From assembly GCA_963920765.1 (NCBI GenBank), contig OY987244.1, forward strand, positions 32,557,678 to 32,621,677: a stretch of DNA of 64,000 nucleotides. Direction: 5' to 3'. The DNA is from Ulota crispa. Taxonomy: Eukaryota; Streptophyta; Bryopsida; Orthotrichales; Orthotrichaceae. The first letter of the stretch is position 1. Each line of letters opens with the position of its first letter. The notes under the pieces are model-generated. The model saw only the letters and a list, made by a program, of their open reading frames with translations. It was not told where the DNA came from and did no database searches. This document shows, piece after piece, positions 1 through 64,000 of the stretch. Made by a program: the position numbers and the translations under genes.

Positions 1-321
1 CAAAAAATCATGAGTTACTTTCTGGCAAGTTTTAAAAAAGATTAGTCTTGATACTTGACAATTGTTACTTTCAATTGTGAAGTTTTTACAAATGCAATTT
101 TTATTACCTCATGCATTATGATCTTTATTGGAGCTTGAACTTTTTTGAATTGTTTATTGCTGATACTTGATTGTTTCGCATAAGCTGTGATTTTTTGTTC
201 TTGCACTTGCAACCAATCATACCTTGAAAGAGAGTTGAATATAAGCTCATGTTTTACCTACATATTAGGAAATTGAATCTGAAGAGAAGTTAGGGTGAGC
301 ATGAAACTTCCATCCACTACC
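1..321. other. Unassigned AT-rich sequence
   Basis: No open frame, inverted repeat or known element end was seen here. It ends where a TTAA-flanked element begins. Confidence 0.5.
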
Positions 322-1271
322 TTAATCCCTAAAGGCCTAAATAGCCCCTTGGGGGCCAAGTGGGATTTCAAGCATGTACTTCCATCTATATTACTTTGTG
401 TGATTTTTTAAAACTTTTATGAAATATGGAGAATTCAAAGATTTGCGTGGGCATCTAATTCTTTCTTCATTCCTACATTTATTGGAGAAGTTATGCATGA
501 ATTTCTGAAAAATGGGGGAGGGTGGGCATCCCAAATACTTTTTTTTAAATTGCATTTTTTTTAAACTAAAAATCTGAAATTGGTTCTTTAGATTTATACA
601 TATGTGGGAAGCTTTTAATCATTCCATTATGATTGATGAATGAGAAGTTTTAGTTTGTGGGTAGGTATGAGATTCCCAAATATCCATTCCTTTTGCCCCT
701 TGTAAAATTTTGTGCTCTACTTTTTTGAGCTCTTTGTGTGTTTTTTTTTTAAATTTTTGTTTCCAAGTTGTAATAGACTAAGATTCCTTGGTTTTCACCA
801 TTTGGACCAAAGTAATTCATATTTCTCAATTTTACATAAATCTTCCAATTTTTCCTAGTGTATATGCAAATTTCATGGCCTTACGATATTGCAATGATTT
901 ACAAAGTATGATTCACACCTCCAATTCATTTGAAAATTCTCCCACACTTAGCTAACTTGGTCTTCTACATGGAAAAAATAAACCTCAACTTTTCCTAGAG
1001 CAATTTTTTTGATATAGGAGCAATCAAAGGCTTTTGAAATTTTTGGGTAGCAAGGCAAAAAACTTTTTTTCTCACCTTAAATGTCAATATCTCAATCCTT
1101 TACATTTAGAATGAGCTGATTTTTTCCCAAAAATACCTCCCATAGTTTAGGGCAAGATCCTACAGTTGGATTTTCAAAAAAAACTTTTTTTCTACCTTCA
1201 TTCTCATTCTCCCAAAATGACAGTTTTCAATGACTTTCACAAAAAAAAGGGCTTGAACCTTTAGAGGTTAA
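322..1271 (+). mobile_element. TTAA-flanked non-autonomous DNA transposon, family A
   Basis: The left end reads TTAATCCCTAAAGG and the right end CCTTTAGAGGTTAA, so both ends carry TTAA followed by inverted CCYCTAAAGG. The 950-bp body has the same order of blocks as the copies at 11301, 27044 and (reversed) 55514: a stretch on 'catgtacttcc', a stretch on 'aattcaaagat', 'gggcatctaat', 'gcatgaatttctg', and a 3' part with 'caagatcctacagttgg'. No transposase frame is present. TTAA target duplication is typical of piggyBac; Kolobok elements also use it. Confidence 0.75.
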
Positions 1272-1598
1272 TGATTTAAGGTAAGCCCTTTAATGCCTCC
1301 AACTCTTCAAAACGGCTTCTAATTTGTTTCCTACTATTACAAAAATCTTTAACAATGAAAAATGAAGTTTCTCCATAAATTTAGTAAATCTCAATGTCTA
1401 CAATTGTAAGATAAATCTCCACTATAAAATCTATTGATTGACAAATAAACGCAATTATCAAGAAGAACTGCAAATTGAATTTGCTTATCCACTTGATCCA
1501 AAGATGAGGTTAATACATGCAGCACATAGAAAATGAAAAGTATGTTGAACGACAACTTTTTGTGTTATTTAAGTAAGGATTTTGTAAAGCTTTTCGAC

Positions 1599-1830
1599 GG
1601 ACAATGCTATTTTGTTTTCATAAAACAGTGAGCCATGAGCACTAAGCCAAGACTTTGTGAGTGGGAACCGATTTTGAGCTCAAAATCAATGAAAAATTCA
1701 CAACAATCTTTTCAAGAAATGAAATTTAAATACACAATGTACATGTTTATAGATGAGGATTTGTATTTTAATAAAAATTCAAGCTTGCAATTCACAGCTC
1801 ATGGATCCCCACTCACAATATAAGATAGAA
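1599..1830. mobile_element. Possible small element with GTGAGC-rich ends (family N)
   Basis: The left end GGACAATGCTATTTTG and the nearby 'gtgagccatgagc' recall the ends of the elements at 23776 and 17571. The right end 'agctcatgg...actcacaata' is a rough inverted match. The boundaries are uncertain. The flanking stretches 1272-1598 and 1831-2104 show nothing recognisable. Confidence 0.35.
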
Positions 1831-2104
1831 GCACTCTGTATGGATAATTTTGTGAAATCAGTTTGGGAAGAAGGTGCATTGTGATTTTGAAATCAAATGA
1901 CAATTAGCAAATGGGCAGATACGGGTTAAAAATTGCCCTCATGTTATTTTGCAATTTTATGAATAAAATATGATTTTTTGAAGACAAGGTTGTAGATACA
2001 CCTATTGTGACCTTTAGACTTGCAGTAAACCAATCATGAACCTTGGGAAAACAAATAGGGAGAAGACCAAATGAGTGAACACAAGATTATGAGAAAAATT
2101 CCCT

Positions 2105-3024
2105 TTAACCCCTAAAGGACCAAGGAGCCCACTTTGGGCTTTATGAGAACTCCGGCAGGCTCTATTGACTTCATAATTTGGAAGTTTTTCATGAAATTTT
2201 TAGGATGGATGCTACTCATCATAATCTACATGTGAAGCTTTATTTCATGTCATTCCGATAAGTATTACAAAAGTTAGAAGGTTTTTTCAATTTCAATGTC
2301 AAATTGGGCATCAAAAAATATATTATAAATTTTATTTTTTATTTTCTATAGAATTGTATAGATTGATACCTACTCAAACAAAATTGAATCACTTGATTCT
2401 AAATAATGAGGTAAGAGTTAAAAGGAGTTTTGTTTTGTGGGCAATGAAGGTAGGAAAAGGGTAGAAAAAACATATATAGTTATCTTTTACTCTCAATTTT
2501 GAAAATTTTCAAATGAAAATGAAAATGAAAGTTACTAATTGTCTGTTAGAGCATTCTCACCATTGGAATTAACAGTTTTCAAATTCTTCCAAAACTTATT
2601 AGCATATTAGTTACATCTTTCATTCATCAATACCTTTCACTTTACAATTTTTGTAAAAATGAATCCAAACTTTTTTTGGTTAAGTTTTTTTATATATGCT
2701 TTCAACCCATTTTCCAACATATTGCCAAAATTGCACAAGAAATACAACATACGTACTTTTCTCTAAAAAGTTTGAAAAACGAAACTTCACTGTTTGGAAG
2801 GACTAGAAAAGCCTACATTTTGAAATTTAGGCACATTGATCTTGCAATTGGTGGGGACATTCATTTTGAAATTTTGGGACAATGTAGTTGTGCAAGTCAA
2901 CCAATGGATCCTACGGTTGGATTTATTAAAAAATAAGTTTCAATGAAAATTTTGACCCTGGTTTGGGGACTAGTATTTTGAAGCAATTTTGGGTCCCTAT
3001 ACTCAAAAGAATTTTAGGGGTTAA
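2105..3024 (+). mobile_element. TTAA-flanked non-autonomous DNA transposon, family B
   Basis: It starts TTAACCCCTAAAGGACC and ends TTTTAGGGGTTAA. A reversed second copy lies at 28330-29245, and the two match closely along their whole length. Both copies hold an 86-residue open frame (2676-2936 here). Eight residues differ between the two copies over only about fourteen base changes, so the frame does not look constrained and is probably not a gene. There is no transposase signature. Confidence 0.8.
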
Positions 3025-3535
3025 TGCTTGAAAATGGTCACCGTGACTTGAATATGGAATGGCACTTGACACAGTTACATGCAACAAGAGTTTGATTTAC
3101 GGGTAGCGAGGGTTTGCTTTTGGAGGAATTTTAGGGGTCCAAAAATAACTCGTGTCTAGATAAGGAGCTTCTACCTTAGCATCCCCCGCCTCTTTCACAA
3201 TATGCTCTTCAAGAAAAAGTCTCATCCAGTTACTTTGCATCTTTCTTGAAGCCGGATATGCCAGGTGAAGCTCAAAATCTCCTAGAACGCGGCTTCACGG
3301 TCTTGCAGTTATCGTGGAAAGAAATTTTCTATCTTGTGAGTTTTCAAAAGGTCACTAAGAATTCGTAGAGGAGGAATAGTTCATTTGATTTTCTTTCAAA
3401 AGTTCAAAGTTGTCAAAGCTGCTTTCAACGCAGTTGTCTTCTGGTTACGAAAGAAGATCTATTGGTTGATTGAGGAGAATTCTCTCTCAGAGTTGGGTTG
3501 CACGGGTAAAATATATATTACAGGCTTAAAAACCT
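3025..3535. other. Unassigned stretch, slightly GC-richer than its surroundings
   Basis: Between the family B element and the Mutator-like element lie about 500 bases with short open frames (for example 3385-3657 plus, which runs on into the element). The sequence at 3190-3500 looks less AT-rich than the transposons and could be a decayed exon or captured fragment. I recognise no protein motif. Confidence 0.3.
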
Positions 3536-4036
3536 CGGAAAAAATCCAAAATGACCCTGGCCCATATTTCAAAAGTAACTCTGACATTCTGGAAATACCA
3601 AAAATAGGCCTCAGCGATCATTTCAAGAATTGGTTGTTTACTAGAAATAAGTTTTGAGAAACAATTGCATATATGTGAGTATTTTCAATCCATCAGGCAT
3701 AAAGGCACAATATATCAATCTTGATTTATTAATAGCTAATTTATTAATAGCAGATAGTTGATCACACAAAAAATATATGATTTGAAGGGCATGAAAATTC
3801 TCATTCTAAAAATGTAATAAAATTTTGGTTTGACCATTACGTGATTTAGATATATCACATCAATTGTTAGCTAACCTCCAATAAACTTAGAGGCCTCTCC
3901 AAATCAAGCCCAAATAAGGAGATTTTAGTAAAGTGAACAACAGTTATACCACTGAGGCCTATTTTTGATATTTCCAGAATGTCAGGGTTACTTTTGAAAT
4001 ATGGGCCTTCGTTAGGGTCATTTTGGATATTTTCCC
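3536..4036. mobile_element. Non-autonomous Mutator-like element (MULE) with about 85-bp inverted repeats
   Basis: The left arm (about 3536-3620) and the right arm (about 3955-4036) are inverted copies. The outer end is GGGAAAATATCCAAAATG on the right and the slightly changed CGGAAAAAATCCAAAATG on the left. Ends of the GGGAAAATA type with long arms are typical of plant MULEs. The 9-bp flanks are TAAAAACCT (3527-3535) and TAAAAACAA (4037-4045), 7 of 9 identical, as expected for an aged Mutator target duplication. The roughly 335-bp centre has no coding signal. The arm inner sequence 'aaaaataggcctca' is shared with the larger MULE at 12940. Confidence 0.65.
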
Positions 4037-4533
4037 TAAAAACAAAGACTTGTTCAGATATAGATTTTTCGACGATGAAAGATCATTCTGGTAAATAGTA
4101 AGATAGTTAATTGATTCAATATATATTTTCTGTAAATACATGGTGAAAGAGTTGGTGGAATTTCATCACCTATCAAATCTTAAATCATCAACAATTATGA
4201 CTATTTAAAGTCAGACTTTATTAGTACACACAATGACAAGTGTCAAAAATCATTGCTTAATTATAGGTGGTATAACTTTCATGTACTCATAGAGACATTT
4301 TTCTTGAAGTTTACAGACACCGGCTTGAAGTTTATAAATGACATTTGAATCTTGTTTGTAAAAATCGTACGAGGACAAAGTCAACTAACTTGTACCCCGT
4401 TTTAATGTCTTAGTGTTGGGTTCTTTGAGATGAGCACTAAACATTTTACATTGAGTTTTGAGCGTCCTACAACAAATGCTGAATGTTTTATGGTGAGTGT
4501 CAAAAATTTCTCCAATGAAATGTATTTATCATA
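4037..4533. other. Unassigned AT-rich sequence
   Basis: No reliable frame and no recognised repeat end. It lies between the Mutator-like element and the O-family element. Confidence 0.4.
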
Positions 4534-5641
4534 TGGGAATTGATATGCGTACCACACCTTCTTGACTATACCACCACACCCGGGGTAAATTTTAGATTTC
4601 TACCATCAAAAACTTGAATCTAGGAATTTGGAATTCATATTTGAACTCAGGGACCGTGATTTTAAATAGAATTTCAAAAAAAGTTCTAATTGAACATATT
4701 AGAGGAAAAATGAGCTCAAGAGAAGGCCCTTATGGGAAGTGGTTGGAGGTGTCAAAAGCATTTAAATGTAATGTCCTTTTTCAAATAAAAAGAGACTAAT
4801 ACCCTATATCCACTTACAAGTACTTCATGAGAGTAATTTTTTTACAATATCATATGCTTTTTGTTTGATGAGTGTCCTTGTTTGATTGTGAATTCTAGTC
4901 CTAGTTTATTCTTGTGTCTCACTAAAGGTCCTTGCATTTGTCACTGTCATGTTATAATTTGTTTTCCATCATCAATCCTTTTGTTGTGTACCATGAACAC
5001 CATATTCATTAAATTGGGAATTTTTTGACAATTTGGGAATTTTGAAGGTTTTAGTTGATCCCCTAAAACCGTGTATGCAGCCTTTTTTTGGGTACACGTG
5101 GTCTCACCTGAGAGGAGGAATTTGCTAGGGAAAAAATCTTAGTGGGTCAAACTGAATATGATAGTTTCAAATTTGGTTTAAGTTAACCTTTTGGGTTTAA
5201 GGTGAAGTTCAGTTTGGGAATTGCAAATTCCCAATTTAATGAATATGGTGTTCATGGTACATTTGAGTACTTCACACAAGGTAGAGACCCTTGTGTAGGT
5301 ACCTTACCTATGCTCATGCCTATGCTTCTCCTACCTTAATAAATAGAGTGGTTTGTTAAGGTGTAGGGGCCTTCTCTTGAGCTCAATTTTCCTCTAATGA
5401 CACCCAATGAAAAAGCTTATCTTCTTATAAACAAAAGTAAAAGTAATACTTTTCCCCCAAGCTAAGCTTTTTCATTGGGTGTTGTTCAATTACAACATTT
5501 TTTATGGTTCTAGATAAAATCCAGGTCTCTAAGTCCAAATCTGAATTCCAAATTCTCAAAGTTTTTGATGATAGAAATTTAAAATTTACGTACGGGTGTG
5601 GTGGGATAGTCAAGAAGGTGTGGTACGCATATCAGTTCCCT
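4534..5641. mobile_element. Long foldback TA-flanked element, family O copy 1
   Basis: The left end TGGGAATTGATATGCGTACC and the right end (reverse complement AGGGAACTGATATGCGTACC) are inverted, and the match continues for hundreds of bases (4550-4740 against 5370-5620). TA dinucleotides flank both ends (4532-4533, 5642-5643), as in Stowaway/Tc1-mariner insertion. Without the nested M element at 4987-5261 the unit is about 830 bp. Related copies lie at 30219-30635 and 45254-45650. Confidence 0.65.
4987..5261. mobile_element. Small MITE, family M copy 1, nested in family O
   Basis: It has perfect ~34-bp inverted ends, opening TGTACCATGAACACCATATT and continuing with 'cattaaattgggaa'. The 275-bp unit interrupts the loop region of the O-family foldback. 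The ACACCATATTCATTAA(A/T)TTGGG end recurs at 6021, 7224 and 32962. No coding capacity. Confidence 0.7.
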
Positions 5642-6020
5642 TATTGTATATATACATTCAATAAAGCATGCACATATTGGGATTGCTAGCTGCTGGGTTA
5701 TCCTAATTTTGACGGGTATATAACACAAAATCTAAAATGAAGACTTGTATTCAAGAATTTCACATGCATAAGTGCCACAAAATCAATTTTGACCAGCTTC
5801 CACTCAAGCCATATTTGTAGGAGCAGAAGGAAGTTTTGAATTCTAACATTTAAAAAACCATAAAAAGAAAAAAACTGGTATTTAAATTTCTAAAAAGTTT
5901 CAATTATTGAAATCCATTAGACAAGTGTAGATTACATGTACAACTTTTCCATCACGCTACAAATTAAGATACTTATTTAAAAAAAAGTAAGTACATACAA
6001 AGTGAAAAATCAAGTTTAAA

Positions 6021-6151
6021 CGCCGTATTCATTAAATTGGGAAAACCAAATTCCCAAGTTGTACTCACCTTACACCTAGAGCTTGGTTTAAGGTGGTCAC
6101 CTTAAACTCCCAAAATTAGGGTTTATTCCCAAATTAACGAATATGGCATTC
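6021..6151. mobile_element. Small MITE, family M copy 2
   Basis: The left end 'gccgtattcattaaattggg' and the right end 'cccaaattaacgaatatggc' are inverted. The interior keeps the family's 'caccttaaac' motifs. It is only about 130 bp, so internally shortened relative to copies 1 and 3. The 5642-6020 stretch before it holds nothing recognisable. Confidence 0.6.
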
Positions 6152-6831
6152 TTAGCTTAGTATGTAAGATTGGAGGTTCTAACCTAAAATCTAACAAAAC
6201 CCAACATTCAATTTGTTACAAATGGCAAACTTCTGAAGAACAAGATTGATGCTTTATCAACACTACTAAAACCTCATATCTATTTTGGCATTGGTTCTAG
6301 TTTCAAGGGTTTTGTGTTGAATAGTGCAAAACAATGTTGAAATTTGATAGGTAGCAGATATTTCATGTGAACAGAAAGTGCTAATTTGACAATTGATGAC
6401 CCTTACAATTATATTAGAAAAGTTGGTGCAAGATGCAAGTTTGATGTTTTGAAACAAGTCAACCGAACAAATTTGAGCAGGTCACATATTTAACTAAATT
6501 TATACTTTCTGAGTTGTAGAAATAATAATCCAAATACAAAACATCAAGATTTATTGATGTTTTTGCATACATTGAATGTAAATTTTGAAGGAGAAATTTG
6601 CAAGACGTTGGAAAATCTATGTAAAATGTTGGGAGATTTGTGTAGAGTATTGGGAGTTATGTGTAAAACATCAAAAGATCGATGCCTCTCAACATCAAGA
6701 GATCTCCCTATGTTCTGCACAGAAGATTCAAATAAAGGAATAGTCCAGATTTAGATAAATATGGCATCCATATAGTCAAAGCAAAAGACAGTTGCTAGCT
6801 AGCTATTTGCGTTACTGAATTTGGAGCATTT
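6152..6831. other. Unassigned AT-rich stretch
   Basis: Two short open frames (6266-6457 minus, 6554-6754 plus) lie here without recognisable domains, introns or codon bias. I see no supported gene and no repeat ends. Confidence 0.4.
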
Positions 6832-7184
6832 TTAACCCCTAAACGTCGGCCGGAACGAAAAACGTCCTTGCCTTTGAAAAAAGTCATTGTAGCCCAGAAA
6901 AAAAAAAATTGATCTGAATTCTTTTCAGAAGTGATCATAAATGCGTAGTGCACCGTGGAAGGCAAAAATAAAATTCATCAAATACACTTATAATTTTAGG
7001 TATCCCAAATCCAGAATCACTTGATTAGGTCTCAAGCTGCCCTTATTGTAATTTTCATGGAATCAGCATGTATTGTTGATTTTCGCAATTTTTTGAGGCA
7101 ATATTATTGGTGATTAGTTGCAAAATATTGTAAAAGCCAAAGTCAGGGTAGGCCATAGTGACCCACCCAATGCTTAAGGGTTAA
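6832..7184. mobile_element. Short TTAA-flanked element, family D
   Basis: The ends are TTAACCCCTAAACGTCGG and 'aatgcttaagggttaa'. The inverted part is the TTAACCCYTAA core. It is 353 bp and non-coding. The size is close to the 344-bp element at 50509, but the interiors are not clearly alike. Confidence 0.6.
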
Positions 7185-7223
7185 CAAGGAAGGGCACGTT
7201 TGTCTCACCTTTTTTGAACCAAC

Positions 7224-7471
7224 TAACACCATATTCATTAATTTGGGAAAAACAAGTGTCCCACTTTGTACTCCACCTTAAACCCAAAAAATTACCTTAA
7301 ACCAGATTTGAAGGTATCAAATTCAATTTGAGCCAATAAGAATTTTTCCCTTACAAATTTTTCCACTCAGGTGAAGACACGTGTAAACTTTAGGTAATCA
7401 CCTAACCTTCACCTCAAAATTTGAAAATCCCAAAATGTACCGTTTTTCCCAAATTAGCGAATATAGTGTTA
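7224..7471. mobile_element. Small MITE, family M copy 3
   Basis: The inverted ends are ACACCATATTCATTAATTTG and, on the right, 'aaattagcgaatatagtgtt'. AACTA on both sides is a possible 5-bp target duplication. The interior carries the family motifs 'caccttaaac' and 'accttaaacc'. Confidence 0.65.
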
Positions 7472-7958
7472 ACTATGAGATACGTTTCAAACTACTCAAT
7501 CATTGAAATCAGACAATGAATCCTCTCACTCACTATAAAAATCAAAATAGACAAATCTTCGAGTCTCCAAACGAAATGAAATATCGATTTATTAGCAACA
7601 TTTTTCGCGTTGCTGAAGGGGTTGAAATCTAGTAAGCTTAATGGACATTCACTCATTGACAGTTTGATCCACACTTCGAACCACCCCTGACCCCTGTGAC
7701 AGACTGACAGTGCAGTCTAAGTCCGAAATTTCAATTGCACAAGTCTGTGATCCCGTGAGCAGGGACATCGTCTCCGAACAGCAGGCTTCACAGAACTTCG
7801 CTTAATTTCACGGTCCGAAAAAACTGCATTCTTGTCACACAAACGAATCTATCTCAAAAAAAAGATACATTTGAGAAGACGTCGACTGAAGGGACCTTGT
7901 TTGAACCGATTTATATGCCTCTCAGTAATTACTCGAAACCAGAGACTCTAACTACTGC

Positions 7959-9000
7959 TCAACTGCGAACGTAGAAAGCATAGTCGGCGGTATAACTAGA
8001 TATCCAGACATCATCCGTGTCAGCGTCGGATGTGGAGCTTGGTGGCAGACCACCGACAGTGTTGATACGCTGAATATAGTCCACGTCTCCAAAATACTTC
8101 CTGCCGGATCAACAACAACATGCACCAATTAGCATCCATTGCAAGCGCTTCTGCTCTAACACCGTCAAAAAGAGCGAAGTTTCAACAGATTTAGCGAGTC
8201 TCAGACCTATACAAGTCCTAGTTTTACAGGCTCTCAGTACTTGAATGTCCTCAAACAAAATAAACCGTTAGTTGCAATATGGCAATTTGACGCACACAGA
8301 CATTTTAATTCATAATCCTCAACAGTAGTTCTAGCAAGAAACCCGCTTGTGTTCTTTTTGTGTGCAGCTAGCTAGCTTAGGGTATGTTCACACTTGTTGG
8401 GTGGTGTTAAGAGGGATATTAGCAATATAAATGCATTCTAAAATTGTATCCAAATGCATCTAATTATACTTAGCTACTACCCCTCTTTCTTAAGACCAAG
8501 TGTGAACATAGAAGTGTAAAGCAATGAATCTGGCAAGACTGAGTGGGGAATTCATGCACTTACTTGCTTCCTTCGTTGTTGGTAGCCTCGAGGAGAACCC
8601 AAGCAATGCTATTCGTATCAACAGTAGTCCGGTCCAGTACTTTCCCTGTCACCAAGCTTTCAGGAACGCCGAGGGACGGGAGGGTTTCCCAGGTAGGCTG
8701 GCCGCCCTCACTGTCCGGGTGAGCCAAATAGAAGTGGCGCCCAATCTGTTTCTCCTCGAGGTTGTATAACCGCGCCTTTGCACTGTAATTCACCCAACTG
8801 GTGCCATTGAATCTGTAATACTGGTCTCCAATCGCAGACAGCAAAAGCTTCAGCTTATAGCCCGCTGGAACCTCGATTGCATCCGGCACTTGGGGTGTAC
8901 CGTTGTTCTTTGACGCACACGTTTTGGTGTCTCGTGAACCAGACACACAGAGTGCCAGTGAGAGAACTATCAACACTCTGGGAAGTACTGCGGATGCCAT
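7959..9000 (-). CDS. Secreted DUF3455-family protein, two exons
   Basis: Read on the minus strand, exon 1 is 9000-8564 and exon 2 is 8100-7959. The 463-bp intron begins gtaagtg and ends ccggcag. The joined frame gives 192 residues. The N-terminal ~20 residues (MASAVLPRVLIVLSLALCVS) form a signal peptide, so the product is probably secreted or apoplastic. The DUF3455 signature follows in order: YYRFNGTSWVNYSAKARLYN, IGRHFYL, EGGQPTWETLPS, SLVTGKV, SIAWVLLEATNNEG, then in exon 2 YFGDVDYIQRINTVGGLPPS and YTADYAFYV. The biochemical role of DUF3455 is not established; some database entries call fungal members malate dehydrogenase, which these motifs do not support. It is a clear paralogue of the intronless gene at 31892. 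The intron contains a small inverted-repeat element at 8383-8510. The start is the only upstream ATG that preserves the signal peptide. Confidence 0.9.
8383..8510. mobile_element. Small inverted-repeat element inside the DUF3455 intron
   Basis: The left end TATGTTCACACTTG and the right end (reverse complement TATGTTCACACTTG) are inverted, followed on each side by matching 'ttaaga...aggg' parts. The 128-bp unit lies wholly inside the 463-bp intron. I could not define a target duplication, so the superfamily is open. Confidence 0.55.
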
Positions 9001-9592
9001 TCACCTAAACTTTCTGGTATCAATCCACAGTAACTAACTAACAGCACTCACTGATCAGGCAGACTTGTATTTCCCTACCTTCAAGAAGCCACTGGATTGA
9101 GTGGACTACTACCACCAGTCGACGAACTCACTCACTGACTCACACTCACTCAAAGTGACTGATTGAAAGAGGAATCAGATGACAAAAACGCAGAATGTAC
9201 CAAAATCATGCAATACATATAATTCCAGACTTTTCAGCATTAAATTGAACGAACCCTCTCAGTACTAGAAATCAGACTTCACTGCCCTATGCATTGCCTT
9301 TGAAAGTCTATTATTGTGAAGGTATCAATTCGGAACACTGCTTCTTATGTTTTCAATCATCAACGCTGAGTTTCTTGGGCCCTAGTCGCGCGGGGGCAAT
9401 ATACTTTAGAATACTTGTCAGCACTCAAAAAGCGGGAAGTTTTCCTCAAGGAAAGCATGAGGCATAAGTTAAGTTAGAGCACCTCGTGAGGTGCTCTTGG
9501 AAAGGCCAACTGTAACTCTGTGTTGACTTTGATGCAAAACTAAAAAATATGGTCCAAGAGTAAACAATCCATACCGAGTGTTATGCCACGTC
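9001..9592. other. 5' flank of the minus-strand DUF3455 gene
   Basis: This is the upstream region of the gene that starts at 9000. A TATA-like AATTATATGTAT is readable on the minus strand near 9213-9223, but its role is a guess. Repeated 'actcactcac' runs lie at about 9125-9160. No other feature was seen. Confidence 0.35.
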
Positions 9593-10922
9593 GGCCAGGG
9601 TGAACTGATCCCCTCATTAGTTATTACCCCCCACCTGGATGAATGGGGCCGTGAGGCTTTGTCAACTGCTCATCCATGTTGTTGGGTCAGGGTCGAAAAG
9701 TTCTGCTTGTTTACAGATAAAGGTAAAAATAATAATTTGTCCCGTATTCTGGTGATGTAAAGGATCATTGTCCGTTTGGGAGACAAATAGGATTTTCAGC
9801 AAGTACCTACAGTCTCAATTTTTGTCTTGATTTTTTGAATTTTTTTTGAAGATAGAAAAACACATTAGTTTTTGGGGAATATACTTTTTAGTCCAATCAA
9901 TGCCGAGCAAAAGTTGTGCTCAAATAAGCATTAATTTGGGGAGTCCATGCAGCAAATTTTTTTTACAAAAACTTGAGTTTTTTTTAAATTTTTTTCTTGT
10001 AAATTATATCTTTTTCTACATCTGAAGCTTTGATTCATTCCGTTTGGACTAATTATGAGAAAGTTATGGACAATCTTGTTTCTTGGGCAATTCAAGCATC
10101 TTCTTGAAAAAATAACTTATGAAGTCCATTTTTGAATGCAAGTTTAACATTTTGCAAAAAAAAACTGTTAAAGAGGGTGAAGATTGCTTGCTAGAACAAC
10201 CTCACTACAGGGATTATTGTGTTTCAATTCCATTGCAGGGTTACTAACAATGTAAGTTTTTGTTCAATCTCAAACCTTCTTCTACCTAATGTTTTTTTTA
10301 AGAATGAAAATTAAGTATTTTTTGTTTTTGTTTTTTTCCAAAGATTCTCAACTCAATTTCCCACCATAAAAAAATAAACCTCAAAACTCCGTGGTGCAAA
10401 AAACTCAAGTTAAAAAAGTTCAAAGTCTAATAATCTAATCATGCAAGGTGCAAAAAAAAGCTTGTTTTTTACACTTTAAACGCAAATATCTTGCAATCTA
10501 AGTGGTCAAAAAATTTGAGTTTCATTTTATACACTCTTACAGTAGTCTAGTACAAGATCCTATGGTCAGATATGCAAAAAGACCAATTTCCAAAAAAATT
10601 ACTCTTTGCCACAGAAATAGCAGTTTTGAGTGTCTTCTGACAAATTAAAGGCCATGGTCCTTTACTCCTTTAGGGGTTAATTGTATCCTCACTATCCTCC
10701 ACCGTAGTTCTAGACAAATTCAAGATTTTTGAATTTCAATGTGATTCAAAATTCTGAAATCCAATGATACATAATTTTCCAAACTCACACATTTTTGAAA
10801 ATATGAAAAAGTGTAACTTTTTCACCTTGATCCAGCAAACTCATTCATAAAGCAGTTGATTGAGCTCCCGGTCCCATTCATCATCCAGGCGGGGGCAATG
10901 AGGGGGTCAGTCTACCCTGGCC
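9593..10922. mobile_element. Inverted-repeat element with GGCCAGGGT ends, carrying a nested TTAA element
   Basis: The arms at about 9593-9680 and 10838-10922 are inverted: GGCCAGGGTGAACTGATCCC against GGCCAGGGTAGACTGACCCC, continuing through 'cctggatgaatgggrccg' and 'caactgct'. Nearly all of the interior is occupied by the TTAA-flanked element at 9755-10680, so the host element is only about 400 bp. The superfamily is not clear. Confidence 0.6.
9755..10680 (+). mobile_element. TTAA-type element, family A-like, with decayed left end
   Basis: The right end CCTTTAGGGGTTAA is intact. The left end is decayed to 'gatgtaaaggatc', but 'attgtccgtttgggagacaa' just inside matches the family A starts at 11301 and 27044. 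The body also has the 'acaagatcctatggtcagat' block near the 3' end. Confidence 0.65.
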
Positions 10923-10924
10923 AT

Positions 10925-11109
10925 GTTAAATAAGATGAATATCATGAAGGTACAAAAGTCACAGCTCGATCATATGAAATCTCGCATGTCCAAAATGTCA
11001 ATAAAAATTACATGGAAGCGTGCCAAACTCTTATGTAATTCCAGTATACATTTATTTCAGCATGAGCATCTGTGACTTTTTTACCTTCATGATATTTATC
11101 TTATTTAAC
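10925..11109. mobile_element. Foldback MITE of about 185 bp
   Basis: Its ends of about 40 bp are nearly perfect inverted copies (GTTAAATAAGATGAATATCA ... with 'tgaaggtacaaaagtcacag'; the right arm reads as its complement up to 'cttatttaac'). It directly abuts the preceding element. Confidence 0.6.
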
Positions 11110-11216
11110 CTTATATGGGAAAGCAGCGCATCGAACGAGGTTGGTATTAAATGATACTTAAGGTGGAAGCACCCATAGTTAATAACCCCCCATTCTCAAC
11201 TAGTAAGAGCATCTCT

Positions 11217-12450
11217 ACCGGTGGTTCTGGCTCACTTAAACTGAATGAAAAGTAGCCCGGCCCTTCTCATGCCCCTCTCAAATTTTTTTATTTGGCGAGT
11301 CTAGTCCCTAAAGGAGTGTTGTCCCTCCGGGAGACAGGTGGGAGTTTGGGCATGTACCTTTGGACAAGCTACTTTGTGTGATTTTCTGAAACTTTTATTG
11401 AAGGTGGGGAATTCAAAGATCTACACGGGCATCTAATTTTTTCCTCATTTCGACAATTATTGAAGAAATTATGCATGAAAATCTGAAAAGCAAGGGAGGA
11501 CTGCCCACCCGGGCAGCCCAAAAACTTCTTTAAAGATTATTATTATTTTAAGTAAAATTTGAAATTGGTTCTTTAGATTTTTTAATAGGTGAGAAGCTAT
11601 GAATCATTCAATTTTAATCAATGACATGAAAGTTATGAGGAGTTTTTATTTGCAAGCAGTTATGGAATTTCTACTCAAAAATAAACTTTGAAGTCCTTTA
11701 TTTTACTCAATTTTTATTATTTTGGAAAAAAAAAACCAAAGGATGTAGATTGTTTATCACAACATTATGACCGTTGGGATTTCCATTTTTCATTTTATTA
11801 ATTAAATTCTTAACAATTTAGTGATTTGACTCATTCTCTACTTCTTTTTACTTACTGATTTTTCCTATGTGTTGTATAGTTCCAATTGATTTGAAAATTC
11901 TCCCACACATAGCTAACTTGATCTCCTACATGGGAAAAATAAAGTGCAAAGTTGCGTAGAGCAATTATTTTCATGTAAAAATGGTCAACAGCTTCTGAAA
12001 TTTTGTGGCAACTTGAAAAAAACTTTTCTTTTCACTTTAGATGTAAATATCTCACTCATGTCCATCCGGAATGACCTGAATTTTTTTTCCACAAGTACCT
12101 AATCCAATCTAGGGCAAGATCCTACAGTTGGATTTTCCAAATTTCAAAAAAAACTACCTTCTTACTAACCCCCCCAAAAGTGGCAGTTTTGAGTGATTTT
12201 CATTGAAAAAATGGCTCAGTCCTTTAGGGGCTAGCAAGCCACTCTCCAATCCACTATTCATGCACTATTCACCTTAAGTTTAGTGAGTTTTATTCTCTAC
12301 TTCCCTATATAAGTGGTCAACTGCTTATTTATGGGGTGTGTTGGAGTGTAAGGCCACCTTTTCAAAGAGCATGGGTGGAGATTGAGAGCCTTCAGGCCTT
12401 GCCAAACTAGATGGAAAACTTTGAGCGAGTCTCCACCAGTGGAGATGCTC
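11217..12450. mobile_element. Tourist-like (PIF/Harbinger) MITE with TAA duplication, split by a TTAA-family element
   Basis: The ends are GAGCATCTCTACCGGTGG and CCACCAGTGGAGATGCTC. TAA is present on both sides (11214-11216, 12451-12453), the 3-bp TWA duplication of PIF/Harbinger elements. Without the inner insertion it is about 300 bp. Confidence 0.75.
11301..12234 (+). mobile_element. Family A element inserted at CTAG instead of TTAA
   Basis: The ends are CTAG-TCCCTAAAGG and CCTTTAGGGG-CTAG. The body matches the family A copies at 322 and 27044. The four outermost bases are CTAG at both ends, where all other readable copies have TTAA, so these bases behave as target-site duplication. Confidence 0.75.
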
Positions 12451-13142
12451 TAAGGGGTGTTATTTCCATCATGAGCAAGGATAGGTGTTTTGGAGTGCAT
12501 TTTTTTTACTTTTTCAAGGTTGAGGCTAATCAAGTCATGCCACATGTCCCAAAGTGAGGTAGAAAGTAATGAGCTGAAATTAGTATGACTAGTATCATCA
12601 TTGCATACATCTAAACATTGACAATGGGTGAAAAACACTTTTTGACTCCCAAAATTCACAATAATCTCAATTTTGCAAATAAAATTATGAAAAAATTGCA
12701 ATCCCAATATTTCTTATCTTCCTATATGTAGAAATTATTTATTACCTCTAAATCTTTGTAGTTTTCTGCAGAATCGCTTAAGTTATCGGTTATGGTGCTT
12801 CCACCTTATCCGGAGTATAATGTGCGGTATGGCGGGTCAAGTCGGTCGACCATGCTTCTTTTCATGGTTCTCAGGAATGGCCGGTTTCTTTAGAACTTGC
12901 ACTGCTGCTTATTCTTCTTGTTTGAGTCCAAAAAAAAATGAAAAACATCAAAATAGGCTTGACAAATGGCCTTATATGAAAAATGAACTTGACATTTAAA
13001 AAATATCAAAAGCAGGACTCACCAAATATCAAAAGTAGGCCTTGCAACTACACTGGCTAAAATATTGCAAAATGTCTATCTATTTTCAAATCAATTTCTT
13101 TTATGGTAACTAAGTATTTTTGTTTATAATGACCAAGACTAT

Positions 13143-13513
13143 TGCATCAACAGCAATGTAAACTGTGCTTTGAAACTCCTTACTGTCTTGATAGATAAAA
13201 CTTGCTTGTGCTATGGATGGCAACATAATGATATCCCATGTCATCATGCTACAAGTGTATGTTTGTGTGTAAGAAGAGAATTACATGTTTACGTGCACAA
13301 GTGCTTCACAACAACAAGTTGTGAAGAAGCATATGAAGCAGTTGTACACCTTGTGTTGCAAAGGGACTTTTAGGAACTAGAAGAAGAAGAAAAAAAGGGT
13401 GCATTTGATGAAAACATGTTGACACCAAATACTCATGGGCCACCAAGACAACTTAAGAAAAAACGAACTCATACCGAGGAACACATAAGTTTAGAGCGCA
13501 CTATACATGGCAA
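13143..13513 (+). pseudogene. MULE transposase C-terminal fragment with SWIM zinc finger
   Basis: The frame reads a SWIM-type CxCx(n)CxH cluster: DKTCLCYGWQHNDIPCHHAT, where Cys-Leu-Cys and Cys-His-His sit with the usual spacing and W-x(4)-IPC-HH context of plant Mutator/FAR1-type transposases. Downstream, VHKCFTTTSCEEAYE corresponds to the 'cY....Y..aY' region that follows the SWIM finger in these proteins, and a tail of the PP-RQ-KKKR type is recognisable after it. An in-frame TAG at 13371-13373 separates the finger from the tail. The upstream DDE catalytic domain is absent, so the fragment cannot encode active transposase. The TTAA element at 13514 cuts off the rest. Confidence 0.75.
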
Positions 13514-14473
13514 TTGGTGCCCTAAAGGACGAAGTGGCTGTTGAACAGCCACTTGAGAACTCCGGTAGGGTCATATGGAGTCAGTTTTTATTGGATGTTC
13601 TCAAAATTGTTACACAAGGTGTGGATAATTATTCCCTAAGTGGAAATGTAATTTTTTCCCCAATCGGATGCCTGGTCCAAAAGTTATGTTGCCCAAAAGA
13701 AATTGGGCAGCTTGGGCAGTTTGGGCATCTTTGGAGAATCTTATGCTAAAACTTTCATTGACTTTTGAAATTTGGCAAGCATGTTACTAAAAGAACATGG
13801 TGTACAATTGTCAAAAAAAAAATAGAGCTCTCACATCACATTTTGAAGGGAGTCAAACTTTGTTAACTATGTTTGGGTAGTTTCAAGAAAAAATAAATCC
13901 TCTAACTTCAAGCCCTGTTATCTTTCAATCTATAAATTCAAAGCTCTTTAAACTTTTTTTCATATGTTTGATATGTTTGTCTCTAATTTTTCACCGTTCA
14001 GATTTCAAATAAAAGACTTCCTCATTGCACTAGAAATCATGAAAGAATGACTAATGTATTGCCAATTCACTAAACCTCCTTACATTGGAGGATGATTTTG
14101 AACAAGCTAGATTGTATTTTTGCATCTGAATTTTTTTGTGAGTGAACCTAACAACATATGCTTGTGAATGGTCAAAAAGCTCAAATTTGTGTAAAGCAAA
14201 AAATTTAATCTAGGAAGGGTCCAAAGTCTGTTGACCTTGTTTTGCAGGAACAAAGAAAAGTAGTTTTTTTCACTTCAAACATTATAATCTTACAATCCAC
14301 ATGGTCAAATGGGCTGAAATTTTTGCACGTATTACTTTATATGTTTTGCACACTTTTGTACAGTTGAAATTGAGAAAAAAGTTTTTTAATTTCAATTTTG
14401 GACAATGCACTAAATGTTGACAGTTTTTTTGAGATCTTTTCTCAAAAAATACCCTTGATCCTTTAAGGGTTAA
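13514..14473 (+). mobile_element. TTAA-type element, family C copy 1
   Basis: It starts 'gccctaaaggac' (TTAA not readable) and ends CCTTTAAGGGTTAA. Its body shares 'aacagccacttgagaact', 'ttggatgttctcaaaatt' and 'ttcaaacattataatctta' with the copy at 14982. It sits inside the MULE, so it inserted later than the MULE. Confidence 0.7.
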
Positions 14474-14663
14474 TCTTGGTCACTGTAAGTAAACTTACTG
14501 CAAACCAACTTAATTTGGAAATAACAAACATGCACAATATTTTGACCACCATAATTGTTTGGCCTATTTTTTATATTTGGTGAGGCCTACTTTTAATATT
14601 TTTAAAGTGTCAGGCCTATTTTCGATATATGACATTTGTCAGGCCTATTTTTCATATTTTCCC

Positions 14664-14981
14664 ATAAAACATTTAGATATGGTAATGAACTTACACTGCT
14701 CCCACATGATTGGATACGTTCTGGGTTACTAGAGATTGCTTGTGCGGATGGAGCCAAGTGTCAGCTCCCCCAGTTTTATCTTCAAGGAGGAATTCTCCAT
14801 TTCTCGACCACTGGTACGCGTCGTTCATTGGAACCAACCTGGAGGTAAGGTTGTTTTTAGTAAACGCCGGGCCCCTCCATCTTTCCCGAATCCCTTCTTT
14901 TTCTTTAAGACCCCAACTCCCCCAAGGTGAAATCTCCAAAAAACGTTGGAATTTAGAAATTTAGCACACGGTTTGGAGATT
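14664..14981. other. Short GC-richer patch between MULE and family C element
   Basis: Positions 14690-14940 carry overlapping open frames on both strands and a possible splice-donor sequence (GGAGGTAAGG near 14840). This could be an exon remnant, but I recognise no protein in any frame. Confidence 0.25.
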
Positions 14982-15269
14982 TTAATCCTACAGGATCAAG
15001 TGTCTGTTTAACGGACATTTAAGAACTTGATGGGTCATACAAAGTCATTTTTTATTAGATGTTCTCAAAAATTTTACAAAAGGTGTAAATATGTATCTTT
15101 CACATGTAAATATAGTTATTTCCCTAATCGGATGTCCGGTTCAAAAGTTATAATGCCTAAATGAATTTGGGCAGTTTGAGCATCTTTGGAGAATCTTATG
15201 CTTAAACTCTTATCAAGTTTTGAAATTTGGCATGTATGCAACTAATAAAATATGGTATACAATTGTCTA

Positions 15270-15300
<31 letters not shown>

Positions 15301-15947
15301 GAGCTTGCTCATCATATTTTTAGAGGAGTCAAACTTTGTTAACTATGTCCAAGCAATTTCAAGAAAATTTATTTTCTTCTAACTTCAAGGTGTAAAATAT
15401 TTCAATTTATAAATCCAAAGCTCTTGAATTTTGTTTTACAGATTTTGAATGTTTCTCTAATTTTTCTCTATTTGGATTTCAAATAAAATACTTGCTCAAT
15501 GCAAAAGAAAACATGAAGGTATGACTAATGTATTACCAATTCACTAAACCTCCTTGCATTCCAGGATGATTTAGAATAAGTTAGATTCTATATTTGTTTT
15601 GAAAATTTTCATGAGGTAACCTAACATCATATACTTATGAATGATTAAAAAGCTTGTTTTTATGTAGAGCAAAATATTACTCCAAGAAGGCTCAAAGTAT
15701 GTTGACATTCTTTTGCAAGAATGAAAAAAAGGTGTTTTTCCCACTTCAAACGTTATAATCTTACAAGCTACGTGGTCAAATGGGCTAGAATTTCTAACCC
15801 ACATTGACTTGATTGTTTAATCACACTTTTGTATGGTTGAAAAAATTCAAAAAAAAAGTTTTCATTTTCTATTTTGGGCAATGTACTGAAAGTTGGCAGT
15901 TTCTGAGATTTTTTCTCAAAAAACACCCTTGGTCCTATAGGGGTTAA
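14982..15947 (+). mobile_element. TTAA-type element, family C copy 2
   Basis: The left end is TTAATCCTACAGGATC and the right end 'ggtcctataggggttaa', so TTAA is present at both sides. The 966-bp body aligns with the copy at 13514 over its full length, including the 3' block 'aaacgttataatcttacaag'. A (TA)n tract lies inside at 15269-15291. Confidence 0.8.
15269..15291. repeat. (TA)n microsatellite
   Basis: Uninterrupted TA repeat of about 11 units inside the family C element; the other copy lacks it, so it grew after insertion. Confidence 0.85.
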
Positions 15948-16320
15948 ACTTCGTTTGGATTTAGAAACCCTCAATTAATCTTTGGAGAGTAAAATTGGGC
16001 AAACGAGAACATTTTCAACATAGGAGCAAATGTTTGCTATTTTTTTGTTGATAAAAAAAATGGTGTTTTTTCCACCCCAAGGTTTGTGTAGAGGGTCCGT
16101 GGGGATTTAGGAAAAGATGAAAGCTAGTCTTGCGTTTACCAAAAAAAACTCACCTCCAAATTCCTTCTAGTGTGCAGCTTGCAACGTACACTTTGGGTAG
16201 CATTATCTGTTCTTTGTGTGGGATTTGATAGCATCCACTAAATGGCTCAAGAAGTATTCCACAATTTTTAAAACATGTAAAACAGAGTAATTTTGTCATT
16301 GTAGCACTTGCTTGCTTTGT

Positions 16321-17235
16321 TTGACCCTTCAAGGACAACACCCATTTTCACTAAATTCATCAAAAGCAAGGGCGGTAAACTTAGATGCTCTGTTGAAGTA
16401 AGTATGGACCCGGTTTGAATAATCCAACCATATGAATGGGAAGAACATTTTTTTTCTTGTAAAATATCAGGATTTCAATCAAACCTATCGTTGGAAGTGA
16501 AGTACTATAATGATTGAGTGAGTCATAGGTGGAAAATCTCTAGTTTTTCATACTTGTTTAGTTTTTAATATTACTACTTCATGGGAGTTATGTTTGAGAA
16601 GAACCTTATGTTTCTAGAAAGTACGGTTTCCCACCTTTCCAACAAGAGTAGTTTCACACAAAATGGATAAAAATAGAAATCACAAGGTGTAGCTAAGTGG
16701 ACAAAAAGGGTCAAAAATCCCACTTTAAAATCTTTCCTAAAACAATTCTACAATACAATTGATAAATGTCATGGAAAATCCAATTGGTGAAAACAATCAA
16801 GAATTGGCCTTAAATGTAGGATGACAAATTTTAAAAATGAAATGACAACACCATTTCAATAGATTTTTAGATACTACAATTATACCACTACCATATAAAG
16901 AAACAATACAAGCATATTTCTTAAACAATTTGAAATTTTTTAGGACCACACAATTCAAATCTGAGATTTAACTTGGATATTTAATGTATTGTGTTGTTGC
17001 TTTGATCCATTTTTGACCAAAAATGGATACGTATTTTGAGACCAAGTTGTACAAATACCATTATTTGCCAACTCACATACTTGATTTCATTATTGCTTTT
17101 TAAGTTGGAAGCAAAATTCTTGTAAGCACATGCGTTCTGCCAAATCAATTTCTAAATTGCTGAACTATTTTACTCTATAAGCCAAAAACCATTCCTTGCA
17201 ACCAAAATATGGCTGTGTGGTCCTTAAAGGGTTAA
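16321..17235 (+). mobile_element. TTAA-type element, family F
   Basis: The left end is TTGACCCTTCAAGGAC, one base away from TTAA. The right end is GTCCTTAAAGGGTTAA. It is 915 bp and non-coding. The interior is unlike families A-C. The 15948-16320 stretch before it is unassigned. Confidence 0.55.
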
Positions 17236-17984
17236 TAAATATCTAGCTCAGCTAAATCAAGATACAATTTTCCTCACATGTAATTATTGTTGGTAAATAG
17301 CTTCTATACTCTTAGTTTACAACAAACAAAAGAAAGGGATGCCCTTTGCAATATGGAAGCATAAAGGCACATGATTGATCTCTACATAATTGTGAGTAGG
17401 GTCCAATTTGAATGTGAGAATGGAACCTAAATTCTAAACAAGTGTCTTGCTTATATACATGATGTTAATTTTATAAAATAGTGATATTCAAGAGCCATTT
17501 TCACATGGACAAGAAAAATGAAAAGAGAATAGGGGCCAACAATGATTTGAACTTTAAAACGCAAGATATGCAGGGGTGCTAAAGTGTGAGCGGGGAGCAG
17601 TGAGCCGTGAGCAAAAATTCTTTAGAATTTTGAAGTTGAAAATGATAATTTAATGAACTTCATACAATTGTAAATATGCAAAAATGGTCATTACATGAAT
17701 TATTTTTTTGATGTTTGATGTTGTATGAAAATCATCCATTGAAAAGAACAAATGAAGAATCATTTTGAATGAATGAATAATTATATGGATGAATGAAAAA
17801 TGAAATGGATGAATCTAGATGAAAGGAGGACAACAAATATGATGCTAATATGTTTAGAATGACACATTATAATATATAATCAAGGCAAAGTACTTGAAAA
17901 CTAGAGAAAATAAAATTTCATAGATTTCCACTTTTTCAAAGAAAGAAGATCAGATACAAAAATGTTCCACCTTCTCATGTTTTA

Positions 17985-18530
17985 AATTGGGCAGCACAAT
18001 CCACATTGCAATTTATAATATTTCAAAAGATTGCATCAAATGCTTTAATATTGAATTTGAATATTTTTACATGTGCATTTTTTGCAGTTTCTAAATAAAA
18101 CAGCTCAAGTCCACATTGCAATTTGTAGTATTACAAAGGGGGCATTGTCAAATGCTTTAAAATAGAGTTTACATTTCTTCTATAGAGCATGTTCTACCTT
18201 TCCAAGTTCCAAATAAGACAACTCAAGCTCACATTGCAACTTGTAATATTGCAAAGGGCATTGTCAAATGCTTTAAAACAAGATTTACATTTCTTTAATT
18301 GTGCATGTTCTACCTTCCCAGGTTCTAAATAGAGTAGCTAAAGCCCACATCTTAATTTGTGGTATCTTGAGAACATTGTCAAATGCTTTAAAATAAGATT
18401 TACATTTCTTCAACTGTGAATGCTTTACCATCCCAAGTCCCGAATAGGGTAGCTCAAGCTCACATTGTAACTTGTACTATTGCAAATAACTGTCAAGTAT
18501 TTTCAAATGAGATTTACATATTTTGACATG
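17985..18530 (+). repeat. Tandem array, five units of about 110-118 bp
   Basis: Each unit contains 'cacattgcaa(t/c)ttgta', 'gtcaaatgctttaaaa', 'gatttacatttctt' and 'gttctacc'. The repeat phase recurs near 18000, 18111, 18229, 18344 and 18460. Units differ from each other by many substitutions, so the array is not recent. It lies wholly within the 17571-20035 element. Confidence 0.8.
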
Positions 18531-18989
18531 TGCAAGGCAGTGATCCCAAATATGATTTTCACTATTAGCACAAGTGGCTAAAAACACGGCTAAAAAGCTA
18601 AAATTTTCGAATTTAACACTGGGAAGCTTACATTTTTTTTAGCTACAAGAAAAATTCGTTAGCAATCCTGCTAAATTTAGCCAATTCAGAGAATGCTGGT
18701 GCAAGGTCTACCTTTTCAATTTCGAAATAAAGTAACATAAACACAACAAACCATTTAAGGCAAATTTGTGTTCATTAGATTTGAATTGCTTAACTCAGCA
18801 TTATTCTCAAATCAACTTAGTAGCAAAATGGTAATTTGGGCAATTTTCTCTATTACAGGTCTTTTTAATTGATCTTTAGCAAAAAATAACTAAGTTTTTA
18901 TTTTCAAACCTTAAATTTTGTTGAAATCTTTTATATTGTGCAATTTTAACAAATTTTGTGTCTCTTTTACAAGACACACTAACAATACA

Positions 18990-19545
18990 ACATTGCCTCC
19001 TAGGTTCCAAGGAAGATCCTAAGACAAAAAGAGGTAACTTGCACAAAAAAAAAAAAAAAAAAAAAAAAAAAAGATTTTTTGATTTTTTGATTTTTTGATT
19101 TTTTTTTGTAGGAGGGCACCTCAGATTCCGAGGAGGGTTTTGAAAAAAAAAAAATGTAGAAGGGCTCCTTGGATTTCAAGAAGTACTTTGCAAAACCTAC
19201 AATGGGCCCAAGATGACCTCCTTGGTTTTGAGGAAGGCCCTAAGACAAGAAGAGGTAACTTGTAGAAACTTCAAAAAAAAAAAAAAAAAAACTTTTGAAA
19301 AAGAAAGAAATAAATAAAAATTTACTAGGAGGGCACCTTGGATTCCAAGGAGCAAAATTGGGTAACTTGCAAAACCAAAAATAATAATAATTGAGAAAAT
19401 AATAATTTTGAAAATAATAATAATAATAATTTGTGGGAGGGCTCCTCGGATTCCGAGGAGCACTTTGCAAAACCCACAATGGGGCCAAGATGACCTCCTT
19501 GGTTTCGAGGAGGGTCCTAAGCCCCCCTATTTGGTCCAAAGAGGG
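18990..19545 (+). repeat. Degenerate repeat region with poly(A) runs and 'ctccttgg' blocks
   Basis: The block 'caagatgacctccttggtt' plus 'gaggaaggccctaag' occurs near 19208 and again near 19488. The palindromic 'ctcctcggattccgaggag' type sequence recurs at about 19110, 19330 and 19440. Long A runs and (AAT)n lie between the blocks. The structure suggests unequal amplification of a ~265-bp unit. Confidence 0.65.
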
Positions 19546-20428
19546 GGTTTAAGGTGTGCAAGTGAACTTGTAAATGTTAGTGTATCATAGCTTGAAGCTT
19601 TTTTGAAATGTGAGGTTTTTTTTTTTAATGTCCTATTTATGCACGTCTATTCATTAAATATCCAAAACTCACATCATAATCTCATTCATTGGATGATAAT
19701 TGGATGGATGATGGATGAATGATTGGATGAATGTTTTTATCATGGATGAATGATATTCATTCTTCATCCGTTTCAAATTTCCTTTCATGTGCATAAACTA
19801 GAATTTCTACTATTTTTGCCTTTACTACCCTTATTTGGACAATGCATGAATTTATAAGAGCTCTCTTCCTCCAAGTTATTTGATGACATTTTCATTTTTA
19901 AGAGTTGTTCTATTGCTATTTTATGGGCTAACTTCATTTTTTATTATTCAAAAATGAATATTTTTAGTAAAATGTGAACACTCACTGCTCAAATCTAACT
20001 GGTCACCGCTCAACGCTCACACTTTAGCTATGCTGCAAGATATGTAGGTGGTTTTAGTAAACATGTACTATTGTCACAATTTCCTCTCTCATGATCCTTC
20101 CCACCTTCCAAAATTCTAGAGTGTTTTTTTGCTCTCTTCAATGTCCTTTGCACCATTTTATTGTACCGTATTGCCATTTTAACAAGAATAATGTTCTATG
20201 TAATAAATAAACACTCATGGAAGAATACTGAAAAGTCACTGCAAAATATGCAACAATAAGACATTCGAATTGCTAGATTACGTTTGGAGAATCTACCGAC
20301 TGACTCATATTTCCAAAGCTTTTGCACACAATGCAAATATATTTCACCCGTGTATTCGTATAGAAACCAAACAATACACAATCATGCTTAGTTGCTCAAT
20401 AATACATCTCACCTTTCCTTTTGTTGAG

Positions 20429-20712
20429 ATAGATGGCATGTTGTTTTGTGAGGTGGGTGGAAAATCTCAGCTTTTTTATTCATCAAAAAATGAAAGAGTT
20501 TGAATATTTATCATAAGGAGATTGAATCTGAATATTTTGAGTTCAAAAACCCTTTTGTGTAGAAACACAAAAATATAGATACAAATGACCAACTCCAACA
20601 TAGGGACAGATTATTTACTTTAATCCTTATTACAAAGTTTACTTGTAAAAATACTTGTAAAAATAGTTGAAAATTTCCACCCCGACCCCACAAGACGGCA
20701 TGTGACATGTCA
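20429..20712. mobile_element. Inverted-repeat element related to the one at 26714
   Basis: The left arm 'gatggcatgttgttttgtga' and the right arm (reversed 'tgtcacatgccgtcttgtgg') are inverted over about 40 bp. The arms resemble those of the 26714-27013 element. The boundaries are approximate. The preceding 20045-20428 shows nothing. Confidence 0.45.
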
Positions 20713-20891
20713 CCCAACCCCAGCCCCCTTCCTTTGTGTGGCATGTGCAAGAAACGATCATGTCATAAGCTTATGTGCGTATAAAATAGGCAAAAACGAC
20801 CAAACATGGGGTTCCAAATTTCCAATATATAAAAATATGAAAAGCTTTGGCATCATATGCTTGATAGGTCCTTGAGATAACATGGTACAAT

Positions 20892-21067
20892 TTGATTGCT
20901 GCAAGAACGGGATCGAAGTGTCGAGCTGGCAGGATTGATCCGGTCTCTCAGGCTCAAATCCTGGAGTATATTGACGATGCCTCGTTTTCGTCGTTAGTGA
21001 CCGGATTCAACGATGCCGGACAGCATCGGGCCTGTGGGAGAGAACACTGCATCTCTCGCTGGACTTC
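20892..21067 (+). other. GC-richer, coding-like fragment, unidentified
   Basis: An open frame here reads RTGSKCRAGRIDPVSQAQIL and continues EYIDDASFSSLVTGFNDAGQ. Base composition is clearly higher in G+C than in both neighbours. It ends exactly where the foldback element at 21068 begins. It may be an exon fragment left or carried by a transposon. I do not recognise the protein. Confidence 0.35.
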
Positions 21068-21588
21068 GGGCATCATCAATACAGCACTGGGTATTCGGCG
21101 GGGCTTGGGACTGCAAAAACACTGCTATTTTTTGACTAGTATATAATTAGGAAATGAGATTACTATCATTGGAAGCGTATACAAAAACTTGATAAATAAA
21201 TAAAATGAAATATGGTATTGGAGATTGGACAAACAAACTAACACCCATTGAAAAGATAGCTAAAGGACAAACAACACGGCAAACCATGCCTAGTAAAGAA
21301 TAATTAGATAGTGGCTCTCCAAATTTTCAAAATTTGGAGTGCCACTATCTAATTATTCTTTATTAGGTATGGTTTGCCGTGTTGTTTGTCCTTTAGCTAT
21401 CTTTTCAATGGGCGTTAGTTTGTTTGTCCAATCTCCAATACCATGTGTCATTTTATTTGTTTGGTGAGTTTTTGTATACGCTTCCAATGATATTAATCTC
21501 ATTTTCTAATTATACACCAGTCAAAAAATAGCAATGTTTTTGCAGTCCCAAGCCCCACCAAATACCCAGTGCTGTATTGATGATGCCC
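21068..21588. mobile_element. Near-perfect hairpin MITE (Tourist-like), copy 1
   Basis: The two ~250-bp arms are almost exact inverted copies, meeting at about 21325 ('caaattttcaaaatttg'). The end is GGGCATCATCAATACAGCAC. TTA follows on the right (21589-21591), and TTC, probably mutated TTA, precedes on the left. The copy at 61740-62263 has TTA on both sides. The TTA duplication and GGGC start fit PIF/Harbinger. A transcript would fold into a long double-stranded RNA. Confidence 0.8.
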
Positions 21589-21591
21589 TTA

Positions 21592-21731
21592 GAGCATCTC
21601 CACTGCAGTTCGCAAGCAGACCTGGAACACTGAGCTTCACTTATTCAGAGTCATCACGTCATGATCCAAGGGCTCTTAATACATGAAGTTTGGTGTTCCA
21701 GTTCTGCTTACGGGCTGCAGTGGAGTTGCTC
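21592..21731. mobile_element. 140-bp Tourist-like MITE with TTA duplication
   Basis: The ends are GAGCATCTCCACTGCAG and CTGCAGTGGAGTTGCTC. TTA is at 21589-21591 and 21732-21734. It is directly joined to the elements on both sides through shared TTA sites. Confidence 0.8.
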
Positions 21732-21734
21732 TTA

Positions 21735-22102
21735 GAGCATTGCCACCGCAAACGTAAGAGTAAACGCAAACAACCCTCTTTAGGGAAGAGAGAATTTTTG
21801 AGCTCCACTGCGTCCATGCCAAAGTCTTTCCGGATTTTTTGGGCAACATTACAAACTCATGTTCAAGCTATTCTCCAAGTTTTTTGCGTTCACATTACAA
21901 CTCACAGGAGCACTCAAATCTGTTGAAGGCTCGTTCTTGGTCGTTTCCTTTCCCCGTGTTGGAGAGAAGAAGAGACAAAGTAAAGTGAGTGTGCAGTGGA
22001 AGTGTTTCCAAAAGGACGGAGCCAATACGTGAAGTGGCCCGCATGGTAGCTTGTCAAATCTTTGGTTGCGTTTGTTGTTGCGGGAGAGCGGTGGAAATCC
22101 TC
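21735..22102. mobile_element. Tourist-like MITE with TTA duplication, T2 copy 1
   Basis: It starts GAGCATTGCCACCGCAAACG and ends 'gcggtggaaatcctc'. TTA is at 21732-21734 and 22103-22105. A reversed copy lies at 59231-59563 and shares 'acgtgaacgcaaaaaa(t/c)' and 'caacagatttgagt' blocks. The 22106-22569 stretch after it is unassigned. Confidence 0.75.
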
Positions 22103-22569
22103 TTATGACTCTCACACTTGCTTGTGGGGACATGGTGAGAAGTTTTTGCAATTATGTAAATTAGGATAAAATTAGGAATTTGTTTTTTACATTTTTGACA
22201 TGTCACAAAATATAACTTTTTCACTCCAACTTAACAGATAAGGTGTTAGAGTAGCCTCAATGATTGTGTCATGTAGTGACTTATTTTAGTAAAATGGAAG
22301 TGACAAGCAAGAAAGGGGCCTAATGGAGATGGTAATTAATGTATCCAATTGGAGTGCGTGCCAAAAGAGACCTTTGAAATGGTATTTTGCAATTGGTTAG
22401 TATGCATGCTAACTGAAGCAAAAGGACGTGATCAACATCATCATAGTCACAACTAGGCCTATTTGAGGGAGAAAAAGGAAGAACTAGGGGCCTCACCCAA
22501 CTCTAAAACTTTTTACTGTTCTCATATGCACTCTTAACACTGAGGCTACTTTCAAAGTCATTAAATTCA

Positions 22570-22741
22570 AGGGAAAATTTCATGGATACCCCTGAAGTTT
22601 GCAATATTATCATCAATACCCTTTGACTAGCGACTTTTTTATTGCCTTTTTGGCCTCTTTTTGGAACTTGTGGTATTACTGAAACTTCAGGAGTATTCCT
22701 AATAATACTACAAACTTGAGGGGTATCCGTGAAAGTTCCTC
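22570..22741. mobile_element. 170-bp foldback MITE
   Basis: The arms carry 'ggatacccctgaagtttg' on the left and, reversed, 'ggatacccctcaagtttg' on the right, with 'aatattat' and 'agtattat' continuing the match. The middle is a short loop. No target duplication could be fixed. Confidence 0.55.
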
Positions 22742-23088
22742 TTATTTTATTCAACTCCATTCGTGATTTGCAGCAATCAAGGCTCACTATTGGTTAACAA
22801 AAATAAATAAATTAGGCTCTTTTAGGTAGCCTTTCACTTGATAAAGAAGCTATCTCTATATGGGGGATTGCAGTAAATCCTACCTCTCAAATCCCACTTA
22901 ATTCTCAAATTTTGACTCGCAAAGAATTTAAAATTGAGCTTTGACAATTTCTTATCAAGTCTTAAGGCTTTGTTCACTAAAAAATGCTTACATAGCAACT
23001 CTTTTTGAAAGTTTTGGCACCAAGAAAGTGAAAATTTGCTCAAGAATTGGGTCAATCAAGTCTCACCAATATTTTTGCTAAAGCTCTT

Positions 23089-23285
23089 TTAACCCCTATA
23101 GCTCTAAACACCTTTTTTTGACAACATAGCAATTTTGGGTAGCTCATTACCAATGGTTTTTTTTTTTTTTTTTTTTTTTTTCTCTGAAATATTCTCACAT
23201 GATGTGTCCAATGATGTGTCCAATGAATAGCTTTAAGGTCCAAGAAATTTTATAACTTTTGCCTTTCAGAGTTGCAGGATTAGAG
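23089..23285 (+). mobile_element. Truncated TTAA-type element, family G
   Basis: It starts TTAACCCCTATAGCTC and matches the element at 36196 through 'acacctttttttgacaacat' and 'catgatgtgtccaatg'. The match is lost after about 23285 and no right end was found. A poly(T) run lies at 23158-23180. The stretch 22742-23088 is unassigned. Confidence 0.55.
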
Positions 23286-23747
23286 AATTTGGAAATATTT
23301 TTATTTAAGCACATATTGTAGAAAATTAAGCATTTTGGCTGTGCAAATAAGAATTTGGTCTATTAGAATGAAGCATTGGATTTCTCACTTTTACGCTACA
23401 AATGTTATGTTCATTTCTAAAATTTATTTGCTTGTCTAAAAGACTCAAGATTTAGTTTCCTTCAAACTTGTACTAGTTTTAATAGCATATACTCATAATT
23501 TTCTTTCATGTTACAAATCATTGAATTTGGACTATTCATGTAATCATGGACATTTTACGTCCTAGAACATTGAAGATCCTCCACTATTTTACATATTTAT
23601 TTTCAGAAATTTCCGTGTACTTTGATTTTGATTTATTCTCAATTTTTCGTAAGCATTTTTCTGTTTGTTTTGCAAGTATCTTCCAACATTTTTCAAATAA
23701 AAACAAGTTTTAAATTGTTAATTATGAAATTTGAATAACATGCAATA

Positions 23748-23774
23748 AATATATATATATATATATATATATAG
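23748..23774. repeat. (AT)n microsatellite
   Basis: Uninterrupted AT repeat immediately before the N-family element. The preceding 23286-23747 is unassigned AT-rich sequence. Confidence 0.85.
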
Positions 23775-23775
23775 T

Positions 23776-24030
23776 GGGGAATGTTGTTTCGTGAGCGAGG
23801 ATTTGTGAGTTGTGAGCTATGAGCAAAGATTTTTTTTTTAAATACTCAATTTCATCTATAATTGTGTACATAGGGCCTTATGGTTATACATTTTAAACGT
23901 TTATCTTCTAACAATTAAAAAAAAAAAAAGTTTTTCCATTGATTTTGAGATCAAAATTGATTCCTGCTCATCAAATCTTGGCTCACCTCTCACAGGCTCA
24001 CCATTCTACGCTCACAAAATAGCGTTGTCC
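23776..24030. mobile_element. Small element with GTGAGCG ends (family N)
   Basis: The left 'ggggaatgttgtttcgtgag' and the right end (reversed 'ggacaacgctattttgtgag') are inverted and lead into GTGAGC repeats on each side. It shares the subterminal motif with the 17571-20035 element. The centre is non-coding. Confidence 0.5.
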
Positions 24031-24265
24031 TAAATTTGCATTGTAAACCTACTGCAACAGCACTATTGATAACCCAAAATCCTACCACAAAAAAAAACTT
24101 AGATTTTGTATTCCGAAAATGCTCTCTAAATATATTTGTGGCAAAATCAAGACCAATGTGAAATGAAAGAATTATACAGGAATAAGTACAACAATTGTCA
24201 ATATACCAGTACATTTCAAGTTTTATGATAGCTTCAATGGCTTTGACAATTCCAACACCTCAACC

Positions 24266-24814
24266 TTGGGGGGTCTCTTAGTGTATTTATAGTATACCAC
24301 GTGCAATAAAGTGATTTTTGATCCCTATTAACTTTTTAACAAACTATGATTTCAACTTATAATTTTGAGTATTGTTTGATCATGATTATATGATTCTATT
24401 GCCAAAATCTTGAATCCAAATAATATATTAAATGATTTCTAGAGAAGATTGAAAAATGAACTAAAATGGCATGTTTTTCAACTCAAATATTTAGAAAGAA
24501 CACATTTAGATGAACATTACACATTTTTGAGAATTTTTTGTGTATTTTTTAACAATTTGTTCTTATATAAAATAGGGGTGTGAAAGTTATTTTCAGCTCT
24601 ATAGTCAGTATAGTGTATCATTTTACTTCAAAAATTTGTAACTAATTATAATTAACATAAAAATTTATTAACAATTCAAAACATAAACTTTCAAAGTAGG
24701 AGAAATCTACTCATTTTTTATTTAATTTTCATTTATTTAAGTTTTAGAACATAAAATAGGGGGTCAAAATTTGATCGCATGTGGTTTGCATGAATATACT
24801 AAGTGACCCCCTAA
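24266..24814. mobile_element. Inverted-repeat element of about 550 bp
   Basis: The left arm 'ggggggtctcttagtgtatt' and the right arm (reversed 'agggggtcacttagtatatt') are inverted, and the match runs on through 'accacgtgcaat' and 'accacatgcgat'. No coding content. Superfamily unknown. Confidence 0.5.
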
Positions 24815-24879
24815 GACCTCAACTCAATACATGAGTAATTTTTCATCAATATGTAAATTGTTTACACTAGAAACCAATG

Positions 24880-25022
24880 TTTTTTTTACGGATTCTTTTG
24901 GACGTTCACTAATTTTTATGTTAACAATGACATCAAACATAACTTTAAGATGTTAATTTTAACATCAATTATAACACAAAAACAAGTGGACATCCAAAAA
25001 TCCGTTAAAAAAACTTTTTTTC
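24880..25022. mobile_element. Small inverted-repeat MITE
   Basis: The left 'tttacggattcttttggacg' and the right (reversed 'ttaacggatttttggatgtcc') arms face each other around 'ttcact' and 'agtg'. It is about 140 bp. The following 25023-25649 shows no supported gene. Confidence 0.45.
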
Positions 25023-25649
25023 TAGTGTTAATTTGAGAAACTCAGTATCAATCTATCAAAAAAATAGTCTAAGTCTTCATAAATGAAAAAACTGTATTAT
25101 AAGATGCAATTAAAAGTAATAGTTCAATGGTAGGTTTATCATATATAAGCAAAAATTCAATAACTAGATTATATCCTCTCAAGAGAATTCATACAAATTT
25201 TTTAAGCGAGATAGACAGTATCTTGACAAAAATGGAAATGGGACATTTTAGCATTATTGAAACAAGTACAAAAACAAGGCTAGAAAGAAGATGCATGACA
25301 ACAAGGAGTTAGTGTGAATAACAAACGCAATAACAAGAAATAATGTGTCCATGCTCGTTTGGCTTCTGAATGCTTTCTTCTGTCTTTTCTTCTAATGAAA
25401 TTGTAATTGGTTGCATAAATCCCAAAGATTCCAAAGCCATAAAGTTATACAATAGTACATTCATCCTCATGCAAATCCTAGAAACAAAGACTTGCCTTCT
25501 CTAAGATGTACACTTGTGGGTGCAAGCAGCGTTGTTATTTTGGGCAAGTTGAGGCTATTGAATAGCACGAACGGGCAAACAAATCAGACTAGACGAGTGG
25601 AAATGTCTGTTTGTTTACATTTTTTAGGGTATTTTTAGGGTTTTTGACC

Positions 25650-26300
25650 TTAACCCCTAAATGCCCAAGCAACCAGATTTGGGTCTTTACAAAACTTTGA
25701 AGATGAATATAACCTTCTCAATCATTATTTTCAGTATTTCTTTTCAATATAATTTTGTTTTGAAGTCAACTTTCAACATCAAAAGTCTGATTTTGAAAAT
25801 GAAAATTAATGATTTTTCTACTCAAGATTTTGTACAAGGGTGTCCACTGCAATTTTGAGTTTTCTAGTGTAGGAAGATCTTGAGAATGAGCCTCAAATAC
25901 ACTAGAGCTTGGAGAAAAATCCATATTAGAAATCCATTTAAAAAAAATGTAGGAGTAGATTTTTGAAACCGTAAATTGATTAGAGTTAGACATGTAATGA
26001 GCTTAAACCTCATATTTTTTTAGTGACCAACTTTTCATATTTGACATGTGAAATGAGGATTAGAAAGCTTTAAGTCACTTTTGCACTTTTAACTCCCTCA
26101 TGTTCAAACGTTATAATCTTACAAACTATAAGTGATATTGTTGTGTTTTCTTTTTTCATGTAATCTCTAACATGTTTAGTTTAAATTTGTATGGTTACAA
26201 TTGTAAAAAACTTGATGGAATTTATGAAAAGGTTGCTTGATTGTTTAGTTTCATGGAAAGTCCAAGAAGCCCAGATAGGGCTTGGGCATTTAGGGGTTAA
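25650..26300 (+). mobile_element. TTAA-type element, family H copy 1, with perfect inverted ends
   Basis: The ends are exact inverted copies for 21 bases: TTAACCCCTAAATGCCCAAG at the left and CTTGGGCATTTAGGGGTTAA at the right, plus one more base. It is 651 bp, and open frames in it are short. A reversed copy lies at 30683-31336, and the 57837 element shares these ends. Confidence 0.8.
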
Positions 26301-26713
26301 AATGGAAGAATCAAATTATAAATTGTCATTTTTATTGCGTGATATGGTTTTGAATCCATGTTTTGATTTCATGTTGGCAACAATGACTGTCACTAGCATG
26401 TATGAAGTAAGTATTTTTTATCATTTTATTCTATTTTTTAAAATCAACTATGAGTTGATTTCATCAAACGGACCATGACCTCAATTGGACACTTCAAGCA
26501 TACGGGCGGGCAAGCCAAAGAGTAGCCCAATGTGACAGGCACCGTGCAAGTCACTCAGAGTTCAACTTTGCACACGTTGCTATTGGCTCATCTCCCTTGG
26601 TTTTGTTTTGTGCGGATTTTTGTTCAAAAGACTTTTTTCAAGAGAATAGGTGGCAAAATATTGATATTCTTTTTTTAGTGGATGAAATTGCTCAATTGCT
26701 CTATGATCTTCAG

Positions 26714-27013
26714 ATGGCCAAGGTTAGATGGCATACCATTTTGTGGGGCCAAGGTAGATAATTTCATTTTTTTCAGAACACATAAAATCGAAGAAAAACG
26801 AAGAGTATAGATATTTACCATTACAAGATTGAATTTGAAAATTCTGAATACTCACGTTTGGAGATCTTGATTGGTTCATAATCATGAAGGTGGATACTAT
26901 TGAACAAAGTCAAAATAAAAGGCAGCTTATTACTTTTACCTTGATTTGTTAAGAACTCTAAGATTTTGCCACCTTGGTCTCACAAAATGGCATATTGTCT
27001 AACCTTAACCTGT
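26714..27013. mobile_element. 300-bp inverted-repeat element
   Basis: The left 'gccaaggttagatggcatac' continues 'cattttgtggggccaaggt'. The right arm reversed reads 'ttaaggttagacaatatgcc' followed by 'attttgtgagaccaaggtgg'. It is related to 20429-20712. Confidence 0.55.
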
Positions 27014-27043
27014 CTTCAAATGATATTGTTTTTTTTTTAATCC

Positions 27044-27974
27044 TTAACCCTTAAAGGATGGTTGTCCCTTCGGGGGACAAATGGGATTTTGAGCATGTAT
27101 CTATGGCTAAACTATTTTGAGTAATTTTTTGAAAATTTTATGAAAGATGGGGAATTCAAAGATCTAAGTGGGCATCTAGTTTTTTCCTTATTCTTACATT
27201 TGTCAAAGGGCTTATGCAAGAATTTTTGCAACCTGAGGGAGGGAGGGCAATTTGGGCAACCCAAAAACTTCTTTAAAAATCACATTTAAAAAAATGAAAA
27301 CTTGAAATTGGTTCTTTAGATTTTTTTTGATATGTAGGAAGCTTTGAATCATTCAATTTCAATCAATGAGATGAAAGTTATGAGATGTTTTAGTTTGTGG
27401 GCAATTACAGATCCTCTATTCTAAAGTAAACCTTGAAGTCCATTATTTTCCACAATTTTCAATATTTTGGAATAAAAACTAAACCTAAGGAAGTAAATTG
27501 TTTATTACAACATTATAATTGTTGGGATTTGTATTTTTCATTTCAATGATTAAATTCTTAACAATTTAGTGTTTTGACTCATTCTCTACTTCTTTTTACT
27601 TACATCTTTTTTCCCATGTGTTGCATAGTTCCAATTGATTTGAAAGCTCTCCCACACATGCCTAACTTGGTCTTCTACATGGATAAAATAAACCTCAACT
27701 TTGTGTAGAGCAATTTTTTTCATGTAAGAGTGGTCAAAGGCTTCTAAAATGTTTGGAGAGCACAGGAAAAACCTTTTTTTCACTTCAAAGGTAAATATCT
27801 CCCTCCTCTCCCTCTAGAATGACATGATTTTTCCCCACAAGTACCTCTTCTAGTCTAAAGCAAGATCCTATGGTTGGCTTTCCCAAAAAAAATACTACCT
27901 TCTTACTTATCCCCTAGAAGTGGCAGTTTTTAGTGATTCTGGTAGGAAAAAAGGCTTGGTCCTTTAGGGGTTAA
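27044..27974 (+). mobile_element. TTAA-type element, family A
   Basis: It starts TTAACCCTTAAAGGATGG and ends GGTCCTTTAGGGGTTAA. Near the left end 'gttgtcccttcgggggacaa' forms a small palindrome, also seen in the 11301 and 62613 elements. The body matches the other family A copies. Confidence 0.8.
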
Positions 27975-28329
27975 ATGCCTAGGTGGATGGGTTTTGTACA
28001 ATGTCTGACAAAAAGAAAAAACTTCGTAGGGTGGAAAAACCCAATTTTCATATATATTTTTTAAAGTGATCAAATAAACATGGTCCATCATTGAAGGCAA
28101 AAAAACCTCATTAAATGCACTCATTTTTTTAGGTAACTTAAATTGTGAGAAGATTTAGAGACATGGTTCTAGGTCCCATGCTACCCTTCTTGCAATTTTC
28201 ATGAAGTTACCATGCACTGTTGACTTTGGCAACTTTTAGAAATAATAACAAAATGTGTGGGCACAAGTCAAATTTAGGATCTTTGCTACTCATTGCTAGT
28301 GAAGTGGTGAACATCAAACATGACATACA

Positions 28330-29245
28330 TTAACCCCTAAAATGATTTTGTGTTTAGAGGCCCAAAACTGCTTCAAAACACTAGTCCCCAAACCAGGGTC
28401 AAAATTTTCATTGAAACTTACTTTTTCACAAATCTAACTATAGGATCTTTTGGTTGACTTGCACAACTACATTGTCCCAAAATTTTAGAATGAATGTCCC
28501 CACCAATTGCATGATCAATATGCCTAAACTTCAAAATGTAGGCTTTTCTAGTCCTTCCAAACAATGAAGTTTTGTTTTTCAAACTTTTTAGAGAAAAGTA
28601 CGTATGTTGTATTTCTTGTGCAATTTTGGCAATATGTTGGAAAATGGGTTGAAAGCATATATAAAAAAACTTAACCAAAAAAAGTTTGGATTCATTTTTA
28701 CAAAAATTGTAAAGTGAAAGGTATTGATGAATGAAAGATGTAACTAATATGCTAATAAGTTTTGGAAGAATTTGAAAACTGTTAATTCCAATGGTGAGAA
28801 TGCTCTAACAGAAAATTAGTAACTTTCATTTTCATTTTCATTTGAAAATTTTCAAAATTGAGAGAAAAAGATAACTTTATATAATTTTTCTACCTTCCTA
28901 CCTTCATTGCCCACAAAACAAAACTCCTTTTAACTCTTACCTCATCATTTGGAATTGAGTGATTCAGTTTTTTTGAGTAGGTACCAATCTATACAATTCT
29001 ATAAAAATAATTAAATAAAATTTAGAATATATTTGTTGCTACCCAGTTTGACATTGAAATTGAAAAAACCTTATAAGTTTTGTAATACTTATTGGAATGA
29101 CACAAAATAGAGCTTCACATGTAGATTATGATGAGTAGCATCCATCCTAAAAATTTCATGAAAAACTTCCAAATTATGAAGTCAATAGAGCCTGTTGGAG
29201 TTCTCATAAAGCCCAAAGTGGGCTCCTTGGTCCTTTAGTGGTTAA
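28330..29245 (-). mobile_element. TTAA-type element, family B copy 2 (reversed)
   Basis: The plus-strand ends are TTAACCCCTAAAATG and GGTCCTTTAGTGGTTAA. It matches the 2105-3024 copy in reverse. The 86-residue frame is on the minus strand at 28678-28418. The surrounding sequence suggests that it entered a TTAA in the end of an M-family MITE. Confidence 0.8.
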
Positions 29246-29557
29246 TTTGGGAAAACACTTTTCCAAAATGGATTTTGGAGATACAAAATTTATCATTTGT
29301 GAGAATATTTTGGTGATTTAACCTCTAAAGGATCAAACGGTTGTTCAACAACCACTTGAGAACTTGGGTAGTGTCATATGAAGTTATTTTTTATTAGATG
29401 TTCTCAAAATTGTTACATGAGGTGCAAATATGTATCTCCCACATCAATTTGAGATCTTGAAGAGATCATCAAAAAATCACTCTAAATCACCTAAAAACTC
29501 TTAAAATAAAAACTTCAAAAGTCCCAAAATTGAGGTTTTTTCCCAAATCAATGAAGA
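29246..29557. mobile_element. Remains of an M-family MITE with a truncated family C element inside
   Basis: After the family B end the sequence 'tttgggaaaacacttttcc' resembles the M family just inside its TTAA. Near 29535 'ttttttcccaaatcaatgaa' resembles its right end. Between them, 29318-29443 starts TTAACCTCTAAAGGATC and matches the first ~125 bp of family C, without a right end. Confidence 0.45.
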
Positions 29558-30218
29558 TCATGTTTCATTCAATGTTTTCTTTTCATTTTACAAGGATAGA
29601 GTGACCCACACCCAACAATGCAAGGAAGTAAGAAATAAATGGACAAAAGTGGATAGAATTGTCAATATTTGCTTGTTCATCCATAAACTACACTACAAAT
29701 AAATTTCATCCGCAAGTTGACAAATTTTATGTTGGCCTTGGGGAGGGATTTGACAATTTCATCCATTTTTTTACCATATTTTTTTAGTGTTATGGTAGCT
29801 AGTGACAATTTGAGGCAAATTTTAGCTAGAAAAAAGGAACCTTGGTAAACATGATATGGGCAGCTCAATGCAAAAGAATATGATCCACGTAGACTTTTCT
29901 ATCCGTTCTAGAGTTCCGGTCTCTCCAGGTAGTCCACACAAGAGTGAAGGCCCATTCCCACCAAATCAGTGGACGCACTTTGGTGAGAGACATTTTGTCT
30001 TTTTGCTGAACGTGGGTCCACCGTTTTGGTCCACAAACAAGTCAGCTGAACGTTTTGGGGGTGCATTAGGGAAACAAGTTTGCACAAATTGATGCATTCC
30101 CCCACTTTAAGCAACCAATGAGGGAGCTTAGAATGGATTCCATGAAAGCACCATCCACATTGCTTTTATGGAATCCACTTCCCATCCACTTTTTAAAAAT
30201 TTTGCATATAGTTAATTA
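29558..30218. other. Unassigned stretch, GC-richer at 29830-30110
   Basis: Short overlapping frames lie on both strands at 29856-30114. No domain, repeat end or splice structure convinced me. 'ggaatcca' repeats near 30140 and 30175 form a small palindromic pair. Confidence 0.3.
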
Positions 30219-30635
30219 AGGGAATTGTTATGTGCACACTTGGAGTTTGATATATTCACACTAGGAGGAGGGGTAAATTTTAGATATTTACCATCTTAAA
30301 AGTTGAATTTGGAAAGTTTGAATTTAGATTTGGATTTAAAAACCTTGATTTAGTCTAGAACCTCAAAGGGGGTTACAATTGACCAATGCCCTGTGGAAAA
30401 GCTTAGCTAGGGGGCAGACTGATAATTTTGCCTTTATTTGTAAAAAAACTAAGGTTTTCCACTAGACACTGTTCAATTGTAACATCCCTTGTGGTTTTGG
30501 TCTAAATCAAAGTCTCTAAATCCAAATATGAATTTGAATTTTTCAATTTCAACTTTTTGATGGTAAATATCTAAAATTTACCCCTCCCCTCGGTGTGCAT
30601 TTATCAAACCTTGGGTGTGCACATATCAATTCCCT
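30219..30635. mobile_element. Foldback TA-flanked element, family O copy 2
   Basis: The ends are AGGGAATTGTTATGTGCACA and, reversed, AGGGAATTGATATGTGCACA. TA flanks lie at 30217-30218 and 30636-30637. The arms match over about 150 bp and contain 'gggtaaattttagatattta' as in copy 1. Confidence 0.7.
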
Positions 30636-30682
30636 TAGTTAGTTGCATGCAAAAATTAAAAAGGGGATGGGAGGTGGATTCC

Positions 30683-31336
30683 TTAACCTTGAAATGCCCA
30701 AGGCACTTTTTGAGTTTCTAGAAATTTGTTCTAAGTTGAAAAAAAAGCCAAAATTTGGATAAGTTGTATTAATTTTTTATAAATTGTAACCGTATAAAAT
30801 CAAAATGCATATGTTAGAGATCACATAGGAAAAGGAAACACAAGAGTATCATTTATGGATTGAAAGATTATAATGTTTGATCAAGAGGGTGTTAAAATTT
30901 TGAAAATGACTTGAAGCTTTTCAATCCTCTTTTCACATGTCAAATCTAAAAAAATGGTCACATGAAAAATATGGGGTTGAAGGACATAACATACATAACT
31001 CCAATCAATTTACAGTATTTCAACATCTCCTTTACAATTTCTTTAAATGAATTTCTAATGTAAATTTTTCTCCAAGGTCTAGTGTTTTTGAGGTTCATTT
31101 TCAAGAGCTCTCACCACTAGAAAAGTCAAGATTGCAATGGACACCCTTGCACAAAATCTTGAATAGAAAGATCATAATCAATCACTTACAAAATTGATTT
31201 TTTGATGCTAAAACTAGACTTCAAAAAGTATAGTTAAAAAATAAAATCTAGTAAGAATAGCAACTTAGCTAGGTTTTATAGAAGTTCAAAATATTTTCAA
31301 CACCATGATGTGGTGCCTTAGACATTTAGGGGTTAA
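30683..31336 (-). mobile_element. TTAA-type element, family H copy 2 (reversed)
   Basis: The ends are TTAACCTTGAAATGCCCAAG and 'agacatttaggggttaa'. The interior matches 25650-26300 in reverse, for example 'atggacacccttgcacaaaa' against its complement there. It ends about 550 bp before the second DUF3455 gene and about 340 bp before its TATA box. Confidence 0.75.
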
Positions 31337-31446
31337 AACATAAAACCAACACAGAATCTATATTTGACTTCAGAATAATCCAGACCCTGAAAAGTGTCCC
31401 TCTCTGACGTGTTTTTTAACAGGGCAATGAGAATGTAAAGATGGCA

Positions 31447-31452
31447 CACGTG
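31447..31452 (+). promoter_or_regulatory. G-box (CACGTG) upstream of the DUF3455 gene
   Basis: CACGTG sits in 'gcacacgtgctgg', about 230 bp before the TATA box. TGACGT at about 31525 is a second ACGT-core, bZIP-type site. Such sites often serve ABA, light or stress control in plants. Their use here is inferred from motif and position only. Confidence 0.45.
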
Positions 31453-31674
31453 CTGGACGGCTGACGGAACCGTCCGTCCAACGTGCTGATGGGAATGGGG
31501 CATGAGAGCGTGTGACTGTGTCAGTGACGTCCACACAGAATCACTTTGACCACTGCCGCCGTGCGTGCCGGACGCGCCCCGGTCGCGCCCGGCTGCTCAC
31601 ACGCCATTGACAACACCCGTTGCTTCGCTCAGCTCTTCTGACCCTTTTCACCCACAGGCACAGCCCACACATGC

Positions 31675-31681
31675 TATAAAA
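31675..31681 (+). promoter_or_regulatory. TATA box of the DUF3455 gene
   Basis: TATAAAA lies 211 bases before the ATG at 31892, in an otherwise GC- and C-rich promoter stretch. Transcription would be expected to begin around 31705-31715, leaving a leader of about 180 bases. Confidence 0.65.
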
Positions 31682-31891
31682 CCATCTCCTCAGCCTCATC
31701 TCTCTACAAGCAACACCAGTCCAGCATCACCAGCGTACATCCTCTCTCACAAGCCCTCTCACAACACCAGCAACAACAGCAATTCAAGACCTGAAGAAGC
31801 TAGAACAGCAGCGTCGCCAAGCAAACGAGGCAACTAAGACATCTAGATAGAGCAAATCGCTGCATCCACCTGCTTGCTCCGAACAACAATC

Positions 31892-32473
31892 ATGGCTGTG
31901 ACAGTGCTACTCCTGCTTACCTTGGCGTCGCTGGCATTCTGCACTGCTGTGGCGGCAAGAGACCTCTCCGAAACGCAGTCAATTCCGGCATTGATTCGAG
32001 TTCCTGAAGATGATCACCACCAGTACAAGCTTCACCAAACTGTCCACGCTCGAGGCTTCCAGTTCTACAAGTACAACGGCTCGACCTGGGAGTCCTTCAA
32101 CGCCTCGGCCCGCCTCTACAACGCGGAGCAGAAGCAAGTGGGTCGCCACTACTTCCTGGCCACCGTGGACGCGGAGGGCGGGCAACCCACTTGGGAGTCC
32201 TTCCCTTCCAAGATCAACGGCGGCGTTCCTTTCAGCAGTGTCACCGGTAGAACCGTGTCCAAAGTTGAGGTGGCCGCAGACAGCATTCTTTGGGTGTTGT
32301 TGCAACGCACTCAGTCCAAGGGCAGCACGCAATACTTCGGCGATACGGCGTACGTGCAACGAATTAATACCAAGCTTGGGCTTGGCCCCACGAGCACCAA
32401 GGGCGCTTCTGTGGGTGATGTCAAGCAGTGTCCTTACACAGCCGACTACTTGTTCTACGTTTCTGAAACGTAA
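31892..32473 (+). CDS. Secreted DUF3455-family protein, intronless
   Basis: A single 193-residue frame begins at ATG 31892 (MAVTVLLLLTLASLAFCTAV), a signal peptide ending near residue 20-23. The DUF3455 motifs follow in order: GFQFYKYNGSTWESFNASAR, LYNAEQKQVGRHYFL, EGGQPTWESFPS, SVTGRTV, SILWVLLQRTQSKGS, then YFGDTAYVQRINTKLGLGP and CPYTADYLFYV. It is paralogous to the minus-strand gene at 7959-9000 but lacks that gene's intron, which would fall between SKGS and QYFGD. The length is typical of the family. The codons are rich in third-position G and C, unlike the surroundings. The function is unknown, and an extracellular role is inferred from the signal peptide. A G-box and TATA box upstream make it likely to be expressed. 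The 18 bases before the ATG stay in frame without an ATG, so 31892 is the start. Confidence 0.9.
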   Translation: MAVTVLLLLTLASLAFCTAVAARDLSETQSIPALIRVPEDDHHQYKLHQTVHARGFQFYKYNGSTWESFNASARLYNAEQKQVGRHYFLATVDAEGGQPTWESFPSKINGGVPFSSVTGRTVSKVEVAADSILWVLLQRTQSKGSTQYFGDTAYVQRINTKLGLGPTSTKGASVGDVKQCPYTADYLFYVSET

Positions 32474-32961
32474 TATCTTTGATTTGATTGATAGACTGTT
32501 TTGCCAGCCGATTCTTTAGGTTTCAGGGTATCTCTCTCTTATGAGTTGGGGAGTCAAAATCACCAAACCTTCGAGTGGTATTCTGAAAAGTGAAAAGAGT
32601 GCAAATTAATTAGTGTTAGATTAGTGCCAATATTGCATGCTCAGGACTCAATGAATTCTCCTGAATGCAAATTAGAAAACCGGCTTTTCTGTTCACATCG
32701 AACAGCTGTTCAAATATTATCCTACCATTCAGAAAAAGATGGTTTGTGCATTAAAATGGTTTCATTTTCTTCAAACAACCTCGGAATCAGGATCTTTGTC
32801 CAAGCGGTGGCGCCAGTGTAAATTACAGGAGACCTAACTATTTTTATTAATGGTACTTTCAGTGGTAAAGCCCTGAAACAACCGGATTTTTGAGATGCAA
32901 TTGGAACGTACACATCGTCTTTGAATCCTGCCGAGAATGATACTCCGTACTTCAGGTTCAA
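32474..32961. other. 3' flank of the DUF3455 gene
   Basis: Trailer and spacer sequence. Short frames on both strands (32624-32821 plus, 33030-32722 minus) have no recognisable content. No clear polyadenylation signal was fixed. Confidence 0.35.
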
Positions 32962-33078
32962 AAACACCATTAAATTGGGAAAAAACCAGATATCCAAGTT
33001 GAACCCTAATGGTTGGTTTAAGTTGGTCAACTTAAACCCAAAATGTTACAAAATTCCCAATTTAATGAATATGGTATT
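32962..33078. mobile_element. Small MITE, family M copy 4
   Basis: The ends are AACACCATTAAATTGGG and, on the right, 'cccaatttaatgaatatggt'. TTCAAA may be repeated on both sides. The interior has 'ggtttaagttggtcaactta', a family palindrome. Confidence 0.6.
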
Positions 33079-34937
33079 TCAAACACCCCGCCCAATTTCA
33101 AAAGCTTCCGGAACCTTGAGCGATAATTTCTGCTTCTGAAAGCTGAGAAGGCCTTCAACGGGTGAGGCCTTGGAAAAGACAAGAGATGGCTTTTGGATTT
33201 TTCTGAGCAACGGTACTCTTTCTATGCAAATTCTGAAAGCAAACTGGGGTTTAGATTCAAACTAGCGACTTTTGGTGTACCCTAGCAGAATTGCCTTCTC
33301 AGCTCCTTCAACTGGTATGTCTAGGCAGGCAACATACCTAAACCTTCGCACAGTTTCTTATACCCCATTTTCTAATTATTGTTTTGTTCCTAGTCGCCTG
33401 TGGCCCAGTTGATAGGTACAATTATCCTCCTAACCAATTTCACCCATACCGGTAGTAAGTAAATTAATTTCATGTTAGAAAGATTATCCTCCATGTTTCT
33501 TCATCACCAATCTTCGTTCAATTGGTGAAGGAGCAACTTTAGTCGCACAGATGTTGGTGGCCCCAGTTGTGAGAGTCCACAGGAGAAACGAGTTAAAAAT
33601 CAACATGCATTATATTTCTTCGGCAGATTCTTTGGATGGATGCTGCACTTCTAAAGGCGAAGTGGCCTCCTCGTTCTAAATCCTATGCTCTGTAGAACCA
33701 AGGTCTGATGCCACACTTTATAGCCAAATATTTCAAAGCAGTCGCCACAAAATCTGCATATGTCGCAACCACTTTAAACGGGTTAACCATTTTCAACAGT
33801 TTAAAAATAGTCTTCCGTGTTTTGCCCGGTCTACTCCATGGCTTGCTCTCTAGAATCTAAAGGGTCGAGTACGTTACAATAGCGTATTTCAGAGCTACTA
33901 AATTCTGACTTGCTCAAGTTCCCTAACTAAAGCTTTGAAAATCAGGACTTTCACGTGACCAAGGCTGCAAGCCTGCAACGTCCGAAGCTATTTAAATTAG
34001 GATAAACGTAGATTTGAGGTTTCAGTCTTATGGCTGAAACTGCACCAATTTCACTGAAATCAAGCATTTTTTCTGAACATGAGGTTCTACGCTAACCCCT
34101 TCACAACCTCTAGGAGAGCCAGCATCCGATGGGTGCGCAATGAGTAATTTCAAGAGCTTACTGCCCAAACCATGTGTAATAAATGAAGCATATCCAAGTA
34201 TGATGGAAAAAGGAAATTTTTGTGATTCATCAGCAAATGTGACTACCTTGGTCACTTCGTGCTTCATGGTTTTTGTGAAAGGTTTGAGTCAACACAGGCA
34301 GAGATGTGGTCAAAAGAAATACTTACAAAAATGAAGATCTTATGTTTGATGGTTAACTGGATTTGTAAATGAATGTAACAACCATTCTCAACTCTTTTAC
34401 GGATGGCCCCAATGTCCCAAACCAGGGAACGGGGACGCGTTCAAATGACTTGCAAACAAACGACTTCTTTCAAGAGATTTCATTCTAATCCGGGATTTTG
34501 ATCTGACCTAATCTGACTTGCAGGTTGCCAACTTGCCATGATGAGGCCAACTAGCAAAGCTCCAGACTACTAGTGGTCTCCTTGACATGATCGACTCAGG
34601 CTTCTGTTGCAATACTAATCGTATGAGTATCTAGAATCTACGTATTCTTCAGATAGTGAGGCTCCTGAATGGTGAATTTTTGAGGAAGGACACAATAAAT
34701 GATTTCAAAATCAGGATTAAAAACACGCGTATCATGCAAACTTTAATCCCTATTAATTTATCAATTGATAAAATAGCATGATAATGATAATATGGCCTGA
34801 TTTCATTCTCTAGTTTTCCTCATTTATCATACATGAACAGATTTATCAACAATCTTGCGGACATGTCTCTTAATGTTGTGAAATTTTACTTCCACGACAA
34901 CAGATTGTCTCATCATAATTAATTTTGGGAATGACTA
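33079..34937. other. Unassigned 1.9-kb stretch
   Basis: Composition is closer to genic DNA than to the transposon stretches, but all frames are short (for example 34140-34334 plus, 34267-34028 minus) and none gives a known domain. It might hold untranslated exons or a decayed gene. Nothing definite was seen. Confidence 0.3.
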
Positions 34938-35348
34938 GGGGTGTCCCCCTAGTTGCTACATGTACACCCCCTATAGCTCAACATATTAAATTTGAGATTA
35001 TTAAGTTGAAATGTGAAATAAAATCAAAATAATATTTTAGTGCACATTTATGCTTACAAGCACTACAAATATACAACAAATATGTCTCATTTGTGACATA
35101 GTAATCAAGAGCTAAACCAGTCGCTCCATTCATTTATAAGTTTCACTCTTGACCATGTCACAAAGGAGACATATTTGCTGTATGTTTGCAACGCTTGTAG
35201 ACACATATGTGCGCTAATATATTGTTTTGATTTTATTTCATATTTCAATGTAATAATTTCAAATTTTATAAGTTGGGCTATAGGGGGTGTCCACGTAGCA
35301 ATTGAGGGGTGTCCACATAGCAACTGGGGGTGTCCCCCACAAAAACTT
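34938..35348. mobile_element. 400-bp foldback element with GGGTGTCC repeats
   Basis: The left arm (about 34945-35110) and the right arm (about 35145-35340) are inverted copies at roughly 85% by eye: 'acaccccctatagctcaaca' against the reversed 'acaccccctatagcccaact', and later 'aaatatgtctc(a/c)tttgtgaca'. The right outer end holds an extra copy of the 'gtgtccac(a/g)tagcaa' unit. No target duplication was found. Confidence 0.6.
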
Positions 35349-36195
35349 GATTTTATCATGATTAGATCACACACATTTTGAGTGAGTTGATTTTTTCTAA
35401 TTTTGAAACCCAAAGAAACAATCCAAAGTCCAAGATTGTTAGATTTGAAGTGTTAGTCAAGACTTGGTAAACCTGTTGGTTGCAATGACACTAAAACATT
35501 GAAGAAAGATTGTGAGAGCAACTCTCTAATCAGAATTGAGCATGCAATATATATCATTGAAAAGGTCTTAAAAGATTGTTTGCAAAGCTCCTTAAGTGTT
35601 GTGCCTAATATGATAGAAGGAAAGAAAATCTAGAATGTGAAGAACATGGAGAACAAAGTGAACATATGTGATGAAAGAGTAATGCAAAGCTTCCACTTCA
35701 AATACCAAGATTCTTTCTAATGAGAATGTAAGAACGTAACTTTTGAGAGATGCACATAGAGTTGTAGAGATCTTTGGGAACAAGTGCTAAAAATCAAGAG
35801 TTAAGATCACATTTTGATTGTTATAAATAAATAATCTTTAAACAGCACTTTAGGTTGAAGTGGGCATCCCTTAGATTTGCAAAAAGAAGAAGCGAATATA
35901 GAGGTTAAGCATGCATGCTTGACCTATCACAATAGAGAAACAACTATATGAGGAATCAGTTGAAACTTAGACAAGAATAAAATGATCCTTCACTAATTTT
36001 AGGTGAATTTTGTATAACTAGTGTGAAGATGTGACATGATTCTTCATCTTTATTCTCTAAATAGGATTTTTGTCAGAGCCTTTTGCTACTCTTTAAGTAG
36101 CAATGTAAACATGAAATCTTTTCAATGCATCATCCTTCACATACTTTCTAATTGAGATATATGCTTTTGTAAAATCTTTTTGAAATTTTGACCTC
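35349..36195. other. Unassigned AT-rich stretch
   Basis: One short minus-strand frame (35783-35592) lies here without a recognisable domain. No repeat ends were seen. Confidence 0.35.
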
Positions 36196-37098
36196 TTAAC
36201 CCCTAAAGCATTGAACACCTTTTTTTGGCAACATAGTGATTTTGGGCAACTAACTACCTATGGGTATTTCATTTTTCTTCTTTGAAATTTTCACACATGA
36301 TGTATCCAAGGAGTAGCTTTGAGGCCCAACAATTTTCATAACTTTTGACTTCATGGTTCAAAAGTTATTGCATGATATGTAGTTTTTTTTGCTAGCCAAA
36401 AAAACTTTTTTTTAAATTACATTTTTGACTTTTGTTTTTTGAAATTGGTTCTTTTAATTTATATATACTTGGGAAGCTTTGAGTTATTCCCTTTATATCA
36501 ATGAGATGAAAGTTATGAGGATATTTTGTTTGCGGGTAGTTATGGATTCTCTACTCTAAAATAAACTTTGAAGTCCATTAATTTACTCAATTTTCAATAT
36601 TTTAGAAAATAAACTAAACCAAAAGATGAAGACTGTTTATTACAACATTGCAACCATTGGGATTGGAATTTTTCATTTCCGTAATTAAGTTCTTAACAAT
36701 TTAGTGGTTTGAATCAATCTCTACTTTTTATTTACTATTGATTTTCCATGTGTTTTACAATTCCAAATGATTTGAAAATTCTCAAGTGTATTCCCAACTT
36801 GCTTTGAAGAACAAATCCAAGAAATTGCAACCATTTTGGAATTTTTGTTATAAAAATATGACCTTGTGAAATGCAGTTGCCCGGAATTTTGCAAAAACAA
36901 AAAATGGCTTTTTATCAATTCAAACTCAAATATCTAACAATCTACATGGTGAAAACTCCTGAATTTTTTTCCACATCTTTTGAAACTAATGTAGTACAAG
37001 ATCTTACAGCTACATTTATCCAAAAATGTATATATCTAAAATTGTGATACTTGCCCTAGAAATGACAGAAAATTTGAGCTTAGTGATGTAGGGGCTCT
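36196..37098 (+). mobile_element. TTAA-type element, family G/A
   Basis: The left end is TTAACCCCTAAAGCATTG. The right end is decayed to 'gatgtaggggctct'. The first ~170 bp match the truncated copy at 23089. The middle ('tgagatgaaagttatgagg', 'tactctaaaataaac') matches family A, so it looks like a mosaic or a diverged subfamily. It is the last transposon before CSN2. Confidence 0.6.
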
Positions 37099-37512
37099 AC
37101 ACTATTAGAAACAGTACTCAAATATTGCGACCCACTATATACTACATCAATTTAAGTTATTATAGATTGTTTTATGAGTGCACCTCACAAATCCACTTGC
37201 TTCTTGAAGTAGTGCAAGTTAGTGTTATTAGTGTGGGGGTGCATTAAATAAAATAGCTTGAGTAGCCCCAATAGGCACCCGGCAATATCCACGTCAGCAG
37301 AAAGGCAATACACCGTCAGCGCTTAGACAACCGATCCTGATCGCTCGTGAATCAAGGGCCCAGATGCCTCGGGACCGCCTGCAAAGAATGGACTGCGGAA
37401 GACAGAGAAGCTCTTTCATACTTGGCGAAGTCATCGAGTAAGTAGATCGTTTTTGTCTGTGCAGCTGCTCGATTTCGCCTTCTTCCGGCGTCGGCGGCTG
37501 CCGATCGCAGCC
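37099..37512 (+). promoter_or_regulatory. CSN2 upstream region and 5' leader
   Basis: From about 37265 the sequence becomes GC-richer and non-repetitive, as expected for a promoter and leader. 'ccacgtcagc' at about 37291 has an ACGT core. A short leader intron is possible between 'gag|taagta' near 37437 and 'tgtgcag' near 37463, but I cannot confirm it. No TATA box was seen. Confidence 0.4.
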
Positions 37513-40500
37513 ATGGATTCAGGTTTGTGTCGCAAATTTTATCGGTGCTCGTTTTGAGCCTAGAATGAGTTCTTTCTGTGCAGAGCCTGTAGGTAGCTTT
37601 CCTGCGTTCCCGTAGGTTTGCGAGGATGTGCTTTTGATGTTTCGCTTCACCAATTCTGCGTTAGGTTAGTGCAACAATTTCGATTTCAAGACGACATGTA
37701 GTGGATTAGGACAGTCTATCGATAATTGGCGTTCGTTGTGTGAAAACCTTATTTTAGGGTTTATACGATGAGCTAAAATTGAAACCAAATTTGCCTTCTG
37801 TAATAGATTTTGTGAGCTACTGGATTTAGGCGGTGTTTTCTATGCATCTGGTACTTGTGTTAATACTAGATCGGGTATTACCAGGTGTTCTACAACATTG
37901 TATCATGTCTTCTGCGAATCCAAAATGCTGATTTATCAGGAGAAGATTGATTCGAAAATAGTCCATAGCAGTGATTTTAAACTGAGGCTCTGTCCAATTC
38001 GAATTTTGCGTTATTTTTACTTGTTCTCAAGTAGATTGCTGGTTTGCTACTGTAGAGAATTTTAGTTTTCCAATTTTAACCGGAAGTCGAGGGTCGGTTG
38101 ATGTTCCCCATTTTGATGCAACTTATTGGTGTTCCACATAGTTCCGAATTTCCTGGTTGGAAAGGTTTTGTGCATCCTCTACTGATTTTTTACGAGGAGT
38201 AAGACAGAGCTGCAGTTTCCCATCAACACACCTAGTTTCTGTATTTTAAGTCTGTAACGGTAATATACTAGTGCCGCACTTCAGTATAATTATTCTGGTA
38301 GAATTAGGGTTTTGGACGAGCTCTCCTCTAAACCCCCTCGCAACTATCTGAACCACAGGAAATTGTTTTCTATAAACAAACTAGGCAGCTGGAATAGCTT
38401 TTTGAATAAAAGTCTCACAGCAAACATTTGCAGGAACATATTTTTATACTGGTAATACCATGAGGAAGAGATGCTTGTGATGGTGAGTAACATTAGAGTG
38501 TAAGTACATGCCCTAATTCACCTTTTTTTCGACGGACCTGATTACAGATGCAGACATGGAAGATTATGGTTTCGAGTACTCTGATGAGGAGCCGGAAGAG
38601 CAAGATGTCGATATCGAGAATCAGTACTACAATACGAAAGGTATGTATGTTGTGAGGGGTTCTTGTCGCACTGAAGAAGTCACTATATAGGCTTGAATTG
38701 GGGTTTGGAATGATCTGCCTTACTAAGTGGAAGAGGGGGTGACGCTGGTTTAAAGTAATTGACAACAGAGATTATCTAACTGTGCTGCAACGGTTGTTAT
38801 AGGATTGGTTGAAGCTGATCCTGAGGGAGCCCTTAGGGGATTTTCGGAGGTTGTAAAGATGGAAGGCGAGAAAGGTGAATGGTAAGCTCCAATTTGTTTC
38901 CTCCTTTCTATTTGTCCTGTGCTCACAAGAATGTTCGTATTTTAGAGATGTCGATGAGTATTGACGTTTTGGAACTGACCGATTGTTTTCTTATTGAAAA
39001 AATATGTTGTTTTTTTATAGTATTCTGAGGGACCTTGACGGGTTTCTACGTATTACTCCAAGAAATTGCCAATCTCGTTGGTTTCAGGTGGTTGATTTTG
39101 GTGGCAATGCTGAGTGATTGATATGTTGTCAGGGGGTTCAAGGCCTTGAAGCAAACGGTGAAACTCCACTATCGGATCGGCAACTACAAGCAGATGATGG
39201 ATGCTTACCGAGAGATGTTGACTTACATCAAGTCAGCTGTCACACGCAATTACAGCGAAAAATGCATTAACAATATCCTTGACTTCGTGTCAAACGGTGC
39301 TAATCAGAACTTGGAGTTGCTTCAGGAGTTCTATCAAACCACGTTGAAGGCTTTGGAGGAAGCCAAAAATGAGGTTAATATGCTACCCTAACTTTACTCT
39401 GGCCCGATCCTTGGCGCTCCCTTAACGGTTCCAATCTGCTCAAGTCCATGTTACAGCACTCAATGTTCTGTTTGCTGATTAGACATGCAACGATCACCTA
39501 TCACTACACCAATACTGCATCTGCTTTTGTTGTGCTACTTGCATTATATTCCTTCAAATACGATGAGAAATACTTTTTCTCCATTTAGATCAACTTGAGT
39601 GTCTTCTCAAGCTAATTTAGTATTAAAGAGGAAAAATGTGTCCATACTGTGCTTGTCTCACACTTGTTAAAAGAGACCCTATTTTGAGATAGAATTTGCA
39701 CTACGCTTGTAATAGGTGTAATGTCTGCAGGATTTTTGGAAGGTTAAGCATTTGATTCAATCTTGAATTTTCTAACAGTTTGTTTGTTGATTGGGCAGAG
39801 GTTGTGGTTCAAGACGAACTTGAAGTTGTGTAAATTGTGGTTTGACATGGGGGAGTACGGGCGTATGAACAAAGTAAGTTTACTAAAAGTTTTACTGGTT
39901 GTGAATAAAGCGTTGACAAATTCACGATACTGTAGTTCTTGTGCACATCGCCTATGTCTTCGTATTCTCAATATTTTGACCCTTCTTTAACATAATTGAT
40001 TAACTTATAGGGGATTTAAGGTTTAAAGGGGAGCAGTTACATGAGATTTTTGATCATCTAGTAATGACTCGCGGTTCATCGAGCAGAGAACGTGCCGCCT
40101 GCACTACCTCCACGGTGACACCTTTATGATGGTTACAGTTGTTCGACCGTGCAGATCTTGAAGGAGCTCCATAAATCTTGTCAGAAGGAAGATGGTACAG
40201 ATGACCAGAAGAAGGGCACACAATTGTTGGAGGTTTATGCGATTGAGATTCAGATGTATACAGAGACCAAGAACAACAAGAAACTCAAGGTTACTTTGAA
40301 ATGAACTTCAAATGCTGTCCACCTTACTTTGCTGTGATGATATATACATTTATCATCCTCATTCTGGCCGTATTTTTTTAATTAGTTGTTAGTACTGAGA
40401 ACTGTGTCAGAATATCATGTAGGGCGCTCTTTCAGTTGATTCATAAGCACTCAACAACACAGTGGGCATAAGGGCTGGTGTTGATTTTCTTCAGTATGAA

Positions 40501-43087
40501 CCTTGCAGCAATTATACCTAAAAGCGCTAAACATAAAGTCTGCTATCCCGCATCCACGAATTATGGGCATCATCCACGAATGTGGAGGCAAAATGAACAT
40601 GGCTGAGCGGCAGTGGGCTGTTGCAGCCACTGACTTTTTTGATGCATTCAAAAACTACGACGAGGCTGGCACCTACAGGAGGATTCAATGTCTGAAGTAA
40701 GCGTGCTAAATTCTTCAAGGTGCTTATATTATGAGCTGTGAATAGTGAGTATTGAGAACTTCAGTACCAACTTGCCGAAGTTGATATTGTAATGAAGCAG
40801 CAATCTAGAGTCTGATTTGTTTTTTATAACCTCTTGATGCCTTTACTTCTGATGGGAATGACTCGTATTCATTTAGGGCCTGGATGGAGTTGCAGGTACT
40901 TGGTGCTTGCGAACATGCTGATGGAATCCGAGGTGAACCCATTTGATGCTCAGGAGGCTAAACCGTGCGTTCTTAAACCCCTAACAAATGCAATTTAATA
41001 CGTACACACTACGAACTGATGTGATCAAATGCTGTATTCAGTACAATTTTGTGTCTGCTGGTTGCGCTTCTTGTTTCAATGAACTGCATTCTTTCTTGAT
41101 ATGTTGTTGCTTTAAATTTTCTTATTTTGAACGTCCTCGAATTATATTTCGTGGGCAAGCACCCTGAAGACGGATTTAAGTGTTGACACTTCAAATAAAC
41201 TTGAAAGAATCAAGTTTTGTAATATATTATGCACTGAATTAAGTCAATGGTTCGTTCCCAATATCTTTGGTGGTTTAGGAATCAGGTGTTTTTTGATAGA
41301 ACGTTCATACACATGTTCCTATTGCACACAACTTGTTTTTTATTGTTCCGTACATCTAAATTGCTACAGGTACAAGAATGACCCAGAGATTTTAGCGATG
41401 ACCAACTTGGTGGCTGCGTATCAAAGGAATGAAATTCTTGAGTTTGAAAAAATTCTGAAGGTGCAGACACCTTCTTAGCCTGGGATTTGAGTCATGCTTT
41501 TAAGGTTGGCCATGTGTGCAGAATTATTGCCCATTCGAGATTACTTAGCTGTGCTGAAAAAAATGCGCCCATGGTTTTTACAGTGTTGTTGCGTTTTTGT
41601 GCTGGTTCTGGTATGTAGAGTAACCGAAAGACGATAATGGATGACCCCTTCATACGGAATTACATTGAGGATTTGCTCAGCAAAATCCGTACTCAAGTGT
41701 TACTGAAGCTCATCAAGCCTTACACTCGAATCCGCATTCCCTTCATATCTAAGGTACACTTGTTAAACTTTGCATTATTAAAAAGTGTTGAACAACGAGG
41801 CTTATATATAAAGAATTAGTGTTTCGGGATGGACTTGCTTATGGATGCACACTTCACGATAAATTGTATGTATTCAACTCCAACATACCAGGTCTATAAC
41901 CGTGCTGTGAAGTGTGAATAGCTTTCGCTTTGTATGCTCCATTTGGTCACTGCTAGTGAACGAGAATCGTCTTATTTTCGTTTTTACCGATAACTAGTGA
42001 ATTAAATTTCAGACTTTTATGTGAATATTTGAAGTTATTGTGTTTTCTTGAACAAAATCCAAGAAAATTCGTGTCAAAGAAATTTTCACTCTAAAGATCT
42101 TTTAATTCTCATGACATGTGTACGCATTATATTAAAGAACATCCTAGAGAACCCAATCCCTGCGGCATTCTATGTTCGGATAACCAGTAGGCTGTTGTTT
42201 TACTCCCTTAAACTTAAAATTGCAACAGAAATATTCAGTTTTAGGTGTTTATCTAATTTCAACCCTGAAGTTGATTTTTTGCAACAAGAGTTCACCATTA
42301 TCCAAATATACTACATGGTATGTCTTACCACCGACAAAGCCTTAACAAAGGATCTGGACGACAAAAGCTAATATTTCATATAGTAGAGCTGGTTTCAGTT
42401 GCCCAAACAACGCTTAGTATGCTTGCCTGCAGTTAAGGATTAACGCGTATGTTGATCCTCTGTGTTCTGATTGTCTTTCTCTAATCTCATCCATTTATAC
42501 TTTTCCACTGCAGGAGCTGAATATTCCTGAAAAGGATGTGGAACAACTACTTGTATCTCTGATCCTGGATAATAGAGTGCATGGTCATATTGACCAAGTA
42601 AACCAATTACTGGAGCTCGGTGACAGGTACTTTACTTCAGCCTTGCCTGCTTTGTCTTGCCTCACATTGTCGGGAACTTATCTTTTTTTTAAAACTTGAT
42701 CATCTTCTATAGAACCAAAAATTTGTAGTTTGAAATACACCAATTCAAGTGGTCACATTGTAAATATTGTAACTCTAGTGGGGCTTAATCTTTAATTAAC
42801 CAGAGACGGCAAAGTACGTTGCATTTGTTAGTTACCAAGAAATTAATTTTGGAAAAGAAAGTTCTCACGTGATCTACTCGAAACTGCTGAGAATAAACAT
42901 GAGGTTAAATTTCGGCTGCTTGATCCATCATATGCTTGTTGATTGTGAGCTTTTACAATTCTAATGTCAGTACTTGGAATTGCCGTGTTTAAACAGGTCA
43001 AAGGGGCTGAGGAAATACACAGCGATAGATACGTGGAATACCCAACTCAAGTCACTCTCTCAAACAGTGACTGCAAGGATTGGTTAG
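37513..43087 (+). CDS. CSN2: COP9 signalosome complex subunit 2
   Basis: Twelve exons join to 439 codons: 37513-37522, 38548-38640, 38803-38881, 39133-39373, 39799-39873, 40155-40289, 40509-40696, 40896-40964, 41370-41460, 41619-41753, 42514-42626 and 42997-43087 (stop TAG). All introns are GT-AG and the phases agree. The product starts [20 protein letters not shown] and contains [58 protein letters not shown] and [14 protein letters not shown], all hallmark CSN2 segments. The N-terminal two thirds are helical TPR-like repeats. The C-terminal part (about residue 300 on) is the PCI domain with its winged helix, followed by a tail that packs in the helical bundle. In the nuclear COP9 signalosome, CSN2 clamps the cullin-RBX1 end so that CSN5 can remove NEDD8. 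The length equals the Arabidopsis protein (FUS12, 439 aa), and the sequence is of plant type. The first coding exon has only 10 bases. Confidence 0.97.
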
Positions 43088-43799
43088 AAACGTGCAGTAA
43101 CATTCCACAGTGTTGATGCGCAGTAGACGTGGACAACTTTGCCGCGTACGTGTCTTCACCAGTGTACATTTTGGAGCGCCTAGCTTAACGTTCTGAGGGT
43201 TTATTGGATCACTATTTCATGTGGGAGAGAAAGAGAGAGACATCAGGAGGAACCCCATTGGTGACCTCTTCTCCTTGCAGATTGAGTTGCCCTAGTGTTC
43301 TGGTTTTTGTAGGCGCCTGTGTTAGCCCACCGGGACAAGAAGTAAAGAAGCGGAATACAAGATTCTGATACGGTATGAAACCTGTCTCAAATTGTTGCAA
43401 ATTCTCTTGCATGGATGGATGAGAATAGGGACCTTGCTAACGAACTATTAGAGCCTCCTTCGATTAATATCCCTCTATAAGAGTTTAGGGGAATGAGACT
43501 TCATCCTTTAATGAGGTTACAAGAGGTCCAACTTTTGGTGAGGTATTAAAAATAGGTCCAATTTAAGGAGAGAAATCCTTGGGTTACTGGGTGTTGTGCA
43601 CAATCGTATAAAATGGAGAAATGAATATCACGTTCTCTGATGCTTGACCTTGCATGTATGGTGCTTCAAAATCTTACGCTTTGTAAGGTTCGTTTTTCCA
43701 CTAAATACTGATGGGATTTTTTGTTATCGAAGGCAAACGTCAGTTACTTTTTTCAGATTGTAAATTTTTCACATTCTTTTATGAAGATTTGAAATTAGC
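43088..43799. other. CSN2 3' flank
   Basis: Probable 3' untranslated region followed by spacer. No gene or repeat end was seen up to the TTAA element at 43800. A short minus frame (43412-43212) is not supported. Confidence 0.4.
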
Positions 43800-44029
43800 T
43801 TAACCCCTGAACGTCACAAAAGCCCTTTGCGACCGCATGTATGGTCGTATGTACAAACGTATTTGAGCTGCTTTGAGGGCTTCTGAAATTTTTTATGCAA
43901 CCACCATCATACAACCTTTTAACATGTATGATTGTCACACTTAACGTCCAGCTGATTCAAACTTCTGAACACTGGTTGCAACCGTATTTGGTACCGTAGC
44001 TCCAAAGCTCAAGGGCCTTCAAGGGTTAA
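43800..44029. mobile_element. Short TTAA-flanked element, family E
   Basis: The ends are TTAACCCCTGAACGTC and 'ggccttcaagggttaa'. It is 230 bp with TTAA on both sides. The start resembles family D (6832: CCCCTAAACGTC). Confidence 0.6.
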
Positions 44030-44505
44030 AGACGAATTGGAAGAGCCCATTTCAAATAGAAGGCATGCTTAATCCCTCAGAAGCCTCGGGTATCTTAAAA
44101 TACCCAGGATAGGGAATGTATTTTGTCCCCTTGAGGTAAATACGCAAATTTCACCATTGGAACATCTCAGCATTAAGCAAATTTCGATATATTTAGAAGC
44201 ATAATTCTAGATTCTCCACCTCAAATGTAAAGAGATACCCATTTTCAGAAAGTTTTTGAGAAAGGAAGAAACTTGACTTGCTAAGCTTCATTTTACTAGA
44301 TTTGTTCAAGCAATAAACAAAACCATCAAAACCATCTCAAATATCAAGAGTAAGAACCAAAAGCCATAAGCGCTGCAATTTATTTTAAATTAAATGTTGT
44401 TTTGAAAAAGAAGTCTTGTGTCAAATCATGAAAGGACCAAGTTGCACACCAAAAACTACGTTGAAAATTGGACATTCTTGAAATGAATGAGTGTTTGAAT
44501 GTTTA

Positions 44506-44819
44506 AGGTAGGAACACCCATAAGCGTTAGTGTCCCCATAACCGTCACCTCTAAAATCTTGGAAAATTTGTGGAAATGAATGGATGTAATTACAAGGATG
44601 TACAACATGTGAACATGAAACCTTAGTGTTGGTTATGGGTGCAATGGCAATTTGCTCTTTAAAAATTCATAATTTATTCTCATAGTATCCAAATAATACA
44701 TTCAAAAGTGCAAACTTATTATTTTTTTGTTCCTAATAGGATCCTATCATTTTCTAGTTGTTTATTAATACTCATCATGTTCAAAACCCTTAAACTGACG
44801 CTTATGGGTGCTCCTATCT
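44506..44819. mobile_element. TA-flanked MITE, family P copy 1
   Basis: The left end AGGTAGGAACACCCATAAGC and the right end (reversed AGATAGGAGCACCCATAAGC) are inverted. TA flanks lie at 44504-44505 and 44820-44821. It is 314 bp and intact. Copy 2 is at 46054. 44030-44505 before it is unassigned. Confidence 0.75.
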
Positions 44820-45253
44820 TATAAGCCACATCTTGGATCTAACAATTTGATTAGATTTAAGTACTAGAATACACAAGAACTTTTTCATTTTCCTACCTAA
44901 GATTCCAACTTCTACAATATGTCATAGTCTTGAACATTGAACAATAGCTTGAATGGATGACTATTGCACCCTTATACAAGTCACTTGAATAAAATCTTTT
45001 GTATTTTTGGTTGCCCTTGTACTTACAAATGTAACCAAAAAAATTGTGGAGTGGTGTCATGCCGCTTAATGTCACTCTTGTCAACAAAAAAAACACATGG
45101 CAATACTTTCTTCAAGCAATGTTTACTAAGACTAAAGGTCTTGTGTATTGACAATTTCACATTTGCGCCACTGATTACTTAGGCTCTGTCCTTGTTCCTA
45201 ATCACTAAAACATGGGCTTGCATGATGCCCTCATCCTATATGAATATTATTTA

Positions 45254-45650
45254 TGGGAACTGATATATGTACCACACCCTTTGGATTATTCTACTGTACC
45301 TACTATATATAGCTTATATTTATAACACTCTAATAGGTGTGGACCACAAACAAAACATCACTAAATTGAAAATACAACTTGACATATAGGTTGTAACTTC
45401 AGCTTTGTTTTTCAACTATAGACTTGCTCATAGTATTGATTAAAAGATATAAATTAAAATTTCCATTTAGATCTTTTAAGCAAGATATAAAAGTGAAAAA
45501 GAGAAAGTTGAATTTTTGATTTAGTGATGAATTTTCGATTTAATGATGTTGTGTCTGTGGTTTACACCTACTATAATATCCTAAATATTGGCCATATATA
45601 GCAGGTGTGGTAGAATAGTCAAACCAGTGTGGTACATGTATCAATTCTCA
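45254..45650. mobile_element. TA-flanked foldback element, family O copy 3
   Basis: The left end TGGGAACTGATATATGTACC and the right end (reversed TGAGAATTGATACATGTACC) are inverted and continue with 'acacc...ttgga' and 'acactggttt'. The left TA is clear, the right flank is changed. The middle shows a second inverted pair around 'atctttta'. Confidence 0.6.
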
Positions 45651-46053
45651 ATATTTATGTGTGTGAATTTTGCATTTCAAAGCGGAAATTCTTATTCTCC
45701 TAAGCTAATGAGAGTGGCCCTTGTCCAGTATCATGCAATTGCAAGTGGGAAATATCTCAACGCCTCACCTGGTGTGGCTATGCATGCAACACGTGGCTGA
45801 TGAAACTCTTTCTTCCTGAAAGATGTCTGAGAAAAACAAAGTAGTGACGCTGCACCAGGGGCATGAGTTTGACATGAACTTGGACCCAGCCAGCCCCCTT
45901 GAACTCCACATATATGCCATTGCTCCTGAGGGGTTTTCATGTGTACATTTTGCATGCCATAGGTTTCCAATACTCTAGAAGGAATCGAAAACAAAATTTG
46001 CTACTCACACTATTCAAATAAATTGTTATGTGCAAGTTTCAGCTATAGTGCTA
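45651..46053. other. Unassigned stretch
   Basis: A minus-strand frame (45994-45731) and a plus frame overlap here. No domain was recognised. Confidence 0.3.
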
Positions 46054-46686
46054 AGGTAGGAACACCCATAAGTGTTAGTGTCTCCATAACAGTCACCTTT
46101 AAAATTTTGGAAAATTTATAGAAGTAAATAGATGTAATTACAAGAATGTACAACATGTGAACACAAAACCTTACTGTTGGTATGGGTACAATGGCAATCT
46201 ACTCTTAAAAAATTCACAACTTATTCTAGCATAATTCAAATAATAAATTCAAAAGTGCAAACTCATTACTCCATCCGTCCCAAAATGATCTTTTGTTACA
46301 CAAAATGTTATAGATTAAGTTTGAAAAGAAACATTTTTCAAAAAAAACTGACCTATGAATAGAGTTTGATGTCCTTCTATTATTCTAAAAATTTGAGTTT
46401 CAAATTAGTTTTCAAAGTGTGGTTTCAAAGTGCTTGAATTTTGAATTTTTGAGGCATTTTTGAAGAGCACCGGTGGCCACTCACTTGATGGCATAGGATT
46501 GGTTATCATGCCCATGCTTTTGGACTATGTACAAGTGTCGCTAGCTTCTTTCCTCCAACAAGAAGATCATTTTGGGATGGAGGGAGTATTTTTCTATTAC
46601 TATCAGGATCCTATAATTTGCTAGATGTTTATTAATAGTCATCATGTTCAAAACCCTTAAACTAACGCTTATGGGTGTTCCTACCT
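46054..46686. mobile_element. TA-flanked MITE, family P copy 2, split by a Stowaway element
   Basis: The ends are AGGTAGGAACACCCATAAGT and (reversed) AGGTAGGAACACCCATAAGC. TA flanks lie at 46052-46053 and 46687-46688. Its 633 bp minus the 318-bp insert and one TA copy is 313 bp, almost exactly the 314 bp of copy 1. Confidence 0.8.
46269..46586. mobile_element. Stowaway MITE (Tc1/mariner type)
   Basis: The left end is CTCCATCCGTCCCAAAATGA and the right end reads, reversed, CTCCCTCCATCCCAAAATGA. TA lies at 46267-46268 and 46587-46588. These are the standard plant Stowaway ends and duplication. It lies inside family P copy 2, so it arrived later. Confidence 0.9.
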
Positions 46687-46688
46687 TA

Positions 46689-48186
46689 ACACCTAAGCAC
46701 CCAATTGACCATTTTTTGGCCACTGCCCTTTTTTTTGGGTTGCCTGAGAGAAAAAACTTTTTTCAAAAAAACATTTTTTTGTAATAGAAAATCAAGTCTA
46801 CTATCCAACTTAACTTGAATCATGTCAATCCAAGTTAAATTCCACCAAGGAGATTTTTTCAAAGACAAACACTTCAATATTTGCTAGTGTTGTAAAATCT
46901 ACTATTTTGAAAAACTAATGATATTCTCTCCATTCAAAAAATTGCATTTTTGAAGTTTGGGATAGAATGTCTATTTTCAACCACCAATCACACCAAAATT
47001 TGAAATCTATGAGTAAAATTTGTAATTTTGGTGAATATTAAATGGTAAATGTTTCTAAATTCATTACATAAAAATCCAAAACTTTTTTAAATGTTTGATT
47101 GTATGAATAATTACTAAACATTATGATTCTTATTTCCTCTTTTGAAGCAAACCTCATCAAAGTTATAAAATTAATTTTATAACACATCTATGTTTTGCCC
47201 TTACCCCTTGGGCCTTTCGGGGATAATGAAAAAAAATTGATAACTTTCCATACACAACTTTCAAAGGACATTGGCCAAATAAACATATGATTGATGTTTC
47301 AAAATATGTCAAAATGAACTGATAGGTATCTAACATAATAGAATTCCATAATCACGTCTAATTCTATGGAATCTTCAACCAAATTCGACTTTCTTATATT
47401 GAAGGCTTTATCAAATCGAGTATCAAATTGGCTAACTTAATAAAAACCTTGATAATAACATTGATACAATGGGCTCTTCAACAACACGGATATTGTTGTG
47501 CTCTTCTTGTATTCTTAACTAAAAAGGAACCGTCGAAGTTCGACCCACTACTAACAAGTAAAAGACAATTTAGACCCAAAAAAAAATGGGTCTTAATTGT
47601 ATAAGTCTCAATTCAAGGCTGTCTTCCAACATTGGAGGATTGTAAATGGGCAGAAACAGATGTTAAGATTTCCTTGAACATTTTTCCAAAAAATTGTTGG
47701 GACTTGGCTGTTGTGTTGAATGTTAGTGTTTCTAACACATCCAGCCCTTCAAGCAAAGTCCTAATGTCCTTGGCACCAAAACTTCTAAAATCCACTGCCA
47801 AAGTGAATGGGACTTGAAACTTGACACACATGGTAAATTGACTTTACGCAAATCCCAACTTACAACCTCTCCACCAATCAAACTTTGGAGGGACTTGGGA
47901 TAACGTACACTAAATACTGCTAGTAGGGTTGCATTAGCAATTAGGTTTCATTACCCAGGAAAGTTATTTTAGGACTCATTGTTTGATCGCTTAGAGGTGC
48001 AAGCAACGCTCTAGATATTGGGACTTCACATGGTTTATTGTTTAGACACTACTACTTTGTTTTCTTGTAGCGTTATTAGCGTTATTGTTGTGTCATGCTC
48101 TTATTTTGATGAAATTTATTATAGTATCAATAAGTGTTTATAGTGTAAGATGTTGAGAAATTAATGTGGGGCACCTAAATGCACTA
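46689..48186. other. Mostly unassigned; minus-strand frame at 47831-47613
   Basis: 'ttaacacctaagcaccc' at 46686 might begin another TTAA element, but no right end was found. A minus frame at 47831-47613 reads VPFTLAVDFRSFGAKDIRTL and then LEGLDVLETLTF. It looks more protein-like than most frames here, but I recognise no family. About 47905-48045 is repeated, diverged, at 63851-63995. Confidence 0.3.
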
Positions 48187-48708
48187 AGGTAGAAGAACCT
48201 AAAACTAACACCAACCATTCTCCGAAATCTAAAAAAAGCCTAAATGTAAGTAGTGTTGGACCCAAACCAAACACGCAGGCACCCAAACTAGACACACAAG
48301 TTAGTGTAAGGGAACACAAATTGTGTAAGTGGCAATTTAGGGTAGCATGTGACATGGTTTTTTTGTTGTTGCTTTTTTGGGGTCTAGTATTGACAAAAGG
48401 TCAATCTAGGAAGTTACCTTCAACAATTTGTAATTTATTCATACAATCTCAAAAAATTCTAGAAACAATTTTGCTTGCATCTGTGCCCATTTCCTAACAA
48501 GCGCATGCCATTAGATTCTCAAAAGACCCCCAAAATTATCACATCTAAATAGTGTTTTTTTTTTTGGCCTCATGAAATCACTCTGTCAGAAATTGGACCA
48601 ATGCTCTTCTCTCCCTCTCAGAATTCTCCATTCCTAGGAGGGTATGTGACATCTGGTAGGTGAAAAATAAAACACTGCAGTAAGTGTCATATTTAGGTTC
48701 TTCTACCT
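48187..48708. mobile_element. TA-flanked MITE with AGGTAGAAG ends, family Q
   Basis: The left end AGGTAGAAGAACCTAAA and the right end (reversed AGGTAGAAGAACCTAAATAT) are inverted. The left flank is TA and the right flank TG, probably a mutated TA. It is 522 bp and non-coding. It is related in its ends to families P and the 11161 element. Confidence 0.65.
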
Positions 48709-49330
48709 TGTTTGAAGTAGATGGAGATGGTTGCCCTGTACATGTTGTGGTTGGATAGGCCCCACATCCTCCCAATGACAAAATCAAAACACTTCCCCAA
48801 GCAAGGACACAAAGAAAACAAAAGCCCGTCTCGGATGAAGGGCTGAAATGGTGGGTGCGAGGGGGAACTGCTGGTGGGAGCGCTGCAGGGGTGGTCTGCT
48901 GGGATGCCCCCGTTCAAATGTTGGCAACATTCTGGGCATGCAAGATTGCAGGCCTGGGACGAGGGGAGGGCCCCCCAATGGAAGGGAAGGCCAGGCCAGG
49001 CAGCCATGTCCACGTCAGCATGTCCGCATCTCACCCACTCCGTCCCTTTCACACGAACTGACCTTATTGCCTGTGTTCTCACGCTCCAGTAGAAAGCCAT
49101 CAAACCCATTTATTGCCACCCCCACCCCCCCCCCTAGTTGCTTTTTTTTTAAATTTAAAATTTGTTTTAAATTAAAACTTACTTTGCAAGGACTTGGTTA
49201 TCAACTGGCATTAATGGGATGTGCGGGTATGATTAGGGTCACAAGCAGGGCCAGATCATTGGTAAGTTTGGAACCACAACTTTGGCAGGGAACTTGGCAG
49301 GGAACTTGGGAGTGCCCATGACGCAAAGGC
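48709..49330. other. GC-rich patch of unknown origin
   Basis: About 48830-49080 is distinctly GC-rich. Overlapping frames lie on both strands (the longest is minus 49109-48693, 138 codons, and plus 48848-49321, 157 codons), as expected of GC-rich DNA in which stops are rare. None shows a domain. A C run lies near 49120-49132. It could be a promoter or CpG-like patch, or a captured gene piece. Confidence 0.3.
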
Positions 49331-50508
49331 TAGTTGGGAGTTGGGACTGCTGTAGACATGCCATTGATGATTTGCAGAATTAGGTGAATGTAAAGCTTTT
49401 CTGCCTTCATTGGTTGTATCAACAAATTCAGTGTAGTACTCTTCTTCTTTTTTGAATGCTTCCAATGTGTAAAATCCCAGTCAAGAATGCTAGCTGGACT
49501 CCCCTAATTCTGACTTTTCCAGAGGTGAATAGCGCAGGATAAACAAATAATTTTTTTCAAAGTACTGTTGACTTCGCCGTTTTGAATTTTCCCTCAGAGT
49601 CCGTTGTGTTTCCTTGTGTGAGAAAACCTTTCTTTGAAATATGCTTTTCCAATGGTTTCACAAAATACCTTTCGAAATAATTTTGGATGAACCTGCTCTT
49701 TGGATGTAGTTGTTTCATTTTTTTAAATATATGGTAGCATTCTTGGATGGCAATAGCATTATGTAGTATCATTGAGCGATGCAAAAAAAATACTCTAATA
49801 AATAGTGAGAGGCAAGTATTTTACAATTTTCAAAACCATTTTATTTTTACAAACGTGTAAATTGGAAAAAAAGACATATTAGCATTGTGAAATCAAGTGA
49901 TACATGTGGCAAGTATCTACTATGAAGAAGAGTTTGACACTAGCTTCAAACGGTCTTTTTCATCAATATTTTCTTTAGGATAGTGGATGTAGTACCGTTT
50001 TCTATGTAAATCCTAAAAATCCCATGCTATGGTTGTTGGGCAACATTTTGATGTTGGAAGGGGGTCTTTGTAACTTCATTCAAAGTAGGATGGATCTATT
50101 CCCATCCTATATATCCAAAGAAAACCAATATTGAGAAATAAGCAAAAATATTTACTACTTGTAAGAATATCACGTTGACAAATTGATAAATATATTTGAT
50201 GTTTATTGGGTTGTATTAGTTGGGCATATGTATGAGTGAACTTGTTACATCATAAGTTTTTCACAAGAACAAGATTCAAACTTCACATCTGTAGTTGTAA
50301 TTTTACCATGTAGTTGTAATTTTACCATGTAGTTGTAATTTTACTACAATTTTTTGTAATGAAAACTAGCTATTGTAGAAAATCAACACTAGGAGTACGC
50401 ATGAATCACAAGTGCATTTCTTTGTTGTGATTCACTAAGGTTTTATAGGTAGATTGATAGCACCTCATTGATGCTTGTAATATTCTTAAACTTAATACAC
50501 TTTGTTTT
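49331..50508. other. Unassigned AT-rich stretch
   Basis: Apart from the small tandem repeat at 50287-50345 no feature was seen. A short minus frame (49784-49557) is not supported. Confidence 0.35.
50287..50345 (+). repeat. Tandem repeat, three units of 20 bp
   Basis: The unit 'tgtagttgtaattttaccat' occurs three times in a row; the third ends 'tactac' instead of 'taccat'. Confidence 0.85.
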
Positions 50509-50852
50509 TTAACCCCTAACCATCCAAGAGGATGAAAATTGTCCTTTCAGTGCCAAAAACACACCCCCAAGGGTGGAAAAAAAAAATCAAATTTTTTTTC
50601 TTGAAAGTGGTCAGAGAGATGTGCCACATCACTGAATGCCAAAAGTAGCTGCTTTCAATGCTTCCATATTTTTTAAAACACCAATTTGTAAAGAGATGTA
50701 CAAGGTCCTTGCTGCCATTTTTGTGAGGGCAGGATACACTATTGACTTTTCCCCCTTTTGAGGAGAATATTATCTCTCTTGGACACATGCCACAGGTTGT
50801 GCGCTGCCGAGGATCTGAGCCACGGGTTTAGGGTCAGTCCTTTAAGGGTTAA
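50509..50852. mobile_element. Short TTAA-flanked element, family D-like
   Basis: The ends are TTAACCCCTAACCATCC and 'cagtcctttaagggttaa'. It is 344 bp, close to the 353 bp of the 6832 element. A minus frame inside (50788-50516) is not supported. Confidence 0.6.
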
Positions 50853-53442
50853 ATGAATCTATAATTTTAATTGTAAATAAAGTGTGTTCAACATCATTAT
50901 ACTTGTCAACTAGAGGTTCTTCAATGTCTCAGATTTTCATCATTTAAAAGTAGAAAACATACCACATAGATTTGATCATAAGATTAAAACATAAAATTGT
51001 AGCATACACAATTTATGTGTGAATTTACGTCAACCCTTTAAACATATATTTAAGCTAAATACACACATTTTGAGGAGTTTGGGGTTATATTTCTATAGTC
51101 CTTAAAGACCCAAATTTGTGTAGAAGTCTCAATTTAACAAATATGGTGACCTATAAAAATGCCTTTTGGTTCTAACAAATTCTCTTCCATTTTTCCTCCA
51201 AACCATTTGTTTCTTTTGCCATATTTTCACTGTCTTCTTTGCCTTGTAATGGATCTATGCAAGCCTCGATGCAAGCCTACATATGACTGTTTTAACAATT
51301 ATGGCTTTTTAGTTGATTTAAAGTGTCAGATTGAAATGGCCACTTTGGAACAGACTCACTTATACATTTTTCAACAATCATGAATGGAAGATGGATTGTT
51401 GCCTTGATAAAGTCTTTATTTCCCAAAGTAATCACAAATAATTCCAAACTCCAGTTGTAAATTACTTCTTTTTATTATTACCTAGAACACGCAATAATTA
51501 AATATCAAGTTTTGTTGTTTATTAAAAATACACCGCATGCAAATTATAAAAAATTCACAGTATGTTTGTACTATCTTAAAAAAACAAATGTCCTAATGTA
51601 TTAGAATTGCCTTTTCAATTATCAATATGACAGTTATTTATATTAGTAAAGTTTAATAGCAATCGTAATAAATAAATAAAACTGAGCTTCTTTAGATGTA
51701 AGAACCTTAGCTATTCTTTGGTTTTCCATTGCCACATGGAAGCTTTTCCTTGTAGTGTATTCACAAGCAACAATATACGTAACATTTTAAGCTTTTCTTT
51801 AACACCTTTGCAAAAATAATCTACATTCTTCTCATGGAAAATTGACATTTTTCAAAATTGATGACGCATCATCTTTATGTAACAACTAAGCTCTTTAAGA
51901 TAATTGCATTGATTTGATAATATCAGGCATGGGCCTTTTGAAATATTATCAGTGTATTAGCCTAAAAGTTTTGTGCTAGATACATGGTGCAAAATGGTGC
52001 AAAATAGTTTTAATGTAATAACACTTATAGTAGATGGTCTTAGATCCTTTTCAAAGACAATTTAAAGATGCATTTACATGATTAGTTGAATTTTTTTTCA
52101 ATGCTTCAAAGCTTCAAAATATCAAACGTACATATAGGCATACATGAATGTACAAGTATTTACGTATGCATATGCATGTATATGTGTATAGAGACCTAGC
52201 CAAAGCATCGACTTCTTAAATTGGCCCTTCTTATACAATCGGTTATTCACCAAATTTATTTAAACATGTATTTTGAAAGCTTAGAAAGACAAAATTCAAG
52301 TAAATTCAAGATTTAGATTATTGCTCTACTATGCCTTTAACCCTTTCCAAAAGTAAAATTGCACATATGAATATGCCATGTTCAAAATTGTTCACCAACA
52401 CCGTTTTGGCTTCTAATTGCTCTTTAGAACCTAGGAGTGCATAACCTCAGGCCAAACTATAGTAGATTGAAAATAGATTAGTAATAAATTGGTAGTGGGC
52501 TTTTAGTGCCTTTAAGAACCTAACATTGATTTGGATTTTTTCTAATTTCTTCTACTACCACTTTTCCTTGTTTGATACCTCAATTGTTTTTTTAATCTTC
52601 CTTTTTTCAACTTTCAATCAAATAATTGGCTTTATTCTTATGAAGAATTGACTAAATGAGAACAAATATAAAGGAAGAATCTATCTTTGTATTGTTAACT
52701 TTGCATGTACTAGTGTGGCCCTCTTAGTTGGCACAATTTTCACCCCTCCCCCATGCCCCCCGTGCCATCTCCTCATGCCACCAGTGGTTAAACTTGTACT
52801 TTACTGCAATTAAACTTGTATTCTACTTTATTTTTAAGTGGACATTCAAATTATACTTTAGTTAAACTTATACTCTATCCTATTTTTACACAAAACTTGT
52901 CTTTGGCCAATCAATTTCTAATTTTTTAATCCATAAAAAGTTTTGAAATTCAATAACTTTCCCACTGTAGGCCCAAACATCACCAAACCAAGCCCGTGCA
53001 CCCCTCCTTGCCAAGAGCTTTCCAATGATACCAAGCACGCAATAGGGGGACACATGGTCCGAGAGATCTCAATGTGACAAACATCCATCCAAATAGCTTG
53101 ATATAAGGTATAGATGTACATACACACATGCACATATCTATATCTATATTATATTAATAATTGAATAGGCGGCGGTGGTGGTGGTGGTCGCACTTGACAA
53201 TTTTGTAAATGAGGAAGACGATTCCGCAAAGTCTATCTTTAATCCCACTTAAAAACAGAGTAAAGTTCAATTTTGTCTAAAGTTGTAAACGGATTAAAGT
53301 AAAATTTTGGAGGCATAGAAAATAGAGTTCAAGTTTAACTAATGTAGTAAAATTTGAGGGGCAGGGAAATAGGGGTCCCGGGGATAAGAGGTCACAGGGA
53401 TAGGAGATGAGGGCATAATCCCGTTGATACAACAAGTGCGTA

Positions 53443-53445
<3 letters not shown>
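50853..53445. other. Unassigned 2.6-kb stretch
   Basis: Only short frames were seen (51159-51383 plus, 53133-52918 minus). Between about 52740 and 53420 a loose inverted relation ('cacccctcccccatgccc' and 'aggggcagggaaatagggg') may mark an old element, but the arms are too diverged to call. Confidence 0.3.

Positions 53446-53522
<77 letters not shown>
53446..53522. repeat. (TA)n microsatellite, about 38 units
   Basis: Uninterrupted AT/TA repeat, the longest simple repeat of the window. Its length is likely to vary between individuals. Confidence 0.95.
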
Positions 53523-53524
<2 letters not shown>

Positions 53525-53715
53525 ATTATTACTAAAAATAGAAAACATTATTCTACTATTTGTGTAACACCTTTGAATATTACATCTACATCATCAAGAT
53601 AAACTCAAGTGATGTCATTAATTTTTGGTGTTACTAAGGATGCATTCACAAAATACTACAATATTGAAGTATGTTTAACGCCTTTAGCTATTTATTCCAC
53701 AAAATTGGTACCACA

Positions 53716-54582
53716 TTAATCCCCAAAGGTCCGAGTTCATTTTTTTTTAAAGCACAAAGAATTGCCGTTTTTAGTGTTTTGATCTTAAGAATTTATTTTT
53801 TCAAATTTTTATAAGTTCAACCATGGGATCTTGCATAGTACTTATGCAAAGAGCCAAAGTGAAATTTTCATGAGGTTTGACCGTACAGATTGAGAGATTT
53901 GAGCATTTGAAGTTGGTGTAAAAGTTTTTTTTTTATCTTTGCCCAAAAATTTTAGGGCCCTTTGACCAAATGTGGTGGACATTTTTTGCAACAAGGGTGT
54001 TGTAAAGAGTTGACTAACATGCTCTAAATCATGTTAGGCATATCTCTACCAACTTTTAAGGTCATCCAAAACATGGAACACACCCTACGTGGCCTTGCAT
54101 TGCGAGCATGTGCTTGAAATTTCCATAACACTAGAGTTAAACCAAATTTGTGAGGGATATTTTGAAAATATGAAAATCCAAATGGTAGGTTGAAAGAGCT
54201 AACTACATTGACAACCACAAAAAAATGAAATCTCTAATAGCTATGCAATTCAAAGTTAGTGTATTTTTCAAACACATAAATGGATTTATCTAGTACATTG
54301 TTGCTTTTGGCATGTTTCAATGAAGTGTTATCCTTTCATTGGTGGACCTTGAGAGAAGTCAACAAAATTTGGTATGCCCAACCTACCCCTTGAACGTAAA
54401 GAAGCACATAAAACACTTAGAACCGGGAATCTAATTTTAATAAGAATTGTACTTGCAAATAGCCCTTGTAAAACTCTATTTCATAAATAAAATTCAGACA
54501 ATTTGATTAAAATTTTCCAATAGAAAAAACCTGCCCAAAATCCATGTTGCCCCCCATAAGGACAATGGGCTGTTAGGGGTAA
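53716..54582. mobile_element. TTAA-type element, family K
   Basis: The left end is TTAATCCCCAAAGGTCC and the right end 'gggctgttaggggtaa'. The left interior ('ccatgggatcttgcatagta', 'cagattgagagatttgag') recalls the reversed 3' parts of families A and C. It abuts the next element and shares the GTAA. Confidence 0.5.
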
Positions 54583-55345
54583 CCCTTGAGCGCCCATGCC
54601 GATTTCACCAAAATCAAGGTTTTTGGAAACCGGCAACTTTGAGGCATTGTATCTCAATCAATTGGATGATCCACAAAAAGTGACCATTGAAAATAGCGGA
54701 ACATCTACTTAGAAGAAGGTTTGCAAATTTTGGGAACAATTGACCGTGGGAGATGGGAGACTACTGTATAACATTCAATCAAACAACATGTGATGACAAA
54801 ATCTCATTTTTTGGTAGGTAGTTGCTATTTGATGATTTTTACAAAATTCTATAAGCCCCTGATTCATCTTAAATTTTGTGAGCATCAAGATTAGATGTGA
54901 ATGTACACACTTGTAAATTACCAAAGATTGCACTTCTTTTTATGTCAAGTTTTAGGGCTTCAATAGGCTATTGCACGGAAAACAATGACTAGCACAGTCT
55001 ATGACGGTTGCCATAATAAGGATCTAGAACATGCTTGAACCCTTGCCAACAACTTTCCCACTACCACAAAGCTTACACAATGAAGCTTACGCGGTATATT
55101 GACCGGTTGCAGCCTGTAAAACGCCGCTTGCCACCACGCCACGTAAGGTGTTTCACCCAATCAAATCTCTTGTAGCACTTGTACAACATTTGGCTTTCCT
55201 TGCCATTACTCCATTGGCATGGATGACTTGAATGCCTTCATAATTGTAGTTTGCAGCAAGACCAAAAAGTTAGATCCAGTGCCTCAAAACAAGACTTTAA
55301 AGCTGGGGAGGCAATATATGGGGCGATAGGGCGCTCAAGGGTTAA
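54579..55345. mobile_element. TTAA-type element, family J
   Basis: The left end is GTAACCCTTGAGCGCCC and the right end GGGCGCTCAAGGGTTAA, inverted over 16-17 bases apart from the first base. It is 767 bp. The ends differ from the CCTTTAGGGG type, but the TTAACCC core is kept. Confidence 0.65.
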
Positions 55346-55513
55346 AGATAATCTTTTTCAAACCAACATGCTACTTTTTTTAAGTCTAACTTTTACTTTT
55401 CTTGAACTTTATGGAAGAATTCAATTTAAGATAACGAGCATGTTATTTAATTTTAAGATATGGTGTAGAAACTTGGTTTACAAGGTTCTTTAGTACCATA
55501 CAAATTGAAGAAA

Positions 55514-56506
55514 TCAACCCCTAAAGGACTAAGCCCCTTTTTTTGTGAAAATCATTGAAATCTGCCACTTCTAGGAAGTTTAGTAGGAAGTTTAGTAGAA
55601 AGAGATTTTATGTTTTGTTTTTGGAAAATCCAACCATAGGATCTTGCCCCGGACTAGAAGAGGTACCTGTGGGAAAAAAATCAGCTCACTCTAGATGGAG
55701 AGGAGTGAGATATTTACATCTAAAGTGAAAAAAAAAAAAAATCTTTCCATGTTGCTCAAAATTCTCAAAAGCCTTTGATCACTCTTATAACAAAAAACTT
55801 GCTCTACCCAAAGTTGCACTTCATTTTTCCCATGTAGGAGATCAAGTTAGGTATGTGTGGGAGAATTTTAATATCAATTGGACCTATACAACACATGGGA
55901 AAAACTAATAAGTAAAAAGAACTATACAACACATGAGAAAAGATAGTAAGTAAAATGAAGTAGAGAATGAGTCAAACCACTAAATTGTTAAGAATTTAAT
56001 TATTGAAATGAAAAATGCAAATCCCAACAATTATGATGTTATGATAAACAATCTACTTTCTTTGGTTTAATTTTGTTTCCAAAATATTAAAAATTGAGTA
56101 AAATAAAGGACTTCAAAGCTAATTTTAGAGTAGAGAATCCATAACTGCCCAACAACAAAAACTCTTCATAACCTTCATCTCATTGATTGAAATTGAATGA
56201 TTCAAAGCTTCTCACATATAAAAAAAATCTAAAGGACCACTTTCAAAAAACAAACTTCAAAAAATGTAAATTTTAAATAAGTTTTTGGGCTACCCAAATG
56301 GGCAGTCTTCCCCAAATTTTCACAAATTCTTGCATAACTTCTTTGTCAAATGCTGGAATGAAGAAAAAAATTAGATGCCCACATAGATCTTTGAATTCCC
56401 CACCTTCAATAAAAGTTTCAAAAGATCACACAAAGTAGTTTAGCCATAGGTACATGCCCAAAGTCCAACCTGTCCCTCAAAGGGACAATGGTCCTTTAGG
56501 AGTTAA
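55514..56506 (-). mobile_element. TTAA-type element, family A (reversed)
   Basis: The plus-strand ends are TCAACCCCTAAAGGAC and GGTCCTTTAGGAGTTAA. The interior is family A in reverse ('caagatcctatggttgg' complement near 55622-55640, 'cccctcaaagggacaatgg' near 56472). At 993 bp it is the longest copy; a small duplication 'ggaagtttagta' at 55575-55600 adds length. Confidence 0.75.
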
Positions 56507-57836
56507 GGAAGGCCTTAGAACATATTTTGAATTTGAAATGAGTTTTCTTTACCATTTTTGAATCTCTAATGTGGTGTTGAATATGTATTAAAACTATCTG
56601 GAATTTTAGGGTTTAATGAACTATTGTATGTTCATCTTAGAAAAAACAAAATAACAAAATTTTCACTCATATGCCATACAAAAGATTTGGGCCCAAGAAA
56701 TGGCCCCTTCTTCAAAACCGGGGCCCATTCCCCCAAAACATGGGAACACTTCCACATGGGCAGGCCAACATGGTCAAAGTCCGACCACGTCAAATTATAT
56801 GCTATTTTGTTTTTAAAGTTTTTTAAAGCATATATGACGACAAGCAGGAGCTGGTTCCAACATTGGGAATAACCAAAACTCACAGCCTTTTGGAGGGCTC
56901 ATTTTCTTTGTAATGAGTGGTGTCTGAACAACTACATACATATATTGACTACAGGTTTGTAGGTATTATTTTGATATGGTGCGTGCCACCATAAACCAAC
57001 AAACTATGGAAAGTGGCCAAATTCTTGTGTGGTTTGTTTTATTTGCTTTTAGCTATGACCTGCTCCACTACTGAGATGACATCTCATGGACTTGTCACAA
57101 TGGACATAAATGCGTTGACTAAGTAGCATGATTCACTTTGGATTTTTATCAATTTAGTTATTCAACTTGTTAATTTCAAGCAAATCAATTATTAATATTG
57201 AGGCAATGAGTGCTAGGGTGGCCAATTTTTTGCCCTCTTAGTGTAAAGTGTCCAATAGTTACCATTTTTGAATGATGATAACTTTATTTTGACAAACAAT
57301 AATTCCAATTTCTCTTTGTAACTTTTTTCCTAAAATCTCATTACTTGTAGTTACAAAGAGGTATAATATTTTTAGGGTTTCTATAAATAGTTAATATGAT
57401 TGTTGCATCTTTGTTGGTTCATAGTGGCAAGCATTGTAAGAATAATAAAGTCATGGATGGTTCTTAAGTATTTAAACCAAAAAAAGGAGTTTAAAAAAAT
57501 TAGCTTGATTTTTGAAATTTCTACTTGGAGTAGAATAATGTGAATTCTTGCCAAAAAAAAATCAAAAGCAAGCATATCCTCAAAAACATTCTTTGACAAA
57601 TATAGATGATAACAACATACACATTGGCAACCTCTAAAATATTAGAATTAGAGCACAAACTAAAAGAGTTATCAATTGACTTTGACTTTTTCCTTCGCAT
57701 TCAATGTCATGGTAGAATGAAGATATCTATATATAATTTTAAAAAATCCAGCCTTGTTAACACTCTAATCATGGATGTCCAAGAAAGTTTTTCCAACCTA
57801 CTTAAATCCCAAACCTTTACAAATAGGCGTGTGCTT
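56507..57836. other. Unassigned 1.3-kb stretch
   Basis: Short overlapping frames lie at 56624-56883 on both strands. No domain, splice structure or repeat end was seen. Confidence 0.35.
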
Positions 57837-58742
57837 TAACCCCTAAATGCCCAAGGGTGTATTTCTTGTTTTTGGAATGCATTTTTGAAGTTTTTGAATT
57901 GTCCTTGTAAGATCATTATAAAACATCAAAACAAAATTGTAACCATTGAATATTTAACTTCAAGGCTTCTAGATGATGCTACTTAAAAATAACCCAAAAT
58001 GGCCATGCGGATTTTCAGATATTTGTGATTGAATGATGATGAGTATAGAATTCTTTGCTTTTTTTGGAGCCGTCCGAAACTTCTAACGCAAATTGGTAAC
58101 TTTTGGATACAAAATTGGGAAGTAGCCACTTAGGATGCTTTAGTGTTTATTGTTGTTACTTCAAAACAAATGGCCCCCCTTCCAAATCCATGACCATAGT
58201 TTCACAAATGAGCCGGCAACGCAACTATCAAAGTGCAAACACCTAATACAAAGAAATTTTTTAGCTTCAATTATTGACCAAATATCAATTTGAATGAAGG
58301 AAAATTTAATGGTGAATGGATTTTAATTTATATAACAAAGATATTCCAATTGAAATTAGTCCAAAAGCTTTTTTAGATTTTGTTGGATGTCAAAATTTCA
58401 ATAAAAAGGGTCCTTATTGCCCAAGGGTGTGCCCAAAGGAAATCTTCACCTTTTGCTCAACTTGATGCCCATTTTTTCAATGTGGCAACTTCTCATAGGC
58501 TGTGTGACACTATTCATGACACTATTCACAAACCAAAATGTATGCTTGCAGTTAACCTTCCACCAAAAAAATTGGAATAAGATATAAAGGAAGTTGAATT
58601 TGAACAGTGAAGCTAACTCAACACACAACTTTTCCAAAAAAAGAACCTGAAAATGATAAAATCTGTGCCTTCAACAGGGTTTCAAAGTTTCTTGAAATTT
58701 TTTGGACACCCAAATTGGGTGCCTTGGGCATTTAGGAGTTAA
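57837..58742. mobile_element. TTAA-type element, family I
   Basis: The ends are TTAACCCCTAAATGCCCAAG and 'ccttgggcatttaggagttaa', the same terminal repeat as family H, but the 906-bp interior is different. It is probably mobilised by the same transposase as family H. Confidence 0.7.
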
Positions 58743-59230
58743 AAGCCTACAATGTCTAAAAGTTAAGCACTTCAATAATGTTACAACATCCACATTGCTT
58801 CAAGAAAAAAATGAGCATTTTCACTTTTTGGTCGCTACAATATGCTTATGATTTCTTGAACCTACTGTAAAATTTTCTTTACCCTACCAAATCAACAAAT
58901 TTATGGAAAAACTAGCAACTACAACACACACTTTCTTTTTTTCCTTTACAACTTGCAAGTTGCCAAACTTAAACGATGGTTTTTGCCTCTTGCTTTCCTG
59001 CTCTAAAAGATATCTAATTGGTTGATAGTTAGTGACCGCGATGAGTTGGGAAATAATAAAGAAACAACTACACCGAAAAAAAAACTTATGGAAATTACGA
59101 TCTACAAAGGCAAGTAAATAAAATAACAAAAACAATATGATGAATAGAAATAACAAAAATCTCACTATAAAATCACAAGTATTCCAAACAAGTCACACAA
59201 GGTTGTGTAAAACAATGTCAATGCAACTTA

Positions 59231-59563
59231 GAGCATGGTCATCACTCTCCCGCAACATCAAACACGATTAGAGATTTGATGAGCTCCCACACGAGCCACT
59301 TCAGGTACTATCTCCATCTTTGCTGGAACACTTCCACCGCGCACTCACGCTACTTCATCGCTTCTTCTCTTTAGCACAAGGAAAGGAAACTGAACAAGCC
59401 CTCAACAGATTTGAGTCCTCCCGTGAGTTGTAACGTGAACGCAAAAAATCTGGAGAGTAACGTAAACGGGAACTTGTAGTGTTGCCCTAGAAATATATAA
59501 AAGCTTTGACGTGAATGGAGTGAAGCTCAAAAATTCTCCCTTGCGTTTGCGGTGGCGATGCTC
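59231..59563. mobile_element. Tourist-like MITE with TTA duplication, T2 copy 2 (reversed)
   Basis: The ends are GAGCATGGTCATCACTC and 'gcggtggcgatgctc'. TTA is at 59228-59230 and 59564-59566. It matches 21735-22102 in reverse. 58743-59230 before it is unassigned. Confidence 0.75.
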
Positions 59564-59566
59564 TTA

Positions 59567-60282
59567 CAATTGAACCAAATGCAAATATAGAAAACAATGT
59601 TTTATTATAATGAGGTGATACACAAGAATGGCAAACAAGTGACCTGGCATCCAGGTCCAAAAGCAAACTGCAAGCATTTTCTTGCAACGGCGCAGATGGG
59701 TCTGGAGCACAATCCAGCGGTGGTGGAGGTGAGGTAGCAGAACAAGGAATCGCTGATCGCGGTGGCGAGTAAATTGCGAGGAGTGTACTAAGTCAAAGCT
59801 TGTGAAGGAAGCCACGGGACGGCAGCCAGCCAGCCAGATCTGCGGCTCTGGGGCCTGGGCGACGCTGGCATGGCCCGGGGAAGGGAGATGGGGCGCCACT
59901 TGGGCATTCGCGGTTGCCTTGAAGAAAAACTACGTGGAGCGTGTGGTCCATGAATCCCTGTTTATAAACATTACCCGAGTTACCCTCCCTAGTCCCTAGT
60001 GGATAGTGCCGTTCTGTACACAATCCGGTATTTTCCAATTCTACATAAAAATGCCAGACGTCTTTCAGGTTACGCGATATAGAAAGAAAAGAGGAGAAAT
60101 AAGCTTAGGATACCTTTCCATGGGGGCTGGAGGGGTCTGGCCTGGACGTCTAGCGACTGATTCTATAAAAGTCAAACTACATCCTTGGAGGGCCTAGGGG
60201 TTGGTGTGGGACGCATGGGAGTGGGGCAGGTGCAAGTGTGGAAAGGCAAGGCATTAGGGAGTTTCAAACATCAACTTTTTTA
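59567..60282. other. Unassigned, with GC-rich patch at 59800-60240
   Basis: Overlapping frames lie on both strands at 59564-60197 (the longest is minus 59899-59564, 111 codons). No domain was recognised in any of them. The composition change is sharp, as at 48.8 and 61.3 kb. Confidence 0.3.
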
Positions 60283-60952
60283 GGTGACTCACTTTGTTGT
60301 TCACCTCGGTGGATTCAATAGGGGGTTTTAGATATGTTGTTCACTACCAATTTCATTCATGTGAATGAAATTGGTGAACAAGGTAGTCAAGCCACCATTC
60401 ATATCCTCACGTTCACCCATTCAAATATCCGAATTGTAATGAACTACTCACCACCCTTTGAACTTTGCCCACAATCACCAATCTCGTAAGCTAATCTGGA
60501 TCCCTTGAACTCCACAATTGTCGCTTCTAATCTAGAACCCTTTGGCTCCACAATTGTCCGCTTCTAATCAAGATCTCTTCAGCTCCACCATCGTTGCTTC
60601 TCTCGCATTGTGATTCTTTGAATGACCTTGACCTGGCAATCAACTCTGCATCCAAATTGTCTAAAGGCGCAAGGCGCGGAGCTAGAGCTAGATGTGCGGA
60701 GCAAGAGCCAAGAGGCAGGCAACAACACCAACAAGCATGGAACAGGAGCGGAGCTAGCTAGAGAGACGAGGAGGGAGAGGCTTCACATTGTTCATGCGTG
60801 AATGAGCCATGAGGACCTCCTAGAGGTCCTCATGGGTGGTTCACTTTTGTGACTTCATGTTCACCAGTGAATAAAAACTTGTTCACGACCATTTGTTCAC
60901 CGTTTTTTTGAAATATCTGAAACCCCCTAATAGTGAATAGTAAGGTGACTCA
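60283..60952. mobile_element. Possible element with GTGACTCAC ends
   Basis: The left part 'gtgactcactttgttgttca' with 'aatagggggttttagatat' and the right part (reversed 'gtgagtcaccttactattca', 'attagggggtttcagatat') are inverted. A perfect palindrome around 'catgtg' lies at about 60347-60378. The interior 60420-60770 is GC-richer and may be foreign to the element. Confidence 0.45.
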
Positions 60953-61279
60953 CTTCTGAAGTTCACTCCTAACGTGATTCACTTTAGGAGTGAATTTCAA
61001 AAATTCACCTTCGTGGCTCCGGTGAGCAGCAGTTTAGAGATGAGCGTGAATGCCAAAAGAGATTGTCACCCACCCATCCTACTCCCACTCTTGCCGTGCT
61101 CCTCTTACTCATGCTACTTGTGCTTGTGCTGGTTCTACTCTTGCAGTGTCATTGTTGGGAAAACTGAACCCTAAATGCAAACTAATGCAAACTCACGGGT
61201 GTTTAAGACTTTGGACAAGTTAGTATACAATTTTTTTTCACTAGTGACCTAAATTCTTGTGAGGTGAGAAACTTGTAAG

Positions 61280-61739
61280 CCAGATTTCATATTTGAAACC
61301 CCGTATTGATGTGGGCTGTGCCCCCCCGGGGAGCAATGGCTTGCAAGATGCCCTTGACCCGCAACATGGAACTCTGGCACTATTTGCAGCGCTGGCGGCC
61401 TGGCCGGCTCTGTTGCACGTGCCGCAGGCGGCTGGGCTTCTGGGTCTCCTCGGGATTCGCGGCCACTGATCTCCGGAGCCGGGGAACCGCTCCTGCGCCG
61501 GAACCGCCTCGGAACCCCCGCCGTTCTCCGTCGGTCCATGGCTCCATGCCCCATGGGCCCATGCCCCACATGCAATCCGTATTCCAGACTTCCCGTTTGT
61601 GGAGGCTCTCGCTTGTGGGGCCCCCTGCCCAGCTCAGGATCCTCGAGGTTCGACTTCTTTTTTGGGTTCATTTTCCTACCCCGAGGATTTTTTGCCCATA
61701 ATTTACGTGGTGCAGCTCCAGACTTTCATAACATTGTTA
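61280..61739. other. GC-rich patch of unknown origin
   Basis: Positions 61310-61670 are the most GC-rich of the window. Both strands stay open for 130-140 codons (plus 61306-61701, minus 61671-61249), with proline- and arginine-rich translations without a known domain. It ends exactly at the foldback element at 61740. It might be a fragment carried by a transposon, or a promoter patch. Confidence 0.3.
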
Positions 61740-62263
61740 GGGCATCATCAATCCAGCACTGGGTATTTGGCAGGGCCTGGGACTGCAAAAACACTGCTAT
61801 TTATTTTTTGACTAGTGTATAATTAGAAAATGAGATTACTATCATTGGAAGCGTATACAAAAACTCATCAAACAAATAAAATGACATATGATATTGGAGA
61901 TTGGACAAACAAACTAACGCCCATTGAAAAGATAGCTAAAGGACAAACAACACGGCAAACCATGCCTAATAAAGAATAATTAGATAGTGGCACTCCAAAT
62001 TTCAGAATTTGGAGTGCCACTATCTAATTATTCTTTATTAGGCATGGTTTGCCGTGTTGTTTGTCCTTTAGCTATCTTTTCAATGGGCGTTAGTTTGTTT
62101 GTCCAATCTCCAATATCATATGTCATTTTATTTGTTTGATGAGTTTTTGTATACGCTTCCAATGATAGTAATCTCATTTTCTAATTATACACTAGTCAAA
62201 AAATAGCAATGTTTTTGCAATCCTAGGCCTTGCCAAATACCCAGTGCTGGATTGATGATGCCC
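61740..62263. mobile_element. Near-perfect hairpin MITE (Tourist-like), copy 2
   Basis: The ends are GGGCATCATCAATCCAGCAC and its complement. TTA is at 61737-61739 and 62264-62266. The arms meet near 62002 ('ccaaatttcagaatttgg'). It is very close in sequence to 21068-21588, including 'ggacaaacaacacggcaaac'. Confidence 0.85.
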
Positions 62264-62612
62264 TTAACAAGGCTGTAAACTTCCCCCCATGGGGAGGCAT
62301 ATTCCTCCCCAGATTCTTAGGGGGGGCTTTAGTTATAATCTAAGGCTTCTCACTAGCTGGTTGGTTGTCTTATAGCACTAGAGGGTTCCTGTTTCTGTGG
62401 GGAGAAATGGGAGCCCTCCAGCACTGGCAAATAATGTTATGTTCATCACAAGTAAGGTAGAAATACCATAAACGGTTACTACCCGATAATGGCAGAGTAG
62501 AGTGTTCTTAAACCAACAAGAGCTGGCTTTGAAAGAGATTTTAGAAAGATGCTCTTTCCTCACATTTGATTGGATCAAACTTATTTCAGAACAAGGTTCT
62601 AGAGGTAGCCAT

Positions 62613-63498
62613 TTAACCCCTAAAGCCCCAAAGTCCCCTCGGGGGACTTTAGGGATTTTGGGTAGACTTGTGTAACCTCAAATTTTTATATTATTTTTTG
62701 AAACTTTTTATGAGTGTGTAGGAATGTACAAGGTTTGTGGGATGCAAAAAATCATGTGCTTATGTCACACAGTTCACAAGTTATGGGCTTTTTTTGGCCA
62801 AAAGTAGTTTCAGGGGCAGCTTGGGCAAGGGAGAAAATATTTACTTTGGAGGGGGGGAGCAAGGAGGGATTGCCACATGTTGTTTTGGTGGTCCCCATTA
62901 TTCCTCTTTCATTTCCAATTAGGAGGTCAGATTGGACTTTGGGAGCTTCTAAATTGTAGATTTTAGAATTTTTTAACCTTTCTTTTTTTGACATTTGAAG
63001 TACATGTTCATCTCCAAACACACCATTTGGATTTTCCATATCTAGAAACATGTGGTGGGAAACTTCACTCAAAAATGTCAAAGTATATTTGCAAAACTTG
63101 TCATATAGTGGCATTGCAATATTTTTTAGGATGTGTTTTGTGTCTTTGATTGCCTTGAGAATTGGTATACATATGTCTAACTTGATTACCCATAAGATAA
63201 AATTAGAACTTCAAGGTCCGTAGTGCAAAAAAAATCAGCAAATGTCAGTCAAAGCCATCTAAAATTTTTGGGCTCAATGAAAAAAAGAAAAACTTTTCTC
63301 TTCAAATGCTCATAACTTTCAATTTGTACAATCAAATGTCACAAAATTTTTAATGCTTCTTCTTCTACAAGTGCATTACAAGATCTTATGGTTAGATTTT
63401 CAAGAAAAGTATCTTGTTGTAATTTTTGATGAACGTAACAGTAGGGGCAATTTTGAGTGGTTTTTGGCAAAAAATGGCCTTGGTAGTTTAGGGGTTAA
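62613..63498 (+). mobile_element. TTAA-type element, family L
   Basis: The ends are TTAACCCCTAAAGCCCC and 'ggtagtttaggggttaa'. 'agtcccctcgggggacttta' near the left end is a palindrome like that of family A. The 3' part has 'caagatcttatggttagat' as in families A and C. A 120-codon minus frame (63114-62752) has no domain. Confidence 0.75.
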
Positions 63499-63706
63499 GG
63501 TGCACTTATGAAACCAGAATCAGTCCAAACCCTAAATCCACATTTATAATGCATAAAACATTCATTTTTGAATTTTTTTTTTCTTTTTTTTTTTCTTTTG
63601 CACTCTTCCTTATCCTTGTTTCTCCACAGCTTAATTTCTTAAGAAATTCCCCATATCTTCAAGCTAAAGTGCCTTATTTTAACCATTTGTGGTATTTCTA
63701 CCTTAA

Positions 63707-63846
63707 GGGCCTCCTTCCATGTGGAGCCAGTATTGGTGAAGCTCACCGATTATTGGTGAGATGTGAGGCCCAGTTTTGTTAGAGCTCCCATCTCACCGAT
63801 AATTGGTGAGCTTCACCAATACCCGGTTCCACATGGAAGGAGGCCC
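63707..63846. mobile_element. 140-bp hairpin MITE (Tourist-like) with TAA duplication
   Basis: The ends are GGGCCTCCTTCCATGTGGAG and, reversed, GGGCCTCCTTCCATGTGGAA. TAA is at 63704-63706 and 63847-63849. The arms are nearly perfect to the centre, including 'ttggtgaagctcaccgat'. Confidence 0.85.
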
Positions 63847-63850
63847 TAAG

Positions 63851-63995
63851 GTACACTGAATATTGCATTTAGGTTGCCTTGACAACTAGGTTGCCTTACC
63901 ATGGTAAGTTACCTCATGACTCATCACTTGGCCACTTGGAGGCACGTGCAACACACAAAATATTTAAATTTCACATGGTTTGTGATTTGGAAGCC
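63851..63995 (+). repeat. Diverged dispersed repeat, also at 47905-48045
   Basis: 'gtacactgaatattgcattt' aligns with 'gtacactaaatactgctagt', then 'tgactcat(c/t)', 'gaggcacgtgcaa' against 'gaggtgcaagcaa', and 'ttcacatggttt'. The overall match is moderate. The repeat may run beyond the window. Its nature is unknown. Confidence 0.4.
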
Positions 63996-64000
63996 ATGAG

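Follow-up and report, generated by a model that had tools for sequence, protein, structure and literature searches.

The 64-kb window, by which we mean the whole stretch of DNA that was analysed, carries a confirmed swarm of TTAA-bounded elements, for which the initial annotation had listed about 22 elements or fragments sharing TTAA and an inverted repeat (Table 1). Seventeen of the 22 positions are left ends that pair with a right end 0.23–1.0 kb away, defining complete elements of 230–993 bp; the remaining five (9755, 23089, 29318, 36196 and 53716) are unpaired, position 9755 is itself no TTAA end, and two left borders were each 1 bp off (13514, corrected to 13515, and 57837, corrected to 57836). 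The stretches at the five unpaired positions, cut with nominal ends, show kinship to other stretches. The complete elements add up to 13,276 bp (13.3 kb) and make up 21% of the window, less than the roughly 16 kb first estimated, a figure that fits once the unpaired fragments are added. When sequences were linked wherever at least 150 bases aligned, the 22 stretches fell into 12 groups and the 17 complete elements into 11, in agreement with the claim of at least eight unlike interiors. Most ends start with CCCYT, and the agreement between left and right ends ranges from 12/12 to imperfect. TTAA flanks 12 of the complete elements on both sides and CTAG flanks one (11301), the other four (13515, 16321, 54579 and 55514) having TTAA on the right and a different 4-mer on the left. 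An Rfam scan of the window returned nothing at the gathering score.

The strict end model was TTAACCCYTNARNG with at least 13/14 matches required, and the reversed window and 20 Markov sequences served as controls. At this threshold the window yielded 14 left and 17 right ends forming 12 inward pairs; the reversed window gave a single inward pair, and the 20 Markov sequences gave none. Exact 14/14 matches formed three pairs in the window and none in either control. Lowering the threshold to 12/14 gave no separation from the reversed control (24 window pairs versus 29 reversed). A loose pair finder, which matched the reversed sequence more often than the real one (41 versus 29), was dropped in favor of the strict model. 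TTAACCC by itself showed only modest enrichment in the window (27 versus 17 reversed), and a random 30 kb showed none (12 versus 13); TTAACCCYT was enriched in both (25 versus 6 reversed in the window, 9 versus 0 in the random 30 kb).

The whole-genome end search that the initial annotation had proposed recovered 22,165 TTAACCCYTWAARG ends in the 275-Mb genome (11,155 + 11,010), compared with 60 for the backward pattern (29 + 31). Element 2105–3024 has at least 40 copies at 91–100% identity (40 scored of 1373 candidates, window copies included), and its full span, 1–920, is covered in 37 of the 40. As had been assumed, the genome is that of a plant, with a plastid contig carrying rbcL and a chlL-like match adjoining an apparent chlN; both chlL and chlN are missing from angiosperm plastids. 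The host would be a land plant without flowers, probably a moss. One small contig, C97, has a bacterial look in composition and content.

Table 1. Positions, strands and flanks of the elements and fragments in the window
Positions	Strand	Feature	Flanking 4-mers (left / right)	Remarks
322–1271	+	Non-autonomous element, group A	TTAA / TTAA	743–1271 resembles the 3′ end of L025, a locus with a transposase (75%)
2105–3024	+	Element	TTAA / TTAA	
6832–7184	+	Element	TTAA / TTAA	
9755–10680	+	Fragment akin to group A		Right end alone intact (TTAACCCCTAAAGG, at 10680)
11301–12234	+	Element, group A	CTAG / CTAG	Host is another repeat; empty copies mostly have one CTAG
13515–14473	+	Element	altered / TTAA	88% identity to L043 copy
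14982–15947	+	Element, group of 13515	TTAA / TTAA	
16321–17235	+	Element	TTGA / TTAA	77% identity to L040 copy
23089–23600	+	Fragment, kin of 36196		One recognisable end; far end nominal
25650–26300	+	Element	TTAA / TTAA	Identical 12-bp ends CCCCTAAATGCC
27044–27974	+	Element, group A	TTAA / TTAA	Right part resembles the L025 3′ end (76%)
28330–29245	−	Family of 2105–3024, inverted	TTAA / TTAA	94% identity
29318–29900	+	Fragment		One end; far end nominal; first ~120 bp like 13515 and 14982
30683–31336	−	Group of 25650, inverted	TTAA / TTAA	
36196–37186	+	Group A relative		End nominal, right border not fixed
43800–44029	+	Short element	TTAA / TTAA	
50509–50852	+	Short element	TTAA / TTAA	
53716–54560	−	Fragment		Far border nominal; 53716–54282 resembles the L011 3′ end (70%, 595 columns)
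54579–55345	+	Element	GTAA / TTAA	12/12 identical ends CCCTTGAGCGCC
55514–56506	−	Element, group A, inverted	TCAA / TTAA	55516–55882 resembles the L025 3′ end (74%)
57836–58742	−	Deletion derivative of transposase-bearing L012		Both ends in common with L012
62613–63498	+	Element	TTAA / TTAA	Paralogous empty site in L059 with single TTAG

Transposase genes elsewhere in the genome

The proposed piggyBac profile search of the genome returned at least 120 DDE_Tnp_1_7 matches (best E-value 1.3e-73; 116 of 528 candidates scored), which are present on every one of contigs C1–C11; 14 control genomes gave none, a weak comparison because they are bacteria and archaea. CACTA and Harbinger transposase matches are also abundant in the genome. 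Stops interrupt most of the transposase match rows, and at least 10 listed rows are stop-free. When one transposase was compared with PDB by phmmer, only two sequences were found at E-values up to 1, the T. ni transposase 6x67 (3.6e-20) and piggyBat 9c0f (1.4e-16). Of 33 domains, 30 have aspartate at the first catalytic site of the piggyBac superfamily, 25 at the second and 28 at the third, and the complete D-D-D was retained in 21, the replacements being mostly N, as in decayed copies. Downstream in frame (stops ignored), CxxC...CxxC...C...C...H was found at 7 of 22 loci, with one change at 3 further loci, and was not seen at 12; from the motif and its C-terminal position we identify it as the piggyBac Cys-rich domain. 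Relatives of the L040 transposase were not found among phage records and viral contigs. Within the window, tblastn with the 33 domains (E up to 0.01) detected no transposase, and no DDE_Tnp_1_7 match listed from the 116 of 528 candidates scored falls there, the nearest listed being at C3:32451054, in agreement with the original statement that the window does not contain the mobilising transposase.

A tree of the 33 domains contained three deep clades joined by long branches, with T. ni piggyBac and piggyBat, the sole outgroups, separated from all 33, in a topology for which the tree tool warned that long branches meet. The dN/dS ratio was 0.06–0.20 in five of the six computable transposase pairs, and synonymous sites were saturated in 7 of the 13 pairs compared. 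Whether these clades belong to a piggyBac population that has persisted and radiated since deep time, with at least three old clades under selection, each with its own ends and its own non-autonomous retinue, and tens of thousands of copies, we consider about evenly balanced. The clades could also, more tentatively, stem from several independent horizontal transfers instead of a single old stock inherited vertically, a history compatible with the origin of the window elements proposed below; the long branches between clades and the synonymous saturation point toward it, and the separation of the 33 domains from the outgroups argues weakly against it, subject to the same long-branch warning. 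By contrast, it is very improbable that the transposase copies are contamination or the product of one recent animal or fungal transfer: C97 looks bacterial and piggyBac is best known from animals, but matches lie on each of C1–C11, the domains split deeply into three clades, old pairs have dN/dS ratios far under 1, and the related short elements are very numerous.

Shared ends and target-site duplications

Almost no ends were found in the 1.5-kb flanks of 30 transposase loci, and wider flanks were required. In the wide flanks, paired TTAA-CC ends bracketed 8 of 16 transposase domains and defined elements of 5027–6343 bp, in a search of the real sequence alone that required CC beside TTAA. The L016 pair was weak (10/14, equal to a discarded L010 pair), and for both L041 and L044 a second partner scored just as high. 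No end pair was accepted in the wide flanks of L039, L040, L043, L010, L011, L015, L023 and L025; L011 and L025 had a fitting 3′ end only, and L010, uncounted among the pairs, had TTAACTCCTAAGCG on the upstream side of its domain, at 3340 bp, and TTAACCCCTAAGCA on the downstream side, at 1557 bp. The long members encode a piggyBac (DDE_Tnp_1_7) transposase, whereas one from a superfamily with another target preference would, by the initial annotation, have refuted the reading.

Several window elements and transposase-bearing elements have 0.1–0.6 kb of terminal DNA in common. Positions 57836–58422 correspond to the last 586 bp of L012 (85%) and 58629–58742 to its first 114 bp (76%), with 206 unmatched bp in between; since both L012 ends are present in it, element 57836–58742 is a deletion derivative of L012. 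It alone matches a transposase-bearing element at both ends, the other families doing so at one end or at none; for families 6832, 43800 and 50509 no transposase-bearing relative was seen. Four group A elements match the L025 3′ end, in alignments that come within 2 bp of the TTAA there, and element 25650–26300 has the end class of L012.

Empty sites, which the initial annotation had proposed to seek between accessions, were available as unfilled paralogous copies at two loci. CTAG, which stands on each side of 11301–12234 beside the same CCC ends, occurs once in unfilled copies of the host repeat (at 22 of 27 exact-match places), and the unfilled paralogue of the 62613–63498 site has one TTAG. 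The duplication is 4 bp at both empty sites, in one case at CTAG, and agrees with the TTAA duplication first described. Among 100 ends listed, TTAA lay outside CCCCTAAAGGACC in 87 and another 4-mer in 13.

Carrying these ends and this 4-bp duplication and, in one case, both ends of a transposase-bearing element, the window elements are very probably non-autonomous piggyBac elements (MITEs and longer deletion derivatives) served by piggyBac transposase encoded in longer elements of the genome. Elements of ~5.0–6.3 kb elsewhere would supply the transposase, which would recognise TTAA-CCCYTNARNG-type ends; an element would be excised and reinserted at a new TTAA, or sometimes at a near-TTAA 4-mer, giving the 4-bp duplication. 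Copies that have no genes but keep their ends could be moved in trans, and each transposase lineage may serve families with matching ends.

Kolobok, another TTAA-duplicating superfamily, is a highly improbable mover of these elements. TTAA duplication would fit, but Kolobok termini read 5′-RR...YY-3′ in the available part of PMC9587614, whereas those of the window elements are CCC...GGG, and relatives with ends of this type that bear a transposase encode DDE_Tnp_1_7. The earlier preference for piggyBac over Kolobok is therefore supported by DDE_Tnp_1_7 elements that have TTAA-CC ends and terminal DNA in common with the window elements. Least credible of all is that TTAA sits inside a longer inverted repeat of a CACTA, Harbinger, hAT or Mutator element with the true duplication outside it: CACTA and Harbinger transposase matches are plentiful, but the doubled CTAG of 11301–12234 is single in the unfilled host repeat, the junction of the second empty site falls on the 4-mer and a 4-mer different from TTAA stands at 13 of the 100 ends listed, and the idea is refuted at the two empty-site loci.

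Relation to known piggyBac systems

The piggyBac reading places the window elements beside T. ni piggyBac, which has CCC ends, a TTAA duplication and a Cys-rich domain. The present system resembles T. ni piggyBac (6x67) and piggyBat (9c0f) in DDE_Tnp_1_7, D-D-D (the T. ni stretch compared stops short of the third D site), C-terminal Cys-rich motif, TTAA duplication and CCC ends, and differs from both in its land-plant host and in its many diverged lineages side by side. Its transposase-bearing elements, at 5.0–6.3 kb, are unlike the T. ni element, whose length is 2472 bp in the available text of PMC10803768. The accessible sections of PMC2872659 give piggyBac inverted-repeat ends as CC[C/T]T and 12–19 bp, and most ends here begin in this way. 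The same sections describe coral CMITEs, which are TTAA-flanked, end in CC[C/T]T and occur alongside piggyBac-like AmiPB transposons; one CMITE family is linked to a transposon by its ends, with no more than weak similarity adjoining them. Our elements are likewise TTAA-flanked MITEs accompanied by piggyBac-like transposons with similar ends; unlike in the coral, one element shares 586 + 114 bp with a transposase-bearing element, and the copy number is large.

Plant MITEs of the Tourist, Stowaway, hAT, Mutator and CACTA types are similarly short, gene-less, high-copy and bounded by inverted repeats, but belong to other transposase superfamilies and have other duplications. A survey of plant MITEs in 207 genomes works with five superfamilies and Micron, and neither "piggyBac" nor "TTAA" occurs in its main text, as far as available (PMC12550479). 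The expectation that piggyBac is rare or unreported in land plants held in the literature searched, from which subscription papers and Repbase were mostly outside scope: the portions available described no piggyBac system for any land plant, mosses included, and offered only a brief mention and repeat-table counts. These were a statement without detail that piggyBac has been isolated from plants (PMC10813416, in part), 1,230 PiggyBac copies (122 kb, 0.00%) in the repeat table of the fern Ceratopteris (PMC6890710, table) and 38 copies (2,143 bp) in that of Dracaena (PMC6294377, table). The two matches in the available text of a moss paper, PMC10619864, were to the word "piggybacking", with no mention of piggyBac.

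The superfamily is a known one; its member here is new, very large and in a host where it was not expected. Should the deep-time reading prove true, this would be the first time that a piggyBac system complete with parents and derivatives has been described from a land plant. PiggyBac is heavily used in animal genetics and barely mentioned for plants. Diverged transposases together with thousands of matching substrates offer a natural test bed for the co-evolution of transposases and ends, and could yield a piggyBac tool adapted to plants. Repeat annotation of plant genomes that relies on five superfamilies of DNA transposons may give elements of this kind a wrong label. In the moss Ptychostomum knowltonii, TIR elements are given as 29.13%, with CACTA the largest part (PMC11704416, part available). 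Moss "CACTA" content might in part be mislabelled piggyBac, an idea only; the present genome has many true CACTA transposase matches.

Target sites and ends of the elements in the window

Of the 22 starts of TTAA-bounded elements or fragments listed in the initial annotation, 17 proved to be left ends of complete elements, whereas five (9755, 23089, 29318, 36196 and 53716) were fragments. The complete elements, which together measure 13,276 bp, had TTAA at both flanks in 12 cases, CTAG at both in one and an altered left flank in four. Under a strict end model (match at 13 of 14 positions), 12 inward-facing pairs were found in the window; the reversed window had 1, and 20 Markov sequences had none. 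With looser matching the window did not stand out from the reversed control (24 pairs versus 29). BLAST sorted the 22 stretches, five of them with nominal ends, into 12 groups and the 17 complete elements into 11, in agreement with the claim that at least eight unlike interiors share common ends.

Genome-wide, the 4-mer outside CCCCTAAAGGACC was TTAA in 87 of the 100 places listed, of 9,486 (first base not G; control 2); the other 13 were TTAG (three), ATAA and AAAG (two each), TTAT, TTTA, CTAG, CTAA, CTTA and ATAT. Element 11301-12234 has CTAG on either side, and its joined flanks match another repeat, with 46 rows (40 of 1,225 candidates scored), 42 of which cross the junction, 38 of these equalling the query stretch in length. 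A search for this junction gave 304 places at up to 2 mismatches (control 0), and at 22 of the 27 exact-match places it held a single CTAG, the rest being TTAG (three), CAAG and CTAA. A second empty site, for 62613-63498, lay in the fetched locus L059 (86% identity), with one TTAG versus TTAA twice at the filled site; comparison of the 17 elements with the fetched loci revealed no other empty site there. Because a single 4-mer is present at both unfilled sites, it is the duplicated target, 4 bp long, and lies outside the element.

The transposase and its link to the short elements

The PF13843 (DDE_Tnp_1_7) profile matched the genome 120 times (best E 1.3e-73; 116 of 528 candidates scored) and had no match in 14 control genomes, all prokaryotes. 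Ten rows among the matches listed were stop-free. A PDB search with one transposase, at E up to 1, returned only T. ni piggyBac (3.6e-20) and piggyBat (1.4e-16). Catalytic sites 1, 2 and 3 were D in 30, 25 and 28 of 33 domains, respectively, and all three were D in 21; the T. ni stretch in this comparison ends before the third site. Downstream of the domain and in the same frame, a CxxC...CxxC...C...C...H motif was read at 7 of 22 loci and, with one change, at 3 more (stops ignored), as exemplified by L019 (CKICEKVMNRFCPGCRGAYMCNGDCFYKVH).

Synonymous sites were saturated in 7 of 13 transposase pairs. The six computable pairs gave dN/dS of 0.06, 0.11, 0.15, 0.16 and 0.20, plus 0.57 for the youngest pair (L009/L018), values that are rough at dS 1 to 2.4. 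Given these ratios, the old pairs seem to have diverged with the protein under purifying selection. At G000:C1:1180709-1181995, two piggyBac-domain matches lie within one 563-aa frame without stops, a candidate for an intact or domesticated gene.

Sixteen transposase loci were inspected together with extended flanking sequence, and eight of them have an accepted pair of ends (Table). At L011 and L025 only the 3′ end was visible, and its sequence was of the type found in the short elements (TTAACCCCTAAAGGCCCAAG, TTAACCCCTAAAAGACCAAG). The L025 end matched parts of 322-1271, 11301-12234, 27044-27974 and 55514-56506 over 358-537 columns (74-78%), at most 2 bp from the terminus, and the L011 end matched 53716-54282 (70%). 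Two segments of 57836-58742 correspond to L012, each as far as the terminal TTAA: positions 57836-58422 to its final 586 bp (85% identity) and positions 58629-58742 to its initial 114 bp (76%). The 206 bases between them have no match. Since both L012 ends are kept around these unmatched bases, 57836-58742 is, judging from its sequence, a deletion derivative of L012.

Transposase-bearing elements, protein frames and the host repeat
Feature	Location	Strand	Length	Remark
Transposase-bearing element	L042		5230 bp	paired ends
Transposase-bearing element	L044		5308 bp	paired ends; second partner of equal score
Transposase-bearing element	L041		5027 bp	paired ends; second partner of equal score
Transposase-bearing element	L012		5746 bp	best pair, 14 of 14
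Transposase-bearing element	L013		5586 bp	paired ends
Transposase-bearing element	L014		5102 bp	paired ends
Transposase-bearing element	L016		5288 bp	weak pair, 10 of 14
Transposase-bearing element	L017		6343 bp	paired ends
Host repeat of CTAG insertion (GAGCATCTCTACCGG...)	window 11180-11300 + 12235-12360			separate high-copy repeat; 40 of 1,225 candidates scored
DUF3455 protein frame	window 31874-32473	+		E 1e-13
Frame of similar appearance to the DUF3455 one	window 8560-9000	-		Pfam search (E up to 0.01) without match

The transposase tree had three deep, well-supported clades of 5, 10 and 18 rows. The clade of ten includes L011, L012 and L025, with ends CCCCTAAA, together with L016 (CCYTRTAYTGCC) and L023 (CCCTTTAGTG), whose ends differ. 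Ends elsewhere were CYCCTAAGC in L010 (clade of 18), CCCTTTA in L013, CCCCTTGAGG in L042 and L044, CCCYTCA in L041 and L017, and CCCTTSACC in L014. Because clades and ends do not correspond cleanly, we hypothesize only that enzyme and ends would be matched at the level of single lineages. Immediately internal to the inverted repeat (at approximately positions 13-48), many ends in the window and in fetched loci also have a short palindrome, whose sequence differs between families. Stems of at least 6 occurred in 23% of 61 ends versus 3.4% of shuffles, and of at least 7 in 13% versus 0.9%, where same-family ends are not independent and the shuffle preserves base content only. The palindrome is possibly a transposase-binding feature.

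In view of the 4-bp duplication, the transposase and the ends, the elements are members of piggyBac, beyond mere similarity. They differ from known piggyBac in host, in scale and in the number of old lineages side by side; the host is an unexpected one for this known superfamily. Neither piggyBac nor TTAA is mentioned in the main text of a 207-genome survey of plant MITEs that included four bryophytes (PMC12550479). Beyond small repeat-table entries (the fern Ceratopteris, Dracaena), our literature search, based on partial texts, found no account of a land-plant piggyBac system.

Abundance in the genome

The window corresponds to C3:32557678-32621677 in a genome of 275 Mb and 157 contigs. Across this genome, the TTAACCCYTWAARG pattern occurred at 22,165 places versus 60 for the backward pattern. 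Two such ends per element would give about 11,000 elements, and more if ends have decayed. Only 7 window ends fit the pattern, of up to 39 that belong to the 17 elements and 5 fragments, and scaling by this ratio yields a rough guess of about 60,000. Of 30 kb sampled at random as six 5-kb pieces, 6.8% was covered by a library built from 19 stretches of the window, which matched three of the pieces. Roughly five elements were recognisable there from their ends; the window is therefore richer in elements than average.

Whole-genome searches covered two families, with the best 40 candidates scored in each. Family 2105-3024 (1373 candidates) gave 40 rows at 91-100% identity, the window's own two copies included, and 37 of these scored rows span 1-920. 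Family 57836-58742 (2623 candidates) gave 41 rows at 83-100%, the lowest being a short piece.

Other repeats and contigs

Matches to CACTA (150 of 596 candidates scored) and Harbinger (150 of 278) transposases were also many; DNA transposons are thus generally abundant in this genome. Near-perfect long palindromes lie at 61739-62264 and 21068-21588 of the window, with 200-bp, 100% complementary arms at 61802-62205, and have many copies across the genome (40 of 339 candidates scored). Their GGGCATCATCAAT ends and TTA-like flanks suggest a foldback element of the Tourist/Harbinger type. Another foldback repeat, at 4515-5641 and 30192-30662, also occurs in or near the transposase-bearing loci L012, L022, L025, L034, L038 and L043.

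A NifH-family match at G000:C7:4302007 (L047), on a large contig and adjoining a run of N, is presumably plastid chlL, with chlN alongside; to our knowledge, angiosperm plastids lack both genes. Together with the plastid contig C157 (below), this identifies the host as a non-flowering land plant, probably a moss. The small contig G000:C97 (L046) is bacterial-looking and has a RuBisCO-family match. Both the chlL-chlN fragment and C97 probably reflect assembly or contamination. On contig C157, rbcL and a frame of 312 aa, which we take to be accD, lie in a stretch of 29.8% G+C; plastids this AT-rich are typical of mosses and liverworts.
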